A stretch of 64,000 bases of DNA from Teichococcus aerophilus (GTDB taxonomy: Bacteria; Pseudomonadota; Alphaproteobacteria; Acetobacterales; Acetobacteraceae). Under the pieces are notes generated by a model. That model had not been told where the DNA came from. It was given only the letters and a program-made list of their open reading frames with translations, and ran no database searches. Positions within the stretch are counted from its first letter, which is position 1; each line of letters starts with the position of its first letter. The stretch is from NCBI RefSeq assembly GCF_014490485.1, contig NZ_JACTVA010000008.1:1-64000 (forward strand), in the 5' to 3' direction. Of the stretch, positions 1-64,000 are shown piece after piece. A program made the position numbers and the translations under genes.

Positions 1-237
1 CCCGGCGGGGGCACCGGCCGGCACCGTGGCCACGGCCTGGCCCGCCGCCTCGGCGGGTGCACGCTCCGGCCGCGCCTTGGTGATGGCCGGCGCCATCAGC
101 GCACGGTTCACCTTGGCGCTGCCGCAGACCGGGCATTCCACCAACTCGGCGGCCACCAGCTTCTCGAAGGCGGCACTATCCCTGTACCAGCCGTCGAACT
201 CGTGGGCCTGGTCGCAGCGGAGCTGGTAGTGGATCAT
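1..237 (-). CDS. DUF1178 family protein, C-terminus cut by the window edge
   Basis: The first 79 codons are visible, starting MIHYQLRCDQAHEFDGWY and running off the left edge. The early CxxxHEFDGWY pattern followed by ECPVCGS (a CxxC pair near residue 36) is typical of DUF1178, a small alphaproteobacterial protein of unknown function. Its ATG overlaps the TGA of grxC by one base (TGATG), so it is the third gene of a comF-grxC-DUF1178 operon read leftwards. The downstream part begins to become alanine/proline rich, as in the variable linker of this family. Function is unknown; a metal-binding role is only suggested by the cysteine pairs. Confidence 0.85.
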   Translation of the reverse strand, partial: MIHYQLRCDQAHEFDGWYRDSAAFEKLVAAELVECPVCGSAKVNRALMAPAITKARPERAPAEAAGQAVATVPAGAPAG

Positions 238-497
238 CAGGCCGCCTGCAGCAGGGCGTCCAGCTTGCCACCCCGGTCCAGCGCGAACAGGTCGTCGCAG
301 CCGCCGATCGGCTGATCGCCGATGAAGATCTGCGGCACGGTGGTGCGGCCACCGGAACGGCGGATCGCGTCCTCCCGCTCGGTCGTGCCGTGCGGGGCGT
401 CGTATTCGGTGTACTCGACACCCTTGCGGCCCAGCAGCAGCTTGGCGCGGGAGCAATAGGGGCAGAGCGCGGTGGTGTAGATTTCAACCTTGGCCAT
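237..497 (-). CDS. grxC: Glutaredoxin 3 (GrxC)
   Basis: An 86-residue glutaredoxin: glutathione-dependent dithiol/disulfide oxidoreductase of the cytoplasm. The dithiol active site CPYC is at residues 12-15 (Cys12, Cys15), the cis-proline motif TVPQIFI and the glutathione-binding GGCDD follow in the right order, and the length is typical of class I bacterial glutaredoxins. I chose the ATG giving MAKVEIYTT rather than an upstream in-frame ATG because the fold begins at KVEIYT. It starts 4 bases after the comF stop and overlaps DUF1178 by one base, so the three genes are almost certainly co-transcribed. Confidence 0.95.
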   Translation of the reverse strand: MAKVEIYTTALCPYCSRAKLLLGRKGVEYTEYDAPHGTTEREDAIRRSGGRTTVPQIFIGDQPIGGCDDLFALDRGGKLDALLQAA

Positions 498-501
498 GCG
501 C

Positions 502-1344
502 TCACACATCGTCGGCTGCCGCGCTGCGGTCAAGAGCGTTACGAAAGGATGGCAGCTCCGCGCCGTCCGCGAGGGTCGGGTCCGGCACCCGGGCGGCGGC
601 CAGCACGTCCACCCCCGCCGCCCCGGCGGCCCAGAGCAGGCGGGCGCAGGCGGTGACCGTGGCGCCCGAGGTCAGCACGTCATCCACCAGCACGACCCGC
701 CGGCCGCGCACCCGCGCCGCGTTGCGGACCGGCAGGGCGAAGGCGTCCTCCAGCATCACGGCCCGCTCGATGGCACCGAAGCCGCCCAGAGGCTGGGTGG
801 CGCGGCGGCGGCGCAGCAGGTCCGGCACGCAGATGACGCCGCTGAGGCGGGAGAGCTTCCAGGCCAGCAGCGCCGCCTGGTTGTAGCGGCGGGAGAGCAG
901 GCGCCGGCGGTGCAGCGGCACCGGCACCAGCAGTTCCGCCCCTTCCAGCAACTCCTGCCCCGCATGGGCCATCTGCCGCGCGATCGGCCCGGCCAGCTCG
1001 GTCCTGTCCCCATATTTCAACGGCATCAACAGGCGTCGGGAGCCTTTGTCGTACAGGTAGGCGGCGCGTGCCTGGCCGTATTCCGGCGGGCGGGCGATGC
1101 ATTTCGGGCAGTGCAGCGGCCCGCCCAGGCACACCGGCTGCCCCTGCCCGGCATGGATGAACGGCACGCCGCAGCGGTGGCAGAGCGGCGCGCCGATCAG
1201 CGCCACCGCGCGGAAGCAATCGCCGCACAAGGTGCCCTGGGTCGGCACCACGGTGGAGCAGGCGAGGCAGCGCGGCGGCAGTAGCGCATCCAGCACCGCC
1301 CCCCCCAGCCGCCGCAACCCGAGCACCACTGCCTGTCGATCCAT
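502..1344 (-). CDS. comF: ComF family phosphoribosyltransferase-like protein
   Basis: A 280-residue ComF/GntX-type protein. The N-terminus carries a double zinc-ribbon-like set of cysteines (Cys26/29, 40/43, 55/58, 79/82) and the C-terminal half is a type I phosphoribosyltransferase fold with the PRPP-binding motif VVLVDDVLTSGAT near residues 217-229. Homologues are linked to DNA uptake in naturally competent bacteria, but no substrate is established for most. The start MDRQAVV is preferred; an ATG three codons upstream (1353) is also possible. It is first in the operon with grxC and DUF1178, and lies 76 bases from a divergent methyltransferase gene. Confidence 0.92.
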   Translation of the reverse strand: MDRQAVVLGLRRLGGAVLDALLPPRCLACSTVVPTQGTLCGDCFRAVALIGAPLCHRCGVPFIHAGQGQPVCLGGPLHCPKCIARPPEYGQARAAYLYDKGSRRLLMPLKYGDRTELAGPIARQMAHAGQELLEGAELLVPVPLHRRRLLSRRYNQAALLAWKLSRLSGVICVPDLLRRRRATQPLGGFGAIERAVMLEDAFALPVRNAARVRGRRVVLVDDVLTSGATVTACARLLWAAGAAGVDVLAAARVPDPTLADGAELPSFRNALDRSAAADDV

Positions 1345-1420
1345 GCCACCCATTATCACGTATTCGTGATTCCCATGAAGCCCTTGCATCGGACCCCGTG
1401 GCGGGCGCATCAGCCCCTCC

Positions 1421-2311
1421 ATGACGGATGCGATGCAGGTCTTCGACCGGACCCTGGTACGGCGGCGGCGCGACAAGGTGGCGGCGGGCATCGGCGCCGT
1501 CTCCCCCATCCTGGAGGCGGCGGCAGAGCGGTTGCTGGACCGGCTGGACGATACCACCCGCCGCTTCACCCATGCGCTGGACCTCGGCGGCCGCGGCGTC
1601 GTCGCGCCCATGCTGGCGGCGCGTGGGGTGGAGATGGTGGTCTCCGCCGACCTCTCACCCCGCATGGCGGCGACGGGCGGTGGGCTGCCGGTGGCGGCGG
1701 ACGAGGAATGGCTGCCCTTCGCGCCGGACAGTTTTGACCTGATCGTCGCCAATCTCTCCTTGCACTGGGTGAACGATCTGCCAGGCGCCCTGGTGCAACT
1801 GCGCCGTGCACTGAAGCCGGACGGCCTGTTCCTGGCCAGCCTACCCGCCCTGGGCACGCTGCAAACACTGCGCGAAGCCCTGGGCGCCGCCGAGGCGGAG
1901 TTGCGCGAGGGCATCAGCCCCCGCGTCTCCCCCTTCCCGGAACTGCGGGACGGTGCCTCCCTGCTGCAACGCGCCGGCTTCGCTTTGCCGGTGGCGGACC
2001 GGGACCGGTTGGACCTGCGCTACCGCACCCCGCTGGCGCTGTTGCAGGACCTGCGTGCCGCCGGCGAGACCAATGCCGCCCTCGCCCGGGATACCCGCAC
2101 GCCGCCGCGCGCCCTGTTCCCGCTGGCACTTTCCCGCCTCTCGCCCGAGGGCGGGGACGTGCCGGTGACGCTGGAGATGCTGATGCTGACCGGCTGGTCC
2201 CCTGCCCCCAGCCAGCCGAAGCCGGCCCGCCCGGGCAGCGCCGATACCCGGCTGGCCGATGCCCTGGGTACGGTGGAACACCGCACGGGCGACCCGACCC
2301 GGCCCCACTGA
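1421..2311 (+). CDS. Class I SAM-dependent methyltransferase (BioC/NDUFAF5-like)
   Basis: A 296-residue protein with a class I SAM-methyltransferase core: motif I is ALDLGGRGVVAPML (residues about 51-64), an acidic strand end VVSADLSPRMA, and the post-motif LIVANLSLHWVNDLPGAL that is characteristic of the BioC / NDUFAF5 group. In mitochondria the relative NDUFAF5 modifies a complex I subunit, while BioC methylates malonyl-ACP; alphaproteobacterial members beside comF/grxC are usually closer to NDUFAF5. I cannot separate these from sequence alone. The glycine-rich motif reads LGGRG rather than the usual GxGxG. The last 40 residues are low complexity. Divergent from comF. Confidence 0.82.
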   Translation: MTDAMQVFDRTLVRRRRDKVAAGIGAVSPILEAAAERLLDRLDDTTRRFTHALDLGGRGVVAPMLAARGVEMVVSADLSPRMAATGGGLPVAADEEWLPFAPDSFDLIVANLSLHWVNDLPGALVQLRRALKPDGLFLASLPALGTLQTLREALGAAEAELREGISPRVSPFPELRDGASLLQRAGFALPVADRDRLDLRYRTPLALLQDLRAAGETNAALARDTRTPPRALFPLALSRLSPEGGDVPVTLEMLMLTGWSPAPSQPKPARPGSADTRLADALGTVEHRTGDPTRPH

Positions 2312-2459
2312 AGCTTCGGCTTCCAGGAGGCAAGCCGCCCGGCAGCGTCTGAGCCGGTCCGGCCACCGCGGCATGGCCCGATACGCCCCAGGCAGCGCAG
2401 CCCAGCCATCCCTTCCAAAGTCTTGCAACCAGAACCCCGCCCGCGCATCTTTGCCCGCT

Positions 2460-3266
2460 ATGGAACAAACGGCTTCTGAGTCCCGCCGCATCACCCTGCA
2501 TGCGCCGGAAGATTTCGTCGGCATGCGGCGCGCGGGCCAGCTCGCCGCCGCGACGCTGGACATGATCACCGAGCATGTGCGCCCGGGCGTCACCACCGGC
2601 GCGCTGGATGCCATCATCCTCGAATACATCGAGAAGAACGGCGCCACCTCGGCCACCGTGGGGTATCGCGGCTACCAGCACGCCTCCTGCATCTCCATCA
2701 ACCATGTCGTCTGCCATGGGATTCCTGGCAGCAAGGCACTGGTGGATGGGGACATCCTGAACATCGACGTCACCGTCATCCTGGATGGCTGGTTCGGCGA
2801 TACCAGCCGCATGTACGTGGCCGGCAATGCCAGCACCAAGGCCAAGCTGCTGATGGACGTGACCTATGAGAGCCTGGTGCGCGGCATCAAGGCCGTGCGC
2901 CCCGGCGCCCGGCTGGGCGATATCGGCCACGCCATCCAGAGCTATGTAGAGAAGCAGCGCTTTTCCGTGGTGCGGGATTTCTGCGGCCACGGCATCGGCC
3001 GTACCTTCCATGCCTCGCCCAACGTCCTGCATTACGGCCGCCCTGGCGAAGGCACCGTGCTGAAGCCCGGCATGTTCTTCACCATCGAGCCGATGGTGAA
3101 TGTCGGCCGCCCCGAGGTGAAGGTGCTGGACGATGGCTGGACCGCCGTGACGCGGGACCGCAGCCTCTCCGCGCAGTTCGAGCACATGGTCGGCGTGACG
3201 GAAGACGGCTGCGAGGTCTTCACCTACTCCCCCGCCGGCATGCACAAGCCGCCCTACGGCGCCTGA
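2460..3266 (+). CDS. map: Methionine aminopeptidase type I
   Basis: A 268-residue type I MetAP that removes the initiator methionine from nascent proteins. The dinuclear-metal ligands are all visible: Asp in LNIDVTVI, Asp in FGDTSRMY, His in CGHGIGRTFH, Glu in FTIEPMV and Glu in AQFEHMV. The start MEQTASES was chosen because the conserved fold begins at RITLHAPEDF; an upstream in-frame extension has no homology features. It stands alone, 148 bases after the methyltransferase, and is followed by a GC-rich inverted repeat. Confidence 0.96.
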   Translation: MEQTASESRRITLHAPEDFVGMRRAGQLAAATLDMITEHVRPGVTTGALDAIILEYIEKNGATSATVGYRGYQHASCISINHVVCHGIPGSKALVDGDILNIDVTVILDGWFGDTSRMYVAGNASTKAKLLMDVTYESLVRGIKAVRPGARLGDIGHAIQSYVEKQRFSVVRDFCGHGIGRTFHASPNVLHYGRPGEGTVLKPGMFFTIEPMVNVGRPEVKVLDDGWTAVTRDRSLSAQFEHMVGVTEDGCEVFTYSPAGMHKPPYGA

Positions 3267-3274
3267 CGGCTTCG

Positions 3275-3292
3275 GGCCGCCCCCGGGCGGCC
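3275..3292 (+). terminator. GC-rich inverted repeat after map, weak terminator candidate
   Basis: GGCCGCCC (3275-3282) and GGGCGGCC (3285-3292) form an 8-bp stem nine bases after the map stop. There is no T-run after it, so it may be a pausing or mRNA-end structure rather than a full intrinsic terminator. Confidence 0.3.
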
Positions 3293-3585
3293 TGCTGGTA
3301 GCTTTCAGTGGCCGCGCCTGTGCATGCCGCATAGAAGGCGGGCCACCTTAGCCTGCCCTTCTGTTCGGTAGCTCCGCGCACCGAAGTGGCCCGCGTCGCC
3401 GGAATCTGCGCGGGCCATCGTCACCGCAATCCGTGCTGCTGCCCCGGCACCCGGCATAGCCAGGAGCCGGCGCTGGCGCAGCGGGCCGCCCTGTGCACCG
3501 CGACGCTCCACGCCCCTGCCCCCCCCTGGACTTGTGCCCTGGCTTCCGCCCACATTGGCGCCGACCCGGGACCAAGAGAGGCAGC
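3293..3585. other. Non-coding gap between map and radC
   Basis: About 290 bases with no supported gene. In-frame extensions of radC into this stretch lack any recognisable domain. Apart from a purine-rich ribosome binding site (AGAGAGG) just before radC, I see no repeat copy or clear promoter. Confidence 0.4.
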
Positions 3586-4347
3586 ATGCGCAAGACGCGC
3601 GGCATGGCGGAGGGCGTGGACAGCCTCGCCCTGCCACTGGAGAGCGAGTTCGCCTCGCCGGCGCCGAAGCCCGTCGCCACCTCGGCCGAAGGCCACCGGG
3701 CCCGCATGCGCGGCAAGCTGCTGACCGCCGGCCCCGAGGCGCTGCTGGACCACGAGTTGCTGGAGATGCAGCTGTTCCTGGCCCTGCCCCGGCGTGACAC
3801 CAAGCCTATTGCCCGCGCGCTGCTGGCCCGCTTCGGCAGCTTCGGCAATGCCATCTCCGCCCGGCCGGAGGAGTTGCGGCAGATCGAGGGCCTCGGCGAA
3901 GCCGGGGTTGCCGCGCTGAAGACCGTGCAGGCCGCCGCCCTGCGGCTGATGCGGCAGGAAGTGCGGGACCAGCCACTGCTGAACAACTGGGACAGTCTGC
4001 TGGCCTACCTGCAGGCCGCCATGGCGCGGGAGGCGACAGAGCAGTTCCGCATTCTGTTCCTGGACTCACGGAACCGCCTGATCGCCGACGAGGCGCAGGC
4101 ACGCGGCACCGTCAACCACACGCCGGTCTATCCCCGGGAAGTGGTGAAGCGCGCGCTGGAGCTGCAGGCCACGGCCCTAATCCTGGTGCACAACCACCCC
4201 AGCGGCGACCCGACGCCGAGCGGCGCCGACATCGAGATGACGGGCGAGATCAAGCAGGCCGCCACCACGCTGGGCATTGCCGTGCATGACCACCTGATCA
4301 TCGGCAATGGCCGCCACCTCTCCTTCCGGCGCGAAGGGCTGCTGTAG
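3586..4347 (+). CDS. radC: RadC family JAB-domain protein
   Basis: A 253-residue RadC protein. The N-terminal part contains a helix-hairpin-helix-like stretch (EELRQIEGLGEAGVAALK), and the C-terminal JAB/MPN domain holds the zinc motif as LVHNHPSGDPTPSGAD (about residues 200-215), with the upstream Glu typical of the family. RadC was once linked to DNA repair, but its role is uncertain; the JAB domain suggests a metalloprotease-like fold. The start MRKTRGMAEG was selected because AGAGAGG lies just upstream at good spacing. The next gene begins 9 bases after the stop. Confidence 0.93.
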   Translation: MRKTRGMAEGVDSLALPLESEFASPAPKPVATSAEGHRARMRGKLLTAGPEALLDHELLEMQLFLALPRRDTKPIARALLARFGSFGNAISARPEELRQIEGLGEAGVAALKTVQAAALRLMRQEVRDQPLLNNWDSLLAYLQAAMAREATEQFRILFLDSRNRLIADEAQARGTVNHTPVYPREVVKRALELQATALILVHNHPSGDPTPSGADIEMTGEIKQAATTLGIAVHDHLIIGNGRHLSFRREGLL

Positions 4348-4356
4348 CGGCACCGG

Positions 4357-6129
4357 ATGCGATTGCACCTCTCCTACCCCCACCTGCATCCCCGCCGGGG
4401 CATCGCCGCCTTGCGTGGCTGGGTGCGGCAGACGGAGCTGGGCGTCATCCTGCTGGCCGCCATCATCGGCGTCATCAGCGGCGTGCTGGCCGTGGCCATC
4501 GGCGGCATCGCCCGGGTGATGCACGTGCTGTTCTACGGGCCAGGGGCGGAGCACGGGCTGTCGTCCCTGCAGGGTGCCTCTCCCTGGGCGTTGCTGTTGC
4601 TGCCGGCGCTGGGCGGCCTGGTCCTGGGCGGGCTGAACAAGCTGCTGGCCCGCTACCGCCCCCGCGCGCCGGTCGATCCCATCGAGGCCAATGCGCTGCA
4701 CGGCGGCCGGCTGTCGATGAATGACGGGCTGGTGGTGGTGGCGCAGAACCTCGTCTCCAACGGCTTCGGCGCCTCGGTGGGGCTGGAGGCCGGCTATACG
4801 CAGATCGCCGGCGGCGCCGCCTCCCGCCTCGGCCGCCTGTTCGCGTTGCGGCGGGGGGATTTGCGCGTGCTGGTGGGCTGCGGCGCGGCCGGCGCCATAG
4901 CCGCCGCCTTCGATGCACCCCTCACCGGCACCTTCTATGCGTTCGAGCTGGTGATCGGCATCTACTCCATCGCCTCGCTCGCGCCGGTCGTCATCAGCGC
5001 CGTGGCGGCGCTGGCGGTCTCCCGCGCTATACGTGGGGACAACCTGGTGCTGGCCGTCGGCAACGCCGATGGGGCGGACCTGATGGGCTACTCCCTGGCG
5101 CTGGTGCTCGGCCTGCTCTGCGGCCTGGCGGGCATTGCGCTGATGCGCGGCGTGACGCTGACCGAGCAGGGGCTGCGCCGCTTCATTCCCTGGACCAATT
5201 TCCGCCCCATGGTGGGCGGGCTGGCGGTGGGGCTGCTGGCGCTGATCACGCCGGGGGTACTGTCGGCCGGGCATGCCTCGCTGCACCGGTTGTTCGTGGT
5301 GGAGAACACGCTGGGCGCCGTGGCGCTGCTGCTGGTGCTGAAGGCGCTGGCCTCCGCCATCTCCATCGGTGCCGGCTTCCGTGGTGGCCTGTTCTTCGCC
5401 TCCCTGCTGCTGGGGGCGCTGATGGGACAGGTCTTCGCCGCCTTCCTGGCCTATGCGATGCCGCCCGGGGTGGACCCGACCTTCCTGATCACCGTCGGCA
5501 CCAGCGCCTTCGGCGCCGCCGTCATCGGCGCGCCGCTGGCCATGACCTTCCTGGCGCTGGAGATGACCGGCAGCTTCAGCCTGACCGGCGCCGTGCTGAT
5601 CGCCGTCATCGCCAGCAGCGTCACGGTGCGGCGGCTGTTCGGCTATTCCTTCGCCACCTGGCGCTTCCATCTGCGTGGCGAGACCATCCGCTCGGCCCGC
5701 GATATCGGCTGGCTGCGGGACCTGACCGTAGGCCGCCTGATGCGGCGGGAGCCGCGGACGGTGAAGTCGGACACCCGCCTCTCCTCCTTCCGGCGGGACT
5801 TTCCGCTGGGTGCCGCCACCCGCGTGGTCGTGCTGGACGAAGCCGGGCGCTACGCCGGCCTGGTCTCGGTGCCCGAGGCGCATGCCGAAACGTCGGATGA
5901 GCTGGAGACCATCGCCCCGCTGCTGCACCACGAGAAGACACCGCTGCTGCCGGCGATGAACGCGAAGGAGGCCATGGCCATCTTCGACGCGTCGGAGGCC
6001 GAGGCGCTGGCGGTGATCGACGGCTGGGAAAGCCGCAACGTCATCGGCCTGCTGACCCAGGCCCACCTGCTGCGCCGTTATGGCGAGGAGCTGGAGAAGC
6101 GGCGGACGGAGGAACTCGGGGCCGGTTGA
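4357..6129 (+). CDS. ClC-type chloride channel or antiporter with C-terminal CBS-like region
   Basis: A 590-residue membrane protein with about ten hydrophobic segments up to residue 440, followed by a soluble CBS-like tail (LTVGRLMRREPRTV… and a second half ending VIGLLTQAHLLRRY). The gating-glutamate motif is GLEAGYTQ (Glu144) where the textbook ClC motif is GREGP; Glu is kept but Arg and Pro are not. The GSGIP selectivity motif is replaced by PVDPIEANAL, and the third motif is GFRGGLFF instead of GxFxP. It is a ClC homologue of a divergent subgroup, so whether it carries Cl-, F- or another anion, and as channel or H+ antiporter, cannot be told. It may be translated with radC (9-base gap). 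Confidence 0.9.
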   Translation: MRLHLSYPHLHPRRGIAALRGWVRQTELGVILLAAIIGVISGVLAVAIGGIARVMHVLFYGPGAEHGLSSLQGASPWALLLLPALGGLVLGGLNKLLARYRPRAPVDPIEANALHGGRLSMNDGLVVVAQNLVSNGFGASVGLEAGYTQIAGGAASRLGRLFALRRGDLRVLVGCGAAGAIAAAFDAPLTGTFYAFELVIGIYSIASLAPVVISAVAALAVSRAIRGDNLVLAVGNADGADLMGYSLALVLGLLCGLAGIALMRGVTLTEQGLRRFIPWTNFRPMVGGLAVGLLALITPGVLSAGHASLHRLFVVENTLGAVALLLVLKALASAISIGAGFRGGLFFASLLLGALMGQVFAAFLAYAMPPGVDPTFLITVGTSAFGAAVIGAPLAMTFLALEMTGSFSLTGAVLIAVIASSVTVRRLFGYSFATWRFHLRGETIRSARDIGWLRDLTVGRLMRREPRTVKSDTRLSSFRRDFPLGAATRVVVLDEAGRYAGLVSVPEAHAETSDELETIAPLLHHEKTPLLPAMNAKEAMAIFDASEAEALAVIDGWESRNVIGLLTQAHLLRRYGEELEKRRTEELGAG

Positions 6130-6387
6130 GACGTGCTGGCCCTCCCGGTCATCGGCGCCGCCTCCAGTCCTGGCGCCGACGCGTTCCCGCCGCCGCTGCA
6201 TCGAACCGCATACCTGAGCAGCGCGACCGGTGCCTTGTGGCACGGTCCCTCCGCGTGTCCGTCTGGCCAGGGCGCCCTCGGGGGAAGCTCCCTCAACCCC
6301 ATCGCCTCAAAAGACCTGGAGGCGCGTGGCACCCGGCGGCAGGGCTGGCGGAGATGCGGCCCTCGCCGCCGCCACGGGGACGGCGCG
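6130..6387. other. Gap between two convergent genes, no gene seen
   Basis: This stretch lies between the ClC gene and the convergent ABC1 kinase gene. Open frames across it have no recognisable motif and no ribosome binding site. The right end of the gap is occupied by repeat copy A. Confidence 0.4.
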
Positions 6388-6483
6388 TCAGAGCATGATG
6401 CGTTCACGCACCACGCTCTAAGCCCTGGTCTGGCCGCGCGATTCCGGCTTTCGGTGATCCACCTCAAGCCATCACGCTTTAGC
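6388..6483 (-). repeat. Dispersed intergenic repeat, copy A
   Basis: A 96-base copy, oriented on the minus strand. One end has a 13-bp stem with a 4-base loop: AGAGCATGATGCG (6390-6402) against CGCACCACGCTCT (6407-6419), with two G-U pairs when read on the minus strand. The core, read on the minus strand, is GGAATCGCGCGGCCAGAC. The other end carries GGCTT…AAGCC and the terminus CATCACGCTTTAG, whose complement supplies the TAA stop of the ABC1 kinase gene. The same element recurs at 12551, 22455, 22531, 48017, 49371 and 51257. Confidence 0.75.
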
Positions 6484-7852
6484 CGAGCGTGGGCGGCACC
6501 CGGGCTTCATCCAGCGCGGCGCGCTGGCGGGCGGCCAGTTCCTGCTCGTTGAAGTCCTGGATCAGCTCGTTGAACATGCGGTGCCAGTTCAGCTCCGCCC
6601 CCAGCCGCATGAAGGCACTGCCAAGGCCGACGGCGCTGCGGTCCACTAGCACGAACTCGCGTGGCGGCTTCACGCCACCGGTACGCTTCAGCCCGGCATG
6701 CACCTCGGCCGCAACCTTGCGGCCGAAATCGACATCGCCATCCGCCTGGATCGGCCGCACGCGGTCGTCGAGCAGCGGCTCGTGCAGGAAGCGGGCCCAG
6801 AGGCCAAGCACCTGCATCTTCTCCTTCGTCAGGTCGGTGAAGCCCCAGGTGCGGTAGGCCTCGTGCGCCTTCTCGTCGTCATGGTCGCGCATCGCCTCGT
6901 ACAGCATGATCACGCCACGCAGGAACTGAGGCGGGAAGATGCGGATGGCACCGTAGTCCAGCAGGTTGATGCCGGCGGGCTCGTCCCCCACCGGCTGGCG
7001 CACCTGGTAGTTGCCCAGATGCGGGTCCCCGTGAATGACGCCGAAGCGGTAGAACGGCACGTACCAGGCGTGGAACAGCGCGCGCGCATAGGCATTACGC
7101 TCTTCCAGCGGCGGTTCCTCGCCCAGTCGGTCCATGATCGGCCGGCCTTCCAGCCAGTTCATGGTCAGCAGCCGCTTGCTGCAATAGCCTTCGATCGGCC
7201 GCGGCGTCCGCACATCCGGCACGTCGTCGAGCATGATGTTGTACAGCCGCATCTGCGCGGCCTCACGCTCGTAGTCCAGCTCCTCGCGCAGCCGCTCGCA
7301 CAGCTCCAGATAGACGTCATCGTGCTGGATGGCGTCGTCCATGCGGGCGAAGATGCCCATGGCGATCTTCAGCTGGCGGAGGTCGGCCTCCACCACGCTC
7401 TGCATGTCCGGGTATTGCAGCTTGCAGGCGACCAGCGTGCCATCCGGCAGCGTGGCCCGGTGCACCTGCCCCAGGCTGGCGGCCGCGGCGGCTTCCTGGC
7501 CGAAGCTGGCGAACTTGGATTGCCAGTCCGTGCCCAGCTCGCTCGCCATGCGGCGGCGGACGAAATTCCAGCCCATTGGCGGCGCGTTCGCCTGCAGGGC
7601 CGCCAGTTCCTGCGCGTATTCCGCCGGCAGCGCATTCGGTACGGTGGAGAGAAACTGCGCCACCTTCATCAACGGGCCCTTCAGGCCGCCCAGCAACGCC
7701 TTCAGGTCGTTGGCATGCACGGCCTTGTCGGTCTTGATGCCCAGGAAGCGCTCACCCGCCACACGCGCGGCGATGCCGCCCACGGCGCCGGAGGTACGGG
7801 CCATGCGCCGCACCTCGCCGAAGAAGCTGCGGCCCTCGCGGTCCTCAGCCAT
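6479..7852 (-). CDS. ABC1/AarF/UbiB-family atypical kinase
   Basis: A 457-residue member of the ABC1 (ADCK/UbiB) atypical kinase family, related to proteins that support ubiquinone synthesis. Visible motifs: LMKVAQFLS in the position of the KxGQ signature (Gly replaced by Ala), AAAASLGQVHRA (alanine-rich loop), VACKLQYPD (nucleotide-binding Lys), HGDPHLGNY (catalytic loop) and LLDYGAI for the DFG-like motif. The ATG at 7852 is favoured by GGAGCG 8 bases upstream and overlaps the M3 peptidase stop by 8 bases; an ATG at 7870 is the alternative. The TAA stop lies inside repeat copy A. The exact substrate, or even kinase activity, is unproven for this subgroup. Confidence 0.9.
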   Translation of the reverse strand: MAEDREGRSFFGEVRRMARTSGAVGGIAARVAGERFLGIKTDKAVHANDLKALLGGLKGPLMKVAQFLSTVPNALPAEYAQELAALQANAPPMGWNFVRRRMASELGTDWQSKFASFGQEAAAAASLGQVHRATLPDGTLVACKLQYPDMQSVVEADLRQLKIAMGIFARMDDAIQHDDVYLELCERLREELDYEREAAQMRLYNIMLDDVPDVRTPRPIEGYCSKRLLTMNWLEGRPIMDRLGEEPPLEERNAYARALFHAWYVPFYRFGVIHGDPHLGNYQVRQPVGDEPAGINLLDYGAIRIFPPQFLRGVIMLYEAMRDHDDEKAHEAYRTWGFTDLTKEKMQVLGLWARFLHEPLLDDRVRPIQADGDVDFGRKVAAEVHAGLKRTGGVKPPREFVLVDRSAVGLGSAFMRLGAELNWHRMFNELIQDFNEQELAARQRAALDEARVPPTLG

Positions 7853-9680
7853 CGGCGCGCTCCAGTTCATCGATGAAGCCGGAAATCACATTCAATCCTT
7901 TGTGCCAGAAGGCAGGGTCGGCGGCGTTCAGGCCGAAGGGTGCCAGCAGCTCCTTGTGCCGCAGCGTGCCACCGGCCTTCAGCAGGTCGAGATACTTGGC
8001 CTGGAAGTCCTTCACGCCACCCTCCTGGAACACACCGTACAGCGCATTCACCAGGCAATCGCCGAACGCATAGGCGTAGACATAGAACGGCGAGTGGATG
8101 AAGTGCGGGATGTAGGACCAGTAGATCTCGTAATCCGGCGTGAACTCGAAGGCCGGGCCGAGGCTCTCCACCTGCACCTGCATCCACAGCGCGCCGATCT
8201 CCTCGCGCGACAGCTCGCCCTTGCGGCGGGCGTCGTGCAGCAGCGTCTCGAACCGGTAGAAGGCGATCTGCCGCACAACCGTGTTCAGCATGTCCTCCAC
8301 CTTGCCGGCCAGCAGGGCGCGGCGGCGCTTCGGGTCCTTCTCCGCGTCGAGCACGGCGCGGAAGGTCAGCATCTCGCCGAACACGCTGGCGGTCTCAGCC
8401 AGGGTCAGCGGCGTGCCGGACATCAGGTAGCCCCGGTCGGCGGCCAGAACCTGATGCACGCCATGGCCCAGCTCGTGCGCCAGGGTCATCACGTCGCGCG
8501 ACTTGCCGTGGTAGTTCAGCAGCAGATACGGGTGGGCGCTGGGCACCGTCGGGTGGGCGAAGGCGCCGGACGCCTTGCCGGGGCGCAGAGCGGCGTCGAT
8601 CCACGGCTTGTCGAAGAAGCGCTGGCCAATCCGGCCCAGCTCCGGGTCGAAGGAGGCATAGGCGGCCAGCACGCGGTCCCGCGCGGCATCCCAAGGGATG
8701 TTGCTATCGTCCTCGTCCGGCAGCGGGGCGTTGCGGTCCCAATGCTGCAGCTTGGGCAGGCCCAGCCACTTCGCCTTCATGGCGTAGTAGCGATGGGACA
8801 GCGCCGGGAAGCTGGAGACAACGGCGCTGACCAGCGCGTCCACCACCTCATCCTCCACCATGTTGGCGCGGTTGCGGCTGCTGCCGGGGCGCGGGTACTG
8901 CCGCCAGCCGTCGACGATCTCCTTGTCCTTGGCCAGGGTGTTGGTGATCAACGTGAACAGGCGCGCCTTCTCGCCGAACGCCGCCGAGACGCCCTTGGCT
9001 GCGGCTTCCCGCACTCCGCGATTGCGGTCCGACAGCTTGTTCAGGGCGCCGGAGACGTTGAGCGTCTCGCCCGCCACCGTCACCTCCATGCCGGCGATCG
9101 TCTCATCGAACAGGCGGTTCCAGGCGCTGCGGCCGGTCACCTCCTTCTCGTGCAACAGCCGCTCCGCCTCGTCCGAGAGCTGGTGCGGGCGGAACACGCG
9201 CAGGTCGCGCAGGAAGGGGCGGTAATGGGCCAGGGCCTTGCTTTTGCCGAGCTTGGCTTCCAGCACCTGGTCCTCCAGCTTGTTCAGCTCCAGCGTGAAG
9301 AACAGCAGGTGGGAGGAGATGGTGGTCACCCGCTCCTGCATCGTCTGGTAGAAGCGGCCATTCGCCGCGTCCTGCGCGTCGCCGGAGAAGACGAGCTGGG
9401 CGAAGGACATCACCCGCCCCAGCACTTCCTCGATCCGCTCATAGGCAGCGATGGCTTCGGCCAGGGCGTCGCCGGAGAGCTTCTCCAGCTTGCCGGCATG
9501 CGCGTCTTGGAACACCCGCGCGTCGGCATCGGCCTGCCGCAGGTCGGCCTCCAGCTTCGGGTCAGCGGCGCCATCATAGAGGTCGGACAGGTCCCAGGCC
9601 GGCAGAGCTGCGTCTCCCCCAGCGCCGTGGGGGCGGGAAGCGGTGTCGCGGGCGGGCTGGCGGAGAGGAGGAAACTGCAC
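7845..9680 (-). CDS. pepF: M3 family oligoendopeptidase (PepF-like)
   Basis: A 611-residue zinc oligopeptidase that degrades short peptides in the cytoplasm. The zinc motif HELGH is present as LAHELGHGVHQV at about residue 400, followed by the family pattern GTPLTLAETASVFGEML that contributes the third zinc ligand. Length matches PepF (about 600). The first codon appears to be GTG (MQFPPLRQP) because no ATG occurs before the conserved fold. The stop overlaps the ABC1 kinase start, so the pair is an operon, an arrangement I infer to be translational coupling rather than a shared pathway. Confidence 0.92.
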   Translation of the reverse strand: MQFPPLRQPARDTASRPHGAGGDAALPAWDLSDLYDGAADPKLEADLRQADADARVFQDAHAGKLEKLSGDALAEAIAAYERIEEVLGRVMSFAQLVFSGDAQDAANGRFYQTMQERVTTISSHLLFFTLELNKLEDQVLEAKLGKSKALAHYRPFLRDLRVFRPHQLSDEAERLLHEKEVTGRSAWNRLFDETIAGMEVTVAGETLNVSGALNKLSDRNRGVREAAAKGVSAAFGEKARLFTLITNTLAKDKEIVDGWRQYPRPGSSRNRANMVEDEVVDALVSAVVSSFPALSHRYYAMKAKWLGLPKLQHWDRNAPLPDEDDSNIPWDAARDRVLAAYASFDPELGRIGQRFFDKPWIDAALRPGKASGAFAHPTVPSAHPYLLLNYHGKSRDVMTLAHELGHGVHQVLAADRGYLMSGTPLTLAETASVFGEMLTFRAVLDAEKDPKRRRALLAGKVEDMLNTVVRQIAFYRFETLLHDARRKGELSREEIGALWMQVQVESLGPAFEFTPDYEIYWSYIPHFIHSPFYVYAYAFGDCLVNALYGVFQEGGVKDFQAKYLDLLKAGGTLRHKELLAPFGLNAADPAFWHKGLNVISGFIDELERADG

Positions 9681-9781
9681 GGGACGCCTTGCGGTTGTGG
9701 TTCTCTATCCCCCGATATAAGCCCATCTCCGGGTAGACCAAGCATCCGGCACCGGGAAGTGTGCGGAGATGAGGGAGGAAC

Positions 9782-11488
9782 ATGGCGTCCGACGAGAAGT
9801 GGAACAGCCTGCCGGGCATGATGCTCGGCCTGGCACGCCAATGGCCGGAACGGCCGATGCTGCGCTTCTGGCGCGGCGGCGGCTGGCAGCGGATGAGCTG
9901 GGCGGAATACGCCATGGCCGTTGCCTCCGTCGCGGCCGGCCTGCGCCAGAAGGGCGTCTGCCCGGGTGACCGGGTGCTGCTGGTCTCGGAGAACCGCCCG
10001 GAATTCCTCATCGCCGACACCGCCATCATGGCCATCGGCGCCGTCTCGGTCCCCACCTACACCACCAACACCAAGGCGGACCACGCGCATATCCTGAAGG
10101 ATTCCGGGGCGCGGGCGGCCATCGTCTCCTCCGCCAAGCTGGCGCGCACCCTGGCGGAGGCCGCCGGACTGGGCGGGCTGGACCTGCTGGTGGCGATGGA
10201 GGAGGCCGAGGATACCGTGCCCTGGGCCGAGCTGGCGGCGACGCCGCCGGACCTGGCGATGCTGGTGGCGGAGGTGGAGCACATCCCGCCCGGCCGCCTG
10301 GCCTGCCTGATCTATACCTCCGGCACCGGGGGCGCGCCGAAGGGCGTGATGCTGCCGCACCGGGCGATGCTGGCCAACCGGCATGGCGTCTCGGACTTCA
10401 TCCACGCGCTGAAGCTGCCGCAGGATGCCTGCTACCTCTCCTTCCTGCCGCTCTCCCACGCCTATGAGCATACGGTCGGCGGCTTCCTGCTGCCGTCCTT
10501 CGGCATCGAGGTGGTGTACAGCCGCGGCGCCGAGAAGCTGGCGGCCGAGTTGCAGCAGGTCAGTCCCGCCGTCGTTACCTCCGTGCCCCGACTGTTCGAG
10601 GTACTGCGCGCCCGCATCCTGGCCGGGCTGGAGAAGGACTCCCCCTTCAAGCGCCGGCTGTTCGACAAGGCGGTCAGCCTTGGCCTGCGCAAGCAGGACG
10701 GCCCGCCGCTGCGGCTGTGGGAACAGGTGCAGGACGCGGTGCTGGACCGCCTGGTGCGGGACAAGGTGCGGGCCCGCTTCGGCGGCAAGCTGCGCGCCTT
10801 CGTCTCCGGCGGGGCGCGGCTGGACCCGGGGCTGTCCGGCTTCTTCATCGCCCTCGGCATCCCGCTGATCCAGGGCTATGGGCAGACCGAGGCCGGGCCG
10901 GTCATCAGCGTCAACGTGCCGTGGGACAACCGCCGCCATACGGTCGGCCGCGTGCTGGAAGGCGTGGAGGCGACGATCGCCGCGGATGGCGAGGTGCTGG
11001 TGCGCGGCCCGCTGGTGATGGACGGCTACTGGAACAACCCGGACGCCACCGCCGGCGCGCTGATCGACCGCCAGGATGGCGGCGCGCCCTGGCTGCATAC
11101 CGGCGACGTGGGCGAGATCACGCAAGGCTACCTGCGCATCACCGACCGCAAGCGGGACATCATCAAGACCCTGGGCGGCGACATGGTCAGCCCCGCCAAG
11201 CTGGAAGGGATGCTGATGGCCGAGCCGGAGATCACCCAGGCGGTGGTGGCCGGCGATGGCCGCCCCGGCATCGCCGCCCTGGTGGTGGCGGCCGAGGGGC
11301 AGGAGGAAAACGTGGCGAAGGCGGTGGCCCGGGTGAACGGCCGCCTCTCCTCCATCGAGCGTATCCGCCACACGCTGACGCTGCCGCCCTTCACGCTGGA
11401 GGACGGGTTGCTGACGCCGACGATGAAGATCAAGCGCAAGGCGGTGCTGCAGGTGCATGCGGCGGCGCTCGACCGGATCTACGGCTGA
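9782..11488 (+). CDS. Long-chain acyl-CoA synthetase / AMP-binding ligase
   Basis: A 568-residue AMP-forming ligase. The phosphate-binding loop YTSGTGGAPKGVML is at about residues 177-190, the adenine motif is GYGQTEAGP, and the hinge/ATP motif WLHTGDVGEI…ITDRKRDIIK is near 440-462. The family activates a carboxylic acid, usually a fatty acid, to acyl-CoA through an acyl-AMP. The short final domain fits long-chain acyl-CoA ligases of the FadD15/AMP-binding type. GAGGGAGGAAC lies just before the ATG. Its TGA overlaps the ATG of the next gene (TGATG). Substrate chain length cannot be read from sequence. Confidence 0.93.
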   Translation: MASDEKWNSLPGMMLGLARQWPERPMLRFWRGGGWQRMSWAEYAMAVASVAAGLRQKGVCPGDRVLLVSENRPEFLIADTAIMAIGAVSVPTYTTNTKADHAHILKDSGARAAIVSSAKLARTLAEAAGLGGLDLLVAMEEAEDTVPWAELAATPPDLAMLVAEVEHIPPGRLACLIYTSGTGGAPKGVMLPHRAMLANRHGVSDFIHALKLPQDACYLSFLPLSHAYEHTVGGFLLPSFGIEVVYSRGAEKLAAELQQVSPAVVTSVPRLFEVLRARILAGLEKDSPFKRRLFDKAVSLGLRKQDGPPLRLWEQVQDAVLDRLVRDKVRARFGGKLRAFVSGGARLDPGLSGFFIALGIPLIQGYGQTEAGPVISVNVPWDNRRHTVGRVLEGVEATIAADGEVLVRGPLVMDGYWNNPDATAGALIDRQDGGAPWLHTGDVGEITQGYLRITDRKRDIIKTLGGDMVSPAKLEGMLMAEPEITQAVVAGDGRPGIAALVVAAEGQEENVAKAVARVNGRLSSIERIRHTLTLPPFTLEDGLLTPTMKIKRKAVLQVHAAALDRIYG

Positions 11489-12060
11489 TGCGGCTGCATC
11501 TGACGGGTGCCTCCGGCACCGGCACCAGCACGCTGGGTGCCGCCCTGGCCACGCGGCTGGGCTGCCCCTGCGTGGACAGCGACGACGCATTGTGGGAGCG
11601 GACGGACCCGCCCTTCACCCGGCTGCGTCCCGTCGCTGACCGGCTGGCCTGGCTGCAGGCCGCCCTGCCGGAAGGCGGTGCGGCGGATCGCTGGGTGGTG
11701 GCGGGCTCCATGGTCGGGTGGGGCGACCAGTTGCTGCCGAGCCTGAACCTGGTGGTGTATCTGAGCCTGGAGGCCGGGTCCCGCATGGAGCGCCTGCGGG
11801 CGCGGGAGGCGGCGCGCTACGGTGCCCGCATCACGCGCGGTGGCGACATGGCAGCCAACAGCGCCGCCTTCCTGGCCTGGGCCGCCGCTTACGACACCGC
11901 CGGGCCGAAGCAGCGCAGCCGCAGCCTGCACGAAGCCTGGCTGCGGGACCTGCCCTGCCCCGTGCTGCGGCTGGATTCGGCCGCGCCGGTCGACGAGTTG
12001 GCCGACGCGGTCATGGCGCATCCGGCCATTGGGCAGAGCCCGGGATTGTTGTTCCGATAA
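11488..12060 (+). CDS. P-loop NTPase-like protein with degenerate Walker A
   Basis: A 190-residue adenylate-kinase-like protein. The N-terminal loop is GASGTGTSTLG (residues 7-17): in a standard Walker A (GxxxxGK[ST]) the position before Ser would be Lys, but here it is Thr, so nucleotide hydrolysis may be weak, altered or lost. A DSDDALW acidic motif follows, as in shikimate/gluconate kinase-type proteins, and there is an Arg-rich lid-like stretch (RLRAREAARYGARITRGG). It overlaps the acyl-CoA ligase by one base, indicating co-translation. Function unknown; some database families contain the same GASGxGT loop. Confidence 0.75.
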   Translation: MRLHLTGASGTGTSTLGAALATRLGCPCVDSDDALWERTDPPFTRLRPVADRLAWLQAALPEGGAADRWVVAGSMVGWGDQLLPSLNLVVYLSLEAGSRMERLRAREAARYGARITRGGDMAANSAAFLAWAAAYDTAGPKQRSRSLHEAWLRDLPCPVLRLDSAAPVDELADAVMAHPAIGQSPGLLFR

Positions 12061-12121
12061 CGAACTGTTTGGCGGTAGAACGGCGTTCGGGAAGCCCCCG
12101 ACACGCCAGGAGGATGCCGCC

Positions 12122-12547
12122 ATGCCCTCGCCGGGTGAGATACTACGCCTGTGGTACGAAGAGGTCTGGAACCAGCGAGACGCCGAGAAGGTCCCGCGCT
12201 ACCTAGCGCCGGACGGCATCATCCACGCCCTGGATGTCGCCGGCGATGGCGCGCAGGGCGCGGAGGCGTTCCTGGCGTTCCAGCACCAACTGCTGCAGAG
12301 CTTCCCGGACCTGCGTTTCACCGTGCATGACGTGGTGGAGAATGGCGACTGGGCGGCGGGCCGCTGGTCGGCCGAGGCGACGCATAGCGGCGACGGCTTC
12401 GGGGTGAGCGCGACGGGGGAGCCGGTCAAGTTCACCGGCATGTCGATGGTCCGCGCGTCCGGTGGACAGATCGTCGAGGCCTGGAACGAATGGGACCGGA
12501 TCAGGCTGGCAACCACCTGCCGGATGGTGATGCCCGCATCCGGGTAA
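12122..12547 (+). CDS. SnoaL-like (ester cyclase / NTF2-fold) protein
   Basis: A 141-residue protein of the SnoaL-like polyketide cyclase superfamily: EILRLWYEEVWNQRDAEKV, then FPDLRFTVHDVVENGDWAAGRWS and a closing strand IVEAWNEWDRI. The family folds as an NTF2-like cone and includes cyclases, isomerases and many unassigned proteins. AGGAGG (12108-12113) sits 8 bases before the ATG, a strong site that fixes this start over a longer frame. It lies 61 bases after the P-loop gene and ends 3 bases before repeat copy B. Confidence 0.85.
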   Translation: MPSPGEILRLWYEEVWNQRDAEKVPRYLAPDGIIHALDVAGDGAQGAEAFLAFQHQLLQSFPDLRFTVHDVVENGDWAAGRWSAEATHSGDGFGVSATGEPVKFTGMSMVRASGGQIVEAWNEWDRIRLATTCRMVMPASG

Positions 12548-12550
12548 GGC

Positions 12551-12634
12551 CGCGATGGCTTAGGGCGGAATCACCGAAAGCCTGAATCACGCGACCAGAC
12601 ACAGTCAGAGCATGGTGTGTGAACGACTATGAGC
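12551..12634 (+). repeat. Dispersed intergenic repeat, copy B
   Basis: About 84 bases on the plus strand between two convergent genes. It contains the first hairpin unit GGCTT…AAGCC, the core TGAATCACGCGACCAGAC and the second unit AGAGCATGGTGTGTGAACG. The core matches copy A at nearly every base. The outer termini are more decayed than in copies C and D (no good AGCGTGAT end). Confidence 0.7.
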
Positions 12635-12729
12635 GCGTCAAGCTCCGGCGCGCGTTGGCCTCAGCGTCGTCCTGGAAAGGCAGCAAAAGATCAGGCCGCG
12701 CCGCGGAACTCCGCGGCACGGCCCGCGCA

Positions 12730-13032
12730 TCACATGCCGAGGGCGCGGCGGTACAGGTCCAGCAGGGTTTCCTGCTCTTCCACATCCGCCGGCTCCTGCT
12801 TGCGGATGCGGATGATCTGGCGGATCACCTTCACCTCGAAGCCTGCCGACTTCGCCTCGGAGAAGATATCCTTGATGTCGTCGGCCAGCGCCTTGCGCTC
12901 TTCCTCCAGCCGCTCCACCCGCTCGATGATCGAGCGCAGGCGGTCGACGGCAATGCCGCCTACTTCGCTTTCGGGGTCGGCGGCCTGGCGGTCGCGGCTG
13001 GCCTTCGCGTCCTGTTCGTCGAAATCGCTCAT
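12730..13032 (-). CDS. DUF2312 / GapR family DNA-binding protein
   Basis: A 100-residue protein matching the DUF2312 (UPF0335) family, whose Caulobacter member GapR is a nucleoid-associated protein that binds overtwisted DNA. Diagnostic features are a long coiled coil (LRSIIERVERLEEERKALAD) and the conserved segment GFEVKVIRQIIRIRKQ, ending DLYRRALGM. The ATG at 13032 is preferred over a TTG one codon earlier because GGAGACC is well placed upstream. The family is almost exclusive to Alphaproteobacteria. It sits alone, convergent with the SnoaL-like gene. Confidence 0.9.
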   Translation of the reverse strand: MSDFDEQDAKASRDRQAADPESEVGGIAVDRLRSIIERVERLEEERKALADDIKDIFSEAKSAGFEVKVIRQIIRIRKQEPADVEEQETLLDLYRRALGM

Positions 13033-13108
13033 CAAGGGTCTCCGGACAGTGCAGCGAACGAGGCCGGCGCCATCGCGGGCGCCGGGGCGCGCGGTATAGC
13101 TTGGCGGA

Positions 13109-13129
13109 GGGAGGGGGGCAAACCCTCCC
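13109..13129 (-). terminator. Inverted repeat after the DUF1244 gene, weak terminator
   Basis: GGGAGGG (13109-13115) and CCCTCCC (13123-13129) can form a 7-bp hairpin about 70 bases after the DUF1244 stop, before the next minus-strand gene. No clear T-run follows. Confidence 0.28.
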
Positions 13130-13199
13130 TTCCCTCGTTACGCGGCTGATCCTTGCAAGCCTGGGCTCGAATGTCCGGGCCCGGCATGCCCGGCGGCGC

Positions 13200-13505
13200 T
13201 CAGTGGCCCGGGTTGCTGGCGGCCAGCTTCGCCTTCTGCTCCGGCGTCGCCTCGATCTGGTGCTTGGCCTGCCACTCCTTATAGGGCATGCCGTAGACGA
13301 TCTCCCGCGCCTCGGGGTCGGTCAGCGGGATGCCCTGGCCTTCCGCCGCCTCGCGGTACCAGCGGCTGAGGCAGTTGCGGCAGAAGCCGGCCAGATTCAT
13401 CAGGTCGATATTCTGCACGTCCGACCGCTCGCGCAAATGCTCCACCAGCCGGCGGAACGCGGCGGCCTCAAGCTCGGTACGGGTGGTCTCGATATCGCTG
13501 GTCAT
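13200..13505 (-). CDS. DUF1244 family protein
   Basis: A 101-residue protein of the DUF1244 family, recognised by the central segment LMNLAGFCRNCLSRWY followed by ADPEAREIVYGMPYKEW-like sequence (here TDPEAREIVYGMPYKEW). The FCRNC cysteine pair is conserved in the family and could bind a metal, but no function is known to me. The chosen ATG gives MTSDIETTRTELE; a longer frame upstream is arginine/alanine rich without motifs. It follows the aminotransferase gene by 96 bases on the same strand. Confidence 0.88.
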   Translation of the reverse strand: MTSDIETTRTELEAAAFRRLVEHLRERSDVQNIDLMNLAGFCRNCLSRWYREAAEGQGIPLTDPEAREIVYGMPYKEWQAKHQIEATPEQKAKLAASNPGH

Positions 13506-13600
13506 GGGCGGTGGCCCTCCTGTTCCCCGCACAGGTGGGGCAGGAGGGCGGTCCGGTTCAAGTCTTGCGCTGCCGCGCCCTGGTCCCGAAGCGCAGGCGT

Positions 13601-14785
13601 TCAGGCGTTGCCGGCCAGGTAATCCATTGCCGCCTGCACGCCGCCGGCCTTGTGGGGTACCCCGGCCAGGCGCAGGCCCATCTCGACCCCCGTCAACGTG
13701 CCCAGCACCTGCAGGTCGCCGATATCGCCCAGGTGGCCGATGCGGAACACGCGGTCGTTCAACCGGCCGAGGCCGTTGCCCAGGCTCATGTTGAAGCGCT
13801 CCAGGATGGTGGCGCGCAGCGCGTTGGCGGAGTGGCCCTCGGGCAGGCGCACGGCCGTCAGCACCGGGGAAAGGTGGCGCGGGTCCTCGCACTGCACCTC
13901 CAGCCCCCAGGCGCGCACGGCGCGGCGGGTGGCCTCGCCATGGCGTTCATGGCGGGCGAAGACATTCTCCAGCCCCTCGGCGTAGAGCAGGTCCAGCGCC
14001 GTATCCAGCGCGTAGAGCATGTTGGTGGCCGGGGTGTAGGGGAAGTAGCCGGTGGCATTGCTGGCCAGCATCGGCTTCCAGTCCCAGAAGCTGCGCGGCA
14101 GCTTTGCCGTCTCGCTGGCCTTCAGCGCCTTCTCCGACACCGCGTTGAAGGAGAGGCCCGGCGGCAGCATCAGCCCCTTCTGGGAGCCGGAAACCGTCAC
14201 GTCCACCCGCCACTCGTCATGCTTGTATTCGACCGAGCCGAGGGAGGAGATGGTGTCCACCAGCAGCAGCGCCGGGTGCCTGGCGGCGTCCATGGCCGCG
14301 CGCACCTCATCGATCCGGCTGGTGGCGCCGGTGCTGGTCTCGTTATGTACCACCGCCACCGCCTTGATGGTGTGGGCGGTGTCGGCGCGCAGCCGCTCGC
14401 CGATCGCGTCCACATCGGCGCCGCGGCGCCAGTCGGTCTCGATGAAGACGGGCTTCACGCCCAGGCGCTCCGCCATCTCCCGCCACAGGCTGGCGAACTG
14501 GCCGGTCTCGCACATCAGCACCGTGTCGCCAGGAGAGAGGGTGTTGACCAGGGCCGCTTCCCACGCACCGGTGCCGGAAGCCGGATAGATGATCACCGGG
14601 CCCTTGGTGCCGAAGACCGGCTTCACCTTCTCCAGCAACTGCTTGCCGAACAGGCCGAAATCCGGGCCACGATGGTCCATGGTCGGATTGTCCATCGCCC
14701 GCAGCACCTTGTCCGGCACGTTGGACGGGCCGGGGATCTGCAGGAAATGCCGCCCGGCGACGGGCTTGGACTGGAAATAGGCCAT
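13601..14785 (-). CDS. Serine/alanine–glyoxylate aminotransferase (class V PLP enzyme)
   Basis: A 394-residue class V aminotransferase. The N-terminus LQIPGPSNVPDKVLRAM and NPTMDHRGPDF matches serine-glyoxylate transaminases (SgaA type), and the PLP lysine is in VSGSQKGLMLPPG (around residue 200). It should move an amino group from serine, alanine or aspartate to glyoxylate, making glycine. Divergent from it, 140 bases away, is an FAD/Fe-S 2-hydroxyacid dehydrogenase, so the pair could handle glycolate/glyoxylate or hydroxyacid-derived carbon. The related BhcA uses aspartate; the donor here cannot be settled from sequence. Confidence 0.9.
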   Translation of the reverse strand: MAYFQSKPVAGRHFLQIPGPSNVPDKVLRAMDNPTMDHRGPDFGLFGKQLLEKVKPVFGTKGPVIIYPASGTGAWEAALVNTLSPGDTVLMCETGQFASLWREMAERLGVKPVFIETDWRRGADVDAIGERLRADTAHTIKAVAVVHNETSTGATSRIDEVRAAMDAARHPALLLVDTISSLGSVEYKHDEWRVDVTVSGSQKGLMLPPGLSFNAVSEKALKASETAKLPRSFWDWKPMLASNATGYFPYTPATNMLYALDTALDLLYAEGLENVFARHERHGEATRRAVRAWGLEVQCEDPRHLSPVLTAVRLPEGHSANALRATILERFNMSLGNGLGRLNDRVFRIGHLGDIGDLQVLGTLTGVEMGLRLAGVPHKAGGVQAAMDYLAGNA

Positions 14786-14843
14786 GGTGATCGTTCTCCC
14801 TGGCCGACAGCCCTACCCGCCATCCATCGCATCCGCCAATGAG

Positions 14844-14871
14844 TTCGGCTTGTCGGATTGATGAGTATTAT
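14844..14871 (+). promoter_or_regulatory. Possible sigma70-type promoter for the FAD/Fe-S dehydrogenase
   Basis: TTCGGC (14844-14849) and TATTAT (14866-14871) are separated by 16 bases and lie 55 bases before the start codon, in the most AT-rich part of the divergent gap. Only a partial match to consensus. Confidence 0.35.
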
Positions 14872-14925
14872 AGATCGGACAGCGGCAGGGCGCCCGGCTA
14901 GGCTGGCCGGCAAGAAGGAAGCTCC

Positions 14926-17853
14926 ATGAACGCCATCACCACCTCCAAGGTCCGGCCGGGCGACCCTGGCCTGGCCGCCAAGCTGAAGCGCAACACCCAG
15001 GGTGAGGTGCGCTTCGCCCCGGCTGATCGCGGCCGCTACGCCACCGATGCCAGCATCTATCAGGTGGAACCCATCGGCGTGCTGGTGCCGCGGACGATGG
15101 AGGATGTGGAAGCGGCGGTGGCCCTGTGCCGGGAGGAAGGCGTGCCGGTGCTGCCACGCGGCGGCGGCACCAGCCAGTGCGGCCAGACCGTCAACCGCGC
15201 CCTGGTGATCGACTGCACCAAGCACCTGCGCAACGTGCTGTCGGTGGATACGGCGGCAGGGGTGGCGAAGGTGCAGCCGGGCATCGCCCTCGGCGCGCTG
15301 AACGATGCGCTGAAGCAGGACAAGCTCTTCTTCCCGGTGGACCCCTCCACCTGGGCGCGCTGCACCATCGGCGGCATGGCGGGCAACAATTCCTGCGGCA
15401 GCAAGTCCATCCGCTACGGGCTGATGGCGGACAACGTGCTGGCCATCGACGCGCTGCTGCCCAGCGGCACCCGCTTCACCTTCGGCGAGGTGGCGGACAA
15501 TCTGGGCGCCGACATCCCGGCCGAGGTGGCGGCCCTCATCCAGTCCCTGCGCGGCATCGGGGCGCGGGAGGCGGAGGAGATCGCCGCGCGCTTCCCTCGC
15601 CAGCTCCGCCGCGTCGGCGGCTATAATATCGAGGCATTGACCCCCGCCGCGCGGGCGGAAGGACGCGGCAACCTGGCGCGGCTGCTGGTGGGCAGCGAGG
15701 GCACGCTGGCCTTCTCCCAGTCGCTCGACCTGAAGCTATGGCCGATCAAGCCGCGCAAGGTGCTGGGCATCTGCCAGTTCCCCACCTTCCGCGCCGCCAT
15801 GGCCGCCAGCCAGCACCTGGTGACGCTGAACCCCGAGGCGGTCGAACTGGTGGACCGCACCATGATCGACCTCGGCCGCTCTATCCCCATCTACCGCGCC
15901 ACCATCGACGCCATCGTGCGCGGGGAGCCGGACAGCCTGCTGATCGTCGAGTTCCACGGGCATGACGACACGGCGCTGCTGCGGGACCTCGACCGGCTTG
16001 AGGAGATGATGGGCGACCTCGGCTACCCGGACGCGGTGGTGCGGGTGACGGACAGCGCCTTCCAGGCCCAGGTCGCCTCGGTGCGCGAGGCCGGGCTGAA
16101 CATCATGATGTCGATGAAGGGGGACGGGAAGCCGGTCTCCTTCATCGAGGATACCGCCGTCGACCTGCCCGACCTCGCCGACTACACCGAGCGGCTGAAC
16201 GAGGTGTTCGAGCGGCACGGCACCAAGGGCACCTGGTACGCCCATGCCAGCGTCGGCTGCCTGCATGTCCGCCCGGTGCTGAACATGAAGCAGGGCGAGG
16301 ACGTGGCGAAGATGCGCGTCATCGCCGAGGAATGCTTTGCCCTGGTGCGCGAATACAAGGGCAGCCATTCGGGCGAGCATGGCGACGGCATCGTCCGCTC
16401 CGAATTCCATGAGAGCATGTTCGGCGCCCGCATCGTCCGGGCGTTCGAGGCGGTGAAGGACGCCTTCGACCCCACCGGACTGCTGAACCCCGGCCGCGTG
16501 GTGCGGGCGCCGCGCATGGATGACCGGACGCTGTTCCGCTATCCGCCGGGATATGCGGCGGACCCTGGCGTGAAGCCGGCGCTGGACTGGTCCGCCTGGC
16601 CCGGCCCGCAGGGTGGTTTCCTCGGCGCGGTGGAGATGTGCAACAACAATGGCACCTGCCGGAAATTCGATGCCGACGTGATGTGCCCCTCCTTCCGCGC
16701 CACGCGGGACGAGCAGCACCTGACGCGCGGCCGCGCCAACACGCTGCGCCTGGCCCTGACCGGCCAGCTGGGGCCGGACGCGCTGGCGGGGGACGAGGTG
16801 GCGGAGGCGATGTCCCTCTGCGTGTCCTGCAAGGCGTGCAAGCGGGAGTGCCCCACCGGCGTCGACATGGCGAAGATGAAGATCGAGGCGCAGCACGCCC
16901 GCGCGCAGCGCCATGGCATCAAGCTGAAGGACCGCATCATCGCCGGCCTGCCGCGCTGGGCGCCCTGGGCCGCCAAGGTGCCTGCGCTGGCCAATCTGCG
17001 GGAAAGCCTGCCCGGTCTCGCCGCGCTGGGGGAGAAGTTGCTCGGCATCTCCGCCCGCCGCCCCCTGCCCCGCTTCCGCGGCGATGCCTTCCGCGATGCC
17101 GAGGCACACCGGGACGGCGTGGGCCAGGAGGTGCTGCTCTTCGCCGACACCTTCAACCGTTATTATGAGCCGGAGAATCTGCGGGACGCGGTGACGGTGC
17201 TGGGCGCCGCCGGCTTCCGCGTGCGGCCGGCCGTGGCGGCGGACGGCAAGCCGCTGTGCTGCGGCCGCACCTACCTGGCCGCCGGTATGGTGGACCGCGC
17301 GCGGGCCGAGGCGCGCCGGACGCTGGAAGCCCTCTCCGCCAGCGATGCGCCGGTGATCGGCCTGGAACCCTCCTGCCTGACCACGTTGCGGGACGAGTTC
17401 ATCTCCCTGCTACCGGGCGAGGCGGCGGAAAGGCTGGCGGCACGGGCCCACCTGGCCACCGAGTTCCTGGCGAAGCAGAAGGTGGCGCTGCCGTTGCAGG
17501 ACATCGGCACCGCGCAGGCGCATATCCATGGCCACTGCCACCAGAAATCCTTCGGCGCCTTCGCGCCCGCCGTGCAGACGTTGCGGAAGATCCCGGGGCT
17601 GGAGGTAAAGCCCATCGCGTCCTCCTGCTGCGGCATGGCCGGCGCTTTCGGCTATGACGCCCGCAACATCGAGGTGAGCCACGCCATGGCCGAACTATCC
17701 CTGCTGCCCGCCATCCGCGCCACCGCGGCGGAGGATGCCATCGTTGCCGACGGCACCTCCTGCCGCCACCAGATCCGCGACCTGTCGGGGCGGGAGGCGG
17801 TGCACTCCATCCGCCTGCTGGCCCGCGCGGTGACCGGGGCGCCGCGCGCATGA
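14926..17853 (+). CDS. FAD-linked D-2-hydroxyacid dehydrogenase with Fe-S and CCG domains (YdiJ-like)
   Basis: A 975-residue fusion enzyme. Order: FAD_binding_4 domain with the loop LPRGGGTSQCGQTVN (about residue 75), an FAD-oxidase C-terminal domain (GEHGDGIVRS), then a ferredoxin-like segment with CNNNGTCRKF and CVSCKACKRECP (two 4Fe-4S sites), and finally two cysteine-rich CCG motifs (CCGRTYLAAG, CCGMAGAFGY). This matches the YdiJ/Dld2 type of D-2-hydroxyglutarate or D-lactate dehydrogenase of about 1000 residues that passes electrons to the quinone pool. AAGGAAG precedes the ATG. The stop overlaps the DUF924 start (ATGA). The substrate is an inference from family. Confidence 0.9.
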   Translation: MNAITTSKVRPGDPGLAAKLKRNTQGEVRFAPADRGRYATDASIYQVEPIGVLVPRTMEDVEAAVALCREEGVPVLPRGGGTSQCGQTVNRALVIDCTKHLRNVLSVDTAAGVAKVQPGIALGALNDALKQDKLFFPVDPSTWARCTIGGMAGNNSCGSKSIRYGLMADNVLAIDALLPSGTRFTFGEVADNLGADIPAEVAALIQSLRGIGAREAEEIAARFPRQLRRVGGYNIEALTPAARAEGRGNLARLLVGSEGTLAFSQSLDLKLWPIKPRKVLGICQFPTFRAAMAASQHLVTLNPEAVELVDRTMIDLGRSIPIYRATIDAIVRGEPDSLLIVEFHGHDDTALLRDLDRLEEMMGDLGYPDAVVRVTDSAFQAQVASVREAGLNIMMSMKGDGKPVSFIEDTAVDLPDLADYTERLNEVFERHGTKGTWYAHASVGCLHVRPVLNMKQGEDVAKMRVIAEECFALVREYKGSHSGEHGDGIVRSEFHESMFGARIVRAFEAVKDAFDPTGLLNPGRVVRAPRMDDRTLFRYPPGYAADPGVKPALDWSAWPGPQGGFLGAVEMCNNNGTCRKFDADVMCPSFRATRDEQHLTRGRANTLRLALTGQLGPDALAGDEVAEAMSLCVSCKACKRECPTGVDMAKMKIEAQHARAQRHGIKLKDRIIAGLPRWAPWAAKVPALANLRESLPGLAALGEKLLGISARRPLPRFRGDAFRDAEAHRDGVGQEVLLFADTFNRYYEPENLRDAVTVLGAAGFRVRPAVAADGKPLCCGRTYLAAGMVDRARAEARRTLEALSASDAPVIGLEPSCLTTLRDEFISLLPGEAAERLAARAHLATEFLAKQKVALPLQDIGTAQAHIHGHCHQKSFGAFAPAVQTLRKIPGLEVKPIASSCCGMAGAFGYDARNIEVSHAMAELSLLPAIRATAAEDAIVADGTSCRHQIRDLSGREAVHSIRLLARAVTGAPRA

Positions 17854-18425
17854 GCGGCGCGCGCGACATCCTGAACTTCTGGTTCGCGGATGGGCCGGAC
17901 AGTTTCCGCCCCGCCTGGTTCCAGCGCGATGATGCCTTCGACGCCGAGATCCGCCAGCGCTTCGGAACCCTGGTGCTCCCGGCGCGGCAGGGTGAGCTGG
18001 ATTCCTGGGCGGACACCGCCGAGGGCGCGCTGGCCCTGGTGTTGGTGCTGGACCAGTTCCCGCGCAACCTGTTCCGCGGCACGCCCGAGGCCTTCGCGTC
18101 CGATGAGCATGCGCGGAAGGTGGCCCGGCAGGCCGTGCTGCAGCGGCGGCATGACCTGGCGACCGGGCCGGTGGCACGCAGTTTCTTCTACCTGCCCTTC
18201 GAGCATGGCGAAGCGCTGGCCGACCAGGACCTCTCCGTCGCGCTGTTCGAAGGGTTGCGTGACCATACGCCGAGCCGCGCGCCGGGCGGCGTCATCGATT
18301 ACGCGTGGCGTCACCGGCAGGTGATTTCCCGCTTCGGCCGGTTCCCCCACCGCAACCAGACCCTGCGCCGCAGCAATACGCCGGCCGAGGAGACTTATTT
18401 ATCACAGCCCGGAAGTGGCTTCTGA
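17850..18425 (+). CDS. DUF924 family protein
   Basis: A 191-residue DUF924 protein. The family signatures are ILNFWF near the start, LALVLVLDQFPRNLFRGTPEAFASD (residues about 55-78) and SFFYLPFEHGE, with RFGRFPHRN near the end. The fold is TPR-like and the function is unknown. It overlaps the dehydrogenase stop by four bases (ATGA), so it is probably co-translated with it. Confidence 0.9.
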   Translation: MSGARDILNFWFADGPDSFRPAWFQRDDAFDAEIRQRFGTLVLPARQGELDSWADTAEGALALVLVLDQFPRNLFRGTPEAFASDEHARKVARQAVLQRRHDLATGPVARSFFYLPFEHGEALADQDLSVALFEGLRDHTPSRAPGGVIDYAWRHRQVISRFGRFPHRNQTLRRSNTPAEETYLSQPGSGF

Positions 18426-18453
18426 GGCCGGTTTCCGGCTGGCAGAAGCTCGG

Positions 18454-18486
18454 GTTCCGCTGATCACGCGGATGTCAGCGGAACCG
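18454..18486. repeat. Perfect 10-bp inverted repeat between DUF924 and ompA genes
   Basis: GGTTCCGCTG (18454-18463) and CAGCGGAACC (18477-18486) form a perfect stem with a 13-base loop, 29 bases after the DUF924 stop. Only a short T-run follows. It could end the upstream transcript or act as a regulator site for the porin gene. Confidence 0.5.
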
Positions 18487-18580
18487 TTTCGGCGGCGGCG
18501 TGGCGCCGGGGCGGTGGAAATGCTCTTAAGCCCGTTGTGTGGCGTTGACTGTGATCGAACCCAGCCAGGGGTGGGGCCTG

Positions 18581-18610
18581 TTAACCTACTGAAAACTAAC
18601 CGGCTCTATT
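18581..18610 (+). promoter_or_regulatory. Possible promoter of the OmpA-like gene
   Basis: TTAACC (18581-18586) and TCTATT (18605-18610) are spaced by 18 bases in a locally AT-rich stretch. If used, the leader would be about 108 bases long. Only four of six positions match consensus in each box. Confidence 0.38.
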
Positions 18611-18611
18611 C

Positions 18612-18724
18612 ATGATCGTGGCCTTTTTGCCACACCGATCTTCATTCAATCGAAATAAAGCAACTGGCGCATGCAACCCGGGTTCTTTCTTCGCCCGCAC
18701 ACTGGGTTGCTGAGGAAAAAAAAT
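18612..18724 (+). promoter_or_regulatory. Structured 5' leader of the OmpA-like gene
   Basis: Two hairpins are visible. The first is GTGGC-CTTTTT-GCCAC at about 18619-18634. The second pairs GCAACCC (18673-18679) with GGGTTGC (18704-18710), whose right arm ends exactly where the ribosome binding site TGAGGA begins. An A-run then leads to the ATG. Such leaders stabilise ompA mRNA or receive small RNAs in other bacteria; here this is inference. Confidence 0.45.
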
Positions 18725-19921
18725 ATGAAGTTCCGTCATCTGCTGCTCGCAGCAACCGCCGTCGTCGCCCTGCCCGGTATGGCGATGGCTCAGTCTTCCT
18801 GGCTGCCGACGGCCGCCGCCCAGCCCATCCAGGGCGTGTACCTGGGCGCCGGCGCTGGCTGGAACCACTACGGCAAGAACAACCTGACCGCGCAGGGCGG
18901 CAATGCCGCCTACTTCGACGCGACCGGCGCCAGCCGCCAGGGCAACGCGAACTTCGACGAAGGCTTCGTCGGCGTTCTCTCCGTTGGCTATGGCTTCGGC
19001 AACGGCTTCCGCGCTGAGGTCGAGGGCAGCTACCGTTACAACGACCTGAACCACATGGGTGGCTTCCCGGGTCGTCGCGCCGGCAGCACGACCTCCAGCT
19101 CCTTCAGCAACTTCAGCGGCGAAGTGGCGCAGTACGGCGTCATGGCGAACGTGTTCTATGACTTCCAGCTGCCGCAGTGGTTCCCGACCATGCCGGTCGC
19201 CGTTGTCCCGTACATCGGTGGTGGCGTCGGTTACCTCTGGACCGACATGGACGTTAAGGGCAACCGCTCCGTCCCCGGCGGCAACCGCGTGAACATCGAC
19301 GACACCGTCGGCCAGTTCGCCTACCAGGGCATCGCCGGTCTGGCCTTCCCGATCACCTCGGTGCCGGGCCTGTCCATCACCGCCGAGTACCGTTACACGG
19401 GCACCCTGCAGGCTGACTTCGGCGGCCGCGTGACGACCCCGGCCGGTGCGAACGTGAGCCGTGGCGACTTCCAGATCGACCAGGCGCACAACCACTCCGC
19501 CCTGATCGGTGTCCGCTACGCCCTGTACACCCCGCCGGCGCCGGCGCCGGTCGTGCCCGTGGCTCCGGCTCCCGCCGCCGCCCCGGCCCCGACCCGCACC
19601 TACCTGGTGTTCTTCGACTTCGACCGCGCCGACCTGACGGACCGCGCCCGCCAGATCATCGCCGAAGCCGCCCAGAACGCTGGCCGCGTGCAGACGACGC
19701 GCATCGAAGTGGCCGGCCACGCCGACCGCTCGGGCTCGCCGCAGTACAACCAGCGCCTGTCCCAGCGCCGCGCGGACGCCGTTGCGTCCGAGCTGGCCCG
19801 CCTGGGCGTCGCCCGCTCCAACATCTCCGTCCAGGCGTTCGGCGAGAGCCGCCCGCTGGTCCCGACGGCCGATGGTGTGCGCGAGCCGCAGAACCGCCGC
19901 GTCGAAATCGTCCTGCGCTAA
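18725..19921 (+). CDS. OmpA-family outer membrane beta-barrel protein
   Basis: A 398-residue porin-like protein. It has a signal peptide (MKFRHLLLAATAVVALPG, cleavage after AMA at about residue 22), an eight-strand-like barrel rich in Gly/Tyr/Asn with Arg-Tyr-Thr strands, a Pro/Ala linker (PAPAPVVPVAPAPAAAPAP) and an OmpA C-terminal domain from about residue 290 (LVFFDFDRADLTDRARQII, VAGHADRSGS, NRRVEIVL) that binds peptidoglycan. Codon choice is more biased toward C-ending and GTT/CGT codons than its neighbours, in line with high expression. The GAGG site and AT-rich spacer fix the start. It has its own leader and terminators. Confidence 0.95.
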   Translation: MKFRHLLLAATAVVALPGMAMAQSSWLPTAAAQPIQGVYLGAGAGWNHYGKNNLTAQGGNAAYFDATGASRQGNANFDEGFVGVLSVGYGFGNGFRAEVEGSYRYNDLNHMGGFPGRRAGSTTSSSFSNFSGEVAQYGVMANVFYDFQLPQWFPTMPVAVVPYIGGGVGYLWTDMDVKGNRSVPGGNRVNIDDTVGQFAYQGIAGLAFPITSVPGLSITAEYRYTGTLQADFGGRVTTPAGANVSRGDFQIDQAHNHSALIGVRYALYTPPAPAPVVPVAPAPAAAPAPTRTYLVFFDFDRADLTDRARQIIAEAAQNAGRVQTTRIEVAGHADRSGSPQYNQRLSQRRADAVASELARLGVARSNISVQAFGESRPLVPTADGVREPQNRRVEIVLR

Positions 19922-19940
19922 TCCTCGCGGGCCGATACTA

Positions 19941-19967
19941 CGGGGGAAAGGCCAGTCCTTTCCCCCG
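19941..19967 (+). terminator. Stable 3' hairpin after the OmpA-like gene
   Basis: CGGGGGAAAGG (19941-19951) and CCTTTCCCCCG (19957-19967) make a perfect 11-bp stem, 20 bases after the stop, without a T-run. It precedes the main terminator and may protect the 3' end of an abundant mRNA. Confidence 0.55.
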
Positions 19968-20004
19968 GCAGATCGATCCATCGGAGCCGGTTGGCCCGAT
20001 GACT

Positions 20005-20030
20005 GGGGCGCCTCACGGCGCCCCTTTTTT
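20005..20030 (+). terminator. Rho-independent terminator of the OmpA-like gene
   Basis: GGGGCGC and GCGCCCC pair around a short loop (20005-20024) and are followed directly by six T residues, the classical intrinsic terminator form. Confidence 0.88.
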
Positions 20031-20128
20031 ATGCGCTGCCGGCCAGCGATGTTGCATCGCACAATAAGTCTGGATTACTGTCCTTCCAGGGATGACAAGC
20101 CACGCGGCCCTCGACTCTGGAGGGTTCC

Positions 20129-20878
20129 ATGCAACGCAGACAGTTACTTCAATGGGGCGCGGGCCTGCTGGCCACGCCCGCCCTGCTCACCCCCCGTGCC
20201 GCCCGGGCCATGGAGCCCGTCGATGTCGAGCTGGTGCTGGCCGTCGATGTCAGCCGCTCCGTCGACCAGGAAGAGCAGGAAATGCAGTTCCGCGGTTACG
20301 CCAATGCGTTCCGCGACCCGCGCCTGGCGGATGGCATCGCGCGCGGAGCCATCGGCGCCATCGCCGTGTCCTTCTTCACCTGGTCGGACTGGGACATGCA
20401 GAAGCTGCTGGTGCCCTGGACACGCATCGACAGCCGCGCCGCCGCCGCCGGCTTCGCCGAGGTGCTGGATGCCGCGCCGCGCGAGACCTTCCTCTACACC
20501 TCCATCTCCGGCGCCATCGACTACGCGTCCACCCTGTTCGGCCAGGGATTCGAGGGTACGCGGCAGGTGGTCGACATCTCCGGCGACGGGGTGAACAACT
20601 CCGGCCGCCCGCTGGCGACGGCGCGGGCGGAGGCGCTGGCCAAGGGCGTCATCCTGAATGGCCTGGCCGTGCTGGACCGCACGCCGACGCCGCCGCAGCT
20701 CATCGGCATTCAGCGGCCGCTGGACGAATACTACCAGGACGAGGTCATCGGCGGCCCCGGCAGCTTCCTGATGGTGGCGGAGGGTTTCACCGCCTTCGAA
20801 AGCGCCGTCCGCCGCAAGATCATCCGCGAGATCGCCTTCCATGCCCCCGGGCCACGGGTGGAACGCGCCTTCGCCTGA
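20129..20878 (+). CDS. DUF1194 von Willebrand A-like protein, exported
   Basis: A 249-residue DUF1194 protein. The N-terminus is a signal sequence (MQRRQLLQWGAGLLATPALL) with RR and a cleavage region ARAM. The mature part starts ELVLAVDVSRSVDQEEQEMQ: the DxSxS (DVSRS) metal-ion-dependent adhesion site of a von Willebrand A fold. Strands VVDISGDGVNNSG and ILNGLAVL follow. The function is unknown; a periplasmic binding or adhesion role is implied by the fold. A strong GGAGGG lies before the ATG. Single gene. Confidence 0.9.
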   Translation: MQRRQLLQWGAGLLATPALLTPRAARAMEPVDVELVLAVDVSRSVDQEEQEMQFRGYANAFRDPRLADGIARGAIGAIAVSFFTWSDWDMQKLLVPWTRIDSRAAAAGFAEVLDAAPRETFLYTSISGAIDYASTLFGQGFEGTRQVVDISGDGVNNSGRPLATARAEALAKGVILNGLAVLDRTPTPPQLIGIQRPLDEYYQDEVIGGPGSFLMVAEGFTAFESAVRRKIIREIAFHAPGPRVERAFA

Positions 20879-21038
20879 GCCCCGGGCGGAGCAATGCATC
20901 CGGCGCAAGGCTGGGCGGCCTTGGCATCGGGCGGTGACAGGGGGCAAGGTCCTGGCGATGCCCGGTTTCCGGGCGCGGGCGGCAGGAGTCGGGCGGTTCC
21001 GGCCGTAGCCGCTGTTTCGCCCGGCCAAGGGATCGCCA

Positions 21039-22403
21039 ATGCAAGACCAGACGGATGGCCTGCCGCCACCGCAACGCTATTGGGCGATGGCCGCCATCGC
21101 GGTCTCCATCGCCCTGGCGGTGATGGACAGTTCCATCGCCAATGTCGCCCTGCCCGTCATTGCGCGGGACCTGGATGTGCCGCCGGCGGATGTCATCCTC
21201 GTCGTCAATGCCTACCAGATCGCCACCATCCTCTCCCTGCTCCCCTTCTCCTCGCTCGGGGAAAAGGTGGGGCATGAGCGCGTCTACCGCGTCGGGCTGG
21301 TGGTGTTCACGGCGGCGTCCGTGGCCTGTGCGCTGGCCAATTCGCTGGAAGCGCTGATCGTCGCCCGGACCATCCAGGGCTTCGGGGCCGCCGGGTTGAT
21401 GAGCGTGAACACGGCCCTGCTGCGCTACATCTATCCGCAGAAGGAGCTGGGCAAGGGCGTCGGCGTCAACGCGCTGATCGTCGCCTCCGCCTCCGTCGCC
21501 GGGCCCACGGTGGGCGCCTCCATCCTCAGCATCGCGCACTGGCCGTGGATCTTCGCGGTGAACCTGCCGCTCGGGCTGCTGGCGCTGGTGCTGACGCGCT
21601 TCCTGCCGCGCACCCACCGCAGCGGCCGCCGCTTCGATACCGCCAGCGCGCTGCTCAGCGCCGCCACCTTCGGTACGCTGACGGTGGGGGTGGAACAGGC
21701 GACGCGCGGCCAGTCCTGGTGGATCGTCGGCCTGTTCGCACTGGCCTTCATCGGCTTCGGCACGGCGCTGGTGCGGCGGCAGGCAGGCCGGCCGGCGCCG
21801 CTGCTGCCGGTGGACCTGCTGGGCATCCCCATCTTCGCGTTGTCCATCGCCGTCTCCATCGGCTCCTTCACCGCGCAGATGCTGGCTTTCGTCTCCATGC
21901 CCTTCCTGTTCCAGCACAGCTTCGGGCTGACGGCGGTGCAGACCGGGCTGGTCATCACGCCCTGGCCGCTGATCATCATCCTCGTCGCCCCGGTGGCCGG
22001 CCGAATGTCGGACCGTATCTCGCCCGGCCTCTTGGGCGGCATCGGGCTGCTGGTCATGGCGGTGGGGCTTTTCCTGCTGGTGCTGCTGCCGGATGCACCG
22101 CACCCGGTCGATATCGGCTGGCGCGTCGGGCTGTGCGGCCTGGGCTTCGGCCTGTTCCAGAGCCCGAACAACCGCGTGCTGCTCGCCGCCGCCCCGCGCG
22201 AGCGCAGCGGCGGTGCCAGCGGCATGCTCTCCACCGCCCGGCTGCTAGGGCAAACCATCGGCGCCGCCCTGGCCGGGTTGGCGCTTGGCCCTGTCATCGG
22301 CAGCCAGAACGGGGCAATCTGGGCGCTGGGTGCGGCGGCCATCATCGCCGGCACCTCGGCGCTGATCAGCTTCAGCCGCCTTGCCGCGCAGAAGCGGGTA
22401 TAG
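21039..22403 (+). CDS. MFS transporter of the DHA2 (EmrB/QacA-like) group
   Basis: A 454-residue multi-pass protein with about 12-14 hydrophobic segments. The start motif AVMDSSIANVALPVIARDL and VVNAYQIATILSLLPF are typical of DHA2 drug:H+ exporters, as is motif C (GPTVGASILSIAHWPWIFAVNLPLG, split here) near residue 155. The role would be proton-driven export of a small molecule, likely a toxic compound; the substrate is unknown. No regulator gene adjoins it. A GC-rich inverted repeat (CCGGCG 22422-22427, CGCCGG 22432-22437) follows the stop, then repeat copies G and C. Confidence 0.92.
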   Translation: MQDQTDGLPPPQRYWAMAAIAVSIALAVMDSSIANVALPVIARDLDVPPADVILVVNAYQIATILSLLPFSSLGEKVGHERVYRVGLVVFTAASVACALANSLEALIVARTIQGFGAAGLMSVNTALLRYIYPQKELGKGVGVNALIVASASVAGPTVGASILSIAHWPWIFAVNLPLGLLALVLTRFLPRTHRSGRRFDTASALLSAATFGTLTVGVEQATRGQSWWIVGLFALAFIGFGTALVRRQAGRPAPLLPVDLLGIPIFALSIAVSIGSFTAQMLAFVSMPFLFQHSFGLTAVQTGLVITPWPLIIILVAPVAGRMSDRISPGLLGGIGLLVMAVGLFLLVLLPDAPHPVDIGWRVGLCGLGFGLFQSPNNRVLLAAAPRERSGGASGMLSTARLLGQTIGAALAGLALGPVIGSQNGAIWALGAAAIIAGTSALISFSRLAAQKRV

Positions 22404-22454
22404 GGCGGGTGCGTGGTATGTCCGGCGCAGGCGCCGGCACCCTGCATCGTATTG

Positions 22455-22501
22455 CCTGAAGCAGACCAAAGCGTGCCGTGTGGACGCGCGGCACGCGCTA
22501 C
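22455..22501 (+). repeat. Dispersed intergenic repeat, truncated copy G
   Basis: About 47 bases on the plus strand holding the end part of the repeat: GCCTGAA, a shortened core with ACCAAAG, and the second hairpin GCGTGCCG (22471-22478) paired with CGGCACGC (22489-22496), ending CGCTA like the CTCTA end of copy E. It lies 30 bases before copy C, in opposite orientation. Confidence 0.55.
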
Positions 22502-22530
22502 CGGGGGACCCCGTGCCCCCTCCTGCCCGC

Positions 22531-22636
22531 CTGGAGCGTGACCTGTTCATAGGCATTCACAGACCCCGCCCCAGGCCCTTACTTGATGGCGTGATTCAGG
22601 CCTGCGGTGATCCCACCGCAGGCGACCACGCTCCAG
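22531..22636 (-). repeat. Dispersed intergenic repeat, copy C, complete
   Basis: A 106-base copy and the clearest one. The terminal inverted repeats are perfect over 10 bases: CTGGAGCGTG (22531-22540) and CACGCTCCAG (22627-22636). Read on the minus strand, the first hairpin is CCTGCGGTG-GGAT-CACCGCAGG, a perfect 9-bp stem, followed by the core TGAATCACGCCATCAAGT. The hairpin bases differ from those in other copies but still pair. Confidence 0.8.
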
Positions 22637-22652
22637 CGCGAACCGGACCTGC

Positions 22653-22937
22653 ATGACCGCCCCCAGCAACAGCGACCTTTCGGCCGAGATCCTCCGCCGT
22701 GCCACCGAAGCCGGCACCGGCAAGTCCATCTGCCCCAGCGAAGTGGCCCGCGCCCTGGCCCCCGTCGCCGCCAACCCTGGCGAGGAAGCCCCCTGGCGCG
22801 GCCTGATGACGCGCGTGCGCAAGGTGGCGATGGCGTTGCAGGAGGAAGGCCGCATCGACATCCTGCGCAAGGGCAAGCCCGTGCCGGCCGAAGAGGTGCG
22901 CGGCGTCATCCGCCTGCGTATCCGCGAGACGGAATGA
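22653..22937 (+). CDS. DUF3253 family small winged-helix-like protein
   Basis: A 94-residue protein that matches DUF3253: LSAEILRRATEAGTGKSICPSEVARAL, then WRGLMTRVRKVAMALQEEGRIDILRKGKPV and a short C-terminal strand ending GVIRLRI. The predicted fold is a winged helix, suggesting nucleic-acid binding, but no function is established. It starts 17 bases after repeat copy C and is followed by an ABC transporter gene after a 155-base gap. Confidence 0.82.
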   Translation: MTAPSNSDLSAEILRRATEAGTGKSICPSEVARALAPVAANPGEEAPWRGLMTRVRKVAMALQEEGRIDILRKGKPVPAEEVRGVIRLRIRETE

Positions 22938-23092
22938 GCCACCGATGAGGCGGGTGCCTTCCATCGCCGGCGCCTCCCTCCACCCGGCTCTCTGCCCGAA
23001 CCGTGCCGCCTGCCCCTGGCGGCCCGGCCAACCGGCATGGCTGGGAACCCCTTCCATCACACAGCGTCCTTCAACCCGGAAAGCGTGATCGC

Positions 23093-24841
23093 ATGCGCGG
23101 CTTCCTGCCCTTCCTGCGCGATGCCTGGGCCCTGGCCCGACCCTATTGGAGCAGCGAGGAGAAGTGGAAGGCGCGCGGTCTACTCGCCGTCATCATCATC
23201 CTCAACCTCTCCCTGGTCGGCATGAACGTGCTGCTGACCTACTGGCAGGCGGCGTTCTACGACGCCATGCAGACCAAGGATGCCGCGGCCTTCACCAGCC
23301 TGCTGCTGCTGGGCCACCGGTCGGAGGAAGGCAACTACCTGCCCGGCTTCTCCATCGTCGCCGCGTTGTTCATCGTGGTCGCGGTGTACCAGCTCTACCT
23401 GAACCAGGCGTTGCAGATCCGCTGGCGGCGCTGGCTGGTCAACCACATGCTGCATGACTGGCTGGGCCGGCATGCCTATTACCGCATGTCCCTGGTGCAG
23501 GCCGGCGCCGACAACCCGGACCAGCGCATCGCCGACGACACCAGGCTGTACGTGGACAGCACGCTGAACCTCGGCCTGGGGCTGATGAACGCGGTCGTCA
23601 CGCTGGTGTCCTTCATCGTGGTGCTGTGGGGCCTCTCCGGCGCCATGCAGGTCTTCGGCATCACCATCCCCGGCTACCTGGTCTGGATCGCGCTGATCTA
23701 CTCGGTGGTCGGCACCTGGCTGGCGCATCTGATCGGCCGCAAGCTGATCAAGCTGAACTTCAACCAGCAGCGGGTGGAGGCGGATTTCCGCTTCTCCCTG
23801 GTGCGGGTGCGGGAGAACGTGGAAGGCATCGCCCTGCATGGTGGCGAGCCGCAGGAGGAAACCGGCCTCCGCTCCCGCTTCGGCGCGGTGATGGACAATT
23901 GGTGGGCCATCATGCGCGCCACCAAGCAGTTGACCTTCTTCACCGCCGGCTTCGGCCAGGTGGCCAGCATCTTCCCCTTCATCGTGGCCGCCCCGGCCTA
24001 TTTCGCCGGCCGCATCCCGCTGGGCGCCCTGGTGCAGACCAGCACCGCCTTCGGCTCCGTGCAGGCCTCGATGTCCTGGATCGTCAGCAACTACGATGCC
24101 ATCGCCGCCTGGCGCGCCACGGTGGAACGCCTAACGGGCTTCCATCACGCGGTGGAAGCCGCGCACGCGGCGGCGCAGGAGGGCCCGTCCGTCACCACCG
24201 GCAGCGGCGGCGCGCTGACGGCCGAAGGGCTGCGGCTTGTGCTGCCCCAGGGACGCGTGCTGACCGAGGATGCCGCCCTACGCGTGGAACCCGGGGAGGC
24301 CGTGCTGGTCACCGGCGCCTCCGGCAGCGGCAAGTCCACCCTGTTCCGCGCCCTGGCCGGCATCTGGCCCTTCGGCTCCGGTCGTATCTCGCGGCCGGAG
24401 GGCGAGGCGCTGTTCCTGCCGCAGCGGCCCTACATGCCATTGGGCAGTTTGCGGCGCGCCGTCTGCTACCCGCACGACCCGGCGCAATACAGCGACGCCG
24501 AGATCAGCGGCGCGCTGGAGAAGGCCGGCCTCGGCGCCCTGGCCACGCGGCTGGACGAGGAAGGCAGCTGGGAGCGCAGCCTCTCGGGCGGCGAGCAGCA
24601 GCGGCTGGCCGTGGCCCGCGCGCTACTGGTGAAGCCGAAATGGCTGTTCCTGGACGAAGCCACCGCCAGCCTGGATACCGAGGCCGAGCGGCAGCTTTAC
24701 ACCCTGCTCCGGGCGGAGTTGCCTGGAACCGCCATCCTCTCGATCGCCCACCGCCCCGCGGTGGCCGCTTTCCATGACCGGGTGCTGCGTCTGGCCGATG
24801 GCCGGCTCAACCCGGTGAACCCGCAGGAGACACCCGCGTGA
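23093..24841 (+). CDS. SbmA/BacA/YddA-type ABC transporter, fused permease and ATPase
   Basis: A 582-residue half-transporter. The N-terminal 330 residues are an ABC_membrane_2/SbmA-BacA permease (LTYWQAAFYDAMQ near residue 45, and EADFRFSLVRVRENVEGIAL, a family hallmark). The ATPase domain has Walker A GASGSGKSTL, the signature LSGGEQQRLAVARALL and Walker B WLFLDEATASLD. Relatives move antimicrobial peptides, bleomycin, vitamin B12 or acyl-CoAs. MRGFLPFLRDAW was chosen as start since the conserved fold begins there. The stop overlaps the next start (ATGA). The substrate is unknown. Confidence 0.92.
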   Translation: MRGFLPFLRDAWALARPYWSSEEKWKARGLLAVIIILNLSLVGMNVLLTYWQAAFYDAMQTKDAAAFTSLLLLGHRSEEGNYLPGFSIVAALFIVVAVYQLYLNQALQIRWRRWLVNHMLHDWLGRHAYYRMSLVQAGADNPDQRIADDTRLYVDSTLNLGLGLMNAVVTLVSFIVVLWGLSGAMQVFGITIPGYLVWIALIYSVVGTWLAHLIGRKLIKLNFNQQRVEADFRFSLVRVRENVEGIALHGGEPQEETGLRSRFGAVMDNWWAIMRATKQLTFFTAGFGQVASIFPFIVAAPAYFAGRIPLGALVQTSTAFGSVQASMSWIVSNYDAIAAWRATVERLTGFHHAVEAAHAAAQEGPSVTTGSGGALTAEGLRLVLPQGRVLTEDAALRVEPGEAVLVTGASGSGKSTLFRALAGIWPFGSGRISRPEGEALFLPQRPYMPLGSLRRAVCYPHDPAQYSDAEISGALEKAGLGALATRLDEEGSWERSLSGGEQQRLAVARALLVKPKWLFLDEATASLDTEAERQLYTLLRAELPGTAILSIAHRPAVAAFHDRVLRLADGRLNPVNPQETPA

Positions 24842-25683
24842 GCGCCATTCCCGCCCCCCGCTTCGACCACGTCGTCATCTATGTGGAAGACCAGTTGGAC
24901 GCCGCCGCCGAGACCTACGCCAAGCTGGGCTTCCAGCTGACCGAGCGTGGCCACCACACCATGGGCAGCAGCAACAACCTGGCCATCTTCGGCACGGACT
25001 ACATGGAGCTGCTGGGCTACGAGCCCGCCAATGCCGCCAAGGCGGCCGGGCTGTGGCAGATGCCGGTGGGCCTGGGCGGGCTGGTGTTCAAGCCGGGCCC
25101 CGATGCCGGCTTCCGGGACGCCCTCATCGAGCGCGGCGTGCCGGCCCAGCCGTCCCGCGAGTTCAGCCGTCCGGTGGACGTGCCTGAAGGCCAGCGCGAT
25201 GCCGCCTTCCGCGTGACGCACCTGGACGATTCCATCGCCTTCAATGGCCGCGTCTTCTTCTGCCACCACTTCACGCCGGAACTGGTGTGGCGGAAGGAGT
25301 GGCAGGACCAGCCGAACGGCGTGACCTCCATCGCCGAGTTCGTCGTCGTCTCCGGCGACCCGGAGAAGTCCGCGGCCCCCTACCGCCGCCTCTATGGCGA
25401 CGCGGCGTTCGAAAGCTTGCCCGGCGGCGTGGCGCTGAATGCCGGCCAGGGCCGCCTGCTGATCCTGAAGCCGGACGCCGCCCGCCAGCACCTGGGCGAT
25501 GCCCTTCCCGCCCTGCCGGCCGATGGCGCCGAGAAGATGGTCGGGCTGGTGCTGCGGACCAGCTCCCTGGCCAAGGCCAGGGCGGCGCTGGAAGAGGGCA
25601 AGGTGCCGTTCAAGGCCGAGGGCAACCGCCTGCTGGTGGCGGCGCCGGAGACGTTCGGCCTGGCGCTCGGCTTCGTCGAGTAA
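24838..25683 (+). CDS. VOC superfamily (glyoxalase-like) protein
   Basis: A 281-residue two-domain VOC protein. The N-terminal module begins FDHVVIYVEDQLDAAAETYAKLGF and continues HHTMGSSNNLAIFGTDYMELLGY, as in Glyoxalase_3 proteins; a second module starts ITSIAEFVVVSGDPE-like (here VTSIAEFVVVSGDPEK). Possible metal ligands His and Glu are retained (FDH, YMELLGY). The family includes dioxygenases, epimerases and resistance proteins. It overlaps the ABC transporter by four bases, so the two probably act in one response. Reaction unknown. Confidence 0.87.
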   Translation: MSAIPAPRFDHVVIYVEDQLDAAAETYAKLGFQLTERGHHTMGSSNNLAIFGTDYMELLGYEPANAAKAAGLWQMPVGLGGLVFKPGPDAGFRDALIERGVPAQPSREFSRPVDVPEGQRDAAFRVTHLDDSIAFNGRVFFCHHFTPELVWRKEWQDQPNGVTSIAEFVVVSGDPEKSAAPYRRLYGDAAFESLPGGVALNAGQGRLLILKPDAARQHLGDALPALPADGAEKMVGLVLRTSSLAKARAALEEGKVPFKAEGNRLLVAAPETFGLALGFVE

Positions 25684-25716
25684 GGGTCGGGGCCTGCCCA
25701 GACAGGTTGTCGCGAG

Positions 25717-25744
25717 AAGGCCGGGGACATTCCCCGGCCTTTTC
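25717..25744 (+). terminator. Rho-independent terminator after the VOC gene
   Basis: AAGGCCGGGGA (25717-25727) pairs perfectly with TCCCCGGCCTT (25731-25741) across a CAT loop and is followed by TTTCC. Nearly the same stem appears at 33618 and 42125. Confidence 0.85.
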
Positions 25745-25830
25745 CGTCTCTCCCGCCAGCCAATCCGTTCTAGCCTGAACCCTCCAAAGACGCCCGCGAG
25801 CCAGGGCGCGGAGACGGGAGGAGCCTCAGG

Positions 25831-26496
25831 ATGCGGAAAATCGTCGCGGGTGCGTTCGTCAGCCTGGATGGCGTCATGCAGGCGCCGGGCGGACCGCCGG
25901 AGGACCCGACAGGCGGCTTCGCCCATGGCGGCTGGACCGTGCCCTATTGGGACGAGGCCATGGGCGCCTTCATGGGTGCCATCTTCTCCCAGCCCTTCGA
26001 CCTGCTGCTGGGCCGCAAGACCTACGAAATCTTCGCCGCCCACTGGCCCTACGTGGGTGAGGACGACCCGACCGGGCCCTTGTTCAACCGCGTGACCAAG
26101 TACGTCGCCACGAACGGTAGCGGGCCACTGGACTGGGTGAACTCCGTGGCGCTGCGGGGCGACGTGGTGGCGGAGGTCACCCGGTTGAAGCAGGGCGACG
26201 GGCCGATGCTGCTGACCCAGGGCAGCACCGTATTGCTGCGGGCGCTGCTGGAACATGACCTGGTGGACGAGTTCCGGCTGCTGACCTTCCCGGTCATCCT
26301 GGGCGCCGGCAAGCGGCTGTTCGGCCCCGGCAGCCACCCGGGGGCGCTGACGCTGGCCAGCCATGCCGTCTCCACCACCGGCGTCATGATGGGCATCTAT
26401 ACGCGGGCGGGCGACGTGGCGACCGGGACGTTCGAACTGCCGGAGCCCTCGGCGGCGGAACTGGCGCGGCGGCAGCGCATGGAACAGGAAGGCTAG
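25831..26496 (+). CDS. Dihydrofolate-reductase-like (RibD C-terminal fold) protein
   Basis: A 221-residue protein of the RibD_C / DHFR-like family: RKIVAGAFVSLDGVMQAPGG at the start, LLLGRKTYEIFAAHWPY around residue 65, and GSTVLLRALLEHDLVDEFRLLTFPVILGAGKRLF toward the end (split motif). These segments form the NADPH and substrate site in relatives. Real targets of this stand-alone group are mostly unknown; it is not FolA. A GGGAGGAG site lies before the ATG. Confidence 0.88.
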   Translation: MRKIVAGAFVSLDGVMQAPGGPPEDPTGGFAHGGWTVPYWDEAMGAFMGAIFSQPFDLLLGRKTYEIFAAHWPYVGEDDPTGPLFNRVTKYVATNGSGPLDWVNSVALRGDVVAEVTRLKQGDGPMLLTQGSTVLLRALLEHDLVDEFRLLTFPVILGAGKRLFGPGSHPGALTLASHAVSTTGVMMGIYTRAGDVATGTFELPEPSAAELARRQRMEQEG

Positions 26497-26562
26497 GAGG
26501 CGACCGGGCCGGTATCCGGCGCGCGCCTTTTGGCAGCCTCGGAGCAAGTCACGCTACGGGCC

Positions 26563-27273
26563 TCAGGCCTCGGCGAAATAATCCGGGTATTGCTCCCGCA
26601 CCTGCGGGATGCGGGAGAAGGTGCCGGAGAAATGCTGGCGCAGCGCCTGCTCGGCCGCCGCCACGTCGCCCGCCGCGATGGCGGCGGCGATGCGGGCATG
26701 CTCGGCCACCACGGCCTCCATCTTGCCGGGGCTGGGCAGGTTCAGGCGGCGCAGCCGGTCCAGGTGGCCGCTGCGGCTGCGGACCAGCGGCCAGAGCCCG
26801 CCGATGCCGGCCGCCTCATACAGCGTGGCGTGGAAGGCGTCGTCGGCCTGGGCGAAACCGTCCTGGCCGATCAGCCCCCGCTGCTCCTCCAGATGCGCGG
26901 CGATGCGGGGCGGCAGGCCAGGCGTCGGCATACCGGCCAGCCGGCGCACCATCTCCACTTCCAGCGACAGGCGCAGGAACTGGGCCTGCCGGGCGTGGTC
27001 CAGGTCGATATGCGCGACGCGGGTGGAGGCGCTGGGCACCACCATCACCAGCCCTTCGTCCTGCAGGCGGGTCAATGCCTCCCGCACCGGGGTCTGGCTG
27101 AGGCCCAGGCGCTCCGCCAGTTGCAGGCGAGAGAGAACGGAACCCGGCGGGAGGGCAAGCGCGATGATGGCCTGGCGCAGCCGCGCGAAGGCGAAATCCC
27201 CCGCCGAGGGCCTGCGGCCGAAGGGCGTCAGTCCGTCATCCGCATCCGGGGTCAGGTCGGCATTGGCGTTCAT
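26563..27273 (-). CDS. GntR-family transcription regulator, FadR/FCD subgroup
   Basis: A 236-residue regulator. The winged helix-turn-helix is at about residues 30-90 (ALPPGSVLSRLQLAERLGLS then QTPVREALTRLQDEGLV), and the C-terminal helical FCD ligand domain carries metal-binding-type residues (Asp/His near DDAFHATLYEAAG). FCD regulators usually sense carboxylic or sugar acids. It is divergent from the 2-hydroxyacid dehydrogenase operon, with a TTGTCGGACAA site between them, so it most likely controls that operon and itself. Confidence 0.9.
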   Translation of the reverse strand: MNANADLTPDADDGLTPFGRRPSAGDFAFARLRQAIIALALPPGSVLSRLQLAERLGLSQTPVREALTRLQDEGLVMVVPSASTRVAHIDLDHARQAQFLRLSLEVEMVRRLAGMPTPGLPPRIAAHLEEQRGLIGQDGFAQADDAFHATLYEAAGIGGLWPLVRSRSGHLDRLRRLNLPSPGKMEAVVAEHARIAAAIAAGDVAAAEQALRQHFSGTFSRIPQVREQYPDYFAEA

Positions 27274-27302
27274 GCCCGCGCAGTCTAGCAGGCAAAAGCG
27301 AA

Positions 27303-27331
27303 ATCCGAAATATCGGATGCTTGTCGGACAA
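27303..27331. promoter_or_regulatory. Predicted FadR/FCD-type operators between regulator and operon
   Basis: TTGTCGGACAA (27321-27331) is a perfect 11-base palindrome fitting the known FadR-subfamily pattern TNGTNNNACNA. Just before it is a second palindrome, ATCCGAAATATCGGAT (27303-27318). Both lie in the divergent gap of the GntR gene. Confidence 0.6.
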
Positions 27332-27405
27332 CTCGCTTAAGGATAAGCATGGGGAAAGAGGCCGCGCCACTTGGCGAGAGCCCAACCCCCAGGAGGAGGC
27401 CGGCC

Positions 27406-27459
27406 ATGTCGCTTGCCCTGACGCACCCCCTCGCCGCCCAGCCGGTTCGCACGGCATGA
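27406..27459 (+). CDS. Possible 17-residue leader peptide coupled to the dehydrogenase gene
   Basis: A short frame MSLALTHPLAAQPVRTA preceded by the strongest ribosome binding site of this region (AGGAGGAGG at 27391-27399, 6 bases before the ATG). Its TGA overlaps the ATG of the following dehydrogenase (ATGA). The dehydrogenase itself has no comparable binding site, so ribosomes finishing this peptide could start it. It is too short for domain evidence, and could instead reflect a mis-assigned start for the dehydrogenase. Confidence 0.45.
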   Translation: MSLALTHPLAAQPVRTA

Positions 27460-28421
27460 GCGCGTCCCGCCCCCGTATCGTCGTCGCCCGCCGGCTGACC
27501 CCGGCCGCCGATGCGCGTGCCCGCAGCGAATTCGACGCGCTAATGACCGACCATGACATGGACGCCGCCGAGACCATCGCGGCCGCGCGTGAGCACAAGG
27601 CTGACGCGCTGCTGATCGGCGGTACTTCCCGCCTCGATGCCGCGGCGCTGGCCGGAATGCCGGACCACGTGAAGCTGATCGCCAACAGCAGCGTCGGCTA
27701 CGACCACATGGATGCGGCCGCCGCCAAGGCGCGCGGCATCCTGGTGACCAACACGCCGGACGTGCTGACCGACTGCACCGCCGACCTGGCCTTCATGCTG
27801 CTGCTGGGCGCCGCCCGCCGCGCCTATGAATACGATGCGCTGATGCGCGCCGGCTGGCGCCAGAAGCTGGGTCTGCCGGACATGCTGGGCGTCCGCCCCA
27901 GCGGCAAGACGCTGGGCATCGTCGGCATGGGCCGCATCGGCCGCGCCATGGCGGACCGCGCGCGCGGCTTCGGCATGCGCGTCATCTACCACAACCGCAG
28001 CCGGCTGAGCCCGGAGCTGGAGAAGGGTGCCGAGTACTTCGCCGACCTGAAGTCCATGCTGCCGCACAGCCAGTTCCTCTCCCTGCACCTGCCGGGCGGC
28101 GCCGCCAGCGGCACCGTCATGACGCGCGAGACCTTCGCCCTGCTGCCCAAGGGCGCGGTGTTCGTGAACACGGCACGCGGCTCCGTCGTAGACGAGGACG
28201 CGCTGCTGGAGGCGCTGACCAACGGCCATCTCTTCGCCGCCGGCCTCGACGTGTTCCGCAAGGAGCCTGATTTCGACACGCGCTTCGCCGAGCTGAAGAA
28301 CGTCTTCCTGGCCCCGCACATGGCCAGTGCCACCATCGAAACGCGCGATGCCATGGGCTTCCGCGCGCTGGACAACATCGCGGCCGTCTGTTCCGGCCGT
28401 CCCCCCATCGACCCCGTCTGA
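27456..28421 (+). CDS. D-2-hydroxyacid dehydrogenase (glyoxylate/hydroxypyruvate reductase type)
   Basis: A 321-residue NAD(P)-dependent reductase of the GyaR/GhrB type. The Rossmann motif is LGIVGMGRIGRAMADRA (about residue 150), the catalytic Arg is in FVNTARGSVVDEDAL and the Glu/His pair is in KEPDFDTRF and LAPHMASAT. It should interconvert a 2-ketoacid and a D-2-hydroxyacid. First full gene of an operon with an IlvD/Edd dehydratase, an aldolase-like protein and a Bug protein, where it may reduce a product such as glyoxylate, glycolaldehyde-derived acid or hydroxypyruvate; the pathway is inferred. Confidence 0.92.
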   Translation: MSASRPRIVVARRLTPAADARARSEFDALMTDHDMDAAETIAAAREHKADALLIGGTSRLDAAALAGMPDHVKLIANSSVGYDHMDAAAAKARGILVTNTPDVLTDCTADLAFMLLLGAARRAYEYDALMRAGWRQKLGLPDMLGVRPSGKTLGIVGMGRIGRAMADRARGFGMRVIYHNRSRLSPELEKGAEYFADLKSMLPHSQFLSLHLPGGAASGTVMTRETFALLPKGAVFVNTARGSVVDEDALLEALTNGHLFAAGLDVFRKEPDFDTRFAELKNVFLAPHMASATIETRDAMGFRALDNIAAVCSGRPPIDPV

Positions 28422-28439
28422 GCGGAAGCCCCTGCCGTC

Positions 28440-30191
28440 ATGACTGAATCTCCCCTGCCCAAGATCAAGAAGATCGAGGATCTGCGCTCCCGCCGCTGGT
28501 TCGGCCCGGCGGATCTGCGCAGCTTCGGCCACCGCTCACGCGCCATGCAGATGGGCTACTCGCCCGAGGAATGGACCGGGCGGCCGATCATCGCCATCGT
28601 CAACACCTGGTCCGATCTGCAGCCCTGCCACAGCCACTTCAAGCAGCGCGTGGACGACGTGAAGCGCGGCATCCTGATGGCGGGCGGCTTCCCGGTGGAG
28701 CTGCCGGCCATCTCGGTCAGCGAGAGCTTCGTCAAGCCGACCACCATGCTCTACCGCAACATGCTTGCGATGGAGACGGAGGAGCTGTTGCGCAGCCACC
28801 CGATCGACGGCGCGGTGCTGATGGGCGGCTGCGACAAGACGACGCCGGCGCTGCTGCTGGGCGCCACCAGCATGAACATCCCCGCCATCTTCCTGCCCGC
28901 CGGCCCGATGCTGCGCGGCAACTGGGGCGGCAAGGTGCTCGGCTCCGGCTCGGATTCCTGGAAGTACTGGGATGAGCTGCGCGCCGGCAAGATCACCGAC
29001 CAGGACTGGCTGGGCGTCGAGGGTGGCATCGCCCGCAGCTACGGCACCTGCATGACCATGGGCACCGCCTCCACCATGACCGCCATCGCGGAAGCGGTAG
29101 GCATGGTGCTGCCGGGCGGTTCCTCCGTCCCCGCCGCCGATGCGGGGCATATCCGCCTGGCGTCCGAATCCGGCCGCCGCATCGTGGACATGGTGTGGGA
29201 AGACCTGACGCCGCAGAAGATCCAGTCCAAGGCCGCCTTCGGCAACGCCATCGCCGTCGCCATGGCCATGGGCTGCTCCACCAACGCCATCATCCACCTG
29301 ATCGCCATGGCGCGCCGCGCCGGGCAGGAGATCGGGCTGGAGGATTTCGAGACGTATTCCCGCAAGGTCCCCGTCATCGGCAACGTGCGCCCCTCGGGCA
29401 ACACCTACCTGATGGAGGACTTCTTCTACGCCGGCGGCATCAAGGGCCTGATGGGCAACATCAAGGAACATCTTGATCTCACCTGCCTCACCGTGTCCGG
29501 CCGCACGATCGGCGAGAACATCGAAGGCGCCAAGATCTACAACGACGACGTCATCCGCCCCACCAGCAACCCGATCTATGGCGAGGGCTCGCTGGCCGTG
29601 CTGAAGGGCAACCTGGCGCCGGATGGCTGCGTCATCAAGCCGGCGGCGATGGACCAGAAGTTCCTGAAGCATTCAGGCCCCGCCGTGGTGTTCGACGACT
29701 ACCCCTCCATGAAGAAGGCGGTGGACGACGAGAGCTACCCCTTCACGCCGGACAGCGTTCTGGTGCTGCGCAATGCCGGCCCGCAGGGCGGCCCGGGCAT
29801 GCCCGAGTGGGGCATGCTGCCGATGCCGAAGAAGCTGCTGAAGGAAGGCTACCGCGACATGCTGCGCATGTCCGATGCCCGCATGTCCGGCACCTCCTAC
29901 GGCGCCTGCGTGCTGCACGTCTCGCCGGAAGCCTATATCGGTGGCCCGCTGGCACTGCTGAAGACCGGCGATATCGTCGAGGTCGATGTCGATGCCCGCA
30001 CCATCAACATGGTGGTCAGCGAGGAAGAGCTCGCCAGGCGCAGGGCCGAGTGGCAGGCGCCGCCGGTGCGCTACGAGCGTGGCTATGGCTGGATGTTCAC
30101 CAAGCACATCCAGCAGGCCAACGAGGGTTGCGACTTCGACTTCCTGAAAACCGAATTCGGCCGCCCGGTCGATGAACCCGTGATCTTCTGA
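28440..30191 (+). CDS. IlvD/Edd-family sugar-acid dehydratase (arabinonate dehydratase-like)
   Basis: A 583-residue dehydratase. Three cysteines expected to hold the Fe-S cluster are in QPCHSHF, GGCDKTTPA and YGTCMTMGTAS, and the C-terminal SDARMSGTSYGACVLHVSPE is the highly conserved family signature. The N-terminal RSFGHRSRAMQMGYSPEEW and the length fit the [2Fe-2S] arabinonate/pentonate dehydratases rather than IlvD itself. It would remove water from a sugar acid to give a 2-keto-3-deoxy acid. It is 18 bases after the dehydrogenase and 8 bases before the RraA-like gene, so one transcript is likely. Confidence 0.92.
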   Translation: MTESPLPKIKKIEDLRSRRWFGPADLRSFGHRSRAMQMGYSPEEWTGRPIIAIVNTWSDLQPCHSHFKQRVDDVKRGILMAGGFPVELPAISVSESFVKPTTMLYRNMLAMETEELLRSHPIDGAVLMGGCDKTTPALLLGATSMNIPAIFLPAGPMLRGNWGGKVLGSGSDSWKYWDELRAGKITDQDWLGVEGGIARSYGTCMTMGTASTMTAIAEAVGMVLPGGSSVPAADAGHIRLASESGRRIVDMVWEDLTPQKIQSKAAFGNAIAVAMAMGCSTNAIIHLIAMARRAGQEIGLEDFETYSRKVPVIGNVRPSGNTYLMEDFFYAGGIKGLMGNIKEHLDLTCLTVSGRTIGENIEGAKIYNDDVIRPTSNPIYGEGSLAVLKGNLAPDGCVIKPAAMDQKFLKHSGPAVVFDDYPSMKKAVDDESYPFTPDSVLVLRNAGPQGGPGMPEWGMLPMPKKLLKEGYRDMLRMSDARMSGTSYGACVLHVSPEAYIGGPLALLKTGDIVEVDVDARTINMVVSEEELARRRAEWQAPPVRYERGYGWMFTKHIQQANEGCDFDFLKTEFGRPVDEPVIF

Positions 30192-30199
30192 GGCCAGCG

Positions 30200-30922
30200 A
30201 TGAGCATGAACCCCGATACCCGCGCCAAGCTGAAGAACGTCAGCACGGCGACGCTGGCCACCGCGCTGTACAAGCGCGGCTTCCGCAACCAGATGATCCA
30301 GGGCGTCCGCCCGGTGGGCGACAAGCCGCGCACCGAGAGCATGGTCGGCGAGGCCTTCACGCTGCGCTACATGCCGGCGCGCGAGGACCTGAACCAGCTG
30401 ACCGTGTTCCGCGACCGTGGCCACCCGCAGCGCAAGGCCGTCGAGGAATGCCCACCCGGCGCCGTGATGGTGATGGACAGCCGCAAGGATGCCCGCGCGG
30501 CCTCCGCCGGCGGCATCCTCATCACGCGGCTGATGGTGCGCGGTGCGGCCGGCGTCGTCACCGATGGCGGCTTCCGTGATTCCGCCGAGATCGGCCATCT
30601 CGACATGCCGGCCTATCACAGCCGCCCCTCCGCGCCGACCAACCTGACGCTGCACCAGGCGATCGACATCAACGTGCCGATCGGCTGCGGCGACGCGCCG
30701 GTGTTCCCGGGCGACGTCATTGTCGGTGACTCGGATGGCGTCATCGTCATCCCCGCGCACCTGGCCGACGAGATCGCGACGGAGGCGGTCGAGATGACCG
30801 CGTTCGAGGATTTCGTGACGGAGAAGGTGCAAGGCGGCCAGAGCATCCTCGGCCTCTATCCGCCGACGGATGAGAGCAACCTCGAGACCTTCGCGGCGTG
30901 GCGGAAGGAAAAGGGGCGCTAA
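30200..30922 (+). CDS. RraA/HMG-aldolase-like protein
   Basis: A 240-residue protein of the RraA-like family, which includes 4-hydroxy-4-methyl-2-oxoglutarate aldolases. Marks are ARAASAGGILITRLMVRGAAG, the metal/substrate motif GVVTDGGFRDSAEI and PVFPGDVIVGDSDGVIVIP. In this operon it probably cleaves the 2-keto acid formed downstream of the dehydratase, since similar RraA-like proteins sit with IlvD/Edd dehydratases; that role is inference. It is followed by a stable hairpin at 30961 before the Bug gene. Confidence 0.88.
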   Translation: MSMNPDTRAKLKNVSTATLATALYKRGFRNQMIQGVRPVGDKPRTESMVGEAFTLRYMPAREDLNQLTVFRDRGHPQRKAVEECPPGAVMVMDSRKDARAASAGGILITRLMVRGAAGVVTDGGFRDSAEIGHLDMPAYHSRPSAPTNLTLHQAIDINVPIGCGDAPVFPGDVIVGDSDGVIVIPAHLADEIATEAVEMTAFEDFVTEKVQGGQSILGLYPPTDESNLETFAAWRKEKGR

Positions 30923-30960
30923 GACCCCGCGCTGCCACCAGCGAACAACAACCACAGGAC

Positions 30961-30988
30961 CCCGGCCGCCACACACGCGGCGGCCGGG
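30961..30988 (+). repeat. Intercistronic hairpin before the Bug gene
   Basis: CCCGGCCGCC (30961-30970) and GGCGGCCGGG (30979-30988) make a perfect 10-bp stem with an 8-base loop, 27 bases before the binding-protein start. With no T-run, it is more likely to set mRNA stability for the binding protein or the upstream genes than to end transcription. Confidence 0.5.
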
Positions 30989-31014
30989 AGCCGGGCGTCC
31001 AGGGAAACACAACC

Positions 31015-31992
31015 ATGAATCGTCGTCATCTGCTGCAGGTGGGCGCCCTTGCCGCGCCCGCGCTTCTTCTGGGCCGCGCGGCCCGGGCGGAGGATTGGCC
31101 CAACCGCCCCACCACCATGATGGTGCCCTTCGCGCCCGGCGGTTCCTCCGACATCATCGGCCGCGCTATGGCGCTGCGGATGTCCGAAGCCCTGGGCAAG
31201 CCCGTGGTGGTGGAGAACCGCCCCGGTGCTACCGGCGAGATCGGTGCCCGCCTGCTGGCCCGCGCCGCGCCGGATGGCTACCTGCTGATGGCGGCGCCGA
31301 TCAGCACCTTCGCCATCAACAAGGCGCTGCGGCCCAATCTGGGCTACGACCCGGTCGCCGATTTCACCAACCTCACCCAGTCCGTCACCACGCCCAACGT
31401 GCTGGTGATCAACCCGAAGGTGCCGGCCAACAATCTGCAGGAACTGATCGCCTGGCTGAAGAAGGATGGCGCCCGCGCCTCCTATTCCAGCAGCGGCGTC
31501 GGCTCCTCCGACCACCTGACGATGGAACTGTTCAAGCAGTTGACGGGCACCGAACCGGCGCACGTGCCCTATTCCGGCGGCGGCCCGGCCACGACCGACC
31601 TGATCGCCGGCAATGTGCAGATGTCGTCCCAGAACCTGGGCTTCATCACGCCCTTCATCCGCGACAAGCAGGTGAAGGCCATCGCCGTCACGGCCACCGA
31701 GCGGCACGCGTTGCTGCCGGATGTACCGACCGCGGTGGAATCCGGCCTGGCCGATTTCGTCGTCTCCTCCTGGCAGGCAGTAGCGGCGCCGCCGAAGATG
31801 GCGCCGGCCCTGGTGGAGAAGGTGCACGCCGCCGTCGTCGCCTCCTTGCGGCATCCGGAGACGGTGAAGCAGATGAACGCCAACGGCTTCAGCGTCGTCG
31901 CCAGCACGCCGGCGGAGTTCGCCGAATTCCAGCGGAAGGAAATCGCCCGTTGGACCGAGGTGGTCCGCAAGGGGAACATCCGCGCCGAGTAA
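31015..31992 (+). CDS. Bug/TctC-family periplasmic solute-binding protein
   Basis: A 325-residue tripartite-tricarboxylate-type binding protein. A Tat/Sec-type signal peptide (MNRRHLLQVGALAAPALLL) ends at ARAE; the mature protein begins WPNRPTTMMVPFAPGGSSDI, the Bug signature with PFxxGGxxD, and has VVENRPGATG and VPTAVESGLADF further on. It should bind a carboxylate in the periplasm; no TctA/TctB membrane genes are nearby. Operon context suggests a sugar acid or its derivative as ligand. Last gene of the operon. Confidence 0.93.
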   Translation: MNRRHLLQVGALAAPALLLGRAARAEDWPNRPTTMMVPFAPGGSSDIIGRAMALRMSEALGKPVVVENRPGATGEIGARLLARAAPDGYLLMAAPISTFAINKALRPNLGYDPVADFTNLTQSVTTPNVLVINPKVPANNLQELIAWLKKDGARASYSSSGVGSSDHLTMELFKQLTGTEPAHVPYSGGGPATTDLIAGNVQMSSQNLGFITPFIRDKQVKAIAVTATERHALLPDVPTAVESGLADFVVSSWQAVAAPPKMAPALVEKVHAAVVASLRHPETVKQMNANGFSVVASTPAEFAEFQRKEIARWTEVVRKGNIRAE

Positions 31993-32017
31993 CCGGCGCG
32001 GCGGCTTGCTGGGCGCC

Positions 32018-32374
32018 TTAGGCGGCGTCCAGAAAGCCGATCACCTCGGCGATGCGGCCTTCCTCATCAAGCCGCAGCACGTCGGAGCCTCGGGCCACAG
32101 GGGCACCACCCTCCGGCGCCAGCACCCAGCCGAAGCGCAGAAAGGCACCGTGCCCGTCGGGCACGCCACGCAGGCTGAAGCCGTGGCCGGGGAAGCTGGC
32201 CCGCGCCGCTTCGATCATCCCGGCGATGCCGTCCCGGCCTTCCGCCTGCATCATGGGGTCGGCATAGCGCGCCTGTTCGGCCCAGTTGCGCTCCATCAGC
32301 CGGCGGCGGCTGGCGATGTCGGGCTCGTTCCAGGCGGCCAGATAAGCCTCGGCCAGGGTGTTGCGGTCTTGCAT
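32018..32374 (-). CDS. SnoaL-like / NTF2-fold protein
   Basis: A 118-residue small protein: LAEAYLAAWNEPDIASRRRLMERNW, YADPMMQAEGRDGIAGMIEAA and GRIAEVIGFLDAA fit the SnoaL-like fold, as in the protein at 12122. Such proteins are cyclases, isomerases or unassigned. It is divergent from an XRE regulator 122 bases away, so it could be that regulator's target. Confidence 0.82.
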   Translation of the reverse strand: MQDRNTLAEAYLAAWNEPDIASRRRLMERNWAEQARYADPMMQAEGRDGIAGMIEAARASFPGHGFSLRGVPDGHGAFLRFGWVLAPEGGAPVARGSDVLRLDEEGRIAEVIGFLDAA

Positions 32375-32496
32375 GGCGGCGCTCCTCGGTTGCCGGAGCC
32401 ATCCTCCGGTGCCGCAGCGATAGGTCTGGCGCCGGCAACGCCGCGATAACCTCGCAGGTCATGGCGGCGGCGCGCCGTCTTGCTAGGATGCGCGGC

Positions 32497-33303
32497 ATGT
32501 CGATGACCCCACCACAGCCCACGGCCGGCGGCCTGCTGCGCGAGTGGCGGCTGCGGCGCAAGCGCAGCCAGTTGGACCTGGCGCTGGATGCCGAGATCTC
32601 CACCCGGCACCTGAGCTACGTGGAGACCGGCCGCGCCGCCGCCAGCCGGGACATGCTGCTGCGGCTGGCGCAGCATCTGGGCATGCCGCTGCGGCAGCAG
32701 AACCGCCTGCTGGTCGCCGGCGGCTTCGCGCCCCGCTATGCAGAGCGCCCGTTGCAGGCGGCCGAGATGCAAGCCGCCCGCAGCGCCGTGGACGCCATCC
32801 TGACAGGGCATGAGCCCTTCCCCGCCCTGGCGGTGGATCGGCACTGGACGCTGCTGGCCGCCAATGCCGCCGTGTCGCCACTGCTGCACGGCGTCGCCGC
32901 CAGCCTGCTGGCGCCGCCAGTGAACGTGCTGCGCCTCAGCCTGCACCCGGATGGGCTGGCGCATCGCATCGACAACCTGGCGGAATGGCGCGCGCATCTG
33001 CTGGAGCGGCTGCAGGGGCAGATTGACCATTCGGGCGACCCGGTGCTGGTGGCGCTGTTGGCCGAGCTGGCGGCCTATCCCCGCCCGGCCGCGCCGCCTC
33101 AGCTGCCCGCCACCGATGCCATCGCGGTGAGGCTGCGGCTACGGCTGCCGGGGCAGGCCACGGTGCTGTCCTTCCTCTCCACCACCACGGTATTTGGCAC
33201 GCCAGTGGATGTCACCCTCTCCGAATTGGCGCTGGAATGCTTCTACCCAGCGGACGAGGCCACCCGCGCCGCGCTGACCCAGGCAAGGGAGATCCAGAGA
33301 TGA
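32497..33303 (+). CDS. XRE-family regulator with MmyB-like ligand domain
   Basis: A 268-residue regulator. The helix-turn-helix is in the first 70 residues (LLREWRLRRKRSQLDLALDAEI then STRHLSYVETGRAAASRDML), and the rest matches the MmyB-like ligand-binding region (PALAVDRHWTLLAANAAV, LNVLRLSLHPDGLA-like). Such proteins bind a small ligand, in some cases a fatty acid. The start MSMTPPQP has TAGGA upstream; other in-frame ATGs exist 4 and 12 codons earlier. The stop overlaps the next gene (ATGA). Confidence 0.9.
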   Translation: MSMTPPQPTAGGLLREWRLRRKRSQLDLALDAEISTRHLSYVETGRAAASRDMLLRLAQHLGMPLRQQNRLLVAGGFAPRYAERPLQAAEMQAARSAVDAILTGHEPFPALAVDRHWTLLAANAAVSPLLHGVAASLLAPPVNVLRLSLHPDGLAHRIDNLAEWRAHLLERLQGQIDHSGDPVLVALLAELAAYPRPAAPPQLPATDAIAVRLRLRLPGQATVLSFLSTTTVFGTPVDVTLSELALECFYPADEATRAALTQAREIQR

Positions 33304-33614
33304 GCGTCGTCTACACCATCGGCTTCCAGGTTCTGCCCGCGCAGCTGGAGCGCTTCCAGGCGTTGCTGAACGGCGTGCTGAATGCGATGCGCCTGGAGGC
33401 CACCTTCATTCACGCCGTGCTGCACCGGGACCCTGAGGACCCGTTCCGCTTCATGCTGTACGAGACCTGGGCCGACCATGAGGACGTGCTGGCCGTACAA
33501 CTGCACCGCCCCTACCGCACCGAATGGCACGCGGCGTTGCCGGAGTTGCTGGCCGGGCCGAGGGAGGTGTCGATGTGGCAGCCGATCCGGGCGGACGGCG
33601 CCATCGGGGCGTGA
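33300..33614 (+). CDS. Antibiotic biosynthesis monooxygenase (ABM) family protein
   Basis: A 104-residue ABM-domain protein: VVYTIGFQVLPAQLERFQALLN, FIHAVLHRDPEDPFRFMLYETWADHEDVLAV and the closing VSMWQPI. The dimeric alpha+beta barrel family contains quinol monooxygenases, haem-degrading proteins and many of unknown role. It overlaps the XRE gene by four bases and is therefore probably co-regulated with it. The reaction is not inferable. Confidence 0.87.
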   Translation: MSVVYTIGFQVLPAQLERFQALLNGVLNAMRLEATFIHAVLHRDPEDPFRFMLYETWADHEDVLAVQLHRPYRTEWHAALPELLAGPREVSMWQPIRADGAIGA

Positions 33615-33617
33615 AAA

Positions 33618-33643
33618 AGGCCGGGGACGTATCGTCCCCGGCC
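33618..33643. terminator. Bidirectional terminator between ABM and amidase genes
   Basis: AGGCCGGGGACG and CGTCCCCGGCCT form a 12-bp stem around a 3-base loop. On the minus strand a T-run (TTTTT) follows, so it best terminates the amidase transcript; on the plus strand it is followed by GTTCC. Confidence 0.8.
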
Positions 33644-33659
33644 TGTTCCGCCGCGTCGC

Positions 33660-35150
33660 TCAGTCGAAACTGAGGAAGCCGGGCATGCCGCTGATCGGCG
33701 GTGCCGCCCGCAGCTTCGCCAGGTCCGGCACCGGGCGCGCCAGCGTGGCATCGCCGGCCACCGCGGCCTCGATGGCGGCGGCGACGGCCACCACCAGCGC
33801 ATCCCCGCCGCGTGGGCCGACGATCTGCAGGCCGAAGGGCATGCCCGCCTTGTCCACGCCCAGCGGCAGGCTCAGCGCCGGGTGGCCCGGCAGCGTCACC
33901 GCATAGGCGTTGGCCAGCCAGTGGAAGTAGGTGCGCGTCGGCTTGCCGTCGATCTCGGACGGCGCCAGCTCACTCCACGGGCGGGGCGAGAGGGTGATGG
34001 CGGGCGCCAGGATGATGTCCGTGCCGCTGGCGAAGAAGGCCTGCCAGCGCTGGTAGATATCCGTCTGCAACACGCTGGCGCGCGCCACGTCGGCGGCCGA
34101 GTAGTTCCAGCCCCGCTCCACATCCGCGCGCACGTTGGGGCCGACGCTGTTGGGATCCTTCTTCAGCCGGTCGCTGAAGCCGGCGAGGAAGCTGACGGCG
34201 CGCAGCACCTCGAACGCCTCGTCCGAGCCGGTGCAGTCCGGGCTCTTGTCCTCCACCGTGGCGAAGAGCGGGCTGAGCGCGGCGATGCGGGAGGCGAAGA
34301 CCTCGCGGATATGGTTCTCGGTCGGCGCGAAGCCGAAATCCGGCGTGGCGGCGACGTTGAGGCAGGAGAGGTCGATCGCCTCGTGCCACGCCATGCCGCG
34401 CCGCACGTCCATGTCCGGCAGGGTGTAGGACAGCGGGTCCACCCCCTCGTCCCCCGCCATGGCAGAGAGCATCAGCGCCAGATCGCCTACGTTGCGCGCC
34501 ATCGGGCCCAACACGGACAGGCCGGACCAGCCGAGGCGGCGGCGGCTGTTCGGCACCAGCCCCGGGCTGGGGCGGAAGCCGACGATGCCGTTGAACGCCG
34601 CCGGGTTGCGCAGCGAGCCGCCGGTATCGGAGCCCGTCGCCAGCGGCACCATGTTCGTGGCCAGCACGACGCCTGAGCCGCCGGAGGAGCCGGCAGCGGA
34701 TTTCGTCGGGTCGAACGGATTGCCGGTGGCACCGTAGATGGCGTTGCGGGTGTTGGCGCCGGCACCGAATTCCGGCGTGTTGGTCTTGCCGAAGATGATG
34801 CCGCCCGCGTCCCGCAGATCGGCGACGTGGTTGTCGTCCTTCTCCGGGATGTTGTCTTTGTACAGCGGGCTACCGAAGGTGGTGACGAGCCCGGCGGTGG
34901 AATCCAGGTCCTTGATGCCGATGGGCAGGCCATGCAGCACGCCCAGCGTGTCGCCGCGCATCACCGCCGCCTCGGCTTCCTTCGCGGCCTTGCGGGCGCC
35001 TTGCTCGTCCACCGCCACCATGGCGTTGACGGCGTGGTTCACCTCGCCCACGCGCCGGAGGCAGGATTCCACCAGCTCGACGGGCGAAAGCTTCTTGGTC
35101 CCGATCAGCTGGCGCGCCTGGACGGCGGTAAGGTCGCAGGGCTCGGTCAT
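33660..35150 (-). CDS. Amidase signature family amidohydrolase
   Basis: A 496-residue amidase. The Ser-cisSer-Lys triad is visible: Lys80 in PIGIKDLDS, Ser155/156 in AAGSSGGSG and Ser179 in GSDTGGSLRNPAA. The family hydrolyses amides, and GatA is excluded because GatB/GatC-type context is absent. No signal peptide, so cytoplasmic. The next gene downstream in transcription order ends at a shared terminator, and upstream it follows the gamma-glutamyltransferase gene by 27 bases, suggesting a two-gene peptide/amide scavenging operon. Confidence 0.92.
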   Translation of the reverse strand: MTEPCDLTAVQARQLIGTKKLSPVELVESCLRRVGEVNHAVNAMVAVDEQGARKAAKEAEAAVMRGDTLGVLHGLPIGIKDLDSTAGLVTTFGSPLYKDNIPEKDDNHVADLRDAGGIIFGKTNTPEFGAGANTRNAIYGATGNPFDPTKSAAGSSGGSGVVLATNMVPLATGSDTGGSLRNPAAFNGIVGFRPSPGLVPNSRRRLGWSGLSVLGPMARNVGDLALMLSAMAGDEGVDPLSYTLPDMDVRRGMAWHEAIDLSCLNVAATPDFGFAPTENHIREVFASRIAALSPLFATVEDKSPDCTGSDEAFEVLRAVSFLAGFSDRLKKDPNSVGPNVRADVERGWNYSAADVARASVLQTDIYQRWQAFFASGTDIILAPAITLSPRPWSELAPSEIDGKPTRTYFHWLANAYAVTLPGHPALSLPLGVDKAGMPFGLQIVGPRGGDALVVAVAAAIEAAVAGDATLARPVPDLAKLRAAPPISGMPGFLSFD

Positions 35151-35177
35151 GCAGCGATATCCTTGAAAGTCACGAGA

Positions 35178-36785
35178 TCAGTAACCGAGGGCACAGCCAT
35201 CCTTGCGCGGGTCGGACCCACCGATCAGCACGCCCCGCTCATGGTCGATCAGGATGGCCTGGCCGCCGCCATGCGGCTTGTCGATCAGCTCCGGCGTGTG
35301 GCCAAGGCGGGAGAGCTGGTCGACGACCGAGGACGGGATGCCGCGCTCGATCTGCACCTTGCCGGCGTAGGGGAACAGGCGCGGCAGATCGAGCGCCGCC
35401 TGAACGTCCAGCCCGTATTCGAAGTGATTGCTCAGGAACAGCGTCTGGCCCATCGGCTGGAAGTGGCCGCCCATGACGCCGTAGGGCATCAGCGCACGGC
35501 CGTTCTCCATGACCATGCCGGGGATGATGGTATGCATCGGCCGCTTGTTGGGGGCGATGCAGTTGGGGTGGCCGTCCTGCAGGCGGAAGCCGTAGCCGCG
35601 GTTCTGCAGCATCACGCCGCTCTGCTCGGCCAGGATGCCGGAGCCGAAGCTCTCGAACAGCGAGTTGATGAAGGAGCAGGCGTTGCCGTCCTCATCCACC
35701 ACGCAGAGATACACCGTGTCCCGGTGCACCGGCAGGTACTCGGCCAGGCCGGCGGGCGGCAGCTCCCGCATCGCCTTCTCGTCGTCGATCAGCGCGCGCA
35801 GCTTGGTGGTGTACTCGGCCGAGGTCAGCTTCGCCACCGGCACCTCGACCTGGGAGGGATCGGCCAGGAAGGCGTCCCGGTCCCGGTAGGCCAGGCGCGC
35901 GGTTTCGACGTGCCGGTGCAGGCGGGTGGCGGAGAGCGGGCCACCTTCCGGCGTCTCGCACTGCCCCAGCACGCCCAGCATGGACAGCACCAACAGGCCG
36001 GACCCGTTGGGCGGGCACTGGTAGACGTCCAGCCCCTTCCAGTTGGCGTGGATCGGCTCGACGAACTCGGCCACGTCCAGGCCGTTGGCGAAATCCGCCT
36101 CAGTATGCGTGCCGCCGGCGGCGCGCAGCGTGGCCACCATGTCGGCCGCGATCTCGCCCTCATAGAAAGCACGGGCGCCGTTCTCGCCGATGGCGCGCAG
36201 CGTCTTGCCCAGCGTCTTCTGGTAGAACACGTCGCCCACCGCCGGGGCCTTGCCGTCCTTCAGGAAATTCCGGCTGGCGGCGGCGTTCTTCTTCAGCTTG
36301 GGCGTGGCGGCTTCCCAATCCGAATGCACACGCGGGTGTACCGGGTGGCCTTCCTCGGCCAGACGGATGGCCGGGGCCAGGATGCGGTCCAACGGCATGC
36401 GGCCATAGGCAGCGTTCAGCTTGGCCCAGGCCGATACGGCGCCTGGGACGGTGACGGAGTGGGCGGAGGTCGGGTCCATCGCCGTCAGCCCGTCCGCGCG
36501 CAGCTTCTCCGGCGTCGCGCCGGCGGGCGCGCGGCCGGAGCCGTTCATGGCCACCACCTTGCCCTGGCCGGCGGGGGCGTAGAGGCAGAAGCAGTCACCG
36601 CCGATGCCGGTCGATTGCGGCTCCACCACCGCCAGCACGGCGCAGGCGGCGATGGCGGCGTCCAGCGCATTGCCGCCGGCCCGCAGGATATCGACGGCCG
36701 CCAGCGTCGCCGCCGGCATCGAGGTCGCGGCCATCCCCCGCGTGGCAAGGACGGGGCTGCGGCCGGGGGCATGGAAATCGCGCAT
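35178..36785 (-). CDS. ggt: Gamma-glutamyltransferase family protein
   Basis: A 535-residue N-terminal nucleophile hydrolase. The conserved GIGGDCFCLYA-like segment (STGIGGDCFCLY), SVTVPGAVSAWAKL and the nucleophile region RDTVYLCVVDEDGNACSFI place Thr357 as the processing and catalytic residue, although the usual TTH is DTV here. The C-terminal MGGHFQPMGQ is also conserved. It has no signal peptide, unlike E. coli Ggt, which suggests a cytoplasmic enzyme of the YwrD type acting on gamma-glutamyl or similar amides. The ATG at 36785 is preferred to a TTG two codons earlier. Upstream of the amidase gene. Confidence 0.9.
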   Translation of the reverse strand: MRDFHAPGRSPVLATRGMAATSMPAATLAAVDILRAGGNALDAAIAACAVLAVVEPQSTGIGGDCFCLYAPAGQGKVVAMNGSGRAPAGATPEKLRADGLTAMDPTSAHSVTVPGAVSAWAKLNAAYGRMPLDRILAPAIRLAEEGHPVHPRVHSDWEAATPKLKKNAAASRNFLKDGKAPAVGDVFYQKTLGKTLRAIGENGARAFYEGEIAADMVATLRAAGGTHTEADFANGLDVAEFVEPIHANWKGLDVYQCPPNGSGLLVLSMLGVLGQCETPEGGPLSATRLHRHVETARLAYRDRDAFLADPSQVEVPVAKLTSAEYTTKLRALIDDEKAMRELPPAGLAEYLPVHRDTVYLCVVDEDGNACSFINSLFESFGSGILAEQSGVMLQNRGYGFRLQDGHPNCIAPNKRPMHTIIPGMVMENGRALMPYGVMGGHFQPMGQTLFLSNHFEYGLDVQAALDLPRLFPYAGKVQIERGIPSSVVDQLSRLGHTPELIDKPHGGGQAILIDHERGVLIGGSDPRKDGCALGY

Positions 36786-36928
36786 GTTCAACTCTCGATA
36801 GCGGCGGGAAAACTTTGCTCGCGGAACGCTGACACGACATGGCCGCCGCGTCCATCCGCCCCGCCCCGCTTTGCGCCCGGCCCTTTGTCCTCTTCCCTTC
36901 CCGGCGATGAACGCGCTATCCGAAAGGA

Positions 36929-37270
36929 ATGACAGGCACAGCCACCATCGAGGATCTCGATCGTCTCGACATTCGTGTCGGCACCATCGTCGACGCCCAG
37001 CCGCTGGAGGGCGCGAAGAAACCCGCCTACCGGCTGGATATCGACTTCGGGCCGGGAATCGGGGTGAAGCGTTCCTCCGCGCAGATCACCGTGCATTACG
37101 CGGCGGAAAAGCTGATCGGCCGGCAGGTGCTGGGCGTCGTCAACTTCCCGCCGCGCCGCATCGCCGGGTTCGAGAGCGAGGTCCTGACCCTGGGCCTGCC
37201 GGACGAAGATGGCGCGGTGGTCCTTCTCCGCCCCGATATCGCCGTCCCGAATGGCGGCAGGATGTTCTGA
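36929..37270 (+). CDS. csaA: CsaA-like tRNA-binding-domain protein
   Basis: A 113-residue stand-alone tRNA-binding (OB-fold) protein. It starts IEDLDRLDIRVGTIVDAQPLEGAKKPAYRLDIDFG and continues KRSSAQITVHYAAEKLIGRQVLGVVNFPPRRIAGFESEVLTLG (quoted in parts), all typical of CsaA, a chaperone-like protein with a tRNA-binding fold. The stop is directly followed by the next start, so it is co-transcribed with the phosphoribosyltransferase gene. Divergent from the gamma-glutamyltransferase gene. Confidence 0.92.
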   Translation: MTGTATIEDLDRLDIRVGTIVDAQPLEGAKKPAYRLDIDFGPGIGVKRSSAQITVHYAAEKLIGRQVLGVVNFPPRRIAGFESEVLTLGLPDEDGAVVLLRPDIAVPNGGRMF

Positions 37271-37750
37271 ATGGCTCCGCGCTACTACACGGTCTCCTGG
37301 GACCAGCTTCACCGTGACGGCAAGGCGCTGGCCTGGCGGCTGGTGGACAGAGGCCCCTGGCAAGGCATCGTCGCCATCACGCGCGGCGGGCTGATCCCCG
37401 CCGCCATCGTGGCGCGGGAACTGGATTGCCGGCTGATCGAGAGCGTCTCGATCGTCACCTACGACGAGGAAGTGAAGGGCGAGCCGGTCGTGGCCAAGTC
37501 CCCCGTCGCCGCCGGCGATGGCGAGGGCTGGCTGGTGCTGGACGACCTGGTCGATACCGGCACGACGCTGAAGGTGGTGCGGGCCCTGCTGCCCAAGGCG
37601 CACTACGCCACCGTCTACGCCAAGCCCGCCGGCAAGCCGCTGGTGGATACCTTCGTCACCGAGGTGAGCCAGGATACCTGGATCCTGTTCCCCTGGGATA
37701 CCGAGCAGCAATTCGTGCCGCCCATCGCCAAGGCAAACGCCACGAAGTGA
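37271..37750 (+). CDS. gpt: Xanthine (guanine) phosphoribosyltransferase
   Basis: A 159-residue purine salvage enzyme. It has the N-terminal [20 protein letters not shown] of the Gpt family, the substrate helix [20 protein letters not shown] and the PRPP motif [18 protein letters not shown]. It transfers phosphoribose from PRPP to xanthine or guanine, and sits in the cytoplasm or on the inner membrane. No gap separates it from csaA. Confidence 0.94.
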
Positions 37751-37795
37751 TGCGGCGCCCGCCCCGGAATGCCGGGGCGGGCCGTCCCGCCGCCG

Positions 37796-38788
37796 TCAGT
37801 AGCCCCGCTTGGGGATGACGCGGTTGGGCATCTCCTGGCCCTGGCGGGCCAGGCGCAGGTTCTGGAACAGGATGTCCAGGCTGTTGTCGTTGTAGGTGTT
37901 CGGGTCGTCGGCCGACATGTGCGGCGTGACGAACATGCCCGGGGTGGACCACAGGCGGTGGCCAGGCGGCATCGGCTCCGGCACCATCACATCGGTCACG
38001 GCGCCATCCAGGTGGCCGGATTCCAGCGCGTCGCACACCGCATCCTGGTCCCACACCGCGCCGCGGGCGATGTTGACCAGCTTGGCGCCCTTGGGCAGCA
38101 GGCCCAGGCGCCGGCGGTCCAGCAACCCGGTGGTCTCGGGCGTCAGCGGGCAGGCCAGCACCAGGAACTCGGCCTCCGGCAGCACCGTGTCCAGCGCATC
38201 CTGCGCCACCACCTGCCGGCAGGCCGGGTGCGGCCGGGCGGTGTTGCGCACGCCGGTGACGACCATGCCGAACTGCGCCGCACGCTCCGCCACCGCGCCG
38301 CCGAGCGAGCCCAGCCCGACCACGACCAGCTTGCGCCCCGCCAGTACGGAGCCGAAGCGCGGCGCCCATTCGCCGCGCTGCTGCGCCTGGGCGAAGAAGG
38401 GGATGTGGTTGGCCAGCATCAGCAGCGCCATCAGGCCGAACTCGCCGGCTTTGGCGGCGTGGGTGCCGCGGTTGTTCAGCAGCGCCACGTCGTCCGGCAG
38501 CCAGGCGAAGGGGGCCAGCCGGTCCAGCCCGGCCGAGGTGCAGAAGATGGTCCGCAACTTCGGCGCCAGCGCCTTCAGCCCACCCTGGCTGAAGCGCGCA
38601 TGCACCACCTTGGTCCAGGTGATCAGCAGCTCGGCCTCGCCGATCGCGGCGGCGAAGCCGGCATCGTCATGCGCGAAGCTGGGCTGCAACCCGGCCATGT
38701 CCGGGTTCCGGGCCAGGGCGGCAGCCCATTGCTCCGGCGTCAGGGGGAAGATCGATTCGGCTTCGGGGTTTTGTATGTGGATCCGCAT
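37796..38788 (-). CDS. D-2-hydroxyacid dehydrogenase family protein
   Basis: A 330-residue NAD-binding protein. The Rossmann motif is VVVGLGSLGGAVAERAAQFGM (split around residue 150), with the catalytic Arg in LVNIARGAVWDQDAV. The expected C-terminal His is in FVTPHMSADDP. It is more divergent from the first dehydrogenase (27456) than paralogues in one pathway would be, and looks like the GhrA-type or phosphoglycerate-dehydrogenase-like group. Substrate unknown. It runs against the neighbouring gpt gene and away from the binding-protein gene at 38913. Confidence 0.9.
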   Translation of the reverse strand: MRIHIQNPEAESIFPLTPEQWAAALARNPDMAGLQPSFAHDDAGFAAAIGEAELLITWTKVVHARFSQGGLKALAPKLRTIFCTSAGLDRLAPFAWLPDDVALLNNRGTHAAKAGEFGLMALLMLANHIPFFAQAQQRGEWAPRFGSVLAGRKLVVVGLGSLGGAVAERAAQFGMVVTGVRNTARPHPACRQVVAQDALDTVLPEAEFLVLACPLTPETTGLLDRRRLGLLPKGAKLVNIARGAVWDQDAVCDALESGHLDGAVTDVMVPEPMPPGHRLWSTPGMFVTPHMSADDPNTYNDNSLDILFQNLRLARQGQEMPNRVIPKRGY

Positions 38789-38912
38789 GGCCGGCAACCT
38801 GCCATGGCTGCGCGGCGCCTCCAAGACAGGCTGTTCCGCACCCGGCTTGACAGCGGTCGGGTTAAGGCCCGGGAATGCGCTCCCCGCATCGCAACATCCA
38901 GGATTCGCTGTC

Positions 38913-40502
38913 ATGCCCATTGGTATTCGTCAGGTGGTGCCAGCGGCCCTTGCCGCCTTGCTGGCAGCGCCCGTGCTGCCCGCCGCCGCCCAGAACCTGA
39001 CCGTCGGCATCCAGGGCGAGCCCAGTACGCTGGACCCGCAGTTCAACCTGCTGGGCACCAACACCTCGGCGCTGCGGAACATCTACGACACGCTGGTGCT
39101 GCGGGACCCGCAATTGCAGGTGCAGCCCGGCCTGGCGGAATCCTGGCGCGCAGTGGACGAGACGACCTGGGAGTTCAAGCTGCGCCCCGGCGTCACCTTC
39201 CATGACGGCAGCCCGCTGACGGCTGAGGACGTGCGTTTCAGCATCGCCCGCGTGCCGTCCATCCCGAACAACCCGAACAGCTATTCCACCTACATCCAAG
39301 GCATCAAGGAAGTGCAGGTAGTGGACCCGCTGACGGTCCGCTTCCTGACCGACGGGCCGGTGCCGCTGCTGCCGGTGAACCTGACCAGCATCTTCATCAT
39401 CTCCGGCGCCAAGGGGCCGCAGGCGAACAGCGCCTTCAACAACGGCAGCGCCGCCATCGGCACCGGGCCGTACCGCTTCGTCTCCTGGCAGCCGGGCCAG
39501 CCGCTGGTGCTAGACCGCTCCGACACCTATTACGGCACCAAGCCGGACTGGGCGCGCGTCAGCTTCCGCCCCATCCCCAGCGACGGCGCCCGCGTCGGCG
39601 CGCTGCTGGCGGGCGACGTGGACTTCATCAACGCCGTGCCCCTGCAGGACGTGGCGCGGCTGGAGCGTGAGGGCGCCGGCCAGCGCTACAAGGTGTTCGG
39701 CGGCGTCTCCTCCTACGTCTACATGCTGTTCCCGGAACTGGGTAAGGACAGCATGCCCAATCTCCGCAACGCCCAGGGCCAGCCGCTGACCACCAACCCG
39801 TGGCAGGATGCGCGGGTGCGCCAGGCGGTCTCCCTCGCGCTCAACCGGCAGACCATCGTGGACCGGTTGATGGAGGGCCATGCCCGCGTGGCCAACCAGG
39901 CCATCCCTGCCGGCTTCTTCGGCCATTCCGAGAACATCCCCGCCGCGCGGTTCGACCTGGAGCGCGCCCGCGCGCTGCTGACCGAGGCGGGATATCCGCA
40001 GGGCTTCCAGACCAGCCTTTCCTGCCCCAGCGACCGCTTCGTCAACGACAGCAAGATCTGCGAGGCCGTGGCGCAGCAGCTGCAGCGCGTCGGCATCAAG
40101 ATCGACCTGAACGTGATGCCCCGCGCCACCTTCTTCCCCGCCCGCATGCGGCGCGAATGGCCGATGCACGCCGCCGGCTGGGGCAGCCTGACGGGTGAGA
40201 GCAGCTACTTCCTTACCAGCCAGATCCATACGCCGAACCGCGAGATGGGCCTCGGCGCCATCAACTATTCCGGCATCTCCGTCCCTGCCATCGACACGCT
40301 GATCCAGCAGGGCCGCCGCACGCTGGACAATGATGCGCGCCGCAAGATCCTGGAGCAGGCGATGGAGCAGACCATGGCGCAGAACCTGGTGATCCCCATC
40401 CTCACCTTCGAATCCCTCTGGGCCGGCCGTGGGGACCGCGTGAGCTTCACCCCGCGCGCGGATGAGGAGACGCTGGCCATCGAGATCCGGCGCCGCAACT
40501 GA
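38913..40502 (+). CDS. Peptide/nickel-type ABC transporter substrate-binding protein
   Basis: A 529-residue SBP_bac_5 family protein with a signal peptide (MPIGIRQVVPAALAALLA, cleavage near AAAQN). The mature part shows LTVGIQGEPSTLDPQFNLL, GLAESWRAVDETTWEFKLRPGV and HDGSPLTAEDVRFSI, all typical of DppA/OppA-type proteins. It should bind a peptide or other organic solute in the periplasm. No permease or ATPase genes follow; instead its TGA overlaps the SDR gene (TGATG), so its partner transporter must be encoded elsewhere. Confidence 0.92.
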   Translation: MPIGIRQVVPAALAALLAAPVLPAAAQNLTVGIQGEPSTLDPQFNLLGTNTSALRNIYDTLVLRDPQLQVQPGLAESWRAVDETTWEFKLRPGVTFHDGSPLTAEDVRFSIARVPSIPNNPNSYSTYIQGIKEVQVVDPLTVRFLTDGPVPLLPVNLTSIFIISGAKGPQANSAFNNGSAAIGTGPYRFVSWQPGQPLVLDRSDTYYGTKPDWARVSFRPIPSDGARVGALLAGDVDFINAVPLQDVARLEREGAGQRYKVFGGVSSYVYMLFPELGKDSMPNLRNAQGQPLTTNPWQDARVRQAVSLALNRQTIVDRLMEGHARVANQAIPAGFFGHSENIPAARFDLERARALLTEAGYPQGFQTSLSCPSDRFVNDSKICEAVAQQLQRVGIKIDLNVMPRATFFPARMRREWPMHAAGWGSLTGESSYFLTSQIHTPNREMGLGAINYSGISVPAIDTLIQQGRRTLDNDARRKILEQAMEQTMAQNLVIPILTFESLWAGRGDRVSFTPRADEETLAIEIRRRN

Positions 40503-41269
40503 TGACCGTCCCGATCGACCTGTCCGGCCGCCGCGTGCTCGTCACCGGCGCCGGCACGGAAGGGATAGGCCGCGCAGCGGCCCGGATGCTGGCGCAAGCC
40601 GGCGCCCGGGTGGCCGTGCACCACCTGGCGGAAGCCGAGGCCGCCACGGCCCTGGCGGAGGAACTGGGCGGCGTCGTGCTGCAGGCCGACCTCGCGGATG
40701 CCGCCGCCGCTGCCGCCCTGCCGCACCGCGCGGCGGAAGCGCTAGGAGGGCTGGACATCCTGGTGGGCAATGCCGGCCTGCTGCTGCGCAAGCCGCTGGC
40801 CGAGACCACCGACGAGGAATTCGCCCGCGTCCATGCCATCAACCTCGCCGCCGGCTTCGCGCTGGGGCGGGAGGCCGCAGGGCTGATGCGCGCGGCCGGC
40901 CAGGGCGGGCGCATCATCTACACATCCTCGGTCAACCAGTGGATGCCCAATCCTGGGCTGGTCGCCTATGGCAGCGCCAAGGGCGGGCTGATGCAGCTGG
41001 CACGGCAGATGGCGCTGGAACTGGCGGTGGATGGCATCACCGTCAACCTCGTCGCCCCCGGCACCATCGAGACCGATTTCAACCGCGCGGCGCGGGCGGA
41101 CCCGAACTGGCGGGTGCAGAAGCTGGCGTTGATCCCCGCCGCCCGCACCGGCACGCCGGAGGACGTGGCCGGCGCCATCCTGTTCCTGGCCAGCGACCTC
41201 TCCGCCTATGTCACCGGCAGCACCATCACCGTCGATGGTGGCCTGTCCCTGATGGGCATGCGGCCGTGA
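40502..41269 (+). CDS. SDR-family oxidoreductase
   Basis: A 255-residue classical short-chain dehydrogenase: nucleotide motif VTGAGTEGIG (GxxxGxG, residues 14-23), NAG in ILVGNAGLLL, catalytic Ser in IIYTSSVNQW and YxxxK in AYGSAKGG, ending VTGSTITVDGGLSLMG. It should oxidise or reduce an alcohol/ketone with NAD(P). It overlaps the binding protein by one base and the next hydrolase gene by four (GTGA), so the three are one tightly coupled operon. Substrate unknown. Confidence 0.92.
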   Translation: MTVPIDLSGRRVLVTGAGTEGIGRAAARMLAQAGARVAVHHLAEAEAATALAEELGGVVLQADLADAAAAAALPHRAAEALGGLDILVGNAGLLLRKPLAETTDEEFARVHAINLAAGFALGREAAGLMRAAGQGGRIIYTSSVNQWMPNPGLVAYGSAKGGLMQLARQMALELAVDGITVNLVAPGTIETDFNRAARADPNWRVQKLALIPAARTGTPEDVAGAILFLASDLSAYVTGSTITVDGGLSLMGMRP

Positions 41270-42048
41270 GCGAGCTGTGGGAAGCCTATGCCATCCGCTA
41301 CGCGGAGGATCTGAACCGCCGCGCCAGCCAGACCTTCCTGGGCGGCGCCGGAGGGGATGCGCTGACGCCCTTCGCCTACCAGGCTTTCCTGCTGCGCGGG
41401 CCGCTCGGCTGGGTCGCCTTCGATACGGGCGCCGACGAAGCCGCCTGCGCCCGCTACGGCAAGACGTTCGTGCAGGGCCTGCCGCTTGCGCTGCAATTGC
41501 TTGGGATCGACCCCGGCACGGTGCGGCACGTCATCCAGACGCACCTGCACTGGGACCATGCCGGACAGCCGGACCTGTTCCCCGCCGCCACCTTCCACAT
41601 GCAGGCGCGGGAGATGGCCTACGTCACCGGCCCCGCCATGCAGCACGCGGTGCTGCGCGCCGGGTACCAGGTGGCGGAGATCGCGGCGCATGTGGCGTTG
41701 CTGCATGCGGGCCGGATGCGCCTGCATGATGGCGAGGTCGCGCTGGCCCCCGGGCTGACCCTGCACCATGCCGGCGGCCACACCGATGGCCTGCAATTCG
41801 CCCGGCTGCGGACGCGGCGTGGCTGGATGGTGCTGGCTGGCGACGTGGTGGCCACCCGCGCGCATCTGGAACGCCGGGTCCCCTTCCCCGCCCTCTACCA
41901 TGTGGGCGACGCGCTGGCGGGGTTCGATGCCTGCCTCGCCCTGGCCGATGCGCCGGAGATGGTGATCCCGGCCCATGACCCCTGGGTGGCCGAGGCCCAC
42001 CCCGCCGCCTGCGCCGGGGGCGAAGGCTGGCTGGTGCGCCTGGACTGA
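41266..42048 (+). CDS. Metallo-beta-lactamase-fold hydrolase, lactonase-like
   Basis: A 260-residue MBL protein starting at GTG with a GTGA overlap. The zinc motif is THLHWDHAG (His93, His95, Asp97, His98), with the further ligands in HHAGGHTDG and LAGDVVAT and the final His in VIPAHDPW. The HLHxDHAG plus the FPxAxxxMQxxE region resembles N-acyl-homoserine lactonases and related lactonases. Together with the SDR it could oxidise a sugar or alcohol to a lactone and open it, but that is inference. A strong terminator follows. Confidence 0.88.
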   Translation: MSELWEAYAIRYAEDLNRRASQTFLGGAGGDALTPFAYQAFLLRGPLGWVAFDTGADEAACARYGKTFVQGLPLALQLLGIDPGTVRHVIQTHLHWDHAGQPDLFPAATFHMQAREMAYVTGPAMQHAVLRAGYQVAEIAAHVALLHAGRMRLHDGEVALAPGLTLHHAGGHTDGLQFARLRTRRGWMVLAGDVVATRAHLERRVPFPALYHVGDALAGFDACLALADAPEMVIPAHDPWVAEAHPAACAGGEGWLVRLD

Positions 42049-42124
42049 CGGGGCGGCTGCGGCGCCGCCCGTTCGCGCCGGATCACGGCGGTGCTCCTCA
42101 AGCGCCACGTCCAGCCAGCAGACA

Positions 42125-42159
42125 CAAAAAAGGCTGGGGAATTTCTTCCCCAGCCTTTT
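42125..42159. terminator. Strong bidirectional terminator between convergent genes
   Basis: AAAAGGCTGGGGAA and TTCCCCAGCCTTTT form a 14-bp stem with a TTTC loop, with A-run on the left and T-run on the right, so it works for both the hydrolase and the nicotinate phosphoribosyltransferase transcripts. Confidence 0.88.
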
Positions 42160-42174
42160 CCAGCTTTCGCGCAG

Positions 42175-43332
42175 TCAGTTGCCGCGCTTGCGGGCGCCGT
42201 TCTTCCGCAGCAGGAACTCGCGCCCCAGCTTCACCCGCGGCTGGCCATCATATTCGACGATGTCGGCCGTGGCGTAGGTCTCGCTCCAGGTATTGGGGAT
42301 GAAGCTGCCGGTGCCGACCACGTCGATCGGCGCCTTTGCCTCATGCATCACCCGGCACTTCGAGACACCGAAGCCGGAAGACGCAACGATGCCCACCTTC
42401 GGGAAGCCCGCCTCGTCCAGCGCTTCCCGCATCCGCCAGATGGCGGCGGCGGAGACGCCGGTGCCGACCAGGTGCCGCAGCTCCGTCTCGGAGCGGTAGC
42501 GGCGGATGGTGCCGGGCGCATGGCGTTCCAGCACCGCGTAGGATTCCGCCGGGTCCAGCCCTTCCAGGAAGCGGCCGCCATGGGTGTCCAGCCGGACGGA
42601 GAGCCGCCCCGCCGCCGCCAGCTCGGCAAAGCGGCGGCAGACCTCCAGCCCGTCCGTCACCTCGCGGCCGAAATAATCCACCAGCACCGTCAGCGTCTCG
42701 GCCGGGAAGGTCTCGTGGAACATCTCCGCCGCCCGCACGGTGCTGCCGGCGTAGCCGATCAGCGCATGCGGCATGGTGCCGTAGCCGTGGTCCTTGCCGA
42801 ACCAGTGCGCGGTGGAATCATTGGCGTTGCCGATGAAGCCCTTCGCGCCCTCCCGCTTCGCGGCGGCGGAGCCAACGGCGGCGGCATAGGCCATCATCTC
42901 CTGCATCTCGGCCCCGGCGCAGTGGCGGGCCTCCATGGCCAGGAAGGCGACCTCCGGCAGCTCCAACGCCATCTGGTAGGCGTTGTGGGCCGCCACGCAG
43001 GGCGCGCCCAGCTTCTGCAGGTACAACGTCTCCAGATCCGCCAGCTGCACGAAGGAGCCGCTGATGTAGAGGATCGGATCGCCCGCCCCCACCCACTCGC
43101 CTTCCTTGTGCATCAGCTCGATGCGGATCTCGGTGCCACGCTCCGCCGCCACCGCCTGCAGCCAGTCGATGGCCAGGCGGGGGGCGGAGACGACGGGGCG
43201 GCGCAGGAACACCGCGTAAGTGACCTGCGCATCCCCGAACCGGGCGACGATCTGCTTGGTCCGGTTGAAGTAGACATCGGTGCGGCCGGCGATGGCCGCA
43301 TCCGATGGCTCCGGCCTGGTCCCCACCGTCAC
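42175..43332 (-). CDS. pncB: Nicotinate phosphoribosyltransferase
   Basis: A 385-residue enzyme of NAD salvage that joins nicotinate and PRPP. Features: [17 protein letters not shown] at the start, [11 protein letters not shown]-like region ([18 protein letters not shown]), [12 protein letters not shown] and [15 protein letters not shown], plus [15 protein letters not shown] near the end. The start is GTG at 43332, overlapping the DAHP synthase stop by four bases (GTGA). The short type without the large C-terminal region matches archaeal-like and alphaproteobacterial forms. Co-transcription with the aromatic pathway gene is shown by the overlap but has no obvious metabolic reason. Confidence 0.92.
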
Positions 43333-44708
43333 TGGGCGGCGATCAGCGGCGCGTGGGCGCCTTCGGGGCGGCGGGCCTTCAGCTCCTCCGCCACCAGGAA
43401 CGCCAGCTCCAGCGCCTGCTCCGCATTCAGGCGGGGGTCGCACTGGGTGACGTAGTTGGCGGCGAGGTCGGCCTCGGTCAGCTTATGCGCGCCGCCAATG
43501 CACTCGGTCACGTCGCGCCCCGTCATCTCCACATGCACGCCGCCGGGCCAGGTGCCCGCCGCCTGATGCGCATCGAAGAAGCCGCGCACCTCGGAGAGGA
43601 TGGCGTCGAAGGAACGGGTCTTGTAGCCGCCGGCGGTGTGGGTGTTGCCGTGCATCGGGTCGCAGATCCACACCACCTCGCGCCCCGCGTCGCGGATGGC
43701 GCGCAGCAGCGGCGGCAGCTTCTCGACCACCTTCTGGGCCCCCATGCGGGAGATCAGGGTCAGGCGGCCAGGCTCGTTGGCGGGGTTCAGGATCTCGGTC
43801 AGCTTCACCAGTTCCGACGCATCGGTGGTGGGGCCGACCTTCAGGCCCAGCGGGTTCTTCACGCCGCGCAGGAACTCCACATGCGCGCCATCCGGCTGGC
43901 GGGTCCGGTCCCCGATCCACAGGAAGTGGGCGGAGCACGCGTACCAGTCGCCCGTGGTGGAATCCACGCGGGTCAGCGCTTCCTCGTAGGGCAGCAGCAG
44001 GGATTCGTGGCTGGTGTAGAAGTCGGTCTCTCGCACCTGCGGGGCTTCGGACATGCCGCAGGCGCCCATGAAGCGCAGCGTCTCGTCAATGCGGCTGGCC
44101 AGGTCCCGGTACCGGTCCACCAGGGGGGAGCGGGAGACGAAATCCAGGTTCCAGCGGTGCACTTCGTGCAGGTCGGCATAGCCGCCCGTCGCGAAGGCGC
44201 GCAGCAGGTTCAGCGTGCCCGCCGACTGCATGTAGGCGAATTCCATCCGCGCCGGGTCCGGCAACCGTGCCTCGGCGGTGAAGTCCGGCCCGTTGATGAT
44301 GTCACCACGATAGGAGGGCAGCGTGACCCCTTCGACCGTCTCGGTATCCGAGGAGCGAGGCTTGGCGAACTGCCCGGCCATGCGGCCCAGCTTCACCACC
44401 GGCAACCCGCCGCCGAAGGTCAGCACCACCGCCATCTGCAGCAGCACCCGGAAGGTGTCACGGATGGTGTTGGCGTTGAAGTCGGGGAAACCCTCGGCAC
44501 AATCGCCGCCCTGCAGGATGAAGGCGCAGCCTTGCCCGGCATCCGCCAGGGCCTTCCGGAGGCGCCGGGCCTCGCCTGCAAAAACCAAAGGCGGAAAGCC
44601 GGCGAGCTTCGCCTCCATCGCCTTCAGCTTTGCCGCGTCCGGATAGTCTGGCACCTGCCTGATCGGCATTTCGCGCCAGCTTCCGGGCTGCCACCCGTTC
44701 ACCGTCAT
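43329..44708 (-). CDS. aroG: 3-deoxy-7-phosphoheptulonate synthase, class II
   Basis: A 459-residue class II (plant-type) DAHP synthase, the first enzyme of the shikimate pathway, joining PEP and erythrose-4-phosphate. It contains [10 protein letters not shown] (metal-binding Cys), [35 protein letters not shown] and [16 protein letters not shown]. The N-terminal [19 protein letters not shown] is typical of this class. It is the first gene of a two-gene unit with nicotinate phosphoribosyltransferase. Confidence 0.95.
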
Positions 44709-44817
44709 GACACTCAGTTTCCTCGTTGGAGCGTATAGTACCCCTGCACGATAGACCGAGGCCGGGCGAAAGGGCTACCGGCTGCGTGCAAGGCAGCCCC
44801 CCGCACGCCGCCCGGCC

Positions 44818-46410
44818 TCAGGCCCGGCGCAGATTCCAGAAGATCGGCAGCCCCTCCACCCGCCCGGTCAGGCTCTTCCGCAGGGCGGTGCGGAAGTAGT
44901 AGGTGCCGGTCGGGATATAGGCGACCTCGTCGATCACGGTGCGCTGGATCTCGCCGGCAATGGCCTTGCGCTGTGCTTCGTCCGGCGCATCGAACCAGCT
45001 GTCCCGCAACGTCTCCAGCTGCGGGATGTCGGCCCAGCCGAACCAACCCTGCCGGCCATTGCCGCGCACCAGCGGGTGGGAGGCCGGGCTGGCGAAGTCG
45101 AAGCTGGAGAAGCCAGTGGTGATGGCGGACCAGCCGCCCTTCTCCACCGGCTCCTGGCTAGCCCGGCGCTGCAGCACCGTGCCCCAGTCGGAGGTCGCGT
45201 AATCCAGGTTGAGGCCCAGCCGGCGGAACAGGTCCGCCGCCACCTGGCTCCAGGCGGAAGCGGCGGGAATGTCCGTCGGGCCCAGGATGCGGGTCAACTG
45301 GTCGGTATAGCCGGCCTCCTTCAACAGGCCGCGGGCCTTGTCCAGGCTGCGCGGCTCCCGCAGCGATTCCAGTCCGACATCGCTGGCGTAGGGGGAGCCG
45401 GGGGTGAACACGCCGGTATCGTCGCGCCAGTTGGCCCGCTCCGGCCCCGCATTGGCGGTCATGAAATCGGACTGGGAGATGGCGTAGCGCAGCGCCTGGC
45501 GCACCGCCTTGTTGTCGAACGGCGCGTGCAGGTGGTTCAGCCGCAGCAGGCCGTTATTGCCGCCGGTATCCAGCACCTCGACCGAGAGGTTGCGGTCGCG
45601 CTGGAACAACTCCAGCAACTCGTACTCCGGCATCTCGAACCAGTCGATCTCGCCGGCCTGCAGGGCGGCGGAGGCGGTGCCGCCATCGCTGATGATTCGC
45701 CACTCGATCCGCTCGAAATGCGCGATCTTCGGCCCCGCCGTCAGGCTCGGCGTACCGGCCTGCACCGGATTGTAGCCATCGAAGCGCGCATAGGCGGCGA
45801 GCGAGCCGTTGTTGTACTCGTCCTTCAGGAAGCGATAGGGGCCGGAGCCGGTGGCGTCCTCGATCTGCTTGAACGCATCGGTCTGCGCGACCCGTTCCGG
45901 CATGATGAAGGCGGGCTGGCCGGCGAAGGACAGGGCGTGGATCAGCAGCGGGAACGGCTTCTTCAGCCGGAACTGCAGCCGCCGGTCATCCAGCGCCGAG
46001 AGTTCCTCCGTCGCCGCCAGCAGCTTCTGGCCGAAGGCGTTGCGCAGGCCCCAGCGGCGGATGCTGGCCACCGCGTCCCGTGCCCGGATCGGCTCCCCAT
46101 CATGGAAGCGGATGCCCTCCCGCAGCGTGATGATCCAGCGCTTGCCGTCCTCCTCCACGCTGTGGCCGGCGGCGAGCTGTGGGTGCGGCGCGTAGGCGCG
46201 GTCGGCGCCGTACAGCGTGTCGTAAACCATGTAGCCGTGGTTGCGGCTGACATTGGCGGTGGTCCAGATCGGGTCGATCGAGCTGAGGTTGGATTGCGGG
46301 ACGAAGCGCAAGACCTTGCTGTCAGCCGCCAGGGCGGGGCGGGCCAACGGCAGGGCGGCGGCCGCGCCGAATGCGGCCAGGAAGCTGCGTCGCTGCATCG
46401 GAAAGGGCAT
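44818..46410 (-). CDS. Peptide-type ABC transporter substrate-binding protein, Tat signal
   Basis: A 530-residue SBP_bac_5 protein. The N-terminus MQRRSFLAAFGAAAALPLA has a twin-arginine motif and ends ALAAD. The body has LRFVPQSNLSSIDPIWTTA, HDGEPIRARDAVASIRRWG and YRFLKDEYNNG, as in peptide/opine-binding proteins. No permease or ATPase genes adjoin. A locally AT-rich gap upstream probably holds its promoter. Confidence 0.92.
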   Translation of the reverse strand: MPFPMQRRSFLAAFGAAAALPLARPALAADSKVLRFVPQSNLSSIDPIWTTANVSRNHGYMVYDTLYGADRAYAPHPQLAAGHSVEEDGKRWIITLREGIRFHDGEPIRARDAVASIRRWGLRNAFGQKLLAATEELSALDDRRLQFRLKKPFPLLIHALSFAGQPAFIMPERVAQTDAFKQIEDATGSGPYRFLKDEYNNGSLAAYARFDGYNPVQAGTPSLTAGPKIAHFERIEWRIISDGGTASAALQAGEIDWFEMPEYELLELFQRDRNLSVEVLDTGGNNGLLRLNHLHAPFDNKAVRQALRYAISQSDFMTANAGPERANWRDDTGVFTPGSPYASDVGLESLREPRSLDKARGLLKEAGYTDQLTRILGPTDIPAASAWSQVAADLFRRLGLNLDYATSDWGTVLQRRASQEPVEKGGWSAITTGFSSFDFASPASHPLVRGNGRQGWFGWADIPQLETLRDSWFDAPDEAQRKAIAGEIQRTVIDEVAYIPTGTYYFRTALRKSLTGRVEGLPIFWNLRRA

Positions 46411-46427
46411 CCATTCTCATCTATTCG

Positions 46428-46475
46428 ATGCGCCTTTTCTTAATGCACTAATTTTTACCGCACAAGAAACTCCAG
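46428..46475 (-). promoter_or_regulatory. AT-rich probable promoter of the Tat-exported binding protein
   Basis: The most AT-rich short stretch between the two genes. On the minus strand TTGTGC and TAAGAA are spaced by 17 bases, at about the right distance before the start at 46410. Each box matches only half of the consensus. Confidence 0.33.
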
Positions 46476-46496
46476 AACGATTCTCCATGCTGAATT

Positions 46497-46516
46497 GGGG
46501 AGGCTGCCACCTCCCC
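46497..46516 (-). terminator. Terminator-like hairpin after the ABC-F gene
   Basis: GGGGAGG (46497-46503) and CCTCCCC (46510-46516) form a 7-bp stem just after the ABC-F stop (read on the minus strand), with an AATT stretch but no long T-run. Confidence 0.42.
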
Positions 46517-46522
46517 TCGCCT

Positions 46523-48001
46523 TCAGCCTTCCTCTCGCAACATGCCGCCGCGCACCACCAGCCGTCGCGTCGCCACCGCCTGCACGAAGGCGCGGTCGTG
46601 CGAGACCAGCACGCAGGTCGCGCCCTGGGCAATGATCTCCTCCTCCAGCCGTTCCTGGCCGGCGATGTCGATATGGTTGGTCGGCTCATCCAGCAGGTAG
46701 AAATTCGGCTCGGCCAGCCGCAGCGCCAGCAGGCCCAGCCGCGCTTTCTGCCCGGGCGAGAGCTGCGCGATGGCCCGCCCCTGCCGGTCCATGGCAATGC
46801 CGGCCGAGGCCAGCAGGGACCGCACCTTCTGGTCCCCCAGGTCGAACCGTCCGGCAATGAAGGCGTGCGGCGTTGCCTTCTGCGGCAATTGCGACATCTG
46901 CTGGTCCATGTAGCCCATCACCGCCGTGGCACTGGCGCGGATGCCGGGGATGTCCGCCCCCTCCATCGCCTGCCGCAGCAGCCCGACGAGGCGGGACTTG
47001 CCGGCGCCGTTGGCGCCCAGCAGCACGACCCGCTCCCCCTGCGCGATGGAGAGCTTGCCGGTGCGGAACAGCTTCGTGCCATCCGGCGCGGTGACGGTGA
47101 TATCCTCCAGCGTCAGCATCACCTTCGCATGGGTGCCGCGATTGGCCAGGCGGATCTCGCCCGCGCGCTCGCTGTGCACGGGTTGCAGGCGGTCCTCCAG
47201 CGCCTCGGCACGCCGGGCCATCTGCGCCGCCTTTTTCTGCGCGGCGTCGCTGCTTCGGTTGATGCCGATATTCTTCAGCTCGCCGGCGCTGCGGCGCAGG
47301 CGGGTGGCTTCCTTGCCATCGCGTTCCAGCTGCGTCTGGCGGGCGGCGTCATCCTCCGCCAGCAGGTGCCGGGCGCGGGTATAGGGGTGGGCGTAGTAGG
47401 CGCTGACACCCGGGCGCAGAAACAGCGTGCGGTTGGTGCAGCGGTCGAGGAAGCGGCGGTCGTGGCTGGCGATGACGATCGGCATCTGCCGTGCCGGGTC
47501 GTTGATCCAGCCTTCCAGCAACTCGATCTTTTCCAGGTCCAGGTGGTTGGTCGGCTCGTCCAGCAGCAGCGCGTCCGGCTCCGCCACCCAGGCGCGGGCG
47601 ATCAGCGCGAGCCGCTGCCAACCGCCGCTGAGCTGGCGCACCGGCCGCTCATGCAACGCCAGCGGCGCCGCGAACTCATCCAGCACCACATCGACACGCC
47701 AGGCCTGCCCATCCCGCTCGGCGGCGGGGATAGCGCGGCGGATGGCCTCGTACAAAGGCAGGTCCAGCAGGTTGGGTGGCATGTCCTGCTCCACCAGCCC
47801 GACGCGAAGGCCGCGGGAGCGGGTGATCTCGCCGGCGCCCGGCTCGGCCTGCCCGGCCAGGCAGCGCAGCAGGGTGGACTTGCCGGCGCCGTTGCCGGCG
47901 ACCAGCCCCAGCCGGTCGCCATCCTGCAAGGTCAGGGTCAGGTCCTGGAACAGCGACTCGGGCGTCAGGATGCCGACGCCGCGCAGATTGAGGGAGCCCA
48001 T
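46523..48001 (-). CDS. ABC-F family ATP-binding protein
   Basis: A 492-residue ABC-F protein with two nucleotide-binding domains and no membrane segment. The first has Walker A GNGAGKSTLL, signature LSGGWQRLALIARAW and Walker B LLLDEPTNHLD; the second has GANGAGKSRLV, LSPGQKARLGLLALRL and YLLDEPTNHID. A charged linker with Arg/Lys-rich helices separates them. ABC-F proteins act on the ribosome in translation control or antibiotic protection; this is not a clear EttA. Its start lies 16 bases after repeat copy D, so D forms the mRNA leader. Confidence 0.92.
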   Translation of the reverse strand: MGSLNLRGVGILTPESLFQDLTLTLQDGDRLGLVAGNGAGKSTLLRCLAGQAEPGAGEITRSRGLRVGLVEQDMPPNLLDLPLYEAIRRAIPAAERDGQAWRVDVVLDEFAAPLALHERPVRQLSGGWQRLALIARAWVAEPDALLLDEPTNHLDLEKIELLEGWINDPARQMPIVIASHDRRFLDRCTNRTLFLRPGVSAYYAHPYTRARHLLAEDDAARQTQLERDGKEATRLRRSAGELKNIGINRSSDAAQKKAAQMARRAEALEDRLQPVHSERAGEIRLANRGTHAKVMLTLEDITVTAPDGTKLFRTGKLSIAQGERVVLLGANGAGKSRLVGLLRQAMEGADIPGIRASATAVMGYMDQQMSQLPQKATPHAFIAGRFDLGDQKVRSLLASAGIAMDRQGRAIAQLSPGQKARLGLLALRLAEPNFYLLDEPTNHIDIAGQERLEEEIIAQGATCVLVSHDRAFVQAVATRRLVVRGGMLREEG

Positions 48002-48016
48002 GGATATCTCTCACAC

Positions 48017-48123
48017 AGCGTGATGGCGGGCGGGCCTTGCCGCCATGGCCGTATCACGCGCCAGATCTTTGTTTGACCGCGCGATTCACGCCTTTGAGTG
48101 CTTCCACCTCAGGCGATCACGCT
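48017..48123 (-). repeat. Dispersed intergenic repeat, copy D, complete
   Basis: A 107-base copy. Terminal inverted repeats AGCGTGAT (48017-48024) and ATCACGCT (48116-48123) are perfect. On the minus strand the first hairpin pairs CGCC/GGCG and TGAG/CTCA, the core is TGAATCGCGCGGTCAAAC, and the second hairpin pairs ATGGCGG/CCGCCAT plus the outer GCGTGAT/ATCACGC. It lies just upstream of the ABC-F start. Confidence 0.8.
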
Positions 48124-48395
48124 CTCGTCACGGCCCGCCGGCGCGGCAGGCCGCAGGAATGCCCGGCCGGCGAAACGCCAGGCGGGCACAGGCGCCGTTC
48201 AGAGCGGTCTGTGGAAATCCGGGGCCATGCCCGGCATCAGGCCCGCCCCGCGGCATCGTGCCACGGGGCAAGGCAGGGTCCGCGCGGGTGGTGCTGGTCG
48301 TAGGATGTCATGTCCAGCCCTCCTGCATGCCGGTTGCGCCAGGCGGAGGCTATCAAGCCCGGGCGCGGCGCGCCAGGGGCCGATGGCGGTCGCTC
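48124..48395. other. Gap upstream of repeat copy D with one small ORF
   Basis: Between the EamA stop and repeat D. Apart from the 24-codon frame at 48237-48311 no other coding signal is visible, and I see no good promoter. Confidence 0.4.
48237..48311 (-). CDS. Possible 24-residue small protein
   Basis: MTSYDQHHPRGPCLAPWHDA is the first part of a 24-residue frame preceded by a perfect AGGAGG (48319-48324) with 7 bases to the ATG. The peptide has two adjacent His, one Cys and an amphipathic end. No known domain. It lies between the EamA gene and the ABC-F gene on the same strand, so it could be an upstream ORF influencing ABC-F expression, a small protein, or chance. Confidence 0.4.
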   Translation of the reverse strand: MTSYDQHHPRGPCLAPWHDAAGRA

Positions 48396-49343
48396 TCAGG
48401 CCAGGCGGGCCCGGCGGCGCAGCACGCCGCTGGCCAACACAACGCCGGAGGTGATCAGCAGGCAGCCGGCCAGTTCCGGCAGGCCCGGGGCCTCGCCCAG
48501 CAGCAGCATGGCCACCAGCGTCACCGCCACAGGCGTCAGCGCCGTGATGGCGGAGGTGCGGGAGGGGCCGAGGTAGCGCACAGCGGTGGTGAAGGTGATC
48601 AGCGCCACGACGCCGGCCATGATGCCCTGGATCAGCACGTGCTTCAGCAACACGCCGGCCGGCATCTGCGCCATGCCCTCCAGCGCCGGCAGCAGGGCGA
48701 AGGGCGCCAGCAGCAGCACCGACCACAGCCCGACGAACGCCGCCGCCTGCACCCCGCTCAACCCGCTGCGCCGGAACGCGACCGTGTAGATGGACCAGGA
48801 GAAGGCCGCCGCCAGCACCAGCAGATGGCCGCGCCAGTGCCCGTCCGCGAACCGCAGCAACCCGGTGCCGGTGATGGCCAGGGCACCGAGGGTGATCAAC
48901 ACGATGCCGGCGATACGCACACCACTCAGCTTCTCGCCCTGAACCAGCAGGGAGAGCAGGCCGATGAACAACGGCAGCGTACCGGCCAGCAGCGGCCCGG
49001 CTTCCGATGCCGGGGCGTAGCGCAGGCCCCACAGCACCAGGAACTGGTAGGGCAGCCCGCCGAACATCAGCCCGAGCAGCGCCAGCTTCGGCACGCCGCG
49101 CGGGATGAGGCCACAGCGCCACCACCATGGGGCCAGCAGCAGTGCCGAGGTGCCGAAGCGGATGACCGCCAGCAGGGCCGGGCTGAGCGGCTGCGCCCCC
49201 TGCATGGCGAAGCGGGAACCGACGGTCCAGGTCGTCCACATCGCCACCGTCATCAGCGCCGCCAGGATGCCGATGCGGAGGGAGGCGCGGGACGTATCGG
49301 GCGTGGCCGGCGCCTCGGCGGGCAGGCATTGGGCATGGCTCAT
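48396..49343 (-). CDS. EamA/DMT-family transporter
   Basis: A 315-residue membrane protein with about ten hydrophobic segments in two EamA repeats. The first repeat begins AALMTVAMWTTWTVGSRFAM, the second VLAAAFSWSIYTVAFRRSGL. Both have the PxxxxxxR pattern (SPALLAVIRFGTSALLL). The drug/metabolite superfamily exports amino acids, sugars or other metabolites; the substrate is unknown. It is flanked by repeat copies D and F in opposite orientations. Confidence 0.9.
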   Translation of the reverse strand: MSHAQCLPAEAPATPDTSRASLRIGILAALMTVAMWTTWTVGSRFAMQGAQPLSPALLAVIRFGTSALLLAPWWWRCGLIPRGVPKLALLGLMFGGLPYQFLVLWGLRYAPASEAGPLLAGTLPLFIGLLSLLVQGEKLSGVRIAGIVLITLGALAITGTGLLRFADGHWRGHLLVLAAAFSWSIYTVAFRRSGLSGVQAAAFVGLWSVLLLAPFALLPALEGMAQMPAGVLLKHVLIQGIMAGVVALITFTTAVRYLGPSRTSAITALTPVAVTLVAMLLLGEAPGLPELAGCLLITSGVVLASGVLRRRARLA

Positions 49344-49370
49344 CGGGGACCTCCGGCACAGGCGGTGGTG

Positions 49371-49452
49371 AGAGCGCGATCGCCCGGATCAGGGACGCGG
49401 ATCGCGCAACCAGACAAAGGCCCAGCGCACGGCCGCCGCATCGCGCGGCGGC
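49371..49452 (+). repeat. Dispersed intergenic repeat, copy F, degenerate
   Basis: About 82 bases on the plus strand. The left end is AGAGCGCGATCGCC, the core is GGATCGCGCAACCAGAC (one base shorter than the consensus) and the right part is replaced by a GCCGCCGC/GCGGCGGC hairpin (49432-49452). It lies between the EamA start and the phoD stop. Confidence 0.6.
49432..49452 (-). terminator. Hairpin after the phoD gene
   Basis: GCCGCCGC (49432-49439) pairs with GCGGCGGC (49445-49452) over a 5-base loop, 75 bases after the phoD stop on the minus strand, without a strong T-run. Confidence 0.3.
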
Positions 49453-49526
49453 GGACGGTTCTGGACAGCGATCCTGCCGTTTTCCTCGCTTCCTCAGTAA
49501 CCCACGCAGCGCGGGGCGGGAACCCT

Positions 49527-51110
49527 TCAGGCCCGCACCGGCCCTGGCCGCCCGGCCTCGACGACGAAGCGCGCCCGGTCCTCCCGCGCCGCGCCGGGGG
49601 TGGTGACGTGGGAGACGGCCCGGTAGGTGGCGGAGAAGGTGGTGCTGTTCACCTCATGCAGCGTGTAGCCGCGCCGGGCATTGAAGAATGCCAGATGCGG
49701 GTTGCGCGCCATCTCCGCCGGCGTGCCGCGCTTTGCCTCGGACCCATCGCCACCGGAACTGATGGAGGTGGCGGTGAACTCGGTACCAATGGCAGGACTG
49801 TCCTCCCGGTCGTAATCCAGCTTCAGCGTGCCGGCCAACGCCACATGCACGTCACCCGAGACGACGACGAGGTTGCGCGGCGCCTGCAACGCCCCGAACA
49901 CGCGGCGGCGGGCGGCGGGGTAGCCATCCCACTTGTCCATGTGCAGGCGCTGGGTGGCGTCCGTGCCCGCATCCACCCGCAACATCGGCACCTGTTGCGC
50001 CAGCAGGCGCCAGCTGGCCTGGCTGCGGCCCAGGCCGCGTGCCAGCCAGGCCTCCTGCGCCGGGCCGATCATCTGCGCCGCCGGGTCCTGCTGCGCGGCG
50101 CAGACGGGCTTCACCCCGTCGCCACAGGGCTGGTCGGTGCGGAAGCTGCGTGTGTCCAGCACCGCGATATCCAGCAGCCGGCCGTAGCGCAGCGCCCGGT
50201 AGGCCTCGATCTCCGGCCCGTGCGGCAACTGGGCGCGGCGCAGCGGCATGTGCTCGTACCAGGCCTGGAAGGCGGCCTGCTTGCGCAGGGCGAAGACCTC
50301 CGGCGGCACGGCGGGGCGGTTCGGGCGACTGCCGTCATCCTGGCTGAACGGGCCGGCCCAGTTGTTCTGCACCTCGTGGTCGTCGAAGGAGGGCAGGAAC
50401 GGGTGTGCCGCCTGTGCCGCCGCCAGATCAGGGTCCAGCTTGTACAGGGCGTAGCGGGCCCGGTACTCGTCCAGCGACACCGGCTCCGGCCCCTCATGGA
50501 AGCGGATGGCGCTGGCGTTGCGGCCGGATTCGTAGATGTAGTCGCCATAGTGGAAGACGAAGTCGAGCTCCTCCTCCTCGGCCACGTGCTTCCAGGCGGT
50601 GAAGTAGCCCTGCTGGTAGTTCTGGCAGCCGGCATTGACGAAGCGCAGCCGCGCCGGCGCGGCATCCGCCGCCGGTGCCGTGCGGGTGCGCCCGGTGCGG
50701 GAGAGCCACGCGCCGTAGCGGAAGCGGTACCAGTAAATGCGCCCCGGCTGCAGGCCGGAGACCTCGGCGTGCACCGCATGCGCCAGTTCCGGCCGCGCCA
50801 GTGCCTCGCCCGTCGCGGCGATGGCGCGGAACTCCGGGTCGTGCGCGATGTCCCACGCCACCGGCAGTGCAAGGCGTGGCATGCCGCCGCCGGCCAGGGG
50901 CTCCGGCGCCAGCCGCGTCCACAGCACCACGCCATCCGGCCACGGATCGCCGGAGGCCACGCCGAGGGTGAACGGGTTCCCCGCCAGGGCCGGCGCGCCC
51001 AGCGCCCGCGGTGCCGTGCCCTGGGTGGCGGCCAGCGCCGCCATGCCCAGCGCGCCGCGCAGCAGCCCACGGCGGGAGAGGTCGAGGATATGGCGCTGCT
51101 GGCTGTCCAT
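49527..51110 (-). CDS. phoD: PhoD-like alkaline phosphatase/phosphodiesterase
   Basis: A 527-residue PhoD family enzyme. The N-terminus has a twin-arginine signal (DLSRRGLLRGALGMAAL), then NPFTLGVASGDPWPDGVVLW, the PhoD N-terminal domain. The metallophosphatase core shows FVNAGCQNYQQG, FVFHYGDYIYE and FLPSFDDHEVQNNWAG, which supply Fe3+/Ca2+ ligands in PhoD. It should act on phosphomono- or diesters outside the cytoplasm, probably during phosphate need. No Pho box was recognised. Single gene between repeat copies F and E. Confidence 0.93.
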   Translation of the reverse strand: MDSQQRHILDLSRRGLLRGALGMAALAATQGTAPRALGAPALAGNPFTLGVASGDPWPDGVVLWTRLAPEPLAGGGMPRLALPVAWDIAHDPEFRAIAATGEALARPELAHAVHAEVSGLQPGRIYWYRFRYGAWLSRTGRTRTAPAADAAPARLRFVNAGCQNYQQGYFTAWKHVAEEEELDFVFHYGDYIYESGRNASAIRFHEGPEPVSLDEYRARYALYKLDPDLAAAQAAHPFLPSFDDHEVQNNWAGPFSQDDGSRPNRPAVPPEVFALRKQAAFQAWYEHMPLRRAQLPHGPEIEAYRALRYGRLLDIAVLDTRSFRTDQPCGDGVKPVCAAQQDPAAQMIGPAQEAWLARGLGRSQASWRLLAQQVPMLRVDAGTDATQRLHMDKWDGYPAARRRVFGALQAPRNLVVVSGDVHVALAGTLKLDYDREDSPAIGTEFTATSISSGGDGSEAKRGTPAEMARNPHLAFFNARRGYTLHEVNSTTFSATYRAVSHVTTPGAAREDRARFVVEAGRPGPVRA

Positions 51111-51256
51111 CGGGCGGGCTTCTCTGGCACGGCCGGGATGCGCGCGGCCGCATTGGCGTGCCCGGTGGCTGTAGCCGGCATCGCCGCCGCTTCCAACGCC
51201 GGCCGAATGTCACAGCCAAAACGTCATCCGCCAGCCATGTCGGCGCTGGTGGGCCA

Positions 51257-51331
51257 AGGGCATGACGTGGGATGACCGAAACGCCTGAATCGCGCGATCA
51301 GAGCAGGGCGTGCGAACGCGGCACGCTCTAG
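51257..51331 (+). repeat. Dispersed intergenic repeat, copy E
   Basis: A 75-base plus-strand copy. Core TGAATCGCGCGATCAGAG, then a 9-bp hairpin AGGGCGTGC / GCACGCTCT with loop GAACGCG, and the end GCACGCTCTAG, whose complement includes the TAG stop of the glycosyltransferase gene. The first hairpin unit is partly lost. Confidence 0.72.
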
Positions 51332-52236
51332 CGCCGCAGGGCCCGCACCAGCCGCCCCACCAGCCTCGCCGGTGGTGGCAGCCTGCCGCCGGCTACCGCT
51401 TCCAGCAGGCGGTGCAGCCCGGCGATCTCGGCGCGCAGCTCGGCCACCACGTGGTCGTGTTCCACCTTGGCGGCGCGCATGGCCAGGCGCTGCGCCTTCA
51501 GTTCCTCCCGCATCCCGAACAGAATGGCCTCCAGCAAGGGGGAGGTGTTCTGCCAGGACGCATCGGTGAAGGAGAGGCCGTAATCCGAGCGCAGGATGGA
51601 GGAGTTCTGCCCATCCGACAGCCCCAGATGCTGCACGGCGGAGTCCGGCAGGCAGACGATGGCCCGCCCCTCCGCCACGAAGCGCTCGCAGATCTCCCAG
51701 TCGAAACGGCGGGAGGGCGTGACATGCGCCAGCACATCCGCCACCGCCTCCCGCGACCACATCGTGCCGGCGAAGCCGACATGCGGCTTCAGCAGCAGCC
51801 CGTCCGGCCGCAGGGTGCCGGGGTGGGATGGCGTGTTGAACAGGGAGAGCAGACCCTGGCAGCGCGGGAAGGCCTCCAGCGCCCGGTCCAGGACATCCGG
51901 TGCCACCAGCAGGTCGGAATCCAGCACCAGCAGCAGGCGCTTGTCGGTGCCTTCGATGAACTGGCGCATCAGGTTGAAGGCGGCATAGTCGGCGCGGCCG
52001 GAATTGTATTCCCGCCGCTGGATCCCGGCATGCGGCGGGTACCAGCGGCGCAGGTCCTCCGCCCCATATTCGGTGCTGGCGTCGTCGAGCACGAGGATAC
52101 CCGCTTCCTCCACGCCCCGCGCGCGGGCCAGGGAGCGTGAGGTGGCGGCGACGATACCGGGGCGGTTGAAGGTGGTGATGCCCAGCAGGATATCGGCATA
52201 GCCGGGCGCGTGGTCGCCGCCTGAATGTTGCATCAT
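51328..52236 (-). CDS. Family 2-type glycosyltransferase
   Basis: A 302-residue GT-A fold protein. The start LLGITTFNRPGIVAATSRSL and VLDDASTEYGAEDL are the nucleotide-sugar binding part, and LLLVLDSDLLV gives the DxD-like DSD motif. EICERFVAEGRAIVCLPDS and VQHLG close the catalytic region, and a basic tail follows. The sugar and acceptor are unknown; it is not in a polysaccharide cluster. Two adjacent ATGs (52236 and 52233) are possible; the second is better spaced from GGAGGGG. The stop is in repeat copy E. Confidence 0.87.
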   Translation of the reverse strand: MMQHSGGDHAPGYADILLGITTFNRPGIVAATSRSLARARGVEEAGILVLDDASTEYGAEDLRRWYPPHAGIQRREYNSGRADYAAFNLMRQFIEGTDKRLLLVLDSDLLVAPDVLDRALEAFPRCQGLLSLFNTPSHPGTLRPDGLLLKPHVGFAGTMWSREAVADVLAHVTPSRRFDWEICERFVAEGRAIVCLPDSAVQHLGLSDGQNSSILRSDYGLSFTDASWQNTSPLLEAILFGMREELKAQRLAMRAAKVEHDHVVAELRAEIAGLHRLLEAVAGGRLPPPARLVGRLVRALRR

Positions 52237-52331
52237 TCCCCTCCCCGCCAGCCTACCGGCGCAGAACGCGTGCCGGGCGGCATGGGTTTATCCTGAAGGG
52301 ACGATGCATCACGCGTGGCGCCTGCCCGGCC

Positions 52332-53132
52332 TCACAGCAACAGGCTGCCCATCTCGCGCGCCGCCGCGCGCATCAGCGGCACGACCTCCTGCCGCATCCG
52401 CGCCGCCGTCATGCGGCCGGCATGGCTGCTGGTGGCCAGCGCCGCCACCAGCCGGCCGCCACGGTCCCGCAACGGCACGGCGGCGGAGGCAAAGCCTTCC
52501 TCCAATTCCCCGTCCACCACCGCATAGCCCTCGGCGCGGCAGGCGCGGATGGCATCCAGCAGTTCCGGCACCGCCCGCAGCGTATGCGGGGTAAAGCCGG
52601 GGATCGGCGCACTGGCCAGCAGGGCTTCCGCCCGCGCATCCTCCAGCCCCGCCAGCAGCACGCGGCCGGAAGCCGTGGCGGTGGCCGGCATGCGGGTGGC
52701 GGTCTTCAGCGCGTAGCGGACATGCCGGTCCGGTGCCTCCGCCCGCGCGACGTTCACAATATGCGGGTAATCCAGCACGGTCAGGGACGTGCTTTCCCCG
52801 ATGCGGTGAGAGAGCGCTTCCAGCGCCGGCTGCACGCGGCGGTCCAGCCCCGCCGCCGCCAGGTAGGAAAAGCCCAGGCGCAGCACCTGCCCTGTCAGTT
52901 CGAAATACTTGCCATCCGTGCTGGCGAAGCCCTGTTCCACCAAGGTCAGCAACAGCCGCCGTGCCACCGCGCGGTCCACCCCCGCCCGGGCGGCGACGTC
53001 GGACAGCGTCAGCCGCCGCGCGCCCTCGCCGAAGGCCTGGATGACGTCCAGGCCACGGGCGAAGGCCGTCACGAAGGTGCGGCTGCGCGGGCTGGCGCCG
53101 GTCTCGTCATCCATGCGGGGCGCTCCGGTCAT
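52332..53132 (-). CDS. IclR-family transcription regulator
   Basis: A 266-residue IclR regulator. The helix-turn-helix is in the N-terminal 80 residues (LTLSDVAARAGVDRAVARRLLL), with ARGLDVIQAFGEGARR before it, as in PcaR/PobR-type proteins. The C-terminal ligand domain contains RHVRYALKTATRMPATATASGRVLLAGL (in parts) and AVVDGELEEGFASAAVPL. It overlaps the Bug gene stop by four bases and is the last gene of an operon with the FAD oxidoreductase and the Bug protein, which it may control. Confidence 0.92.
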   Translation of the reverse strand: MTGAPRMDDETGASPRSRTFVTAFARGLDVIQAFGEGARRLTLSDVAARAGVDRAVARRLLLTLVEQGFASTDGKYFELTGQVLRLGFSYLAAAGLDRRVQPALEALSHRIGESTSLTVLDYPHIVNVARAEAPDRHVRYALKTATRMPATATASGRVLLAGLEDARAEALLASAPIPGFTPHTLRAVPELLDAIRACRAEGYAVVDGELEEGFASAAVPLRDRGGRLVAALATSSHAGRMTAARMRQEVVPLMRAAAREMGSLLL

Positions 53133-54112
53133 TCGACGTGGATATTACGCTCCTTCACCAGGGCGCCCCAGCGCTGGAATTCCGCCGGCACCATGGCGGC
53201 GAAATCGGCGTTGGAGCGGCTCGCCGGCACGGCGCCGAAGGTGGTGATCTGCTCGCGCGTCGCCGGCTGCGCCATCGCCTCGGCCAGGATGGCGGCGACG
53301 CGGGCGGCGCCCTCGGCCGGCACAGTGCGCGGGGCGAACATCGCCTGCCAGCCATCGACCTCGATGCCCGGCACGCCGGCCTCGGTCAGCGTCGGCACCT
53401 CGGGCAGTTCCGGCAAGCGCTGCGCCCCGGCCACCGCCAGCGCGCGCACCGTGCCGGCGCGCAGATGCGGCAGCATGGAGGACAGCGTCAGGAAGCCCAT
53501 CTGCACCTGCCCGCCCAGCAGGTCCGGCATCAGCACGCCCTCCCCCCGATACACCACCGGCTCGATCTCCACGCCCGCCTGGCGGTTCAGCAACTCGGTC
53601 GTCATGTGGGACAGCGTGCCGTAGCCGCTATTGGCGGAGGTCACAGTGCGCGGCTTCGCCTTCGCCGCCGCCAGCAGCCCGGCGACGTCCTTGAACGGCG
53701 AGGCCGCAGGCACGACCAGCAGGAACGGCGTGGAGGCGATCTGCGCCAGCGGCGTGAAGTCCTTCAGCACATCGTAGCCGACCGGCTGCGCCTGCAAATG
53801 CGGCACGATGGTCATGCTGATGCTGCCGAACAGCAGGGTGTGGCCATCGCTGGCCTGCGCCGCCGCGGCGGTGCCGATGACGCCGCCGGCGCCGCCCCGG
53901 TTCTCGACCACCACGGGCTGGCCCAGCTTCGGGCCCAGCACCCGTTCCGCCAGCATGCGCGCCAGCCCATCGGCTGGGCCACCGGCGGCGAAGGGGACGA
54001 TGACGCGCAGCGGACGGTTCGGCCACGCCTCGGCGGCGCGGGCATGGCTGATCCACGGCAGGGCCAGGGCGGTGGCCAGGACGGCGCGGCGGCCGGGTGC
54101 GGGACTCGTCAT
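53129..54112 (-). CDS. Bug/TctC-family periplasmic solute-binding protein
   Basis: A 327-residue Bug protein with a Tat-like or Sec signal (MTSPAPGRRAVLATALALPW). The mature part begins WPNRPLRVIVPFAAGGPADGLARM, with VVVENRGGAGGVIGT and YGTLSHMTTELLN. It binds an unknown, probably carboxylic, solute. It lies between the FAD oxidoreductase and IclR genes and has no TctAB partners nearby, like the Bug protein at 31015. Confidence 0.93.
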   Translation of the reverse strand: MTSPAPGRRAVLATALALPWISHARAAEAWPNRPLRVIVPFAAGGPADGLARMLAERVLGPKLGQPVVVENRGGAGGVIGTAAAAQASDGHTLLFGSISMTIVPHLQAQPVGYDVLKDFTPLAQIASTPFLLVVPAASPFKDVAGLLAAAKAKPRTVTSANSGYGTLSHMTTELLNRQAGVEIEPVVYRGEGVLMPDLLGGQVQMGFLTLSSMLPHLRAGTVRALAVAGAQRLPELPEVPTLTEAGVPGIEVDGWQAMFAPRTVPAEGAARVAAILAEAMAQPATREQITTFGAVPASRSNADFAAMVPAEFQRWGALVKERNIHVE

Positions 54113-54161
54113 GATGGTCGTTTCCTGTTGTTGTCGCTTCGTCGTTGCGTAGGCGTCGGTA

Positions 54162-55451
54162 TCAGGCGGTCAGGAAGGCATCGGCCGCGCGCAGCCTCTC
54201 CCGCAGCAGGCCGGGCGAGACGGCGCGGGTGCCGGCATTGCCGGCCACCACCATCGCCGCGGCGGTGCCGGCGGCCTGCCCGATGGCCATGGTGGTCGGC
54301 ATCACCCGCACGGAGGCATGGGCGCCATGGGTGGCGGAGATGCCGCGCCCGGCCACCAGAACGTTGTCGAACCCTTTCGGGATCAGGCAGCGGAACGGGA
54401 TCTCGTAGGCGCGATCCCCGCCCAGCGTCTCGAAGCTCAGCCCGGCACCCTTCGCGGGGTGGATGTCCATCGGGTAGGCGGCGACGGCGATGGCGTCGGG
54501 AAAGCGGCGCTGCGCCCGCAGATCATCCGCCGTCAGCAGGTAGTCGCCCTGCACGCGGCGCGATTCACGGATGCCGAGCTGCGCGGCCAGCGTGACCAGC
54601 CGCCCATCCTCGCAACCCGGCACATGGGCGCGCAGGAAGGTGGCGGCGGAAAAGGCCTGGCGGCGCCCCTCCATCTCCCCGGCGCTGAGGGCGAAAGGGT
54701 CGGTGGCATCCAGGCTGACGCGGCTGATGTTGAACCAGCCGTCATGGGTGCCGGGGATGCGGCTCTGGTGCAGGGCGGCACGGGCCAGGGCGCCGCTCTC
54801 CACGCCCTGCCGGGCCAGCTCCTGCCGCTCGGCGGTGCTCAGCGCATCGAAGCGGGGGAAGTCGATCGGGCCGAAGCGGAACATCATGGTGGCTGGCTGC
54901 GGCGCCTCGTCCGCCGCCAGCGGCAGGAAGGTGGCGCCAGCCCGCTCCAGCACGTCCAGGTCGCCGGATGCATCGATGACCACGCGGGGATGGATGGTCA
55001 GCACGCCGGCCTTGGTCTGCACGGACACTGCCTCGATACGCTGGCCGCTGGCGCGCACGTCGGCGATGGTGGCGTGGAACAGCACGCGCACGCCGGCTTC
55101 GGCCGCCATCTCGTCCAGCACCAGCTTCAGCGCTTCCGGGTCGTAGGAAACCTGGTCCATGGCGTGGCCGGTGGACATGGTGAAGCGGGTATGGCCGCCG
55201 GAAGCGCCATGCCGTTCCAGCCGCCGCACCACTTCCTCCGCCGTGCCCTGGATCACCTGGCGCCCGGCCTCGGTCTCCCAGCCAACGAACTGGCCGACCG
55301 CCGCCGCCGTGGCGCTGCCGCCCAGGAAGCCCCAGCGCTCGACCAGCAAGGTATCGGCGCCTGCCCGCGCGGCGGCGATGGCGGCCACGGTGCCGGCCAT
55401 GCCGCCGCCGCAGACCAGGACCTCGGCGTCGATGTCGGTGCTTCCGGCCAT
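54162..55451 (-). CDS. FAD-dependent oxidoreductase (FAD_oxidored type)
   Basis: A 429-residue flavoprotein. The dinucleotide motif is AEVLVCGGGMAGTVAAIAAARAG (split near residue 9), then LLVERWGFLGGSATAAAV, VVIDASGDLDVLERAGA and VLVAGRGISATHGAHASVRV near the end. This is the FAD_oxidored (PF12831-like) group, which includes enzymes of unknown substrates. The start MAGSTDIDAE is preferred; a longer frame has no motif. It leads the operon with the Bug protein and IclR regulator, so it probably oxidises the solute the Bug protein binds. Confidence 0.88.
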   Translation of the reverse strand: MAGSTDIDAEVLVCGGGMAGTVAAIAAARAGADTLLVERWGFLGGSATAAAVGQFVGWETEAGRQVIQGTAEEVVRRLERHGASGGHTRFTMSTGHAMDQVSYDPEALKLVLDEMAAEAGVRVLFHATIADVRASGQRIEAVSVQTKAGVLTIHPRVVIDASGDLDVLERAGATFLPLAADEAPQPATMMFRFGPIDFPRFDALSTAERQELARQGVESGALARAALHQSRIPGTHDGWFNISRVSLDATDPFALSAGEMEGRRQAFSAATFLRAHVPGCEDGRLVTLAAQLGIRESRRVQGDYLLTADDLRAQRRFPDAIAVAAYPMDIHPAKGAGLSFETLGGDRAYEIPFRCLIPKGFDNVLVAGRGISATHGAHASVRVMPTTMAIGQAAGTAAAMVVAGNAGTRAVSPGLLRERLRAADAFLTA

Positions 55452-55466
55452 GCGGTTCGTCCTTTG

Positions 55467-55479
55467 TACGCAGTGCGCA
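55467..55479. promoter_or_regulatory. Possible operator upstream of the FAD oxidoreductase operon
   Basis: TACGCA-G-TGCGCA is a near-palindrome 16 bases before the start codon. It is a candidate IclR-family site by position only; I have no motif from other sites to match it. Confidence 0.25.
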
Positions 55480-55530
55480 TGTTCATGCGTCAGGCGCACA
55501 GTCTGCCGCAGCCGGTGCCCCAAAGTCAAA

Positions 55531-55548
55531 GGGCGGCCGAAGCCGCCC
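55531..55548 (-). terminator. Intrinsic terminator of aroQ
   Basis: GGGCGGC and GCCGCCC pair around CGAA (TTCG on the minus strand, a stable tetraloop), and TTTGACTTT follows on the minus strand. It lies 32 bases after the aroQ stop. Confidence 0.65.
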
Positions 55549-55580
55549 CTATCCGTCGGCGCAGCGCTGGCGCCGTTGCG

Positions 55581-56024
55581 TCAGCCGGCCTGCAGCAGCT
55601 TCGCGACGCGCTGCAGCGCCAGCGTGTAGCCCTGAGTGCCGAAGCCGGCGATGACGCCGGAGGCAACGGCGGAGACGTAGGAATGGTGCCGGAAGGCTTC
55701 CCGCGCATGCACGTTGCTGATGTGGATCTCGATGATCGGCCCCTCGAACGTCTTCAGCGCATCCAGGATGGCGACTGAAGTGTGCGTGAAGGCGGCGGGG
55801 TTGATGACGATCGCCGCGCCGACCTCCCGCGCCTCATGCACCCAGTCGATGATCTCGTATTCGCGGTTGCTCTGGTGGAAGCGAATGTCGAATCCCAGCC
55901 CGGCCGCGGTCGCCCGGCAATCGGCTTCCACATCGGCCAGGGTTTCGTGGCCATAGATCTCGGGCTGGCGCTTGCCCAGCAGGTTGAGGTTGGGACCGTT
56001 CAGAACGAAGACCGTGCGGCTCAT
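55581..56024 (-). CDS. aroQ: 3-dehydroquinate dehydratase, type II
   Basis: A 147-residue type II dehydroquinase of the shikimate pathway. The motif [19 protein letters not shown] contains the flexible-loop Arg and Tyr, followed by [27 protein letters not shown] and [18 protein letters not shown] with the catalytic His. Normal length. It is single, between a terminator and the membrane-protein gene upstream on the same strand (95-base gap). Confidence 0.96.
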
Positions 56025-56119
56025 GGCAATTCCCGAATTGGACTGGCTGTGGGGGCCTCGCCGGGCCCTGGCCTGCATCCTGCCCGCAGCGCCCGCGCTC
56101 TCCAAGCCGTGGGCACCGA

Positions 56120-56893
56120 TCAATCGCCCCGCAGGCCGAACACCACGGAGGCCAGTTGCAGCACGGCCAGCAGCGCCGCCAGCCCGGCCAGGACCCGGCG
56201 CGGCGGCACGTGGCGCCGCGGCAGGGCCACCAGCCAGGCCAGCAGCAGGCCCGCCAGCGTCACCAGCAGCATGCCGGCGGCCAGACCGGCCAGCGCCACG
56301 GGGGCGATGACGATGCTCATCGCACCCGTCGTCATGACGCCGAGTGCCAGGAAGGCGGGGAACATCATCAGGCGGGACGTGCCGACCACCACCGCCAGCA
56401 GGATACCCAGCCGGCGCGAGTCTTTGGGCCCACGCCAGGCGACGACGGCCACCACCGCCAGCCAGGTCATGTCGATGTACAGCGTGGCCTGCAGCAGCGC
56501 CGCGCGCTGCCGTTCCATCCAGTCCCCCGCAGGGGAGATCATCAGGATGCCCAGTGGGATTCCCACCACCAGCGCGGCGCCGGCGCCCCACTTGAAGGCG
56601 GGCCAGAGCTGCGACCGCATGCCCTTCTCGCCCGAGAGCAGGAACAGCGCCCCCGCCAGCAGGACCGCGGCCACGTTGATCGCTTCCCAGTAGGCGAACG
56701 TGCCCGCCAGGGCGACGGCCACCAGGCCGACGGGGCCGAAGGGCAGCAGCAGCATGACCGTAAGGCCCAGCACCGCCCAGAGAGGCGTGGCGCCGCCCGC
56801 GCCTGCTTCCGGCGCCGGGCGGGGCTCGGGCACTTCCGGTTCAGGCAAGGCTGGCTTCAGCAGTTCCGGCTTCGGCAATTCGGGGGTTGGCAA
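56120..56893 (-). CDS. Unassigned multi-pass membrane protein with Pro-rich N-terminus
   Basis: A 257-residue protein that I do not recognise. It begins with a cytoplasmic-type Pro/Glu/Leu/Lys-rich segment ([20 protein letters not shown]), then about seven hydrophobic segments from residue 35 onward with a short Arg-rich loop ([13 protein letters not shown]) near the end. The start appears to be TTG because no ATG or GTG occurs in the 21 codons between the lysE stop and this point; AAGGA lies about 10 bases upstream. It lies 63 bases after lysE in the same frame and so is probably co-transcribed. Confidence 0.65.
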
Positions 56894-56956
56894 AGCGGGC
56901 CGGTCCTTCGCTGGGGCAAACGTGTCCCGCAGCAGGGCGTCACGGCGGAAGCGGCG

Positions 56957-57556
56957 TCACCGTAACAGCGGCAGCACGCTGGCAGCCAGCAGCAGGCCCA
57001 TCACGATGTTGAAGATGCGCCAGTGGCGCGGCGTGCGCAGCAGGCGCCCGGCACCCTGCCCCACCAGGGCCCAGACCAGCAGGCAGGGCATGGAGATCAG
57101 GCCGAAGGTCAGCGCGATGCGCAGCCCGGCATCCAGCATCGCTTCTCCGGGCGCGGTGAAGGCCGGCAGTGCCGCCAGGGCGATCATCCACGCCTTGGGG
57201 TTCACCCACTGGAAGGCTGCGGCAGCCAGGAAGCCGAAGCCACGCGGGGCGGCGCCGGGCTCGGGCGGCGGCGCGTGGCCGATCTTCCAGGCGAGCCATA
57301 GCAACCACAGCACGCCCACCCAGCGCAGCACGCCATGCAGCGACGGGCTGGCCGCCAGCGGTGCCGCCAGCCCCAGCGAGGTCAACACCAGCAGCAGCAT
57401 GAAGCCCAGCGTGATGCCCAGCATCGCCGGCAGTGGCGCGCGCCAGCCGCCCGCCGCGCCCATGGCGCTGACCATCAGCGTGTTAGGCCCCGGCGTGACA
57501 CTGGCCGCCACCGCGAAGCCCAGCAACGACCAGGGCACCGACATCGTGAATTCCAT
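56957..57556 (-). CDS. LysE/RhtB-family amino-acid exporter
   Basis: A 199-residue transporter with six hydrophobic segments. The LysE signature is VAASVTPGPNTLMVSAMGAAGG near the start, and QWVNPKAWMIALAALPAF is conserved in the second half. The family exports amino acids or homoserine (lactone). The start ATG at 57556 has GGGGG before it, and lies inside a 32-base inverted repeat. It follows the N-acyl-D-amino-acid deacylase gene, so it may export the freed amino acid. Confidence 0.9.
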   Translation of the reverse strand: MEFTMSVPWSLLGFAVAASVTPGPNTLMVSAMGAAGGWRAPLPAMLGITLGFMLLLVLTSLGLAAPLAASPSLHGVLRWVGVLWLLWLAWKIGHAPPPEPGAAPRGFGFLAAAAFQWVNPKAWMIALAALPAFTAPGEAMLDAGLRIALTFGLISMPCLLVWALVGQGAGRLLRTPRHWRIFNIVMGLLLAASVLPLLR

Positions 57557-57579
57557 GCCCCCAGCGGAGCATGGAATTC
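57548..57579 (-). promoter_or_regulatory. Inverted repeat covering the lysE start codon
   Basis: GAATTCCATGC (57548-57558) and GCATGGAATTC (57569-57579) are perfect 11-base arms with a 10-base spacer. On the mRNA the lysE start codon is in the stem and the GGGG ribosome site is in or beside the loop, so the hairpin could control translation; as DNA it could be an operator. Confidence 0.55.
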
Positions 57580-57583
57580 CCGA

Positions 57584-57606
57584 TTAGGTCAATATCAGTG
57601 ACCTAA
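57584..57606. promoter_or_regulatory. Perfect dyad upstream of lysE, probable operator
   Basis: TTAGGTCA (57584-57591), a 7-base spacer ATATCAG, and TGACCTAA (57599-57606). This 23-base dyad lies 28 bases before the lysE start and ends 3 bases before the stop of the upstream deacylase gene. AT-rich compared with its surroundings. Confidence 0.6.
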
Positions 57607-57608
57607 AA

Positions 57609-59060
57609 TCAGCGGCCGCGCGTGACCAGCCGGCCCGGCTTCTCGCCCGTTGCTTTACCTTCGGCGAAGGAGAGCACGCCGTTGGCCCAGACCTTGTCGA
57701 TGCCGACGCTCATCTGCACCGGGTCCTCGAAGGTGGCGTTGTCGATGACGGTGGCGGGGTCGAACAACACCAGGTCGGCATAAGCGCCTTCGCGGATCAC
57801 GCCGCGGTCGACCATGCCGAAGACCTGGGCGCAGCGGCCGGTCATCTTGTGCACCGCCGTCTCCAGGTCGAACAGGCCGAGCTGGCGGGAATACAGCCCC
57901 AGCACGCGCGGGAAGGTGCCCCACAGACGCGGGTGCGGCTTCTCGTCATGCGGCAGGCCGTCCGAGCCGATCATGGAAAGCGGATGGCGCATGATGCGGC
58001 GCACATCCTCCTCATCCATCTGGAAGGTCACGGCGCCGGCCGGCGTCAGCCGCTCGGCAGCGGCGCGCAGGTCGGTGTTCCAGCCGCGCGCGATCTCGGA
58101 CAAGTCGCGCCCCGCCATCTCCGGATACGGCACGGACCAGGTGATGATGGTGCGCAATTCGTCCCGCACCTTGTCCGCCATCAGCACGGTTGAGCCGGCG
58201 GGGTACGGGTACATGTCGAACGCCACTTCCTGCATCGAGGCCGCGGCCTCGATCAGCGCCAGCGTCTGCACGGAGCGGCCGTAATTCTCCGGCATCGAGC
58301 ATTTGTGGTGGCTGATATGCACCGGCAGGCCGAGACGCGTGCCGATGCGCAGCGTCTCCTCGATCGACGCCAGCACATGGTTCGCCTCGTCCCGCATATG
58401 GCTGGTATAGAGGCCGCCAGTGGTCTTCAGCGCCTCGCCGACCGCGATGACCTCCTCGGTCGTCGCCGCCTTGTTCAGCGGGTAGTACAGGCCGGTCGAG
58501 AAGCCGGAGGCGCCTTCCATCAGCGACTGCTTCAGGCGGGCGTGCATGCGGTGGATCTCGGCTTCCTTCGCCGGGCGCAGCACGTCGCCCTGCATCGCCT
58601 CGACGCGCAATGTCTGGTGGCCGACCAGGGCGTAGGTGTTCACCTCGCTGCCCTTGGTCTTCAGCGCGTGGGCGTAGTCGCCGAAGCTGTCGAAGGTCCA
58701 CCACTGCTCGTCGCCCAGCAGGTCCAGCGGCGCCGGCGGGCGGCTGGCGGTGTGGCGCATCGGCGCCAGGCTGATGCCGCAATTGCCCACCACCACCGTG
58801 GTCACGCCCTGGCTGATCTTGCACAGCGTGCAGGCAGGGCCGCACAGCACGGCACGGTCGTCATGCGTATGGCTGTCGATGAAGCCGGGGGCGATGGCCT
58901 TGCCGGTGGCGATGACCTCGCGGTCCGCCGTGGCGCCGCCCAGGTCGCCCACGCCGACGATGCGGTCGCCGCTGACGCCGACATCGCCGATCCGGCGCGG
59001 CGCGCCCGTCCCGTCGAAGATCGTGGCATCCCGGATGATGATATCGCAGCGCAGCGCCAT
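57609..59060 (-). CDS. N-acyl-D-amino-acid deacylase (D-aminoacylase family)
   Basis: A 483-residue amidohydrolase that frees D-amino acids from N-acyl forms. It begins CDIIIRDATIFDGTGAPRR, with zinc motif FIDSHTHDDRAVL, GVTTVVVGNCGISLAP (typical of D-aminoacylases), VHISHHKCSMPENYG and SMIGSDGLPHDEKPHPRLWGTFPR (in parts). Cys in GNCGIS and the ordered His/Asp ligands are present. No signal peptide. Divergent from the acylase at 59201 and followed by lysE, so the three form an acyl-amino-acid module. Confidence 0.92.
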   Translation of the reverse strand: MALRCDIIIRDATIFDGTGAPRRIGDVGVSGDRIVGVGDLGGATADREVIATGKAIAPGFIDSHTHDDRAVLCGPACTLCKISQGVTTVVVGNCGISLAPMRHTASRPPAPLDLLGDEQWWTFDSFGDYAHALKTKGSEVNTYALVGHQTLRVEAMQGDVLRPAKEAEIHRMHARLKQSLMEGASGFSTGLYYPLNKAATTEEVIAVGEALKTTGGLYTSHMRDEANHVLASIEETLRIGTRLGLPVHISHHKCSMPENYGRSVQTLALIEAAASMQEVAFDMYPYPAGSTVLMADKVRDELRTIITWSVPYPEMAGRDLSEIARGWNTDLRAAAERLTPAGAVTFQMDEEDVRRIMRHPLSMIGSDGLPHDEKPHPRLWGTFPRVLGLYSRQLGLFDLETAVHKMTGRCAQVFGMVDRGVIREGAYADLVLFDPATVIDNATFEDPVQMSVGIDKVWANGVLSFAEGKATGEKPGRLVTRGR

Positions 59061-59092
59061 GGCAGGGCGTCCCCTCGGAAAGGCAAGGCTGC

Positions 59093-59122
59093 GGATCATG
59101 CCCCCATCGGGACGGATGATCC
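59093..59122. promoter_or_regulatory. Inverted repeat in the deacylase/acylase divergent gap
   Basis: GGATCAT (59093-59099) and ATGATCC (59116-59122) are perfect 7-base arms with a 16-base spacer, midway in the 140-base divergent gap, so a shared regulator site is possible. Confidence 0.35.
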
Positions 59123-59200
59123 AGCCGGCTCCCGCACATTGCGCGCCGCCCTTCCCGCTCCTAGCCTGCCGCAACGCTTCTTACGGGAGACACCGCCGTC

Positions 59201-61573
59201 ATGACCGACGCAACGCCGCACGCCACGCAGGAGACGATCACGCTGGAGGGGCTCCAGGCGCCAGCCTCCATCGTGGTGGACCGCTGGGGCGTGCCGCACC
59301 TGCGGGCGGAGAACGAGGCCGACCTGTTCTTCCTGCAAGGCTTCAACGCGGCGCGGGACCGGCTCTGGCAGATCGACCTCTGGCGCAAGCGTGGCCTCGG
59401 CCTGCTGGCCGCCGATTTCGGCCCGGGCTTCCTGGCGCAGGACCGGGCCTCCCGCCTGTTCCTCTATCGCGGCGACATGGACGCGGAGTTCAACGCCTAC
59501 TCGCCGGATGCACGCGAGATCTGCGCCGCCTTCGTCGCCGGCATCAACGCCTATGTCGATCTGTGCGAGCGGGAGCCGGCGCGCCTGCCGCCGGAATTCG
59601 TCTCCCTCGGCACCAAGCCGCGCCACTGGGCGGCGGAGGACGTGGTGCGCATCCGCAGCCATAGCCTGACGCGCAACGCGCTGTCCGAGGTGCTGCGCGC
59701 CATCGTGCTCTCCCGCGCCGACCTGGCGACCGACCTGCTGCGCAAGGATATCGAGCCGATGCGCGAGCCGACGCGGCCGGAGGGGCTGGACCTCAGCTCC
59801 ATCGGCGCCGAGGTGCTAGACACTTTCAAGCTGGCCACCGCCGCCGTCACCTTCTCGGCCGAGCGCCTTTCCGCGCCGCTGGTGGATTGGCGCCGCTGGA
59901 GCAAGGTGGCCGATAGCGGCGAGATCATGCGCAATGCGGAGATGGAGGGCTCGAACAACTGGGCCGTGCATGGCAGCCGCACCGCCAGCGGCCGCCCCAT
60001 CCTGGCCAGCGACCCGCACCGCGCCCATGCGGCGCCCGGGCTGCGCTACCTCGTCCATCTCGATGCGCCCGGCTTCAACGCCATCGGCATGGGTGAGCCC
60101 GCGGTGCCGGGTATCTCCATGGGCCATAATGGCACCGCCGCCTTCGCACTGACCATCCATGGCGCCGACCAGGAAGACGTCATGGTCTACGAGACCATCG
60201 GCGACGGCGATTCCTATCGCTACGGCGATGCCTACGAACAGATGGTCGAGGAGATGTCCGAGTTCGTGGTGAAGGGCCATGAGACGCAGAGCCTGCCGCT
60301 GCGCTTCACCCGCCATGGGCCGGTCGTCGCGGAAGCGCCGGGGCGCGCCATCGCCATCCGCACCGTGTGGATGCTGCCGGGCTCCGCGCCGTATCTCCGC
60401 AGCCTCTCCGGCATGCGCAGCACCACGGTGGACGGCTTTGCCGAGGCGATGCGCGGCTGGGGCACGCCCTCCGTCAACCAGGTCTATGCCGATGTCACCG
60501 GCACCATTGCCTGGATGCCCACCGGCTACGCGCCGCAGCGGCCGAACTGGGACGGGCTGCTGCCGGTGCCGGGCGATGGCCGCTACGAATGGTCCGGCCT
60601 GCTGGACCCGGCGGAGCACCCGCTGGTGGTCAACCCGCCGGAAGGCTTCGTCGCTTCCGCCAACGAGCAGAACCTGCCGGCCGACTGGCCGCATGCCGAG
60701 AAGATGTACGGCTACGAGTGGACCGAGTACTACCGCGCCCGCCGCATCCGCGAAGTGCTCGGCGCCACCGGCGTGAATGACGTGCCGCTGCACCGCGTGG
60801 AAGACTCCGCCGCGTTGCAGACCGACGTCCTCTCCATCCCCGCGCGCCAGTTGTGCGACCTGCTGCTGCGCCTGCCGCGCAGCGGTGCCGCGCCGGAATT
60901 GTGGGCAGCGCTGACGATGCTGGAGGAATGGGACCACCGCCTGCGCGCCACCAGCCCGGCCGCGGCGTTGTTCGAGGTGTTCCTGGCCAAGTTCCTAAAG
61001 CCGCGCATGCTGACGCTGCTGGTCCCGGATGCCTCGCTGCGCCCGCTGCTGCTGCCGCAGGACAACGTGGTGCTGGTGCGGGTGCTGGAGAACCCGGACG
61101 ACCGCTTCGGCACCGATGCACGGGCCGGGCGGGACGAGTTGCTCGCCTCCTGCCTGACCGGCGCCTTCCGCGATTGCGAGAAGCGGATGGGTGCCTCGCC
61201 CTCCGCCTGGTCCTGGGGCAAGCTGCATTCCGGCTACTTCAGCCACGCGCTTTCCGGCCTCTCGGCCGAGCAGGCGCATTGGGATGTCGGGCCGCTGCCC
61301 GTCGGCGGCAGTTCCTCGACGCCGATGCACACCGGGTACCGCCCGTCCGACTTCCGCGCCATGCACGGCGCTTCCGTCCGCCTGGTGATGGACGTGGGCG
61401 AGTGGGACAACAGCATCGCCATCAACGCGCCGGGGCAGTCAGGCGATCCGCGCTCCCCGCACTACGCCGACCTGGCGCCGGGCTGGTCGCGTGGCGAGTA
61501 CGTGCCGCTGCTCTACTCGCGCGCGGCGGTCGATGCGAAGGAGATGCAGCGGATCACGCTGCTGCCGGGCTGA
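59201..61573 (+). CDS. Penicillin acylase family Ntn hydrolase
   Basis: A 790-residue N-terminal nucleophile hydrolase. The alpha part starts ASIVVDRWGVPHLRAENEADLFFLQGF and has AARDRLWQIDLWRKRGLGLL; the autocatalytic site is MEGSNNWAVHGSRT with Ser251 as the future beta-chain N-terminus, and LASDPHRAHAAPGL and GQSGDPRSPHYADLAPGW (conserved C-terminal block) follow. Relatives cleave penicillin G, N-acyl-homoserine lactones or other N-acyl compounds. No signal peptide is visible, unlike secreted acylases, so a cytoplasmic enzyme is implied. Confidence 0.92.
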   Translation: MTDATPHATQETITLEGLQAPASIVVDRWGVPHLRAENEADLFFLQGFNAARDRLWQIDLWRKRGLGLLAADFGPGFLAQDRASRLFLYRGDMDAEFNAYSPDAREICAAFVAGINAYVDLCEREPARLPPEFVSLGTKPRHWAAEDVVRIRSHSLTRNALSEVLRAIVLSRADLATDLLRKDIEPMREPTRPEGLDLSSIGAEVLDTFKLATAAVTFSAERLSAPLVDWRRWSKVADSGEIMRNAEMEGSNNWAVHGSRTASGRPILASDPHRAHAAPGLRYLVHLDAPGFNAIGMGEPAVPGISMGHNGTAAFALTIHGADQEDVMVYETIGDGDSYRYGDAYEQMVEEMSEFVVKGHETQSLPLRFTRHGPVVAEAPGRAIAIRTVWMLPGSAPYLRSLSGMRSTTVDGFAEAMRGWGTPSVNQVYADVTGTIAWMPTGYAPQRPNWDGLLPVPGDGRYEWSGLLDPAEHPLVVNPPEGFVASANEQNLPADWPHAEKMYGYEWTEYYRARRIREVLGATGVNDVPLHRVEDSAALQTDVLSIPARQLCDLLLRLPRSGAAPELWAALTMLEEWDHRLRATSPAAALFEVFLAKFLKPRMLTLLVPDASLRPLLLPQDNVVLVRVLENPDDRFGTDARAGRDELLASCLTGAFRDCEKRMGASPSAWSWGKLHSGYFSHALSGLSAEQAHWDVGPLPVGGSSSTPMHTGYRPSDFRAMHGASVRLVMDVGEWDNSIAINAPGQSGDPRSPHYADLAPGWSRGEYVPLLYSRAAVDAKEMQRITLLPG

Positions 61574-61579
61574 GCCGTT

Positions 61580-61606
61580 TGGCGGTGGCGCTGAAAGCGC
61601 CGCCGC
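61580..61606. terminator. Terminator-like hairpin between convergent genes
   Basis: GGCGGTGGCGCT (61580-61591) and AGCGCCGCCGCC (61595-61606) form a 12-bp stem (one G-U) with a 3-base loop, starting 7 bases after the acylase stop and close to the end of the facing gene. No long T-run. Confidence 0.5.
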
Positions 61607-61625
61607 CACGCCACGAAGGCCAGCC

Positions 61626-62567
61626 CTACAGCGGTGCCTTGCGCGGACCGGGCTGCTCCACCTGCTGCACGTACAGCCGTTGCTGCGCGTAGGAGATCCA
61701 CAGCCGGCGCTGTGCGATGTAGTCTAACCCCAGCAACATCGAGAACGGCGTGCCCGGCGGCAGGTCGATGATGCCGATCGGCCAGTTCCGCAAGGTTTCA
61801 GCGCCGATCTGCACCGTTTCGAAGCGCTGCATCCGCAGTTCCACCCGCGTTGCGCCGATGCCGTGCACCACGCCGATCGGCTTGCCGGATAGCGCGGATT
61901 GCGGAACGCCCAGCCCGGCGGCGGTGGAACGCAGCATCGTCGAGTGCTCGGCCCCCGTGTCCAGCACCGCCCACACGCCGGCCCCGTTCACCTGCACACG
62001 CAGCCGGATGAGCCCGTTGGGGAGCACTTCCAGCGGAATGGTGTCGTACTCGCCGCTCCAGGCCGGGGAAGTCCGGGCGAAGCAGGTGCGGGCATCGTGC
62101 AGCACGAAGCGGCGGGCGGGGAAATCGATCTCCACCTCCGACGTGCCGAGGAAGTCCGCGCCGATCAGCCCCACCATCGGCAGGCTGCCCGGCCGGCTGT
62201 GGGTCATCACCGGCAGGGTCAGCCGCTGCATCTCCCGCTCGCCGATGCGCATCTGCTGCACCAGCGCGTTGCGCTGCTGGGACACGCCGCCGATGCCGCG
62301 CGCGGTGGTGTTGCGCATCCGGTCCGGCGGCAGGCGCAGGGCGGCCGCGCTCTCGGCGAACAACGCGGTGGCGGTGGCGCCGGTATCCACCATGAAAGGC
62401 AGGCGCGTGCCGTTGATCTCCGCCGGCACCACCGGCTTGCCGCCGGCCAGCGAGATCGGCAGCACATCGCCCTGGCTGAAGTCGCACGGCGTCGCGCAGG
62501 CCGCCAGCAGCGCGGACGCCACCAGCACCAACCCGCGCAGGGCCCGCCGCAACCCGGCAGGCCTCAC
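61626..62567 (-). CDS. Retropepsin-like aspartic protease, two-lobed, lipoprotein
   Basis: A 313-residue exported protein. The start is GTG at 62567 overlapping the YaiI stop (GTGA); it gives an N-terminus RPAGLRRALRGLVLVASALL followed by the lipobox LAAC. Two aspartic-protease motifs occur: MVDTGATATAL (near residue 60) and VLDTGAEHSTML (near residue 200), each with a following hydrophobic-Gly segment (LIGADFLG, LLGLDYIA). So it is two retropepsin-like halves in one chain and might form one active site. Substrate unknown. Confidence 0.82.
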   Translation of the reverse strand: MRPAGLRRALRGLVLVASALLAACATPCDFSQGDVLPISLAGGKPVVPAEINGTRLPFMVDTGATATALFAESAAALRLPPDRMRNTTARGIGGVSQQRNALVQQMRIGEREMQRLTLPVMTHSRPGSLPMVGLIGADFLGTSEVEIDFPARRFVLHDARTCFARTSPAWSGEYDTIPLEVLPNGLIRLRVQVNGAGVWAVLDTGAEHSTMLRSTAAGLGVPQSALSGKPIGVVHGIGATRVELRMQRFETVQIGAETLRNWPIGIIDLPPGTPFSMLLGLDYIAQRRLWISYAQQRLYVQQVEQPGPRKAPL

Positions 62568-63064
62568 CACTCGATTGGCCGCCACAGCGCCACGGGCGGC
62601 GATGCCTTGGCGCGGATCGCCGCCTGCAATTCCGTCTCCAGCGCGGAGAGGAAGCGGGATTTGTCGGAACCCTGCATTGGCGCCGGGCCGCGCGTGGTGG
62701 CGCCGGTGGAACGCAGATGCTCCGCCACCGCACGCCCGGCCAGGGCACCGCCGATATTGTCGGTGGTCCAGACCGTGCCGTTATGCTTCAGCGCCCGCGC
62801 GCCCTTGGCCAGGCAGCGCGAGGCCAGTGGGATATCGGCGGTGACGCAGACATCGTGCTCGCTGATATGCTCGGCGATCCAGTCATCCGCGATATCCGCG
62901 CCGGCATCGACGATGACGCGCTTCACCCAGTCCACCTCCGGCAGGCGGATGCCGCGCGCCCCGTTGCTGACGACATGCACGATGAGGCCGAGGCGCTCCG
63001 CCACGCGGAACACCTCGTCCCGCACCGGGCAGGCATCGGCGTCGATATAGACGTCAGGCTTCAA
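62564..63064 (-). CDS. yaiI: YaiI/YqxD (DUF188, UPF0178) family protein
   Basis: A 166-residue DUF188 protein. The family signature is at the start (VYIDADACPVRDEVFRVAERLGL), followed by DDWIAEHISEHDVCVTADIPLASRCLAKGARAL (in parts), the PIN-like pattern with acidic residues, suggesting a nuclease-type fold. Function is unproven. The first codon is TTG, overlapping the upstream stop (TTGA); the fold begins three residues later, so no better start is available. Confidence 0.88.
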   Translation of the reverse strand: MKPDVYIDADACPVRDEVFRVAERLGLIVHVVSNGARGIRLPEVDWVKRVIVDAGADIADDWIAEHISEHDVCVTADIPLASRCLAKGARALKHNGTVWTTDNIGGALAGRAVAEHLRSTGATTRGPAPMQGSDKSRFLSALETELQAAIRAKASPPVALWRPIEW

Positions 63065-64000
63065 CCGGAGACATCCGCAAGCCAGCGCGTGACCACGGCG
63101 CAGGCACTGGCGAAATCCTCCATCCGCATGGCTTCGTGCGGATTGTGGCTGCCATTCTGGTTGCGAACGAACAGCATGCCAGCCGGAATGCCCGCAGCCG
63201 CGAAAGCCGCCGCGTCATGCCCGCCGCCCGAGGCCATCTCGATATGCCGCACGCCGCTGGCTTCCGCCGCGCGCGCCAACCCGGCCCGCACCTCGGCATC
63301 CATCGGCGAGGCCAGCGAGCCCGTCTCCGGCCCCAGGTCGAACCGCACGCCACGCCGCGCCTCGATCTCCGGCACCAGCACTGCGAGGCGCGCGAAGATG
63401 GCGTCCACGCTGCCCGGGTTCACGCTGCGCACATCCAGCATGAAGTTGGCCTCGCCAGGGATCTTGGTGAAGCCGGCCTCGGCGGTGGTGGCCAGGGTGC
63501 AGAATGTGCAGACCAGCCTGTGGCCCTGCGCCTCCAGCAACGCCCATTCCTCGTCCAGGCCCAACGCCAGCTCCGCCAGCGCGATGGCGGCGTCCCGGCG
63601 GTAGCGGCGCGGCGTGCCGCCGGAGTGGTTGTACTCGCCCAGCACCCGCCCCTGCCGCAGCCGGCGGGAACCGGGAATGCCGGTAACGACGGCGACCGGA
63701 ATCTCCTCCGCATCCAGCACCGGGCCCTGCTCGATATGCAGTTCCAGGAAGGCGGCGGTGTTGTCCGGCGTCAGCACGCGCTCGCCCCGCACGGCGAAAT
63801 CGGGGTCGAAGCCCTCCTCCCGCATGTGGTCGGCGAGCGACCGGCCGGTATCCTGCCGCTTCACCTGCAGCTCGGCCGCCTTCAGCATGCCCAGCGCGCC
63901 ACGGCTGCCGGGGTAGGAGGTGGGGAACCAAGCCCCCGCCTCCTCCGCCCGCGTGGCGATGACGGTGATGTCCCGCGCCGGCTGGAAGCCCGCGCGCTTC
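63061..64000 (-). CDS. M20-family amidohydrolase (allantoate/N-carbamoyl amino acid hydrolase), partial
   Basis: About 312 residues of a Zn-dependent hydrolase; the N-terminus lies beyond the right edge. The frame stays open to the edge. Visible features: AFLELHIEQGPVLDAEEIPV (metal Glu/His), GEYNHSGGTPRRYRRDAA, EANFMLDVRSVNPGSVDAIF and ASGGGHDAAAFAAAGIPAGMLFVRN with the catalytic HDA, as in hydantoinase/carbamoylase proteins (HyuC, AllC). It hydrolyses N-carbamoyl amino acids or allantoate. The stop overlaps the YaiI start. Confidence 0.9.
   Translation of the reverse strand, partial: KRAGFQPARDITVIATRAEEAGAWFPTSYPGSRGALGMLKAAELQVKRQDTGRSLADHMREEGFDPDFAVRGERVLTPDNTAAFLELHIEQGPVLDAEEIPVAVVTGIPGSRRLRQGRVLGEYNHSGGTPRRYRRDAAIALAELALGLDEEWALLEAQGHRLVCTFCTLATTAEAGFTKIPGEANFMLDVRSVNPGSVDAIFARLAVLVPEIEARRGVRFDLGPETGSLASPMDAEVRAGLARAAEASGVRHIEMASGGGHDAAAFAAAGIPAGMLFVRNQNGSHNPHEAMRMEDFASACAVVTRWLADVSG

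Follow-up and report, generated by a model that had tools for sequence, protein, structure and literature searches.

A short palindromic repeat of Acetobacteraceae is a mobile element that inserts mostly at CTAG

The window analysed here, a 64-kb stretch of the Teichococcus aerophilus genome, holds several copies of a non-coding repeat of about 106 bp, and the question it raises is what this repeat is and what moves it. The repeat is a mobile element, and its insertion rule can be read from empty sites in related genomes. Its movement in trans by a transposase encoded elsewhere, and its kinship with the small repeats of rhizobia and Brucella, are weighed below.

Layout and copies of the repeat

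The repeat is composed of hairpin I, a linker containing AAACAAAG and hairpin II; copies are about 95-107 bp long, too short to encode a transposase, as is usual for a miniature inverted-repeat element (MITE). Hairpin I has a 3-4-nt bulge on its 3' side that is constant in layout, and this 3' side together with the linker makes up the asymmetric core that the initial annotation had correctly recognised as shared. Two-sided changes are found at 9 of the 29 stem pairs of the two hairpins, a count as high as which was seen in none of 500 shuffles, and the mean column identity of 26 own-genome copies is 83%. Within hairpin I, GAATC is conserved, an instance of the CcrM-type motif GANTC.

Seven copies had been listed in the window, of which five (A, B, D, E and G) exceed chance, defined as the best of 20 Markov shuffles (9.0 bits) for a profile that was trained on 23 copies from elsewhere in the own genome; matches occur on both strands, as first described. 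Copy A (6388..6482, minus strand; profile span 6390-6482) is a short-loop form of 95 bp that scores 86.0 bits with the covariance model and 74.8 bits with the profile (fold z -4.5). Its hairpin I lies at 6436..6477 (from the fold of that strand and stem covariation in the alignment), its linker at 6421..6435 (GGCCAGACCAGGGCT here, GACCAAACAAAGGCn in the consensus, from the alignment) and its hairpin II with the right end at 6390..6419 (from the fold). Copy B (12545..12648, plus strand; profile span 12551-12646) scores 87.2 bits with the covariance model and 76.4 bits with a profile lacking copy B, and its fold is no better than shuffles (z 0.48). Copy D (22531..22636, minus strand; profile span 22532-22636) is complete, with 106 bp and CTGG...CCAG ends, and scores 97.5 bits with the covariance model and 67.8 bits with a profile lacking copy D (fold z -4.4); the covariance scores of B and D are not independent, as both are among the 20 sequences of that model. 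Copy E (48013..48127, minus strand) has a divergent right half and scores 55.2 bits with the covariance model and 40.0 bits with the profile (48051-48125), and the shortened copy G (51259..51331, plus strand; profile span 51259-51329) scores 26.1 bits with the profile (model positions 13-104) and 21.0 bits with the covariance model (E 0.27). The two remaining entries may be decayed remnants: 'copy C' (22455 to approximately 22515), possibly a linker with hairpin II, has no profile match at E<=10 and is absent from the covariance-model matches, and the unit-1-like 'copy F' (49371..49440, plus strand; fold z -0.03) scores 6.0 bits, inside the shuffle range. The proposed cluster of three copies within 3.3 kb thus retains E and G and loses F.

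The expectation of further copies in the rest of the genome and in relatives is borne out: a search of the own genome (G000) yields 131 hits at E<=0.001, and there is at least one match in 79 of 150 family genomes and a copy number that ranges from 0 to 131 inside one genus. A local, continuing spread was also proposed, and this is not supported: own-genome copies lie on many contigs, the mean identity of 26 of them is the 83% given above, and it is instead in G088 (Siccirubricoccus), G089 and G090 that near-identical copies are found, amid unrelated flanks. In species holding many such copies, movement of the repeat is recent. No strand block pattern was seen by eye along the G088 chromosome; copy A, a G383 element and a G089 element had no match in the plasmid collection, and the core pattern had none in viral contigs.

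Insertion at YTAR and landing on stop codons

Mobility is seen directly at orthologous sites. For 14 elements from the sister species G154 and G162, the two flanks were joined and queried in both genomes. Seven of these queries align without interruption to the genome of the other species: four are clean empty sites whose junction holds a single CTAG (in two cases), TTAG or CTAA, two are less clean (CTGG and CTAC, with small gaps near) and one is messy. For window copies A, B and D, the element is not recognisable in the four to five genus mates compared with each, where intergenic DNA is too diverged for reading junctions. TA stands on both sides of all 30 near-identical copies in G089 (n=10) and G090 (n=20), and the outer bases differ between sides (in G089, left C6/T4 and right A6/G4), so that a 4-bp duplication does not occur. 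The repeat therefore inserts at YTAR, mostly CTAG, in the form Y-TA-[G...C]-TA-R, with TA present twice at the element and once in empty sites, and the suspicion that CTAG-like ends reflect a target choice proves right. The target-site duplication and empty sites that mark a MITE are thus both present, with exceptions in G088 and G024: TA is not always duplicated, because 6 of 20 right ends in G088 and 4 of 10 in G024 are CCAG.

Several window copies end on a stop codon (ORF list and Pfam): the left-end CTAA of copy A is the TAA stop of an ABC1-kinase ORF (6479-7870, minus strand), the decayed left end of copy B lies on the TAA stop of a SnoaL-like ORF (11822-12547, plus strand), and the right-end CTAG of copy G (51328-51331) is the TAG stop of a glycosyltransferase-like ORF (51328-52236, minus strand). 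More generally, 71 of 176 element ends coincide with the stop codon of a long open frame, compared with 1 of 1080 random sides. This excess comes largely from CTAG itself, because a stop is also present at 29 of 114 sides taken from CTAG sites outside the repeat. Given the rarity of CTAG and its frequent overlap with stop codons, a large share of insertions would spare neighbouring genes and place the two hairpins in the 3' untranslated region.

Candidate transposases and the rewriting of hairpin II

The repeat is probably a non-autonomous transposable element moved in trans by a DDE transposase of the IS5/IS427 type or, less likely, of the IS630 type, an assignment we favour with some reserve. 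A transposase of the IS5/IS427 group would account for TA duplicated within YTAR, as with IS711, in which the TA of YTAR is duplicated and which is associated with Bru-RS repeats (excerpt of PMC2266754); encoded by full-length IS elements in the same cells, it would act in trans. Genomes that hold the repeat do carry IS elements with this insertion signature: in a scan that demanded TA and left the outer bases free, 12 of 30 IS5/IS427-type loci had paired ends, 11 of them in CTA...TAG and one in TTA...TAA. Among 58 loci, which comprise 28 IS630-type loci (all 28 PF13358 places) and 30 of the 101 PF13340 places (IS5-type), no autonomous IS has more than some tip bases in common with the element ends. 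PF13340 genes do not track copy number, the element-free G163 and G155 having 35 and 11, and the element-rich genomes having 15 (own genome), 1 (G089) and 2 fragments (G090).

The ends themselves were first described as perfect terminal inverted repeats, and this stands only in part. Inside the 4-mers, the left and right ten bases agree at 67% in 29 of the best own-genome copies, and left/right tip identity is 1.00 in G089, 0.67-0.70 in G000, G088, G090 and G024, and 0.52-0.53 in G154 and G162, where such low agreement is odd for a transposase bound to terminal repeats. Hairpin II, which bears the right end, differs between copies and species yet stays palindromic, with an arm agreement of 0.88 in G154 and 0.87 in G162 as compared with 0.48 and 0.53 after shuffling. 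Among 262 same-genome pairs, six, drawn from five G154 copies, differ at 1 of 56 unit-1 sites as against 8 of 16 right-arm sites. Hairpin II is thus replaced, so that the terminal repeat first described varies from copy to copy. The hairpin may be swapped en bloc between copies with its arms remaining complementary, which would keep the right end palindromic despite its changed sequence. As a separate matter, a solo hairpin II as a mobile unit was rejected: a scan of about 327 kb, covering near-perfect hairpins only (none of the window copies was found, and two hairpins were checked by coordinates), gave nine without a preceding linker and nine with one, the equal numbers that complete elements read on both strands should give.

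Template switching (palindrome correction) might also perfect hairpin II, perhaps alongside transposition; we hold this to be possible but less likely than not, and compensatory changes would then need no selection. The outermost right base matches the base that opens the inner foot more often than left and right ends match each other in G089 (8 vs 6, n=10), G154 (16 vs 10, n=17), G162 (19 vs 15, n=21) and G088 (17 vs 14, n=20), and in G024 a CTGG inner foot accompanies three of the four CCAG right ends. The own genome shows the opposite (5 vs 11, n=29), the six CCAG ends of G088 do not discriminate since all but one of its 20 copies have CTGG as the inner foot, and correction alone fails to explain the block change of half an arm with one unit-1 change.

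It is rather unlikely that an IS630 transposase inserts the repeat at the TA of CTAG, which would make it an IS630/mariner-type MITE such as RUP of pneumococcus. The TA duplication fits, being an IS630 hallmark (excerpt of PMC2170065), and G088 has 21 DDE_3 (PF13358) matches, several of its IS630-type loci being flanked by CTA...TAG; G090 has 5 matches and G162 has 2. However, the own genome and G154 lack PF13358 matches at E<=0.001, and the tips found (such as AGTAGG, TTGATCC and AGCCGG) are unlike GAGC.

Single-strand movement of a REP/BIME-like element by a hairpin-reading RAYT or an IS200/IS605 HUH transposase, the REP-type movement that had also been considered, is very improbable. The two-hairpin layout, the conserved linker and hairpins kept while their sequence varies would suit it, and a complete Y1_Tnp gene (148 aa, E 3.6e-40) is present in G090, where young copies abound. 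But Y1_Tnp matches are confined to 17 of 150 family genomes, the own genome has none and G088 and G089, with young copies, are outside the 17; it is the lack of a Y1/RAYT gene in the own genome and G088 that makes such movement unlikely. In addition, TA is duplicated at a palindromic target, and CGTC repeats are reported as absent from Acetobacteraceae (excerpt of PMC3733652). REP/BIME repeats are likewise palindromes of high copy number near gene ends, but carry GTAG/CGTC tags where the present repeat ends in CTAG.

Similarly improbable is an immobile, conserved structured RNA gene or 3'-UTR element (a terminator or sRNA) duplicated for its function, since covariation in both hairpins, an Rfam look-alike annotated as a Brucella sRNA and the many ends at stop codons are outweighed by orthologous empty sites, near-identical copies amid unrelated flanks, 0 to 131 copies inside one genus and decayed copies in the window. 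Function after landing is compatible with mobility, and copies could be used once inserted.

Relation to repeats of other Alphaproteobacteria

The remark that no named family fits is true of Rfam at the gathering score, which gives no match in the window, and in the open-licence literature searched no repeat of this kind is described for Acetobacteraceae. The layout nevertheless recurs in Rhizobium, in Sinorhizobium and in the consensus of Rfam RF02600 (Brucella sRNA CI27), where, in elements of 106-110 bp whose ends were picked by eye, the positions of linker and second foot deviate by no more than three bases (S. meliloti, R. leguminosarum and RF02600). In the S. meliloti and R. leguminosarum plasmid elements (106 bp), base 57 is the position of the linker CAAA and base 65 that of the second foot, whereas the hairpin sequences are unlike those of the window. 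RF02600 matches at E<=0.01, all below the gathering score, number 21, 15, 7, 5 and 1 places in G089, G274, G285, G154 and G162, and are found in 2 of 13 loci; 10 of 15 genomes, including G000, G088, G090 and G024, have none.

To our knowledge, small palindromic repeats in rhizobia and in Brucella have been described genus by genus. Bru-RS1 and Bru-RS2 of Brucella are reportedly due to Halling and Bricker (1994), and RIME1 of rhizobia was reportedly described by Osteras (1995) as intergenic, with two palindromes and of about the same size as the present repeat; the S. meliloti and R. leguminosarum plasmid elements may be copies of it. Bru-RS1 and Bru-RS2 are palindromic, 103 and 106 bp long, and linked to YTAR through IS711 (excerpts of PMC10800456, PMC3163539 and PMC2266754), which is described as Brucella-specific (PMC2266754). 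They resemble the present repeat in size and in YTAR and, if RF02600 is taken as holding a Bru-RS copy, would share its layout and differ from it in their stem sequences. RIME1 is also cited in an excerpt of PMC2245857, and Br-REP1/2 of Bradyrhizobium have other consensus sequences (excerpt of PMC5082802). MITEPsy1 of Pseudomonas syringae, a 100-nt element tentatively related to IS5, uses CTAG or YTAA as insertion site but has a 4-nt duplication and 18-nt terminal repeats (excerpt of PMC3189936), as compared with TA only and variable ends here. A MITE review (PMC10969869) does not mention Rhizob-, Brucella, Alphaproteobacteria, IS427 or RIME.

From the layout that they share, these repeats may go back to a single old group spanning the class, probably with RIME and Bru-RS in it, and the present repeat would be a new branch of that group in Acetobacteraceae. 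Some Rfam 'sRNA' entries, RF02600 for one, may likewise be mobile repeats. More tentatively, and with the odds against it, this group would be a superfamily defined by secondary structure (of DNA or RNA) and a constant linker, not by end sequences, with a right hairpin that is exchanged or rewritten time and again and then made perfect once more. If so, the left module and the AAACAAAG linker would be kept while the ends, and perhaps the transposase, change without loss of mobility, and RIME, Bru-RS, some Rfam 'sRNAs' and the Acetobacteraceae repeat would be its lineages. The replacement of hairpin II with palindromy preserved raises the question of what reads the structure. Empty sites and near-identical copies yield an insertion rule that can be tested, TA in YTAR and mainly CTAG, and landing on stop codons could explain the high copy number of such elements in compact genomes.

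Copies, fold and distribution of the repeat

The element is a real, mobile, non-coding repeat with two hairpins and a YTAR insertion target. Its consensus, CTAGAGCGTGATGGCTTGAGGTGGAATCACCGAAAGCCTGAATCACGCGACCAAACAAAGGCnTAGAGCATGGTGCGTGAACGAATGTGAACGCATCATGCTCTAn, derives from an alignment of 26 copies from the Teichococcus aerophilus genome (G000; 140 contigs, 5.66 Mb in total); three of the 26 lie in the window, and mean column identity is 83%. It is composed of hairpin I (alignment columns 6-49, inner stem included), a linker (columns 50-66) and hairpin II (columns 67-104), a region in which ten bases are missing from 6 of the 26 copies. Seven window copies (A-G, 6388-51331) had been listed by the initial annotation; with a profile built without window copies, A, B, D, E and G score 26.1 to 76.4 bits against a shuffle maximum of 9.0 (n=20), whereas F reaches 6.0 bits, below the best shuffle, and C gives no match.

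Standard pairs fill 91.4% of 580 cells in 20 long copies, with two-sided changes at 9 of 29 pairs, values matched by none of 500 shuffles; the structure was drawn from the same 20 sequences, so their pairing percentage taken by itself is not an independent measure. Folds are good for copies A and D (z -4.5 and -4.4), moderate for E (-1.94) and at shuffle level for B, F and G (0.48, -0.03 and -0.08). Hairpin I holds a GAATC that 25 of the 26 aligned copies retain, the remaining copy being gapped there, and GANTC occurs 56 times in the window, with about 179 expected; a link of both to GANTC methylation is only a thought.

A blastn search with copy D returned 41 matches in its own genome (E<=10); a covariance model (R1), with 150 candidates scored, found at least 146 at E<=1 and at least 131 at E<=0.001, including the 20 sequences from which it was built, which match by construction. 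Relatives carry copies too: at E<=0.001, R1 matches 14 of 17 genomes of the genus, with counts from 0 (G155, G159, G163) to at least 131, and 79 of 150 genomes of the family (60 of 102 genera), although R1 takes in hairpin II and may undercount relatives in which this differs. The core TGAATCACGCGAYCAAACAAAG is present in at least 116 stretches of genome contigs, the 80 matches listed being Acetobacteraceae, Rhodospirillales or Proteobacteria MAG records, and has no match in viral contigs.

Mobility and insertion target

In G088, a genome with near-identical copies, the interiors of 20 copies differ from their consensus by 0.75 mismatches per 99 bases, and their flanks are unrelated. Empty sites emerged from comparison of two sister species, G154 and G162, in which the joined flanks of 14 elements were queried against both genomes. 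A continuous match in the other sister genome was found at seven sites, four of them clean, with a single CTAG, CTAG, TTAG or CTAA at the junction, two with small gaps near it (L203, CTGG; L206, CTAC) and one messy (L207). At L213 the flanks lie 111 bp apart in the other genome, which we take as an occupied site; one flank alone matched at four sites and neither at two.

The CTAG-like ends had been read as a possible target preference, and the four clean junctions bear this out, as do the copies of G089 and G090, whose ends are, with few exceptions, Y-TA-G...C-TA-R, with TA in 30 of 30. Outer bases are unequal on the two sides of these elements, so the duplication is TA at most. Counter to the TA rule, the right end is CCAG in 6 of 20 G088 and 4 of 10 G024 copies. 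The window holds 14 CTAG sites, where base composition predicts ~179 for four such fixed bases. Several G090 copies form head-to-tail arrays with one CTAG in common (L302, L306, L311, L312, L316, L319), as expected if the element end itself is a target. At G000:C119:108855-109023 and G154:C378:44927-45096, a complete element follows immediately on a piece consisting of unit 1 (the left module with hairpin I), as though a later insertion had hit the inner CTRG or taken its place. Another palindromic repeat (GCCGATTCACCTG..CTTGGGGACCAAGCG..) adjoins two G088 copies (L090 and L101).

The terminal 4-mer coincides with an open-frame stop, nearly always TAG, at 71 of 176 ends (15/58 in G000, 17/40 in G088, 39/78 in G154/G162), for mechanically defined open frames of >=120 codons rather than called genes. 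Random positions gave 1 of 1080 sides, and 57 other CTAG sites gave 29 of 114, so the association is largely a by-product of CTAG targeting. Window copies A, B and G sit on stops of Pfam-matched ORFs.

The changing right end and candidate enzymes

Hairpin II is uniform within G088, G089 and G090; the copies of G154 and G162 keep unit 1 but vary in hairpin II. Between-copy difference per site is 0.17 and 0.15 at the left tips (the bases just inside the terminal 4-mers) and 0.57 and 0.48 at the right, respectively, while the hairpin II arms still agree at 0.88 and 0.87 (17 and 21 copies; shuffled, 0.48 and 0.53). In 6 of 262 same-genome pairs, formed by five G154 copies in two groups, unit 1 differs at 1 of 56 positions and the right arm at 8 of 16; these alignments point to replacement of hairpin II en bloc. 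The MITE reading of the initial annotation stands in part: the insertion signature is MITE-like, but a right end that changes is at odds with the textbook MITE.

The best-documented parallel for the element's putative enzyme is IS711 of Brucella, described in passages of PMC2266754 and PMC3163539 as duplicating the TA of YTAR and as associated with Bru-RS1/2. Genes of IS5/IS427 type (PF13340) are present in all eight genomes asked, including the element-free G163 (35) and G155 (11). Inverted ends next to TA, with the outer C/T and G/A left free, were sought at 30 of 101 IS5-type and at 28 IS630-type places. At 12 of the 30 (in G000, G088, G154, G162 and G163) paired ends are present, separated by 839-908 bp; 11 pairs lie in CTA...TAG and one in TTA...TAA, and the tips read GAGG, GAGC, GGGC, GGCT, GGCG, AGGG, AGAG or AGAA. 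These loci share the element's target and duplication, and sometimes a similar tip; longer similarity was absent at the 30 places, the best tip sharing 9 of 14 bases (L349, in G163). Ends also occur at 15 of the 28 IS630-type places, many in CTA...TAG, with different tips, and the IS630-type DDE_3 domain (G162, 2; G090, 5; G088, 21) is absent from G000 and G154. The REP-type alternative, with mobilization by a RAYT, is unlikely: Y1_Tnp (RAYT/IS200) was found in 17 of 150 family genomes, which include G090, with a complete gene, but not G000, G088 or G089.

Relatives across the Alphaproteobacteria

Ten of 289 alphaproteobacterial genomes contain the pattern AAACAAAGNNNTAGAGC and six its reversed control, in one case with 15 matches (G396), so these counts alone prove little. 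G274, from another family, has 33 matches and none for the control. The contexts in G274, G383, G422, G285 and G190 have the same layout with unrelated stems, that in G172 has its right half, and the layout is absent around single matches in G336, G335 and G352. Relatives of the G285 element lie on 313 of 72,556 plasmid records, chiefly of Rhizobium (163) and Sinorhizobium (125), mostly as hairpin I plus linker, with >=80% coverage in one record.

No named family had been recognized by the initial annotation. In Rfam, RF02600 (Brucella sRNA CI27) matches two of the 13 loci compared with it, L256 and L183 (the latter at E 7.8e-5 within 4.3 kb and 4.5e-4 within 25 kb), and, at E<=0.01, five of 15 chosen genomes (G089, 21 places; G274, 15; G285, 7; G154, 5; G162, 1), but none of these reaches the gathering score, some are limited to hairpin II, and the other ten genomes, G000 included, have no match; one of 14 control genomes matches (Caulobacter vibrioides). 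Where coordinates are comparable, the matches overlap independently found elements (G154 C378, C262, C88 and C331; G162 C81; G089 C7; G285 C12; G274 C63). Nine sequences with ends picked by eye (the G000 consensus, S. meliloti, R. leguminosarum, the RF02600 consensus, G383, G422, G274, G089 and G162) are 106-110 bases long and place the CAAA of the linker at 56-59 and the second foot, the inner foot of hairpin II, at 64-67; all except G422 fold into two hairpins. RF02600 and part of RF02599, both listed as Brucella sRNAs, look like copies of such a mobile repeat, and the element itself looks like a new Acetobacteraceae branch of the RIME/Bru-RS kind.
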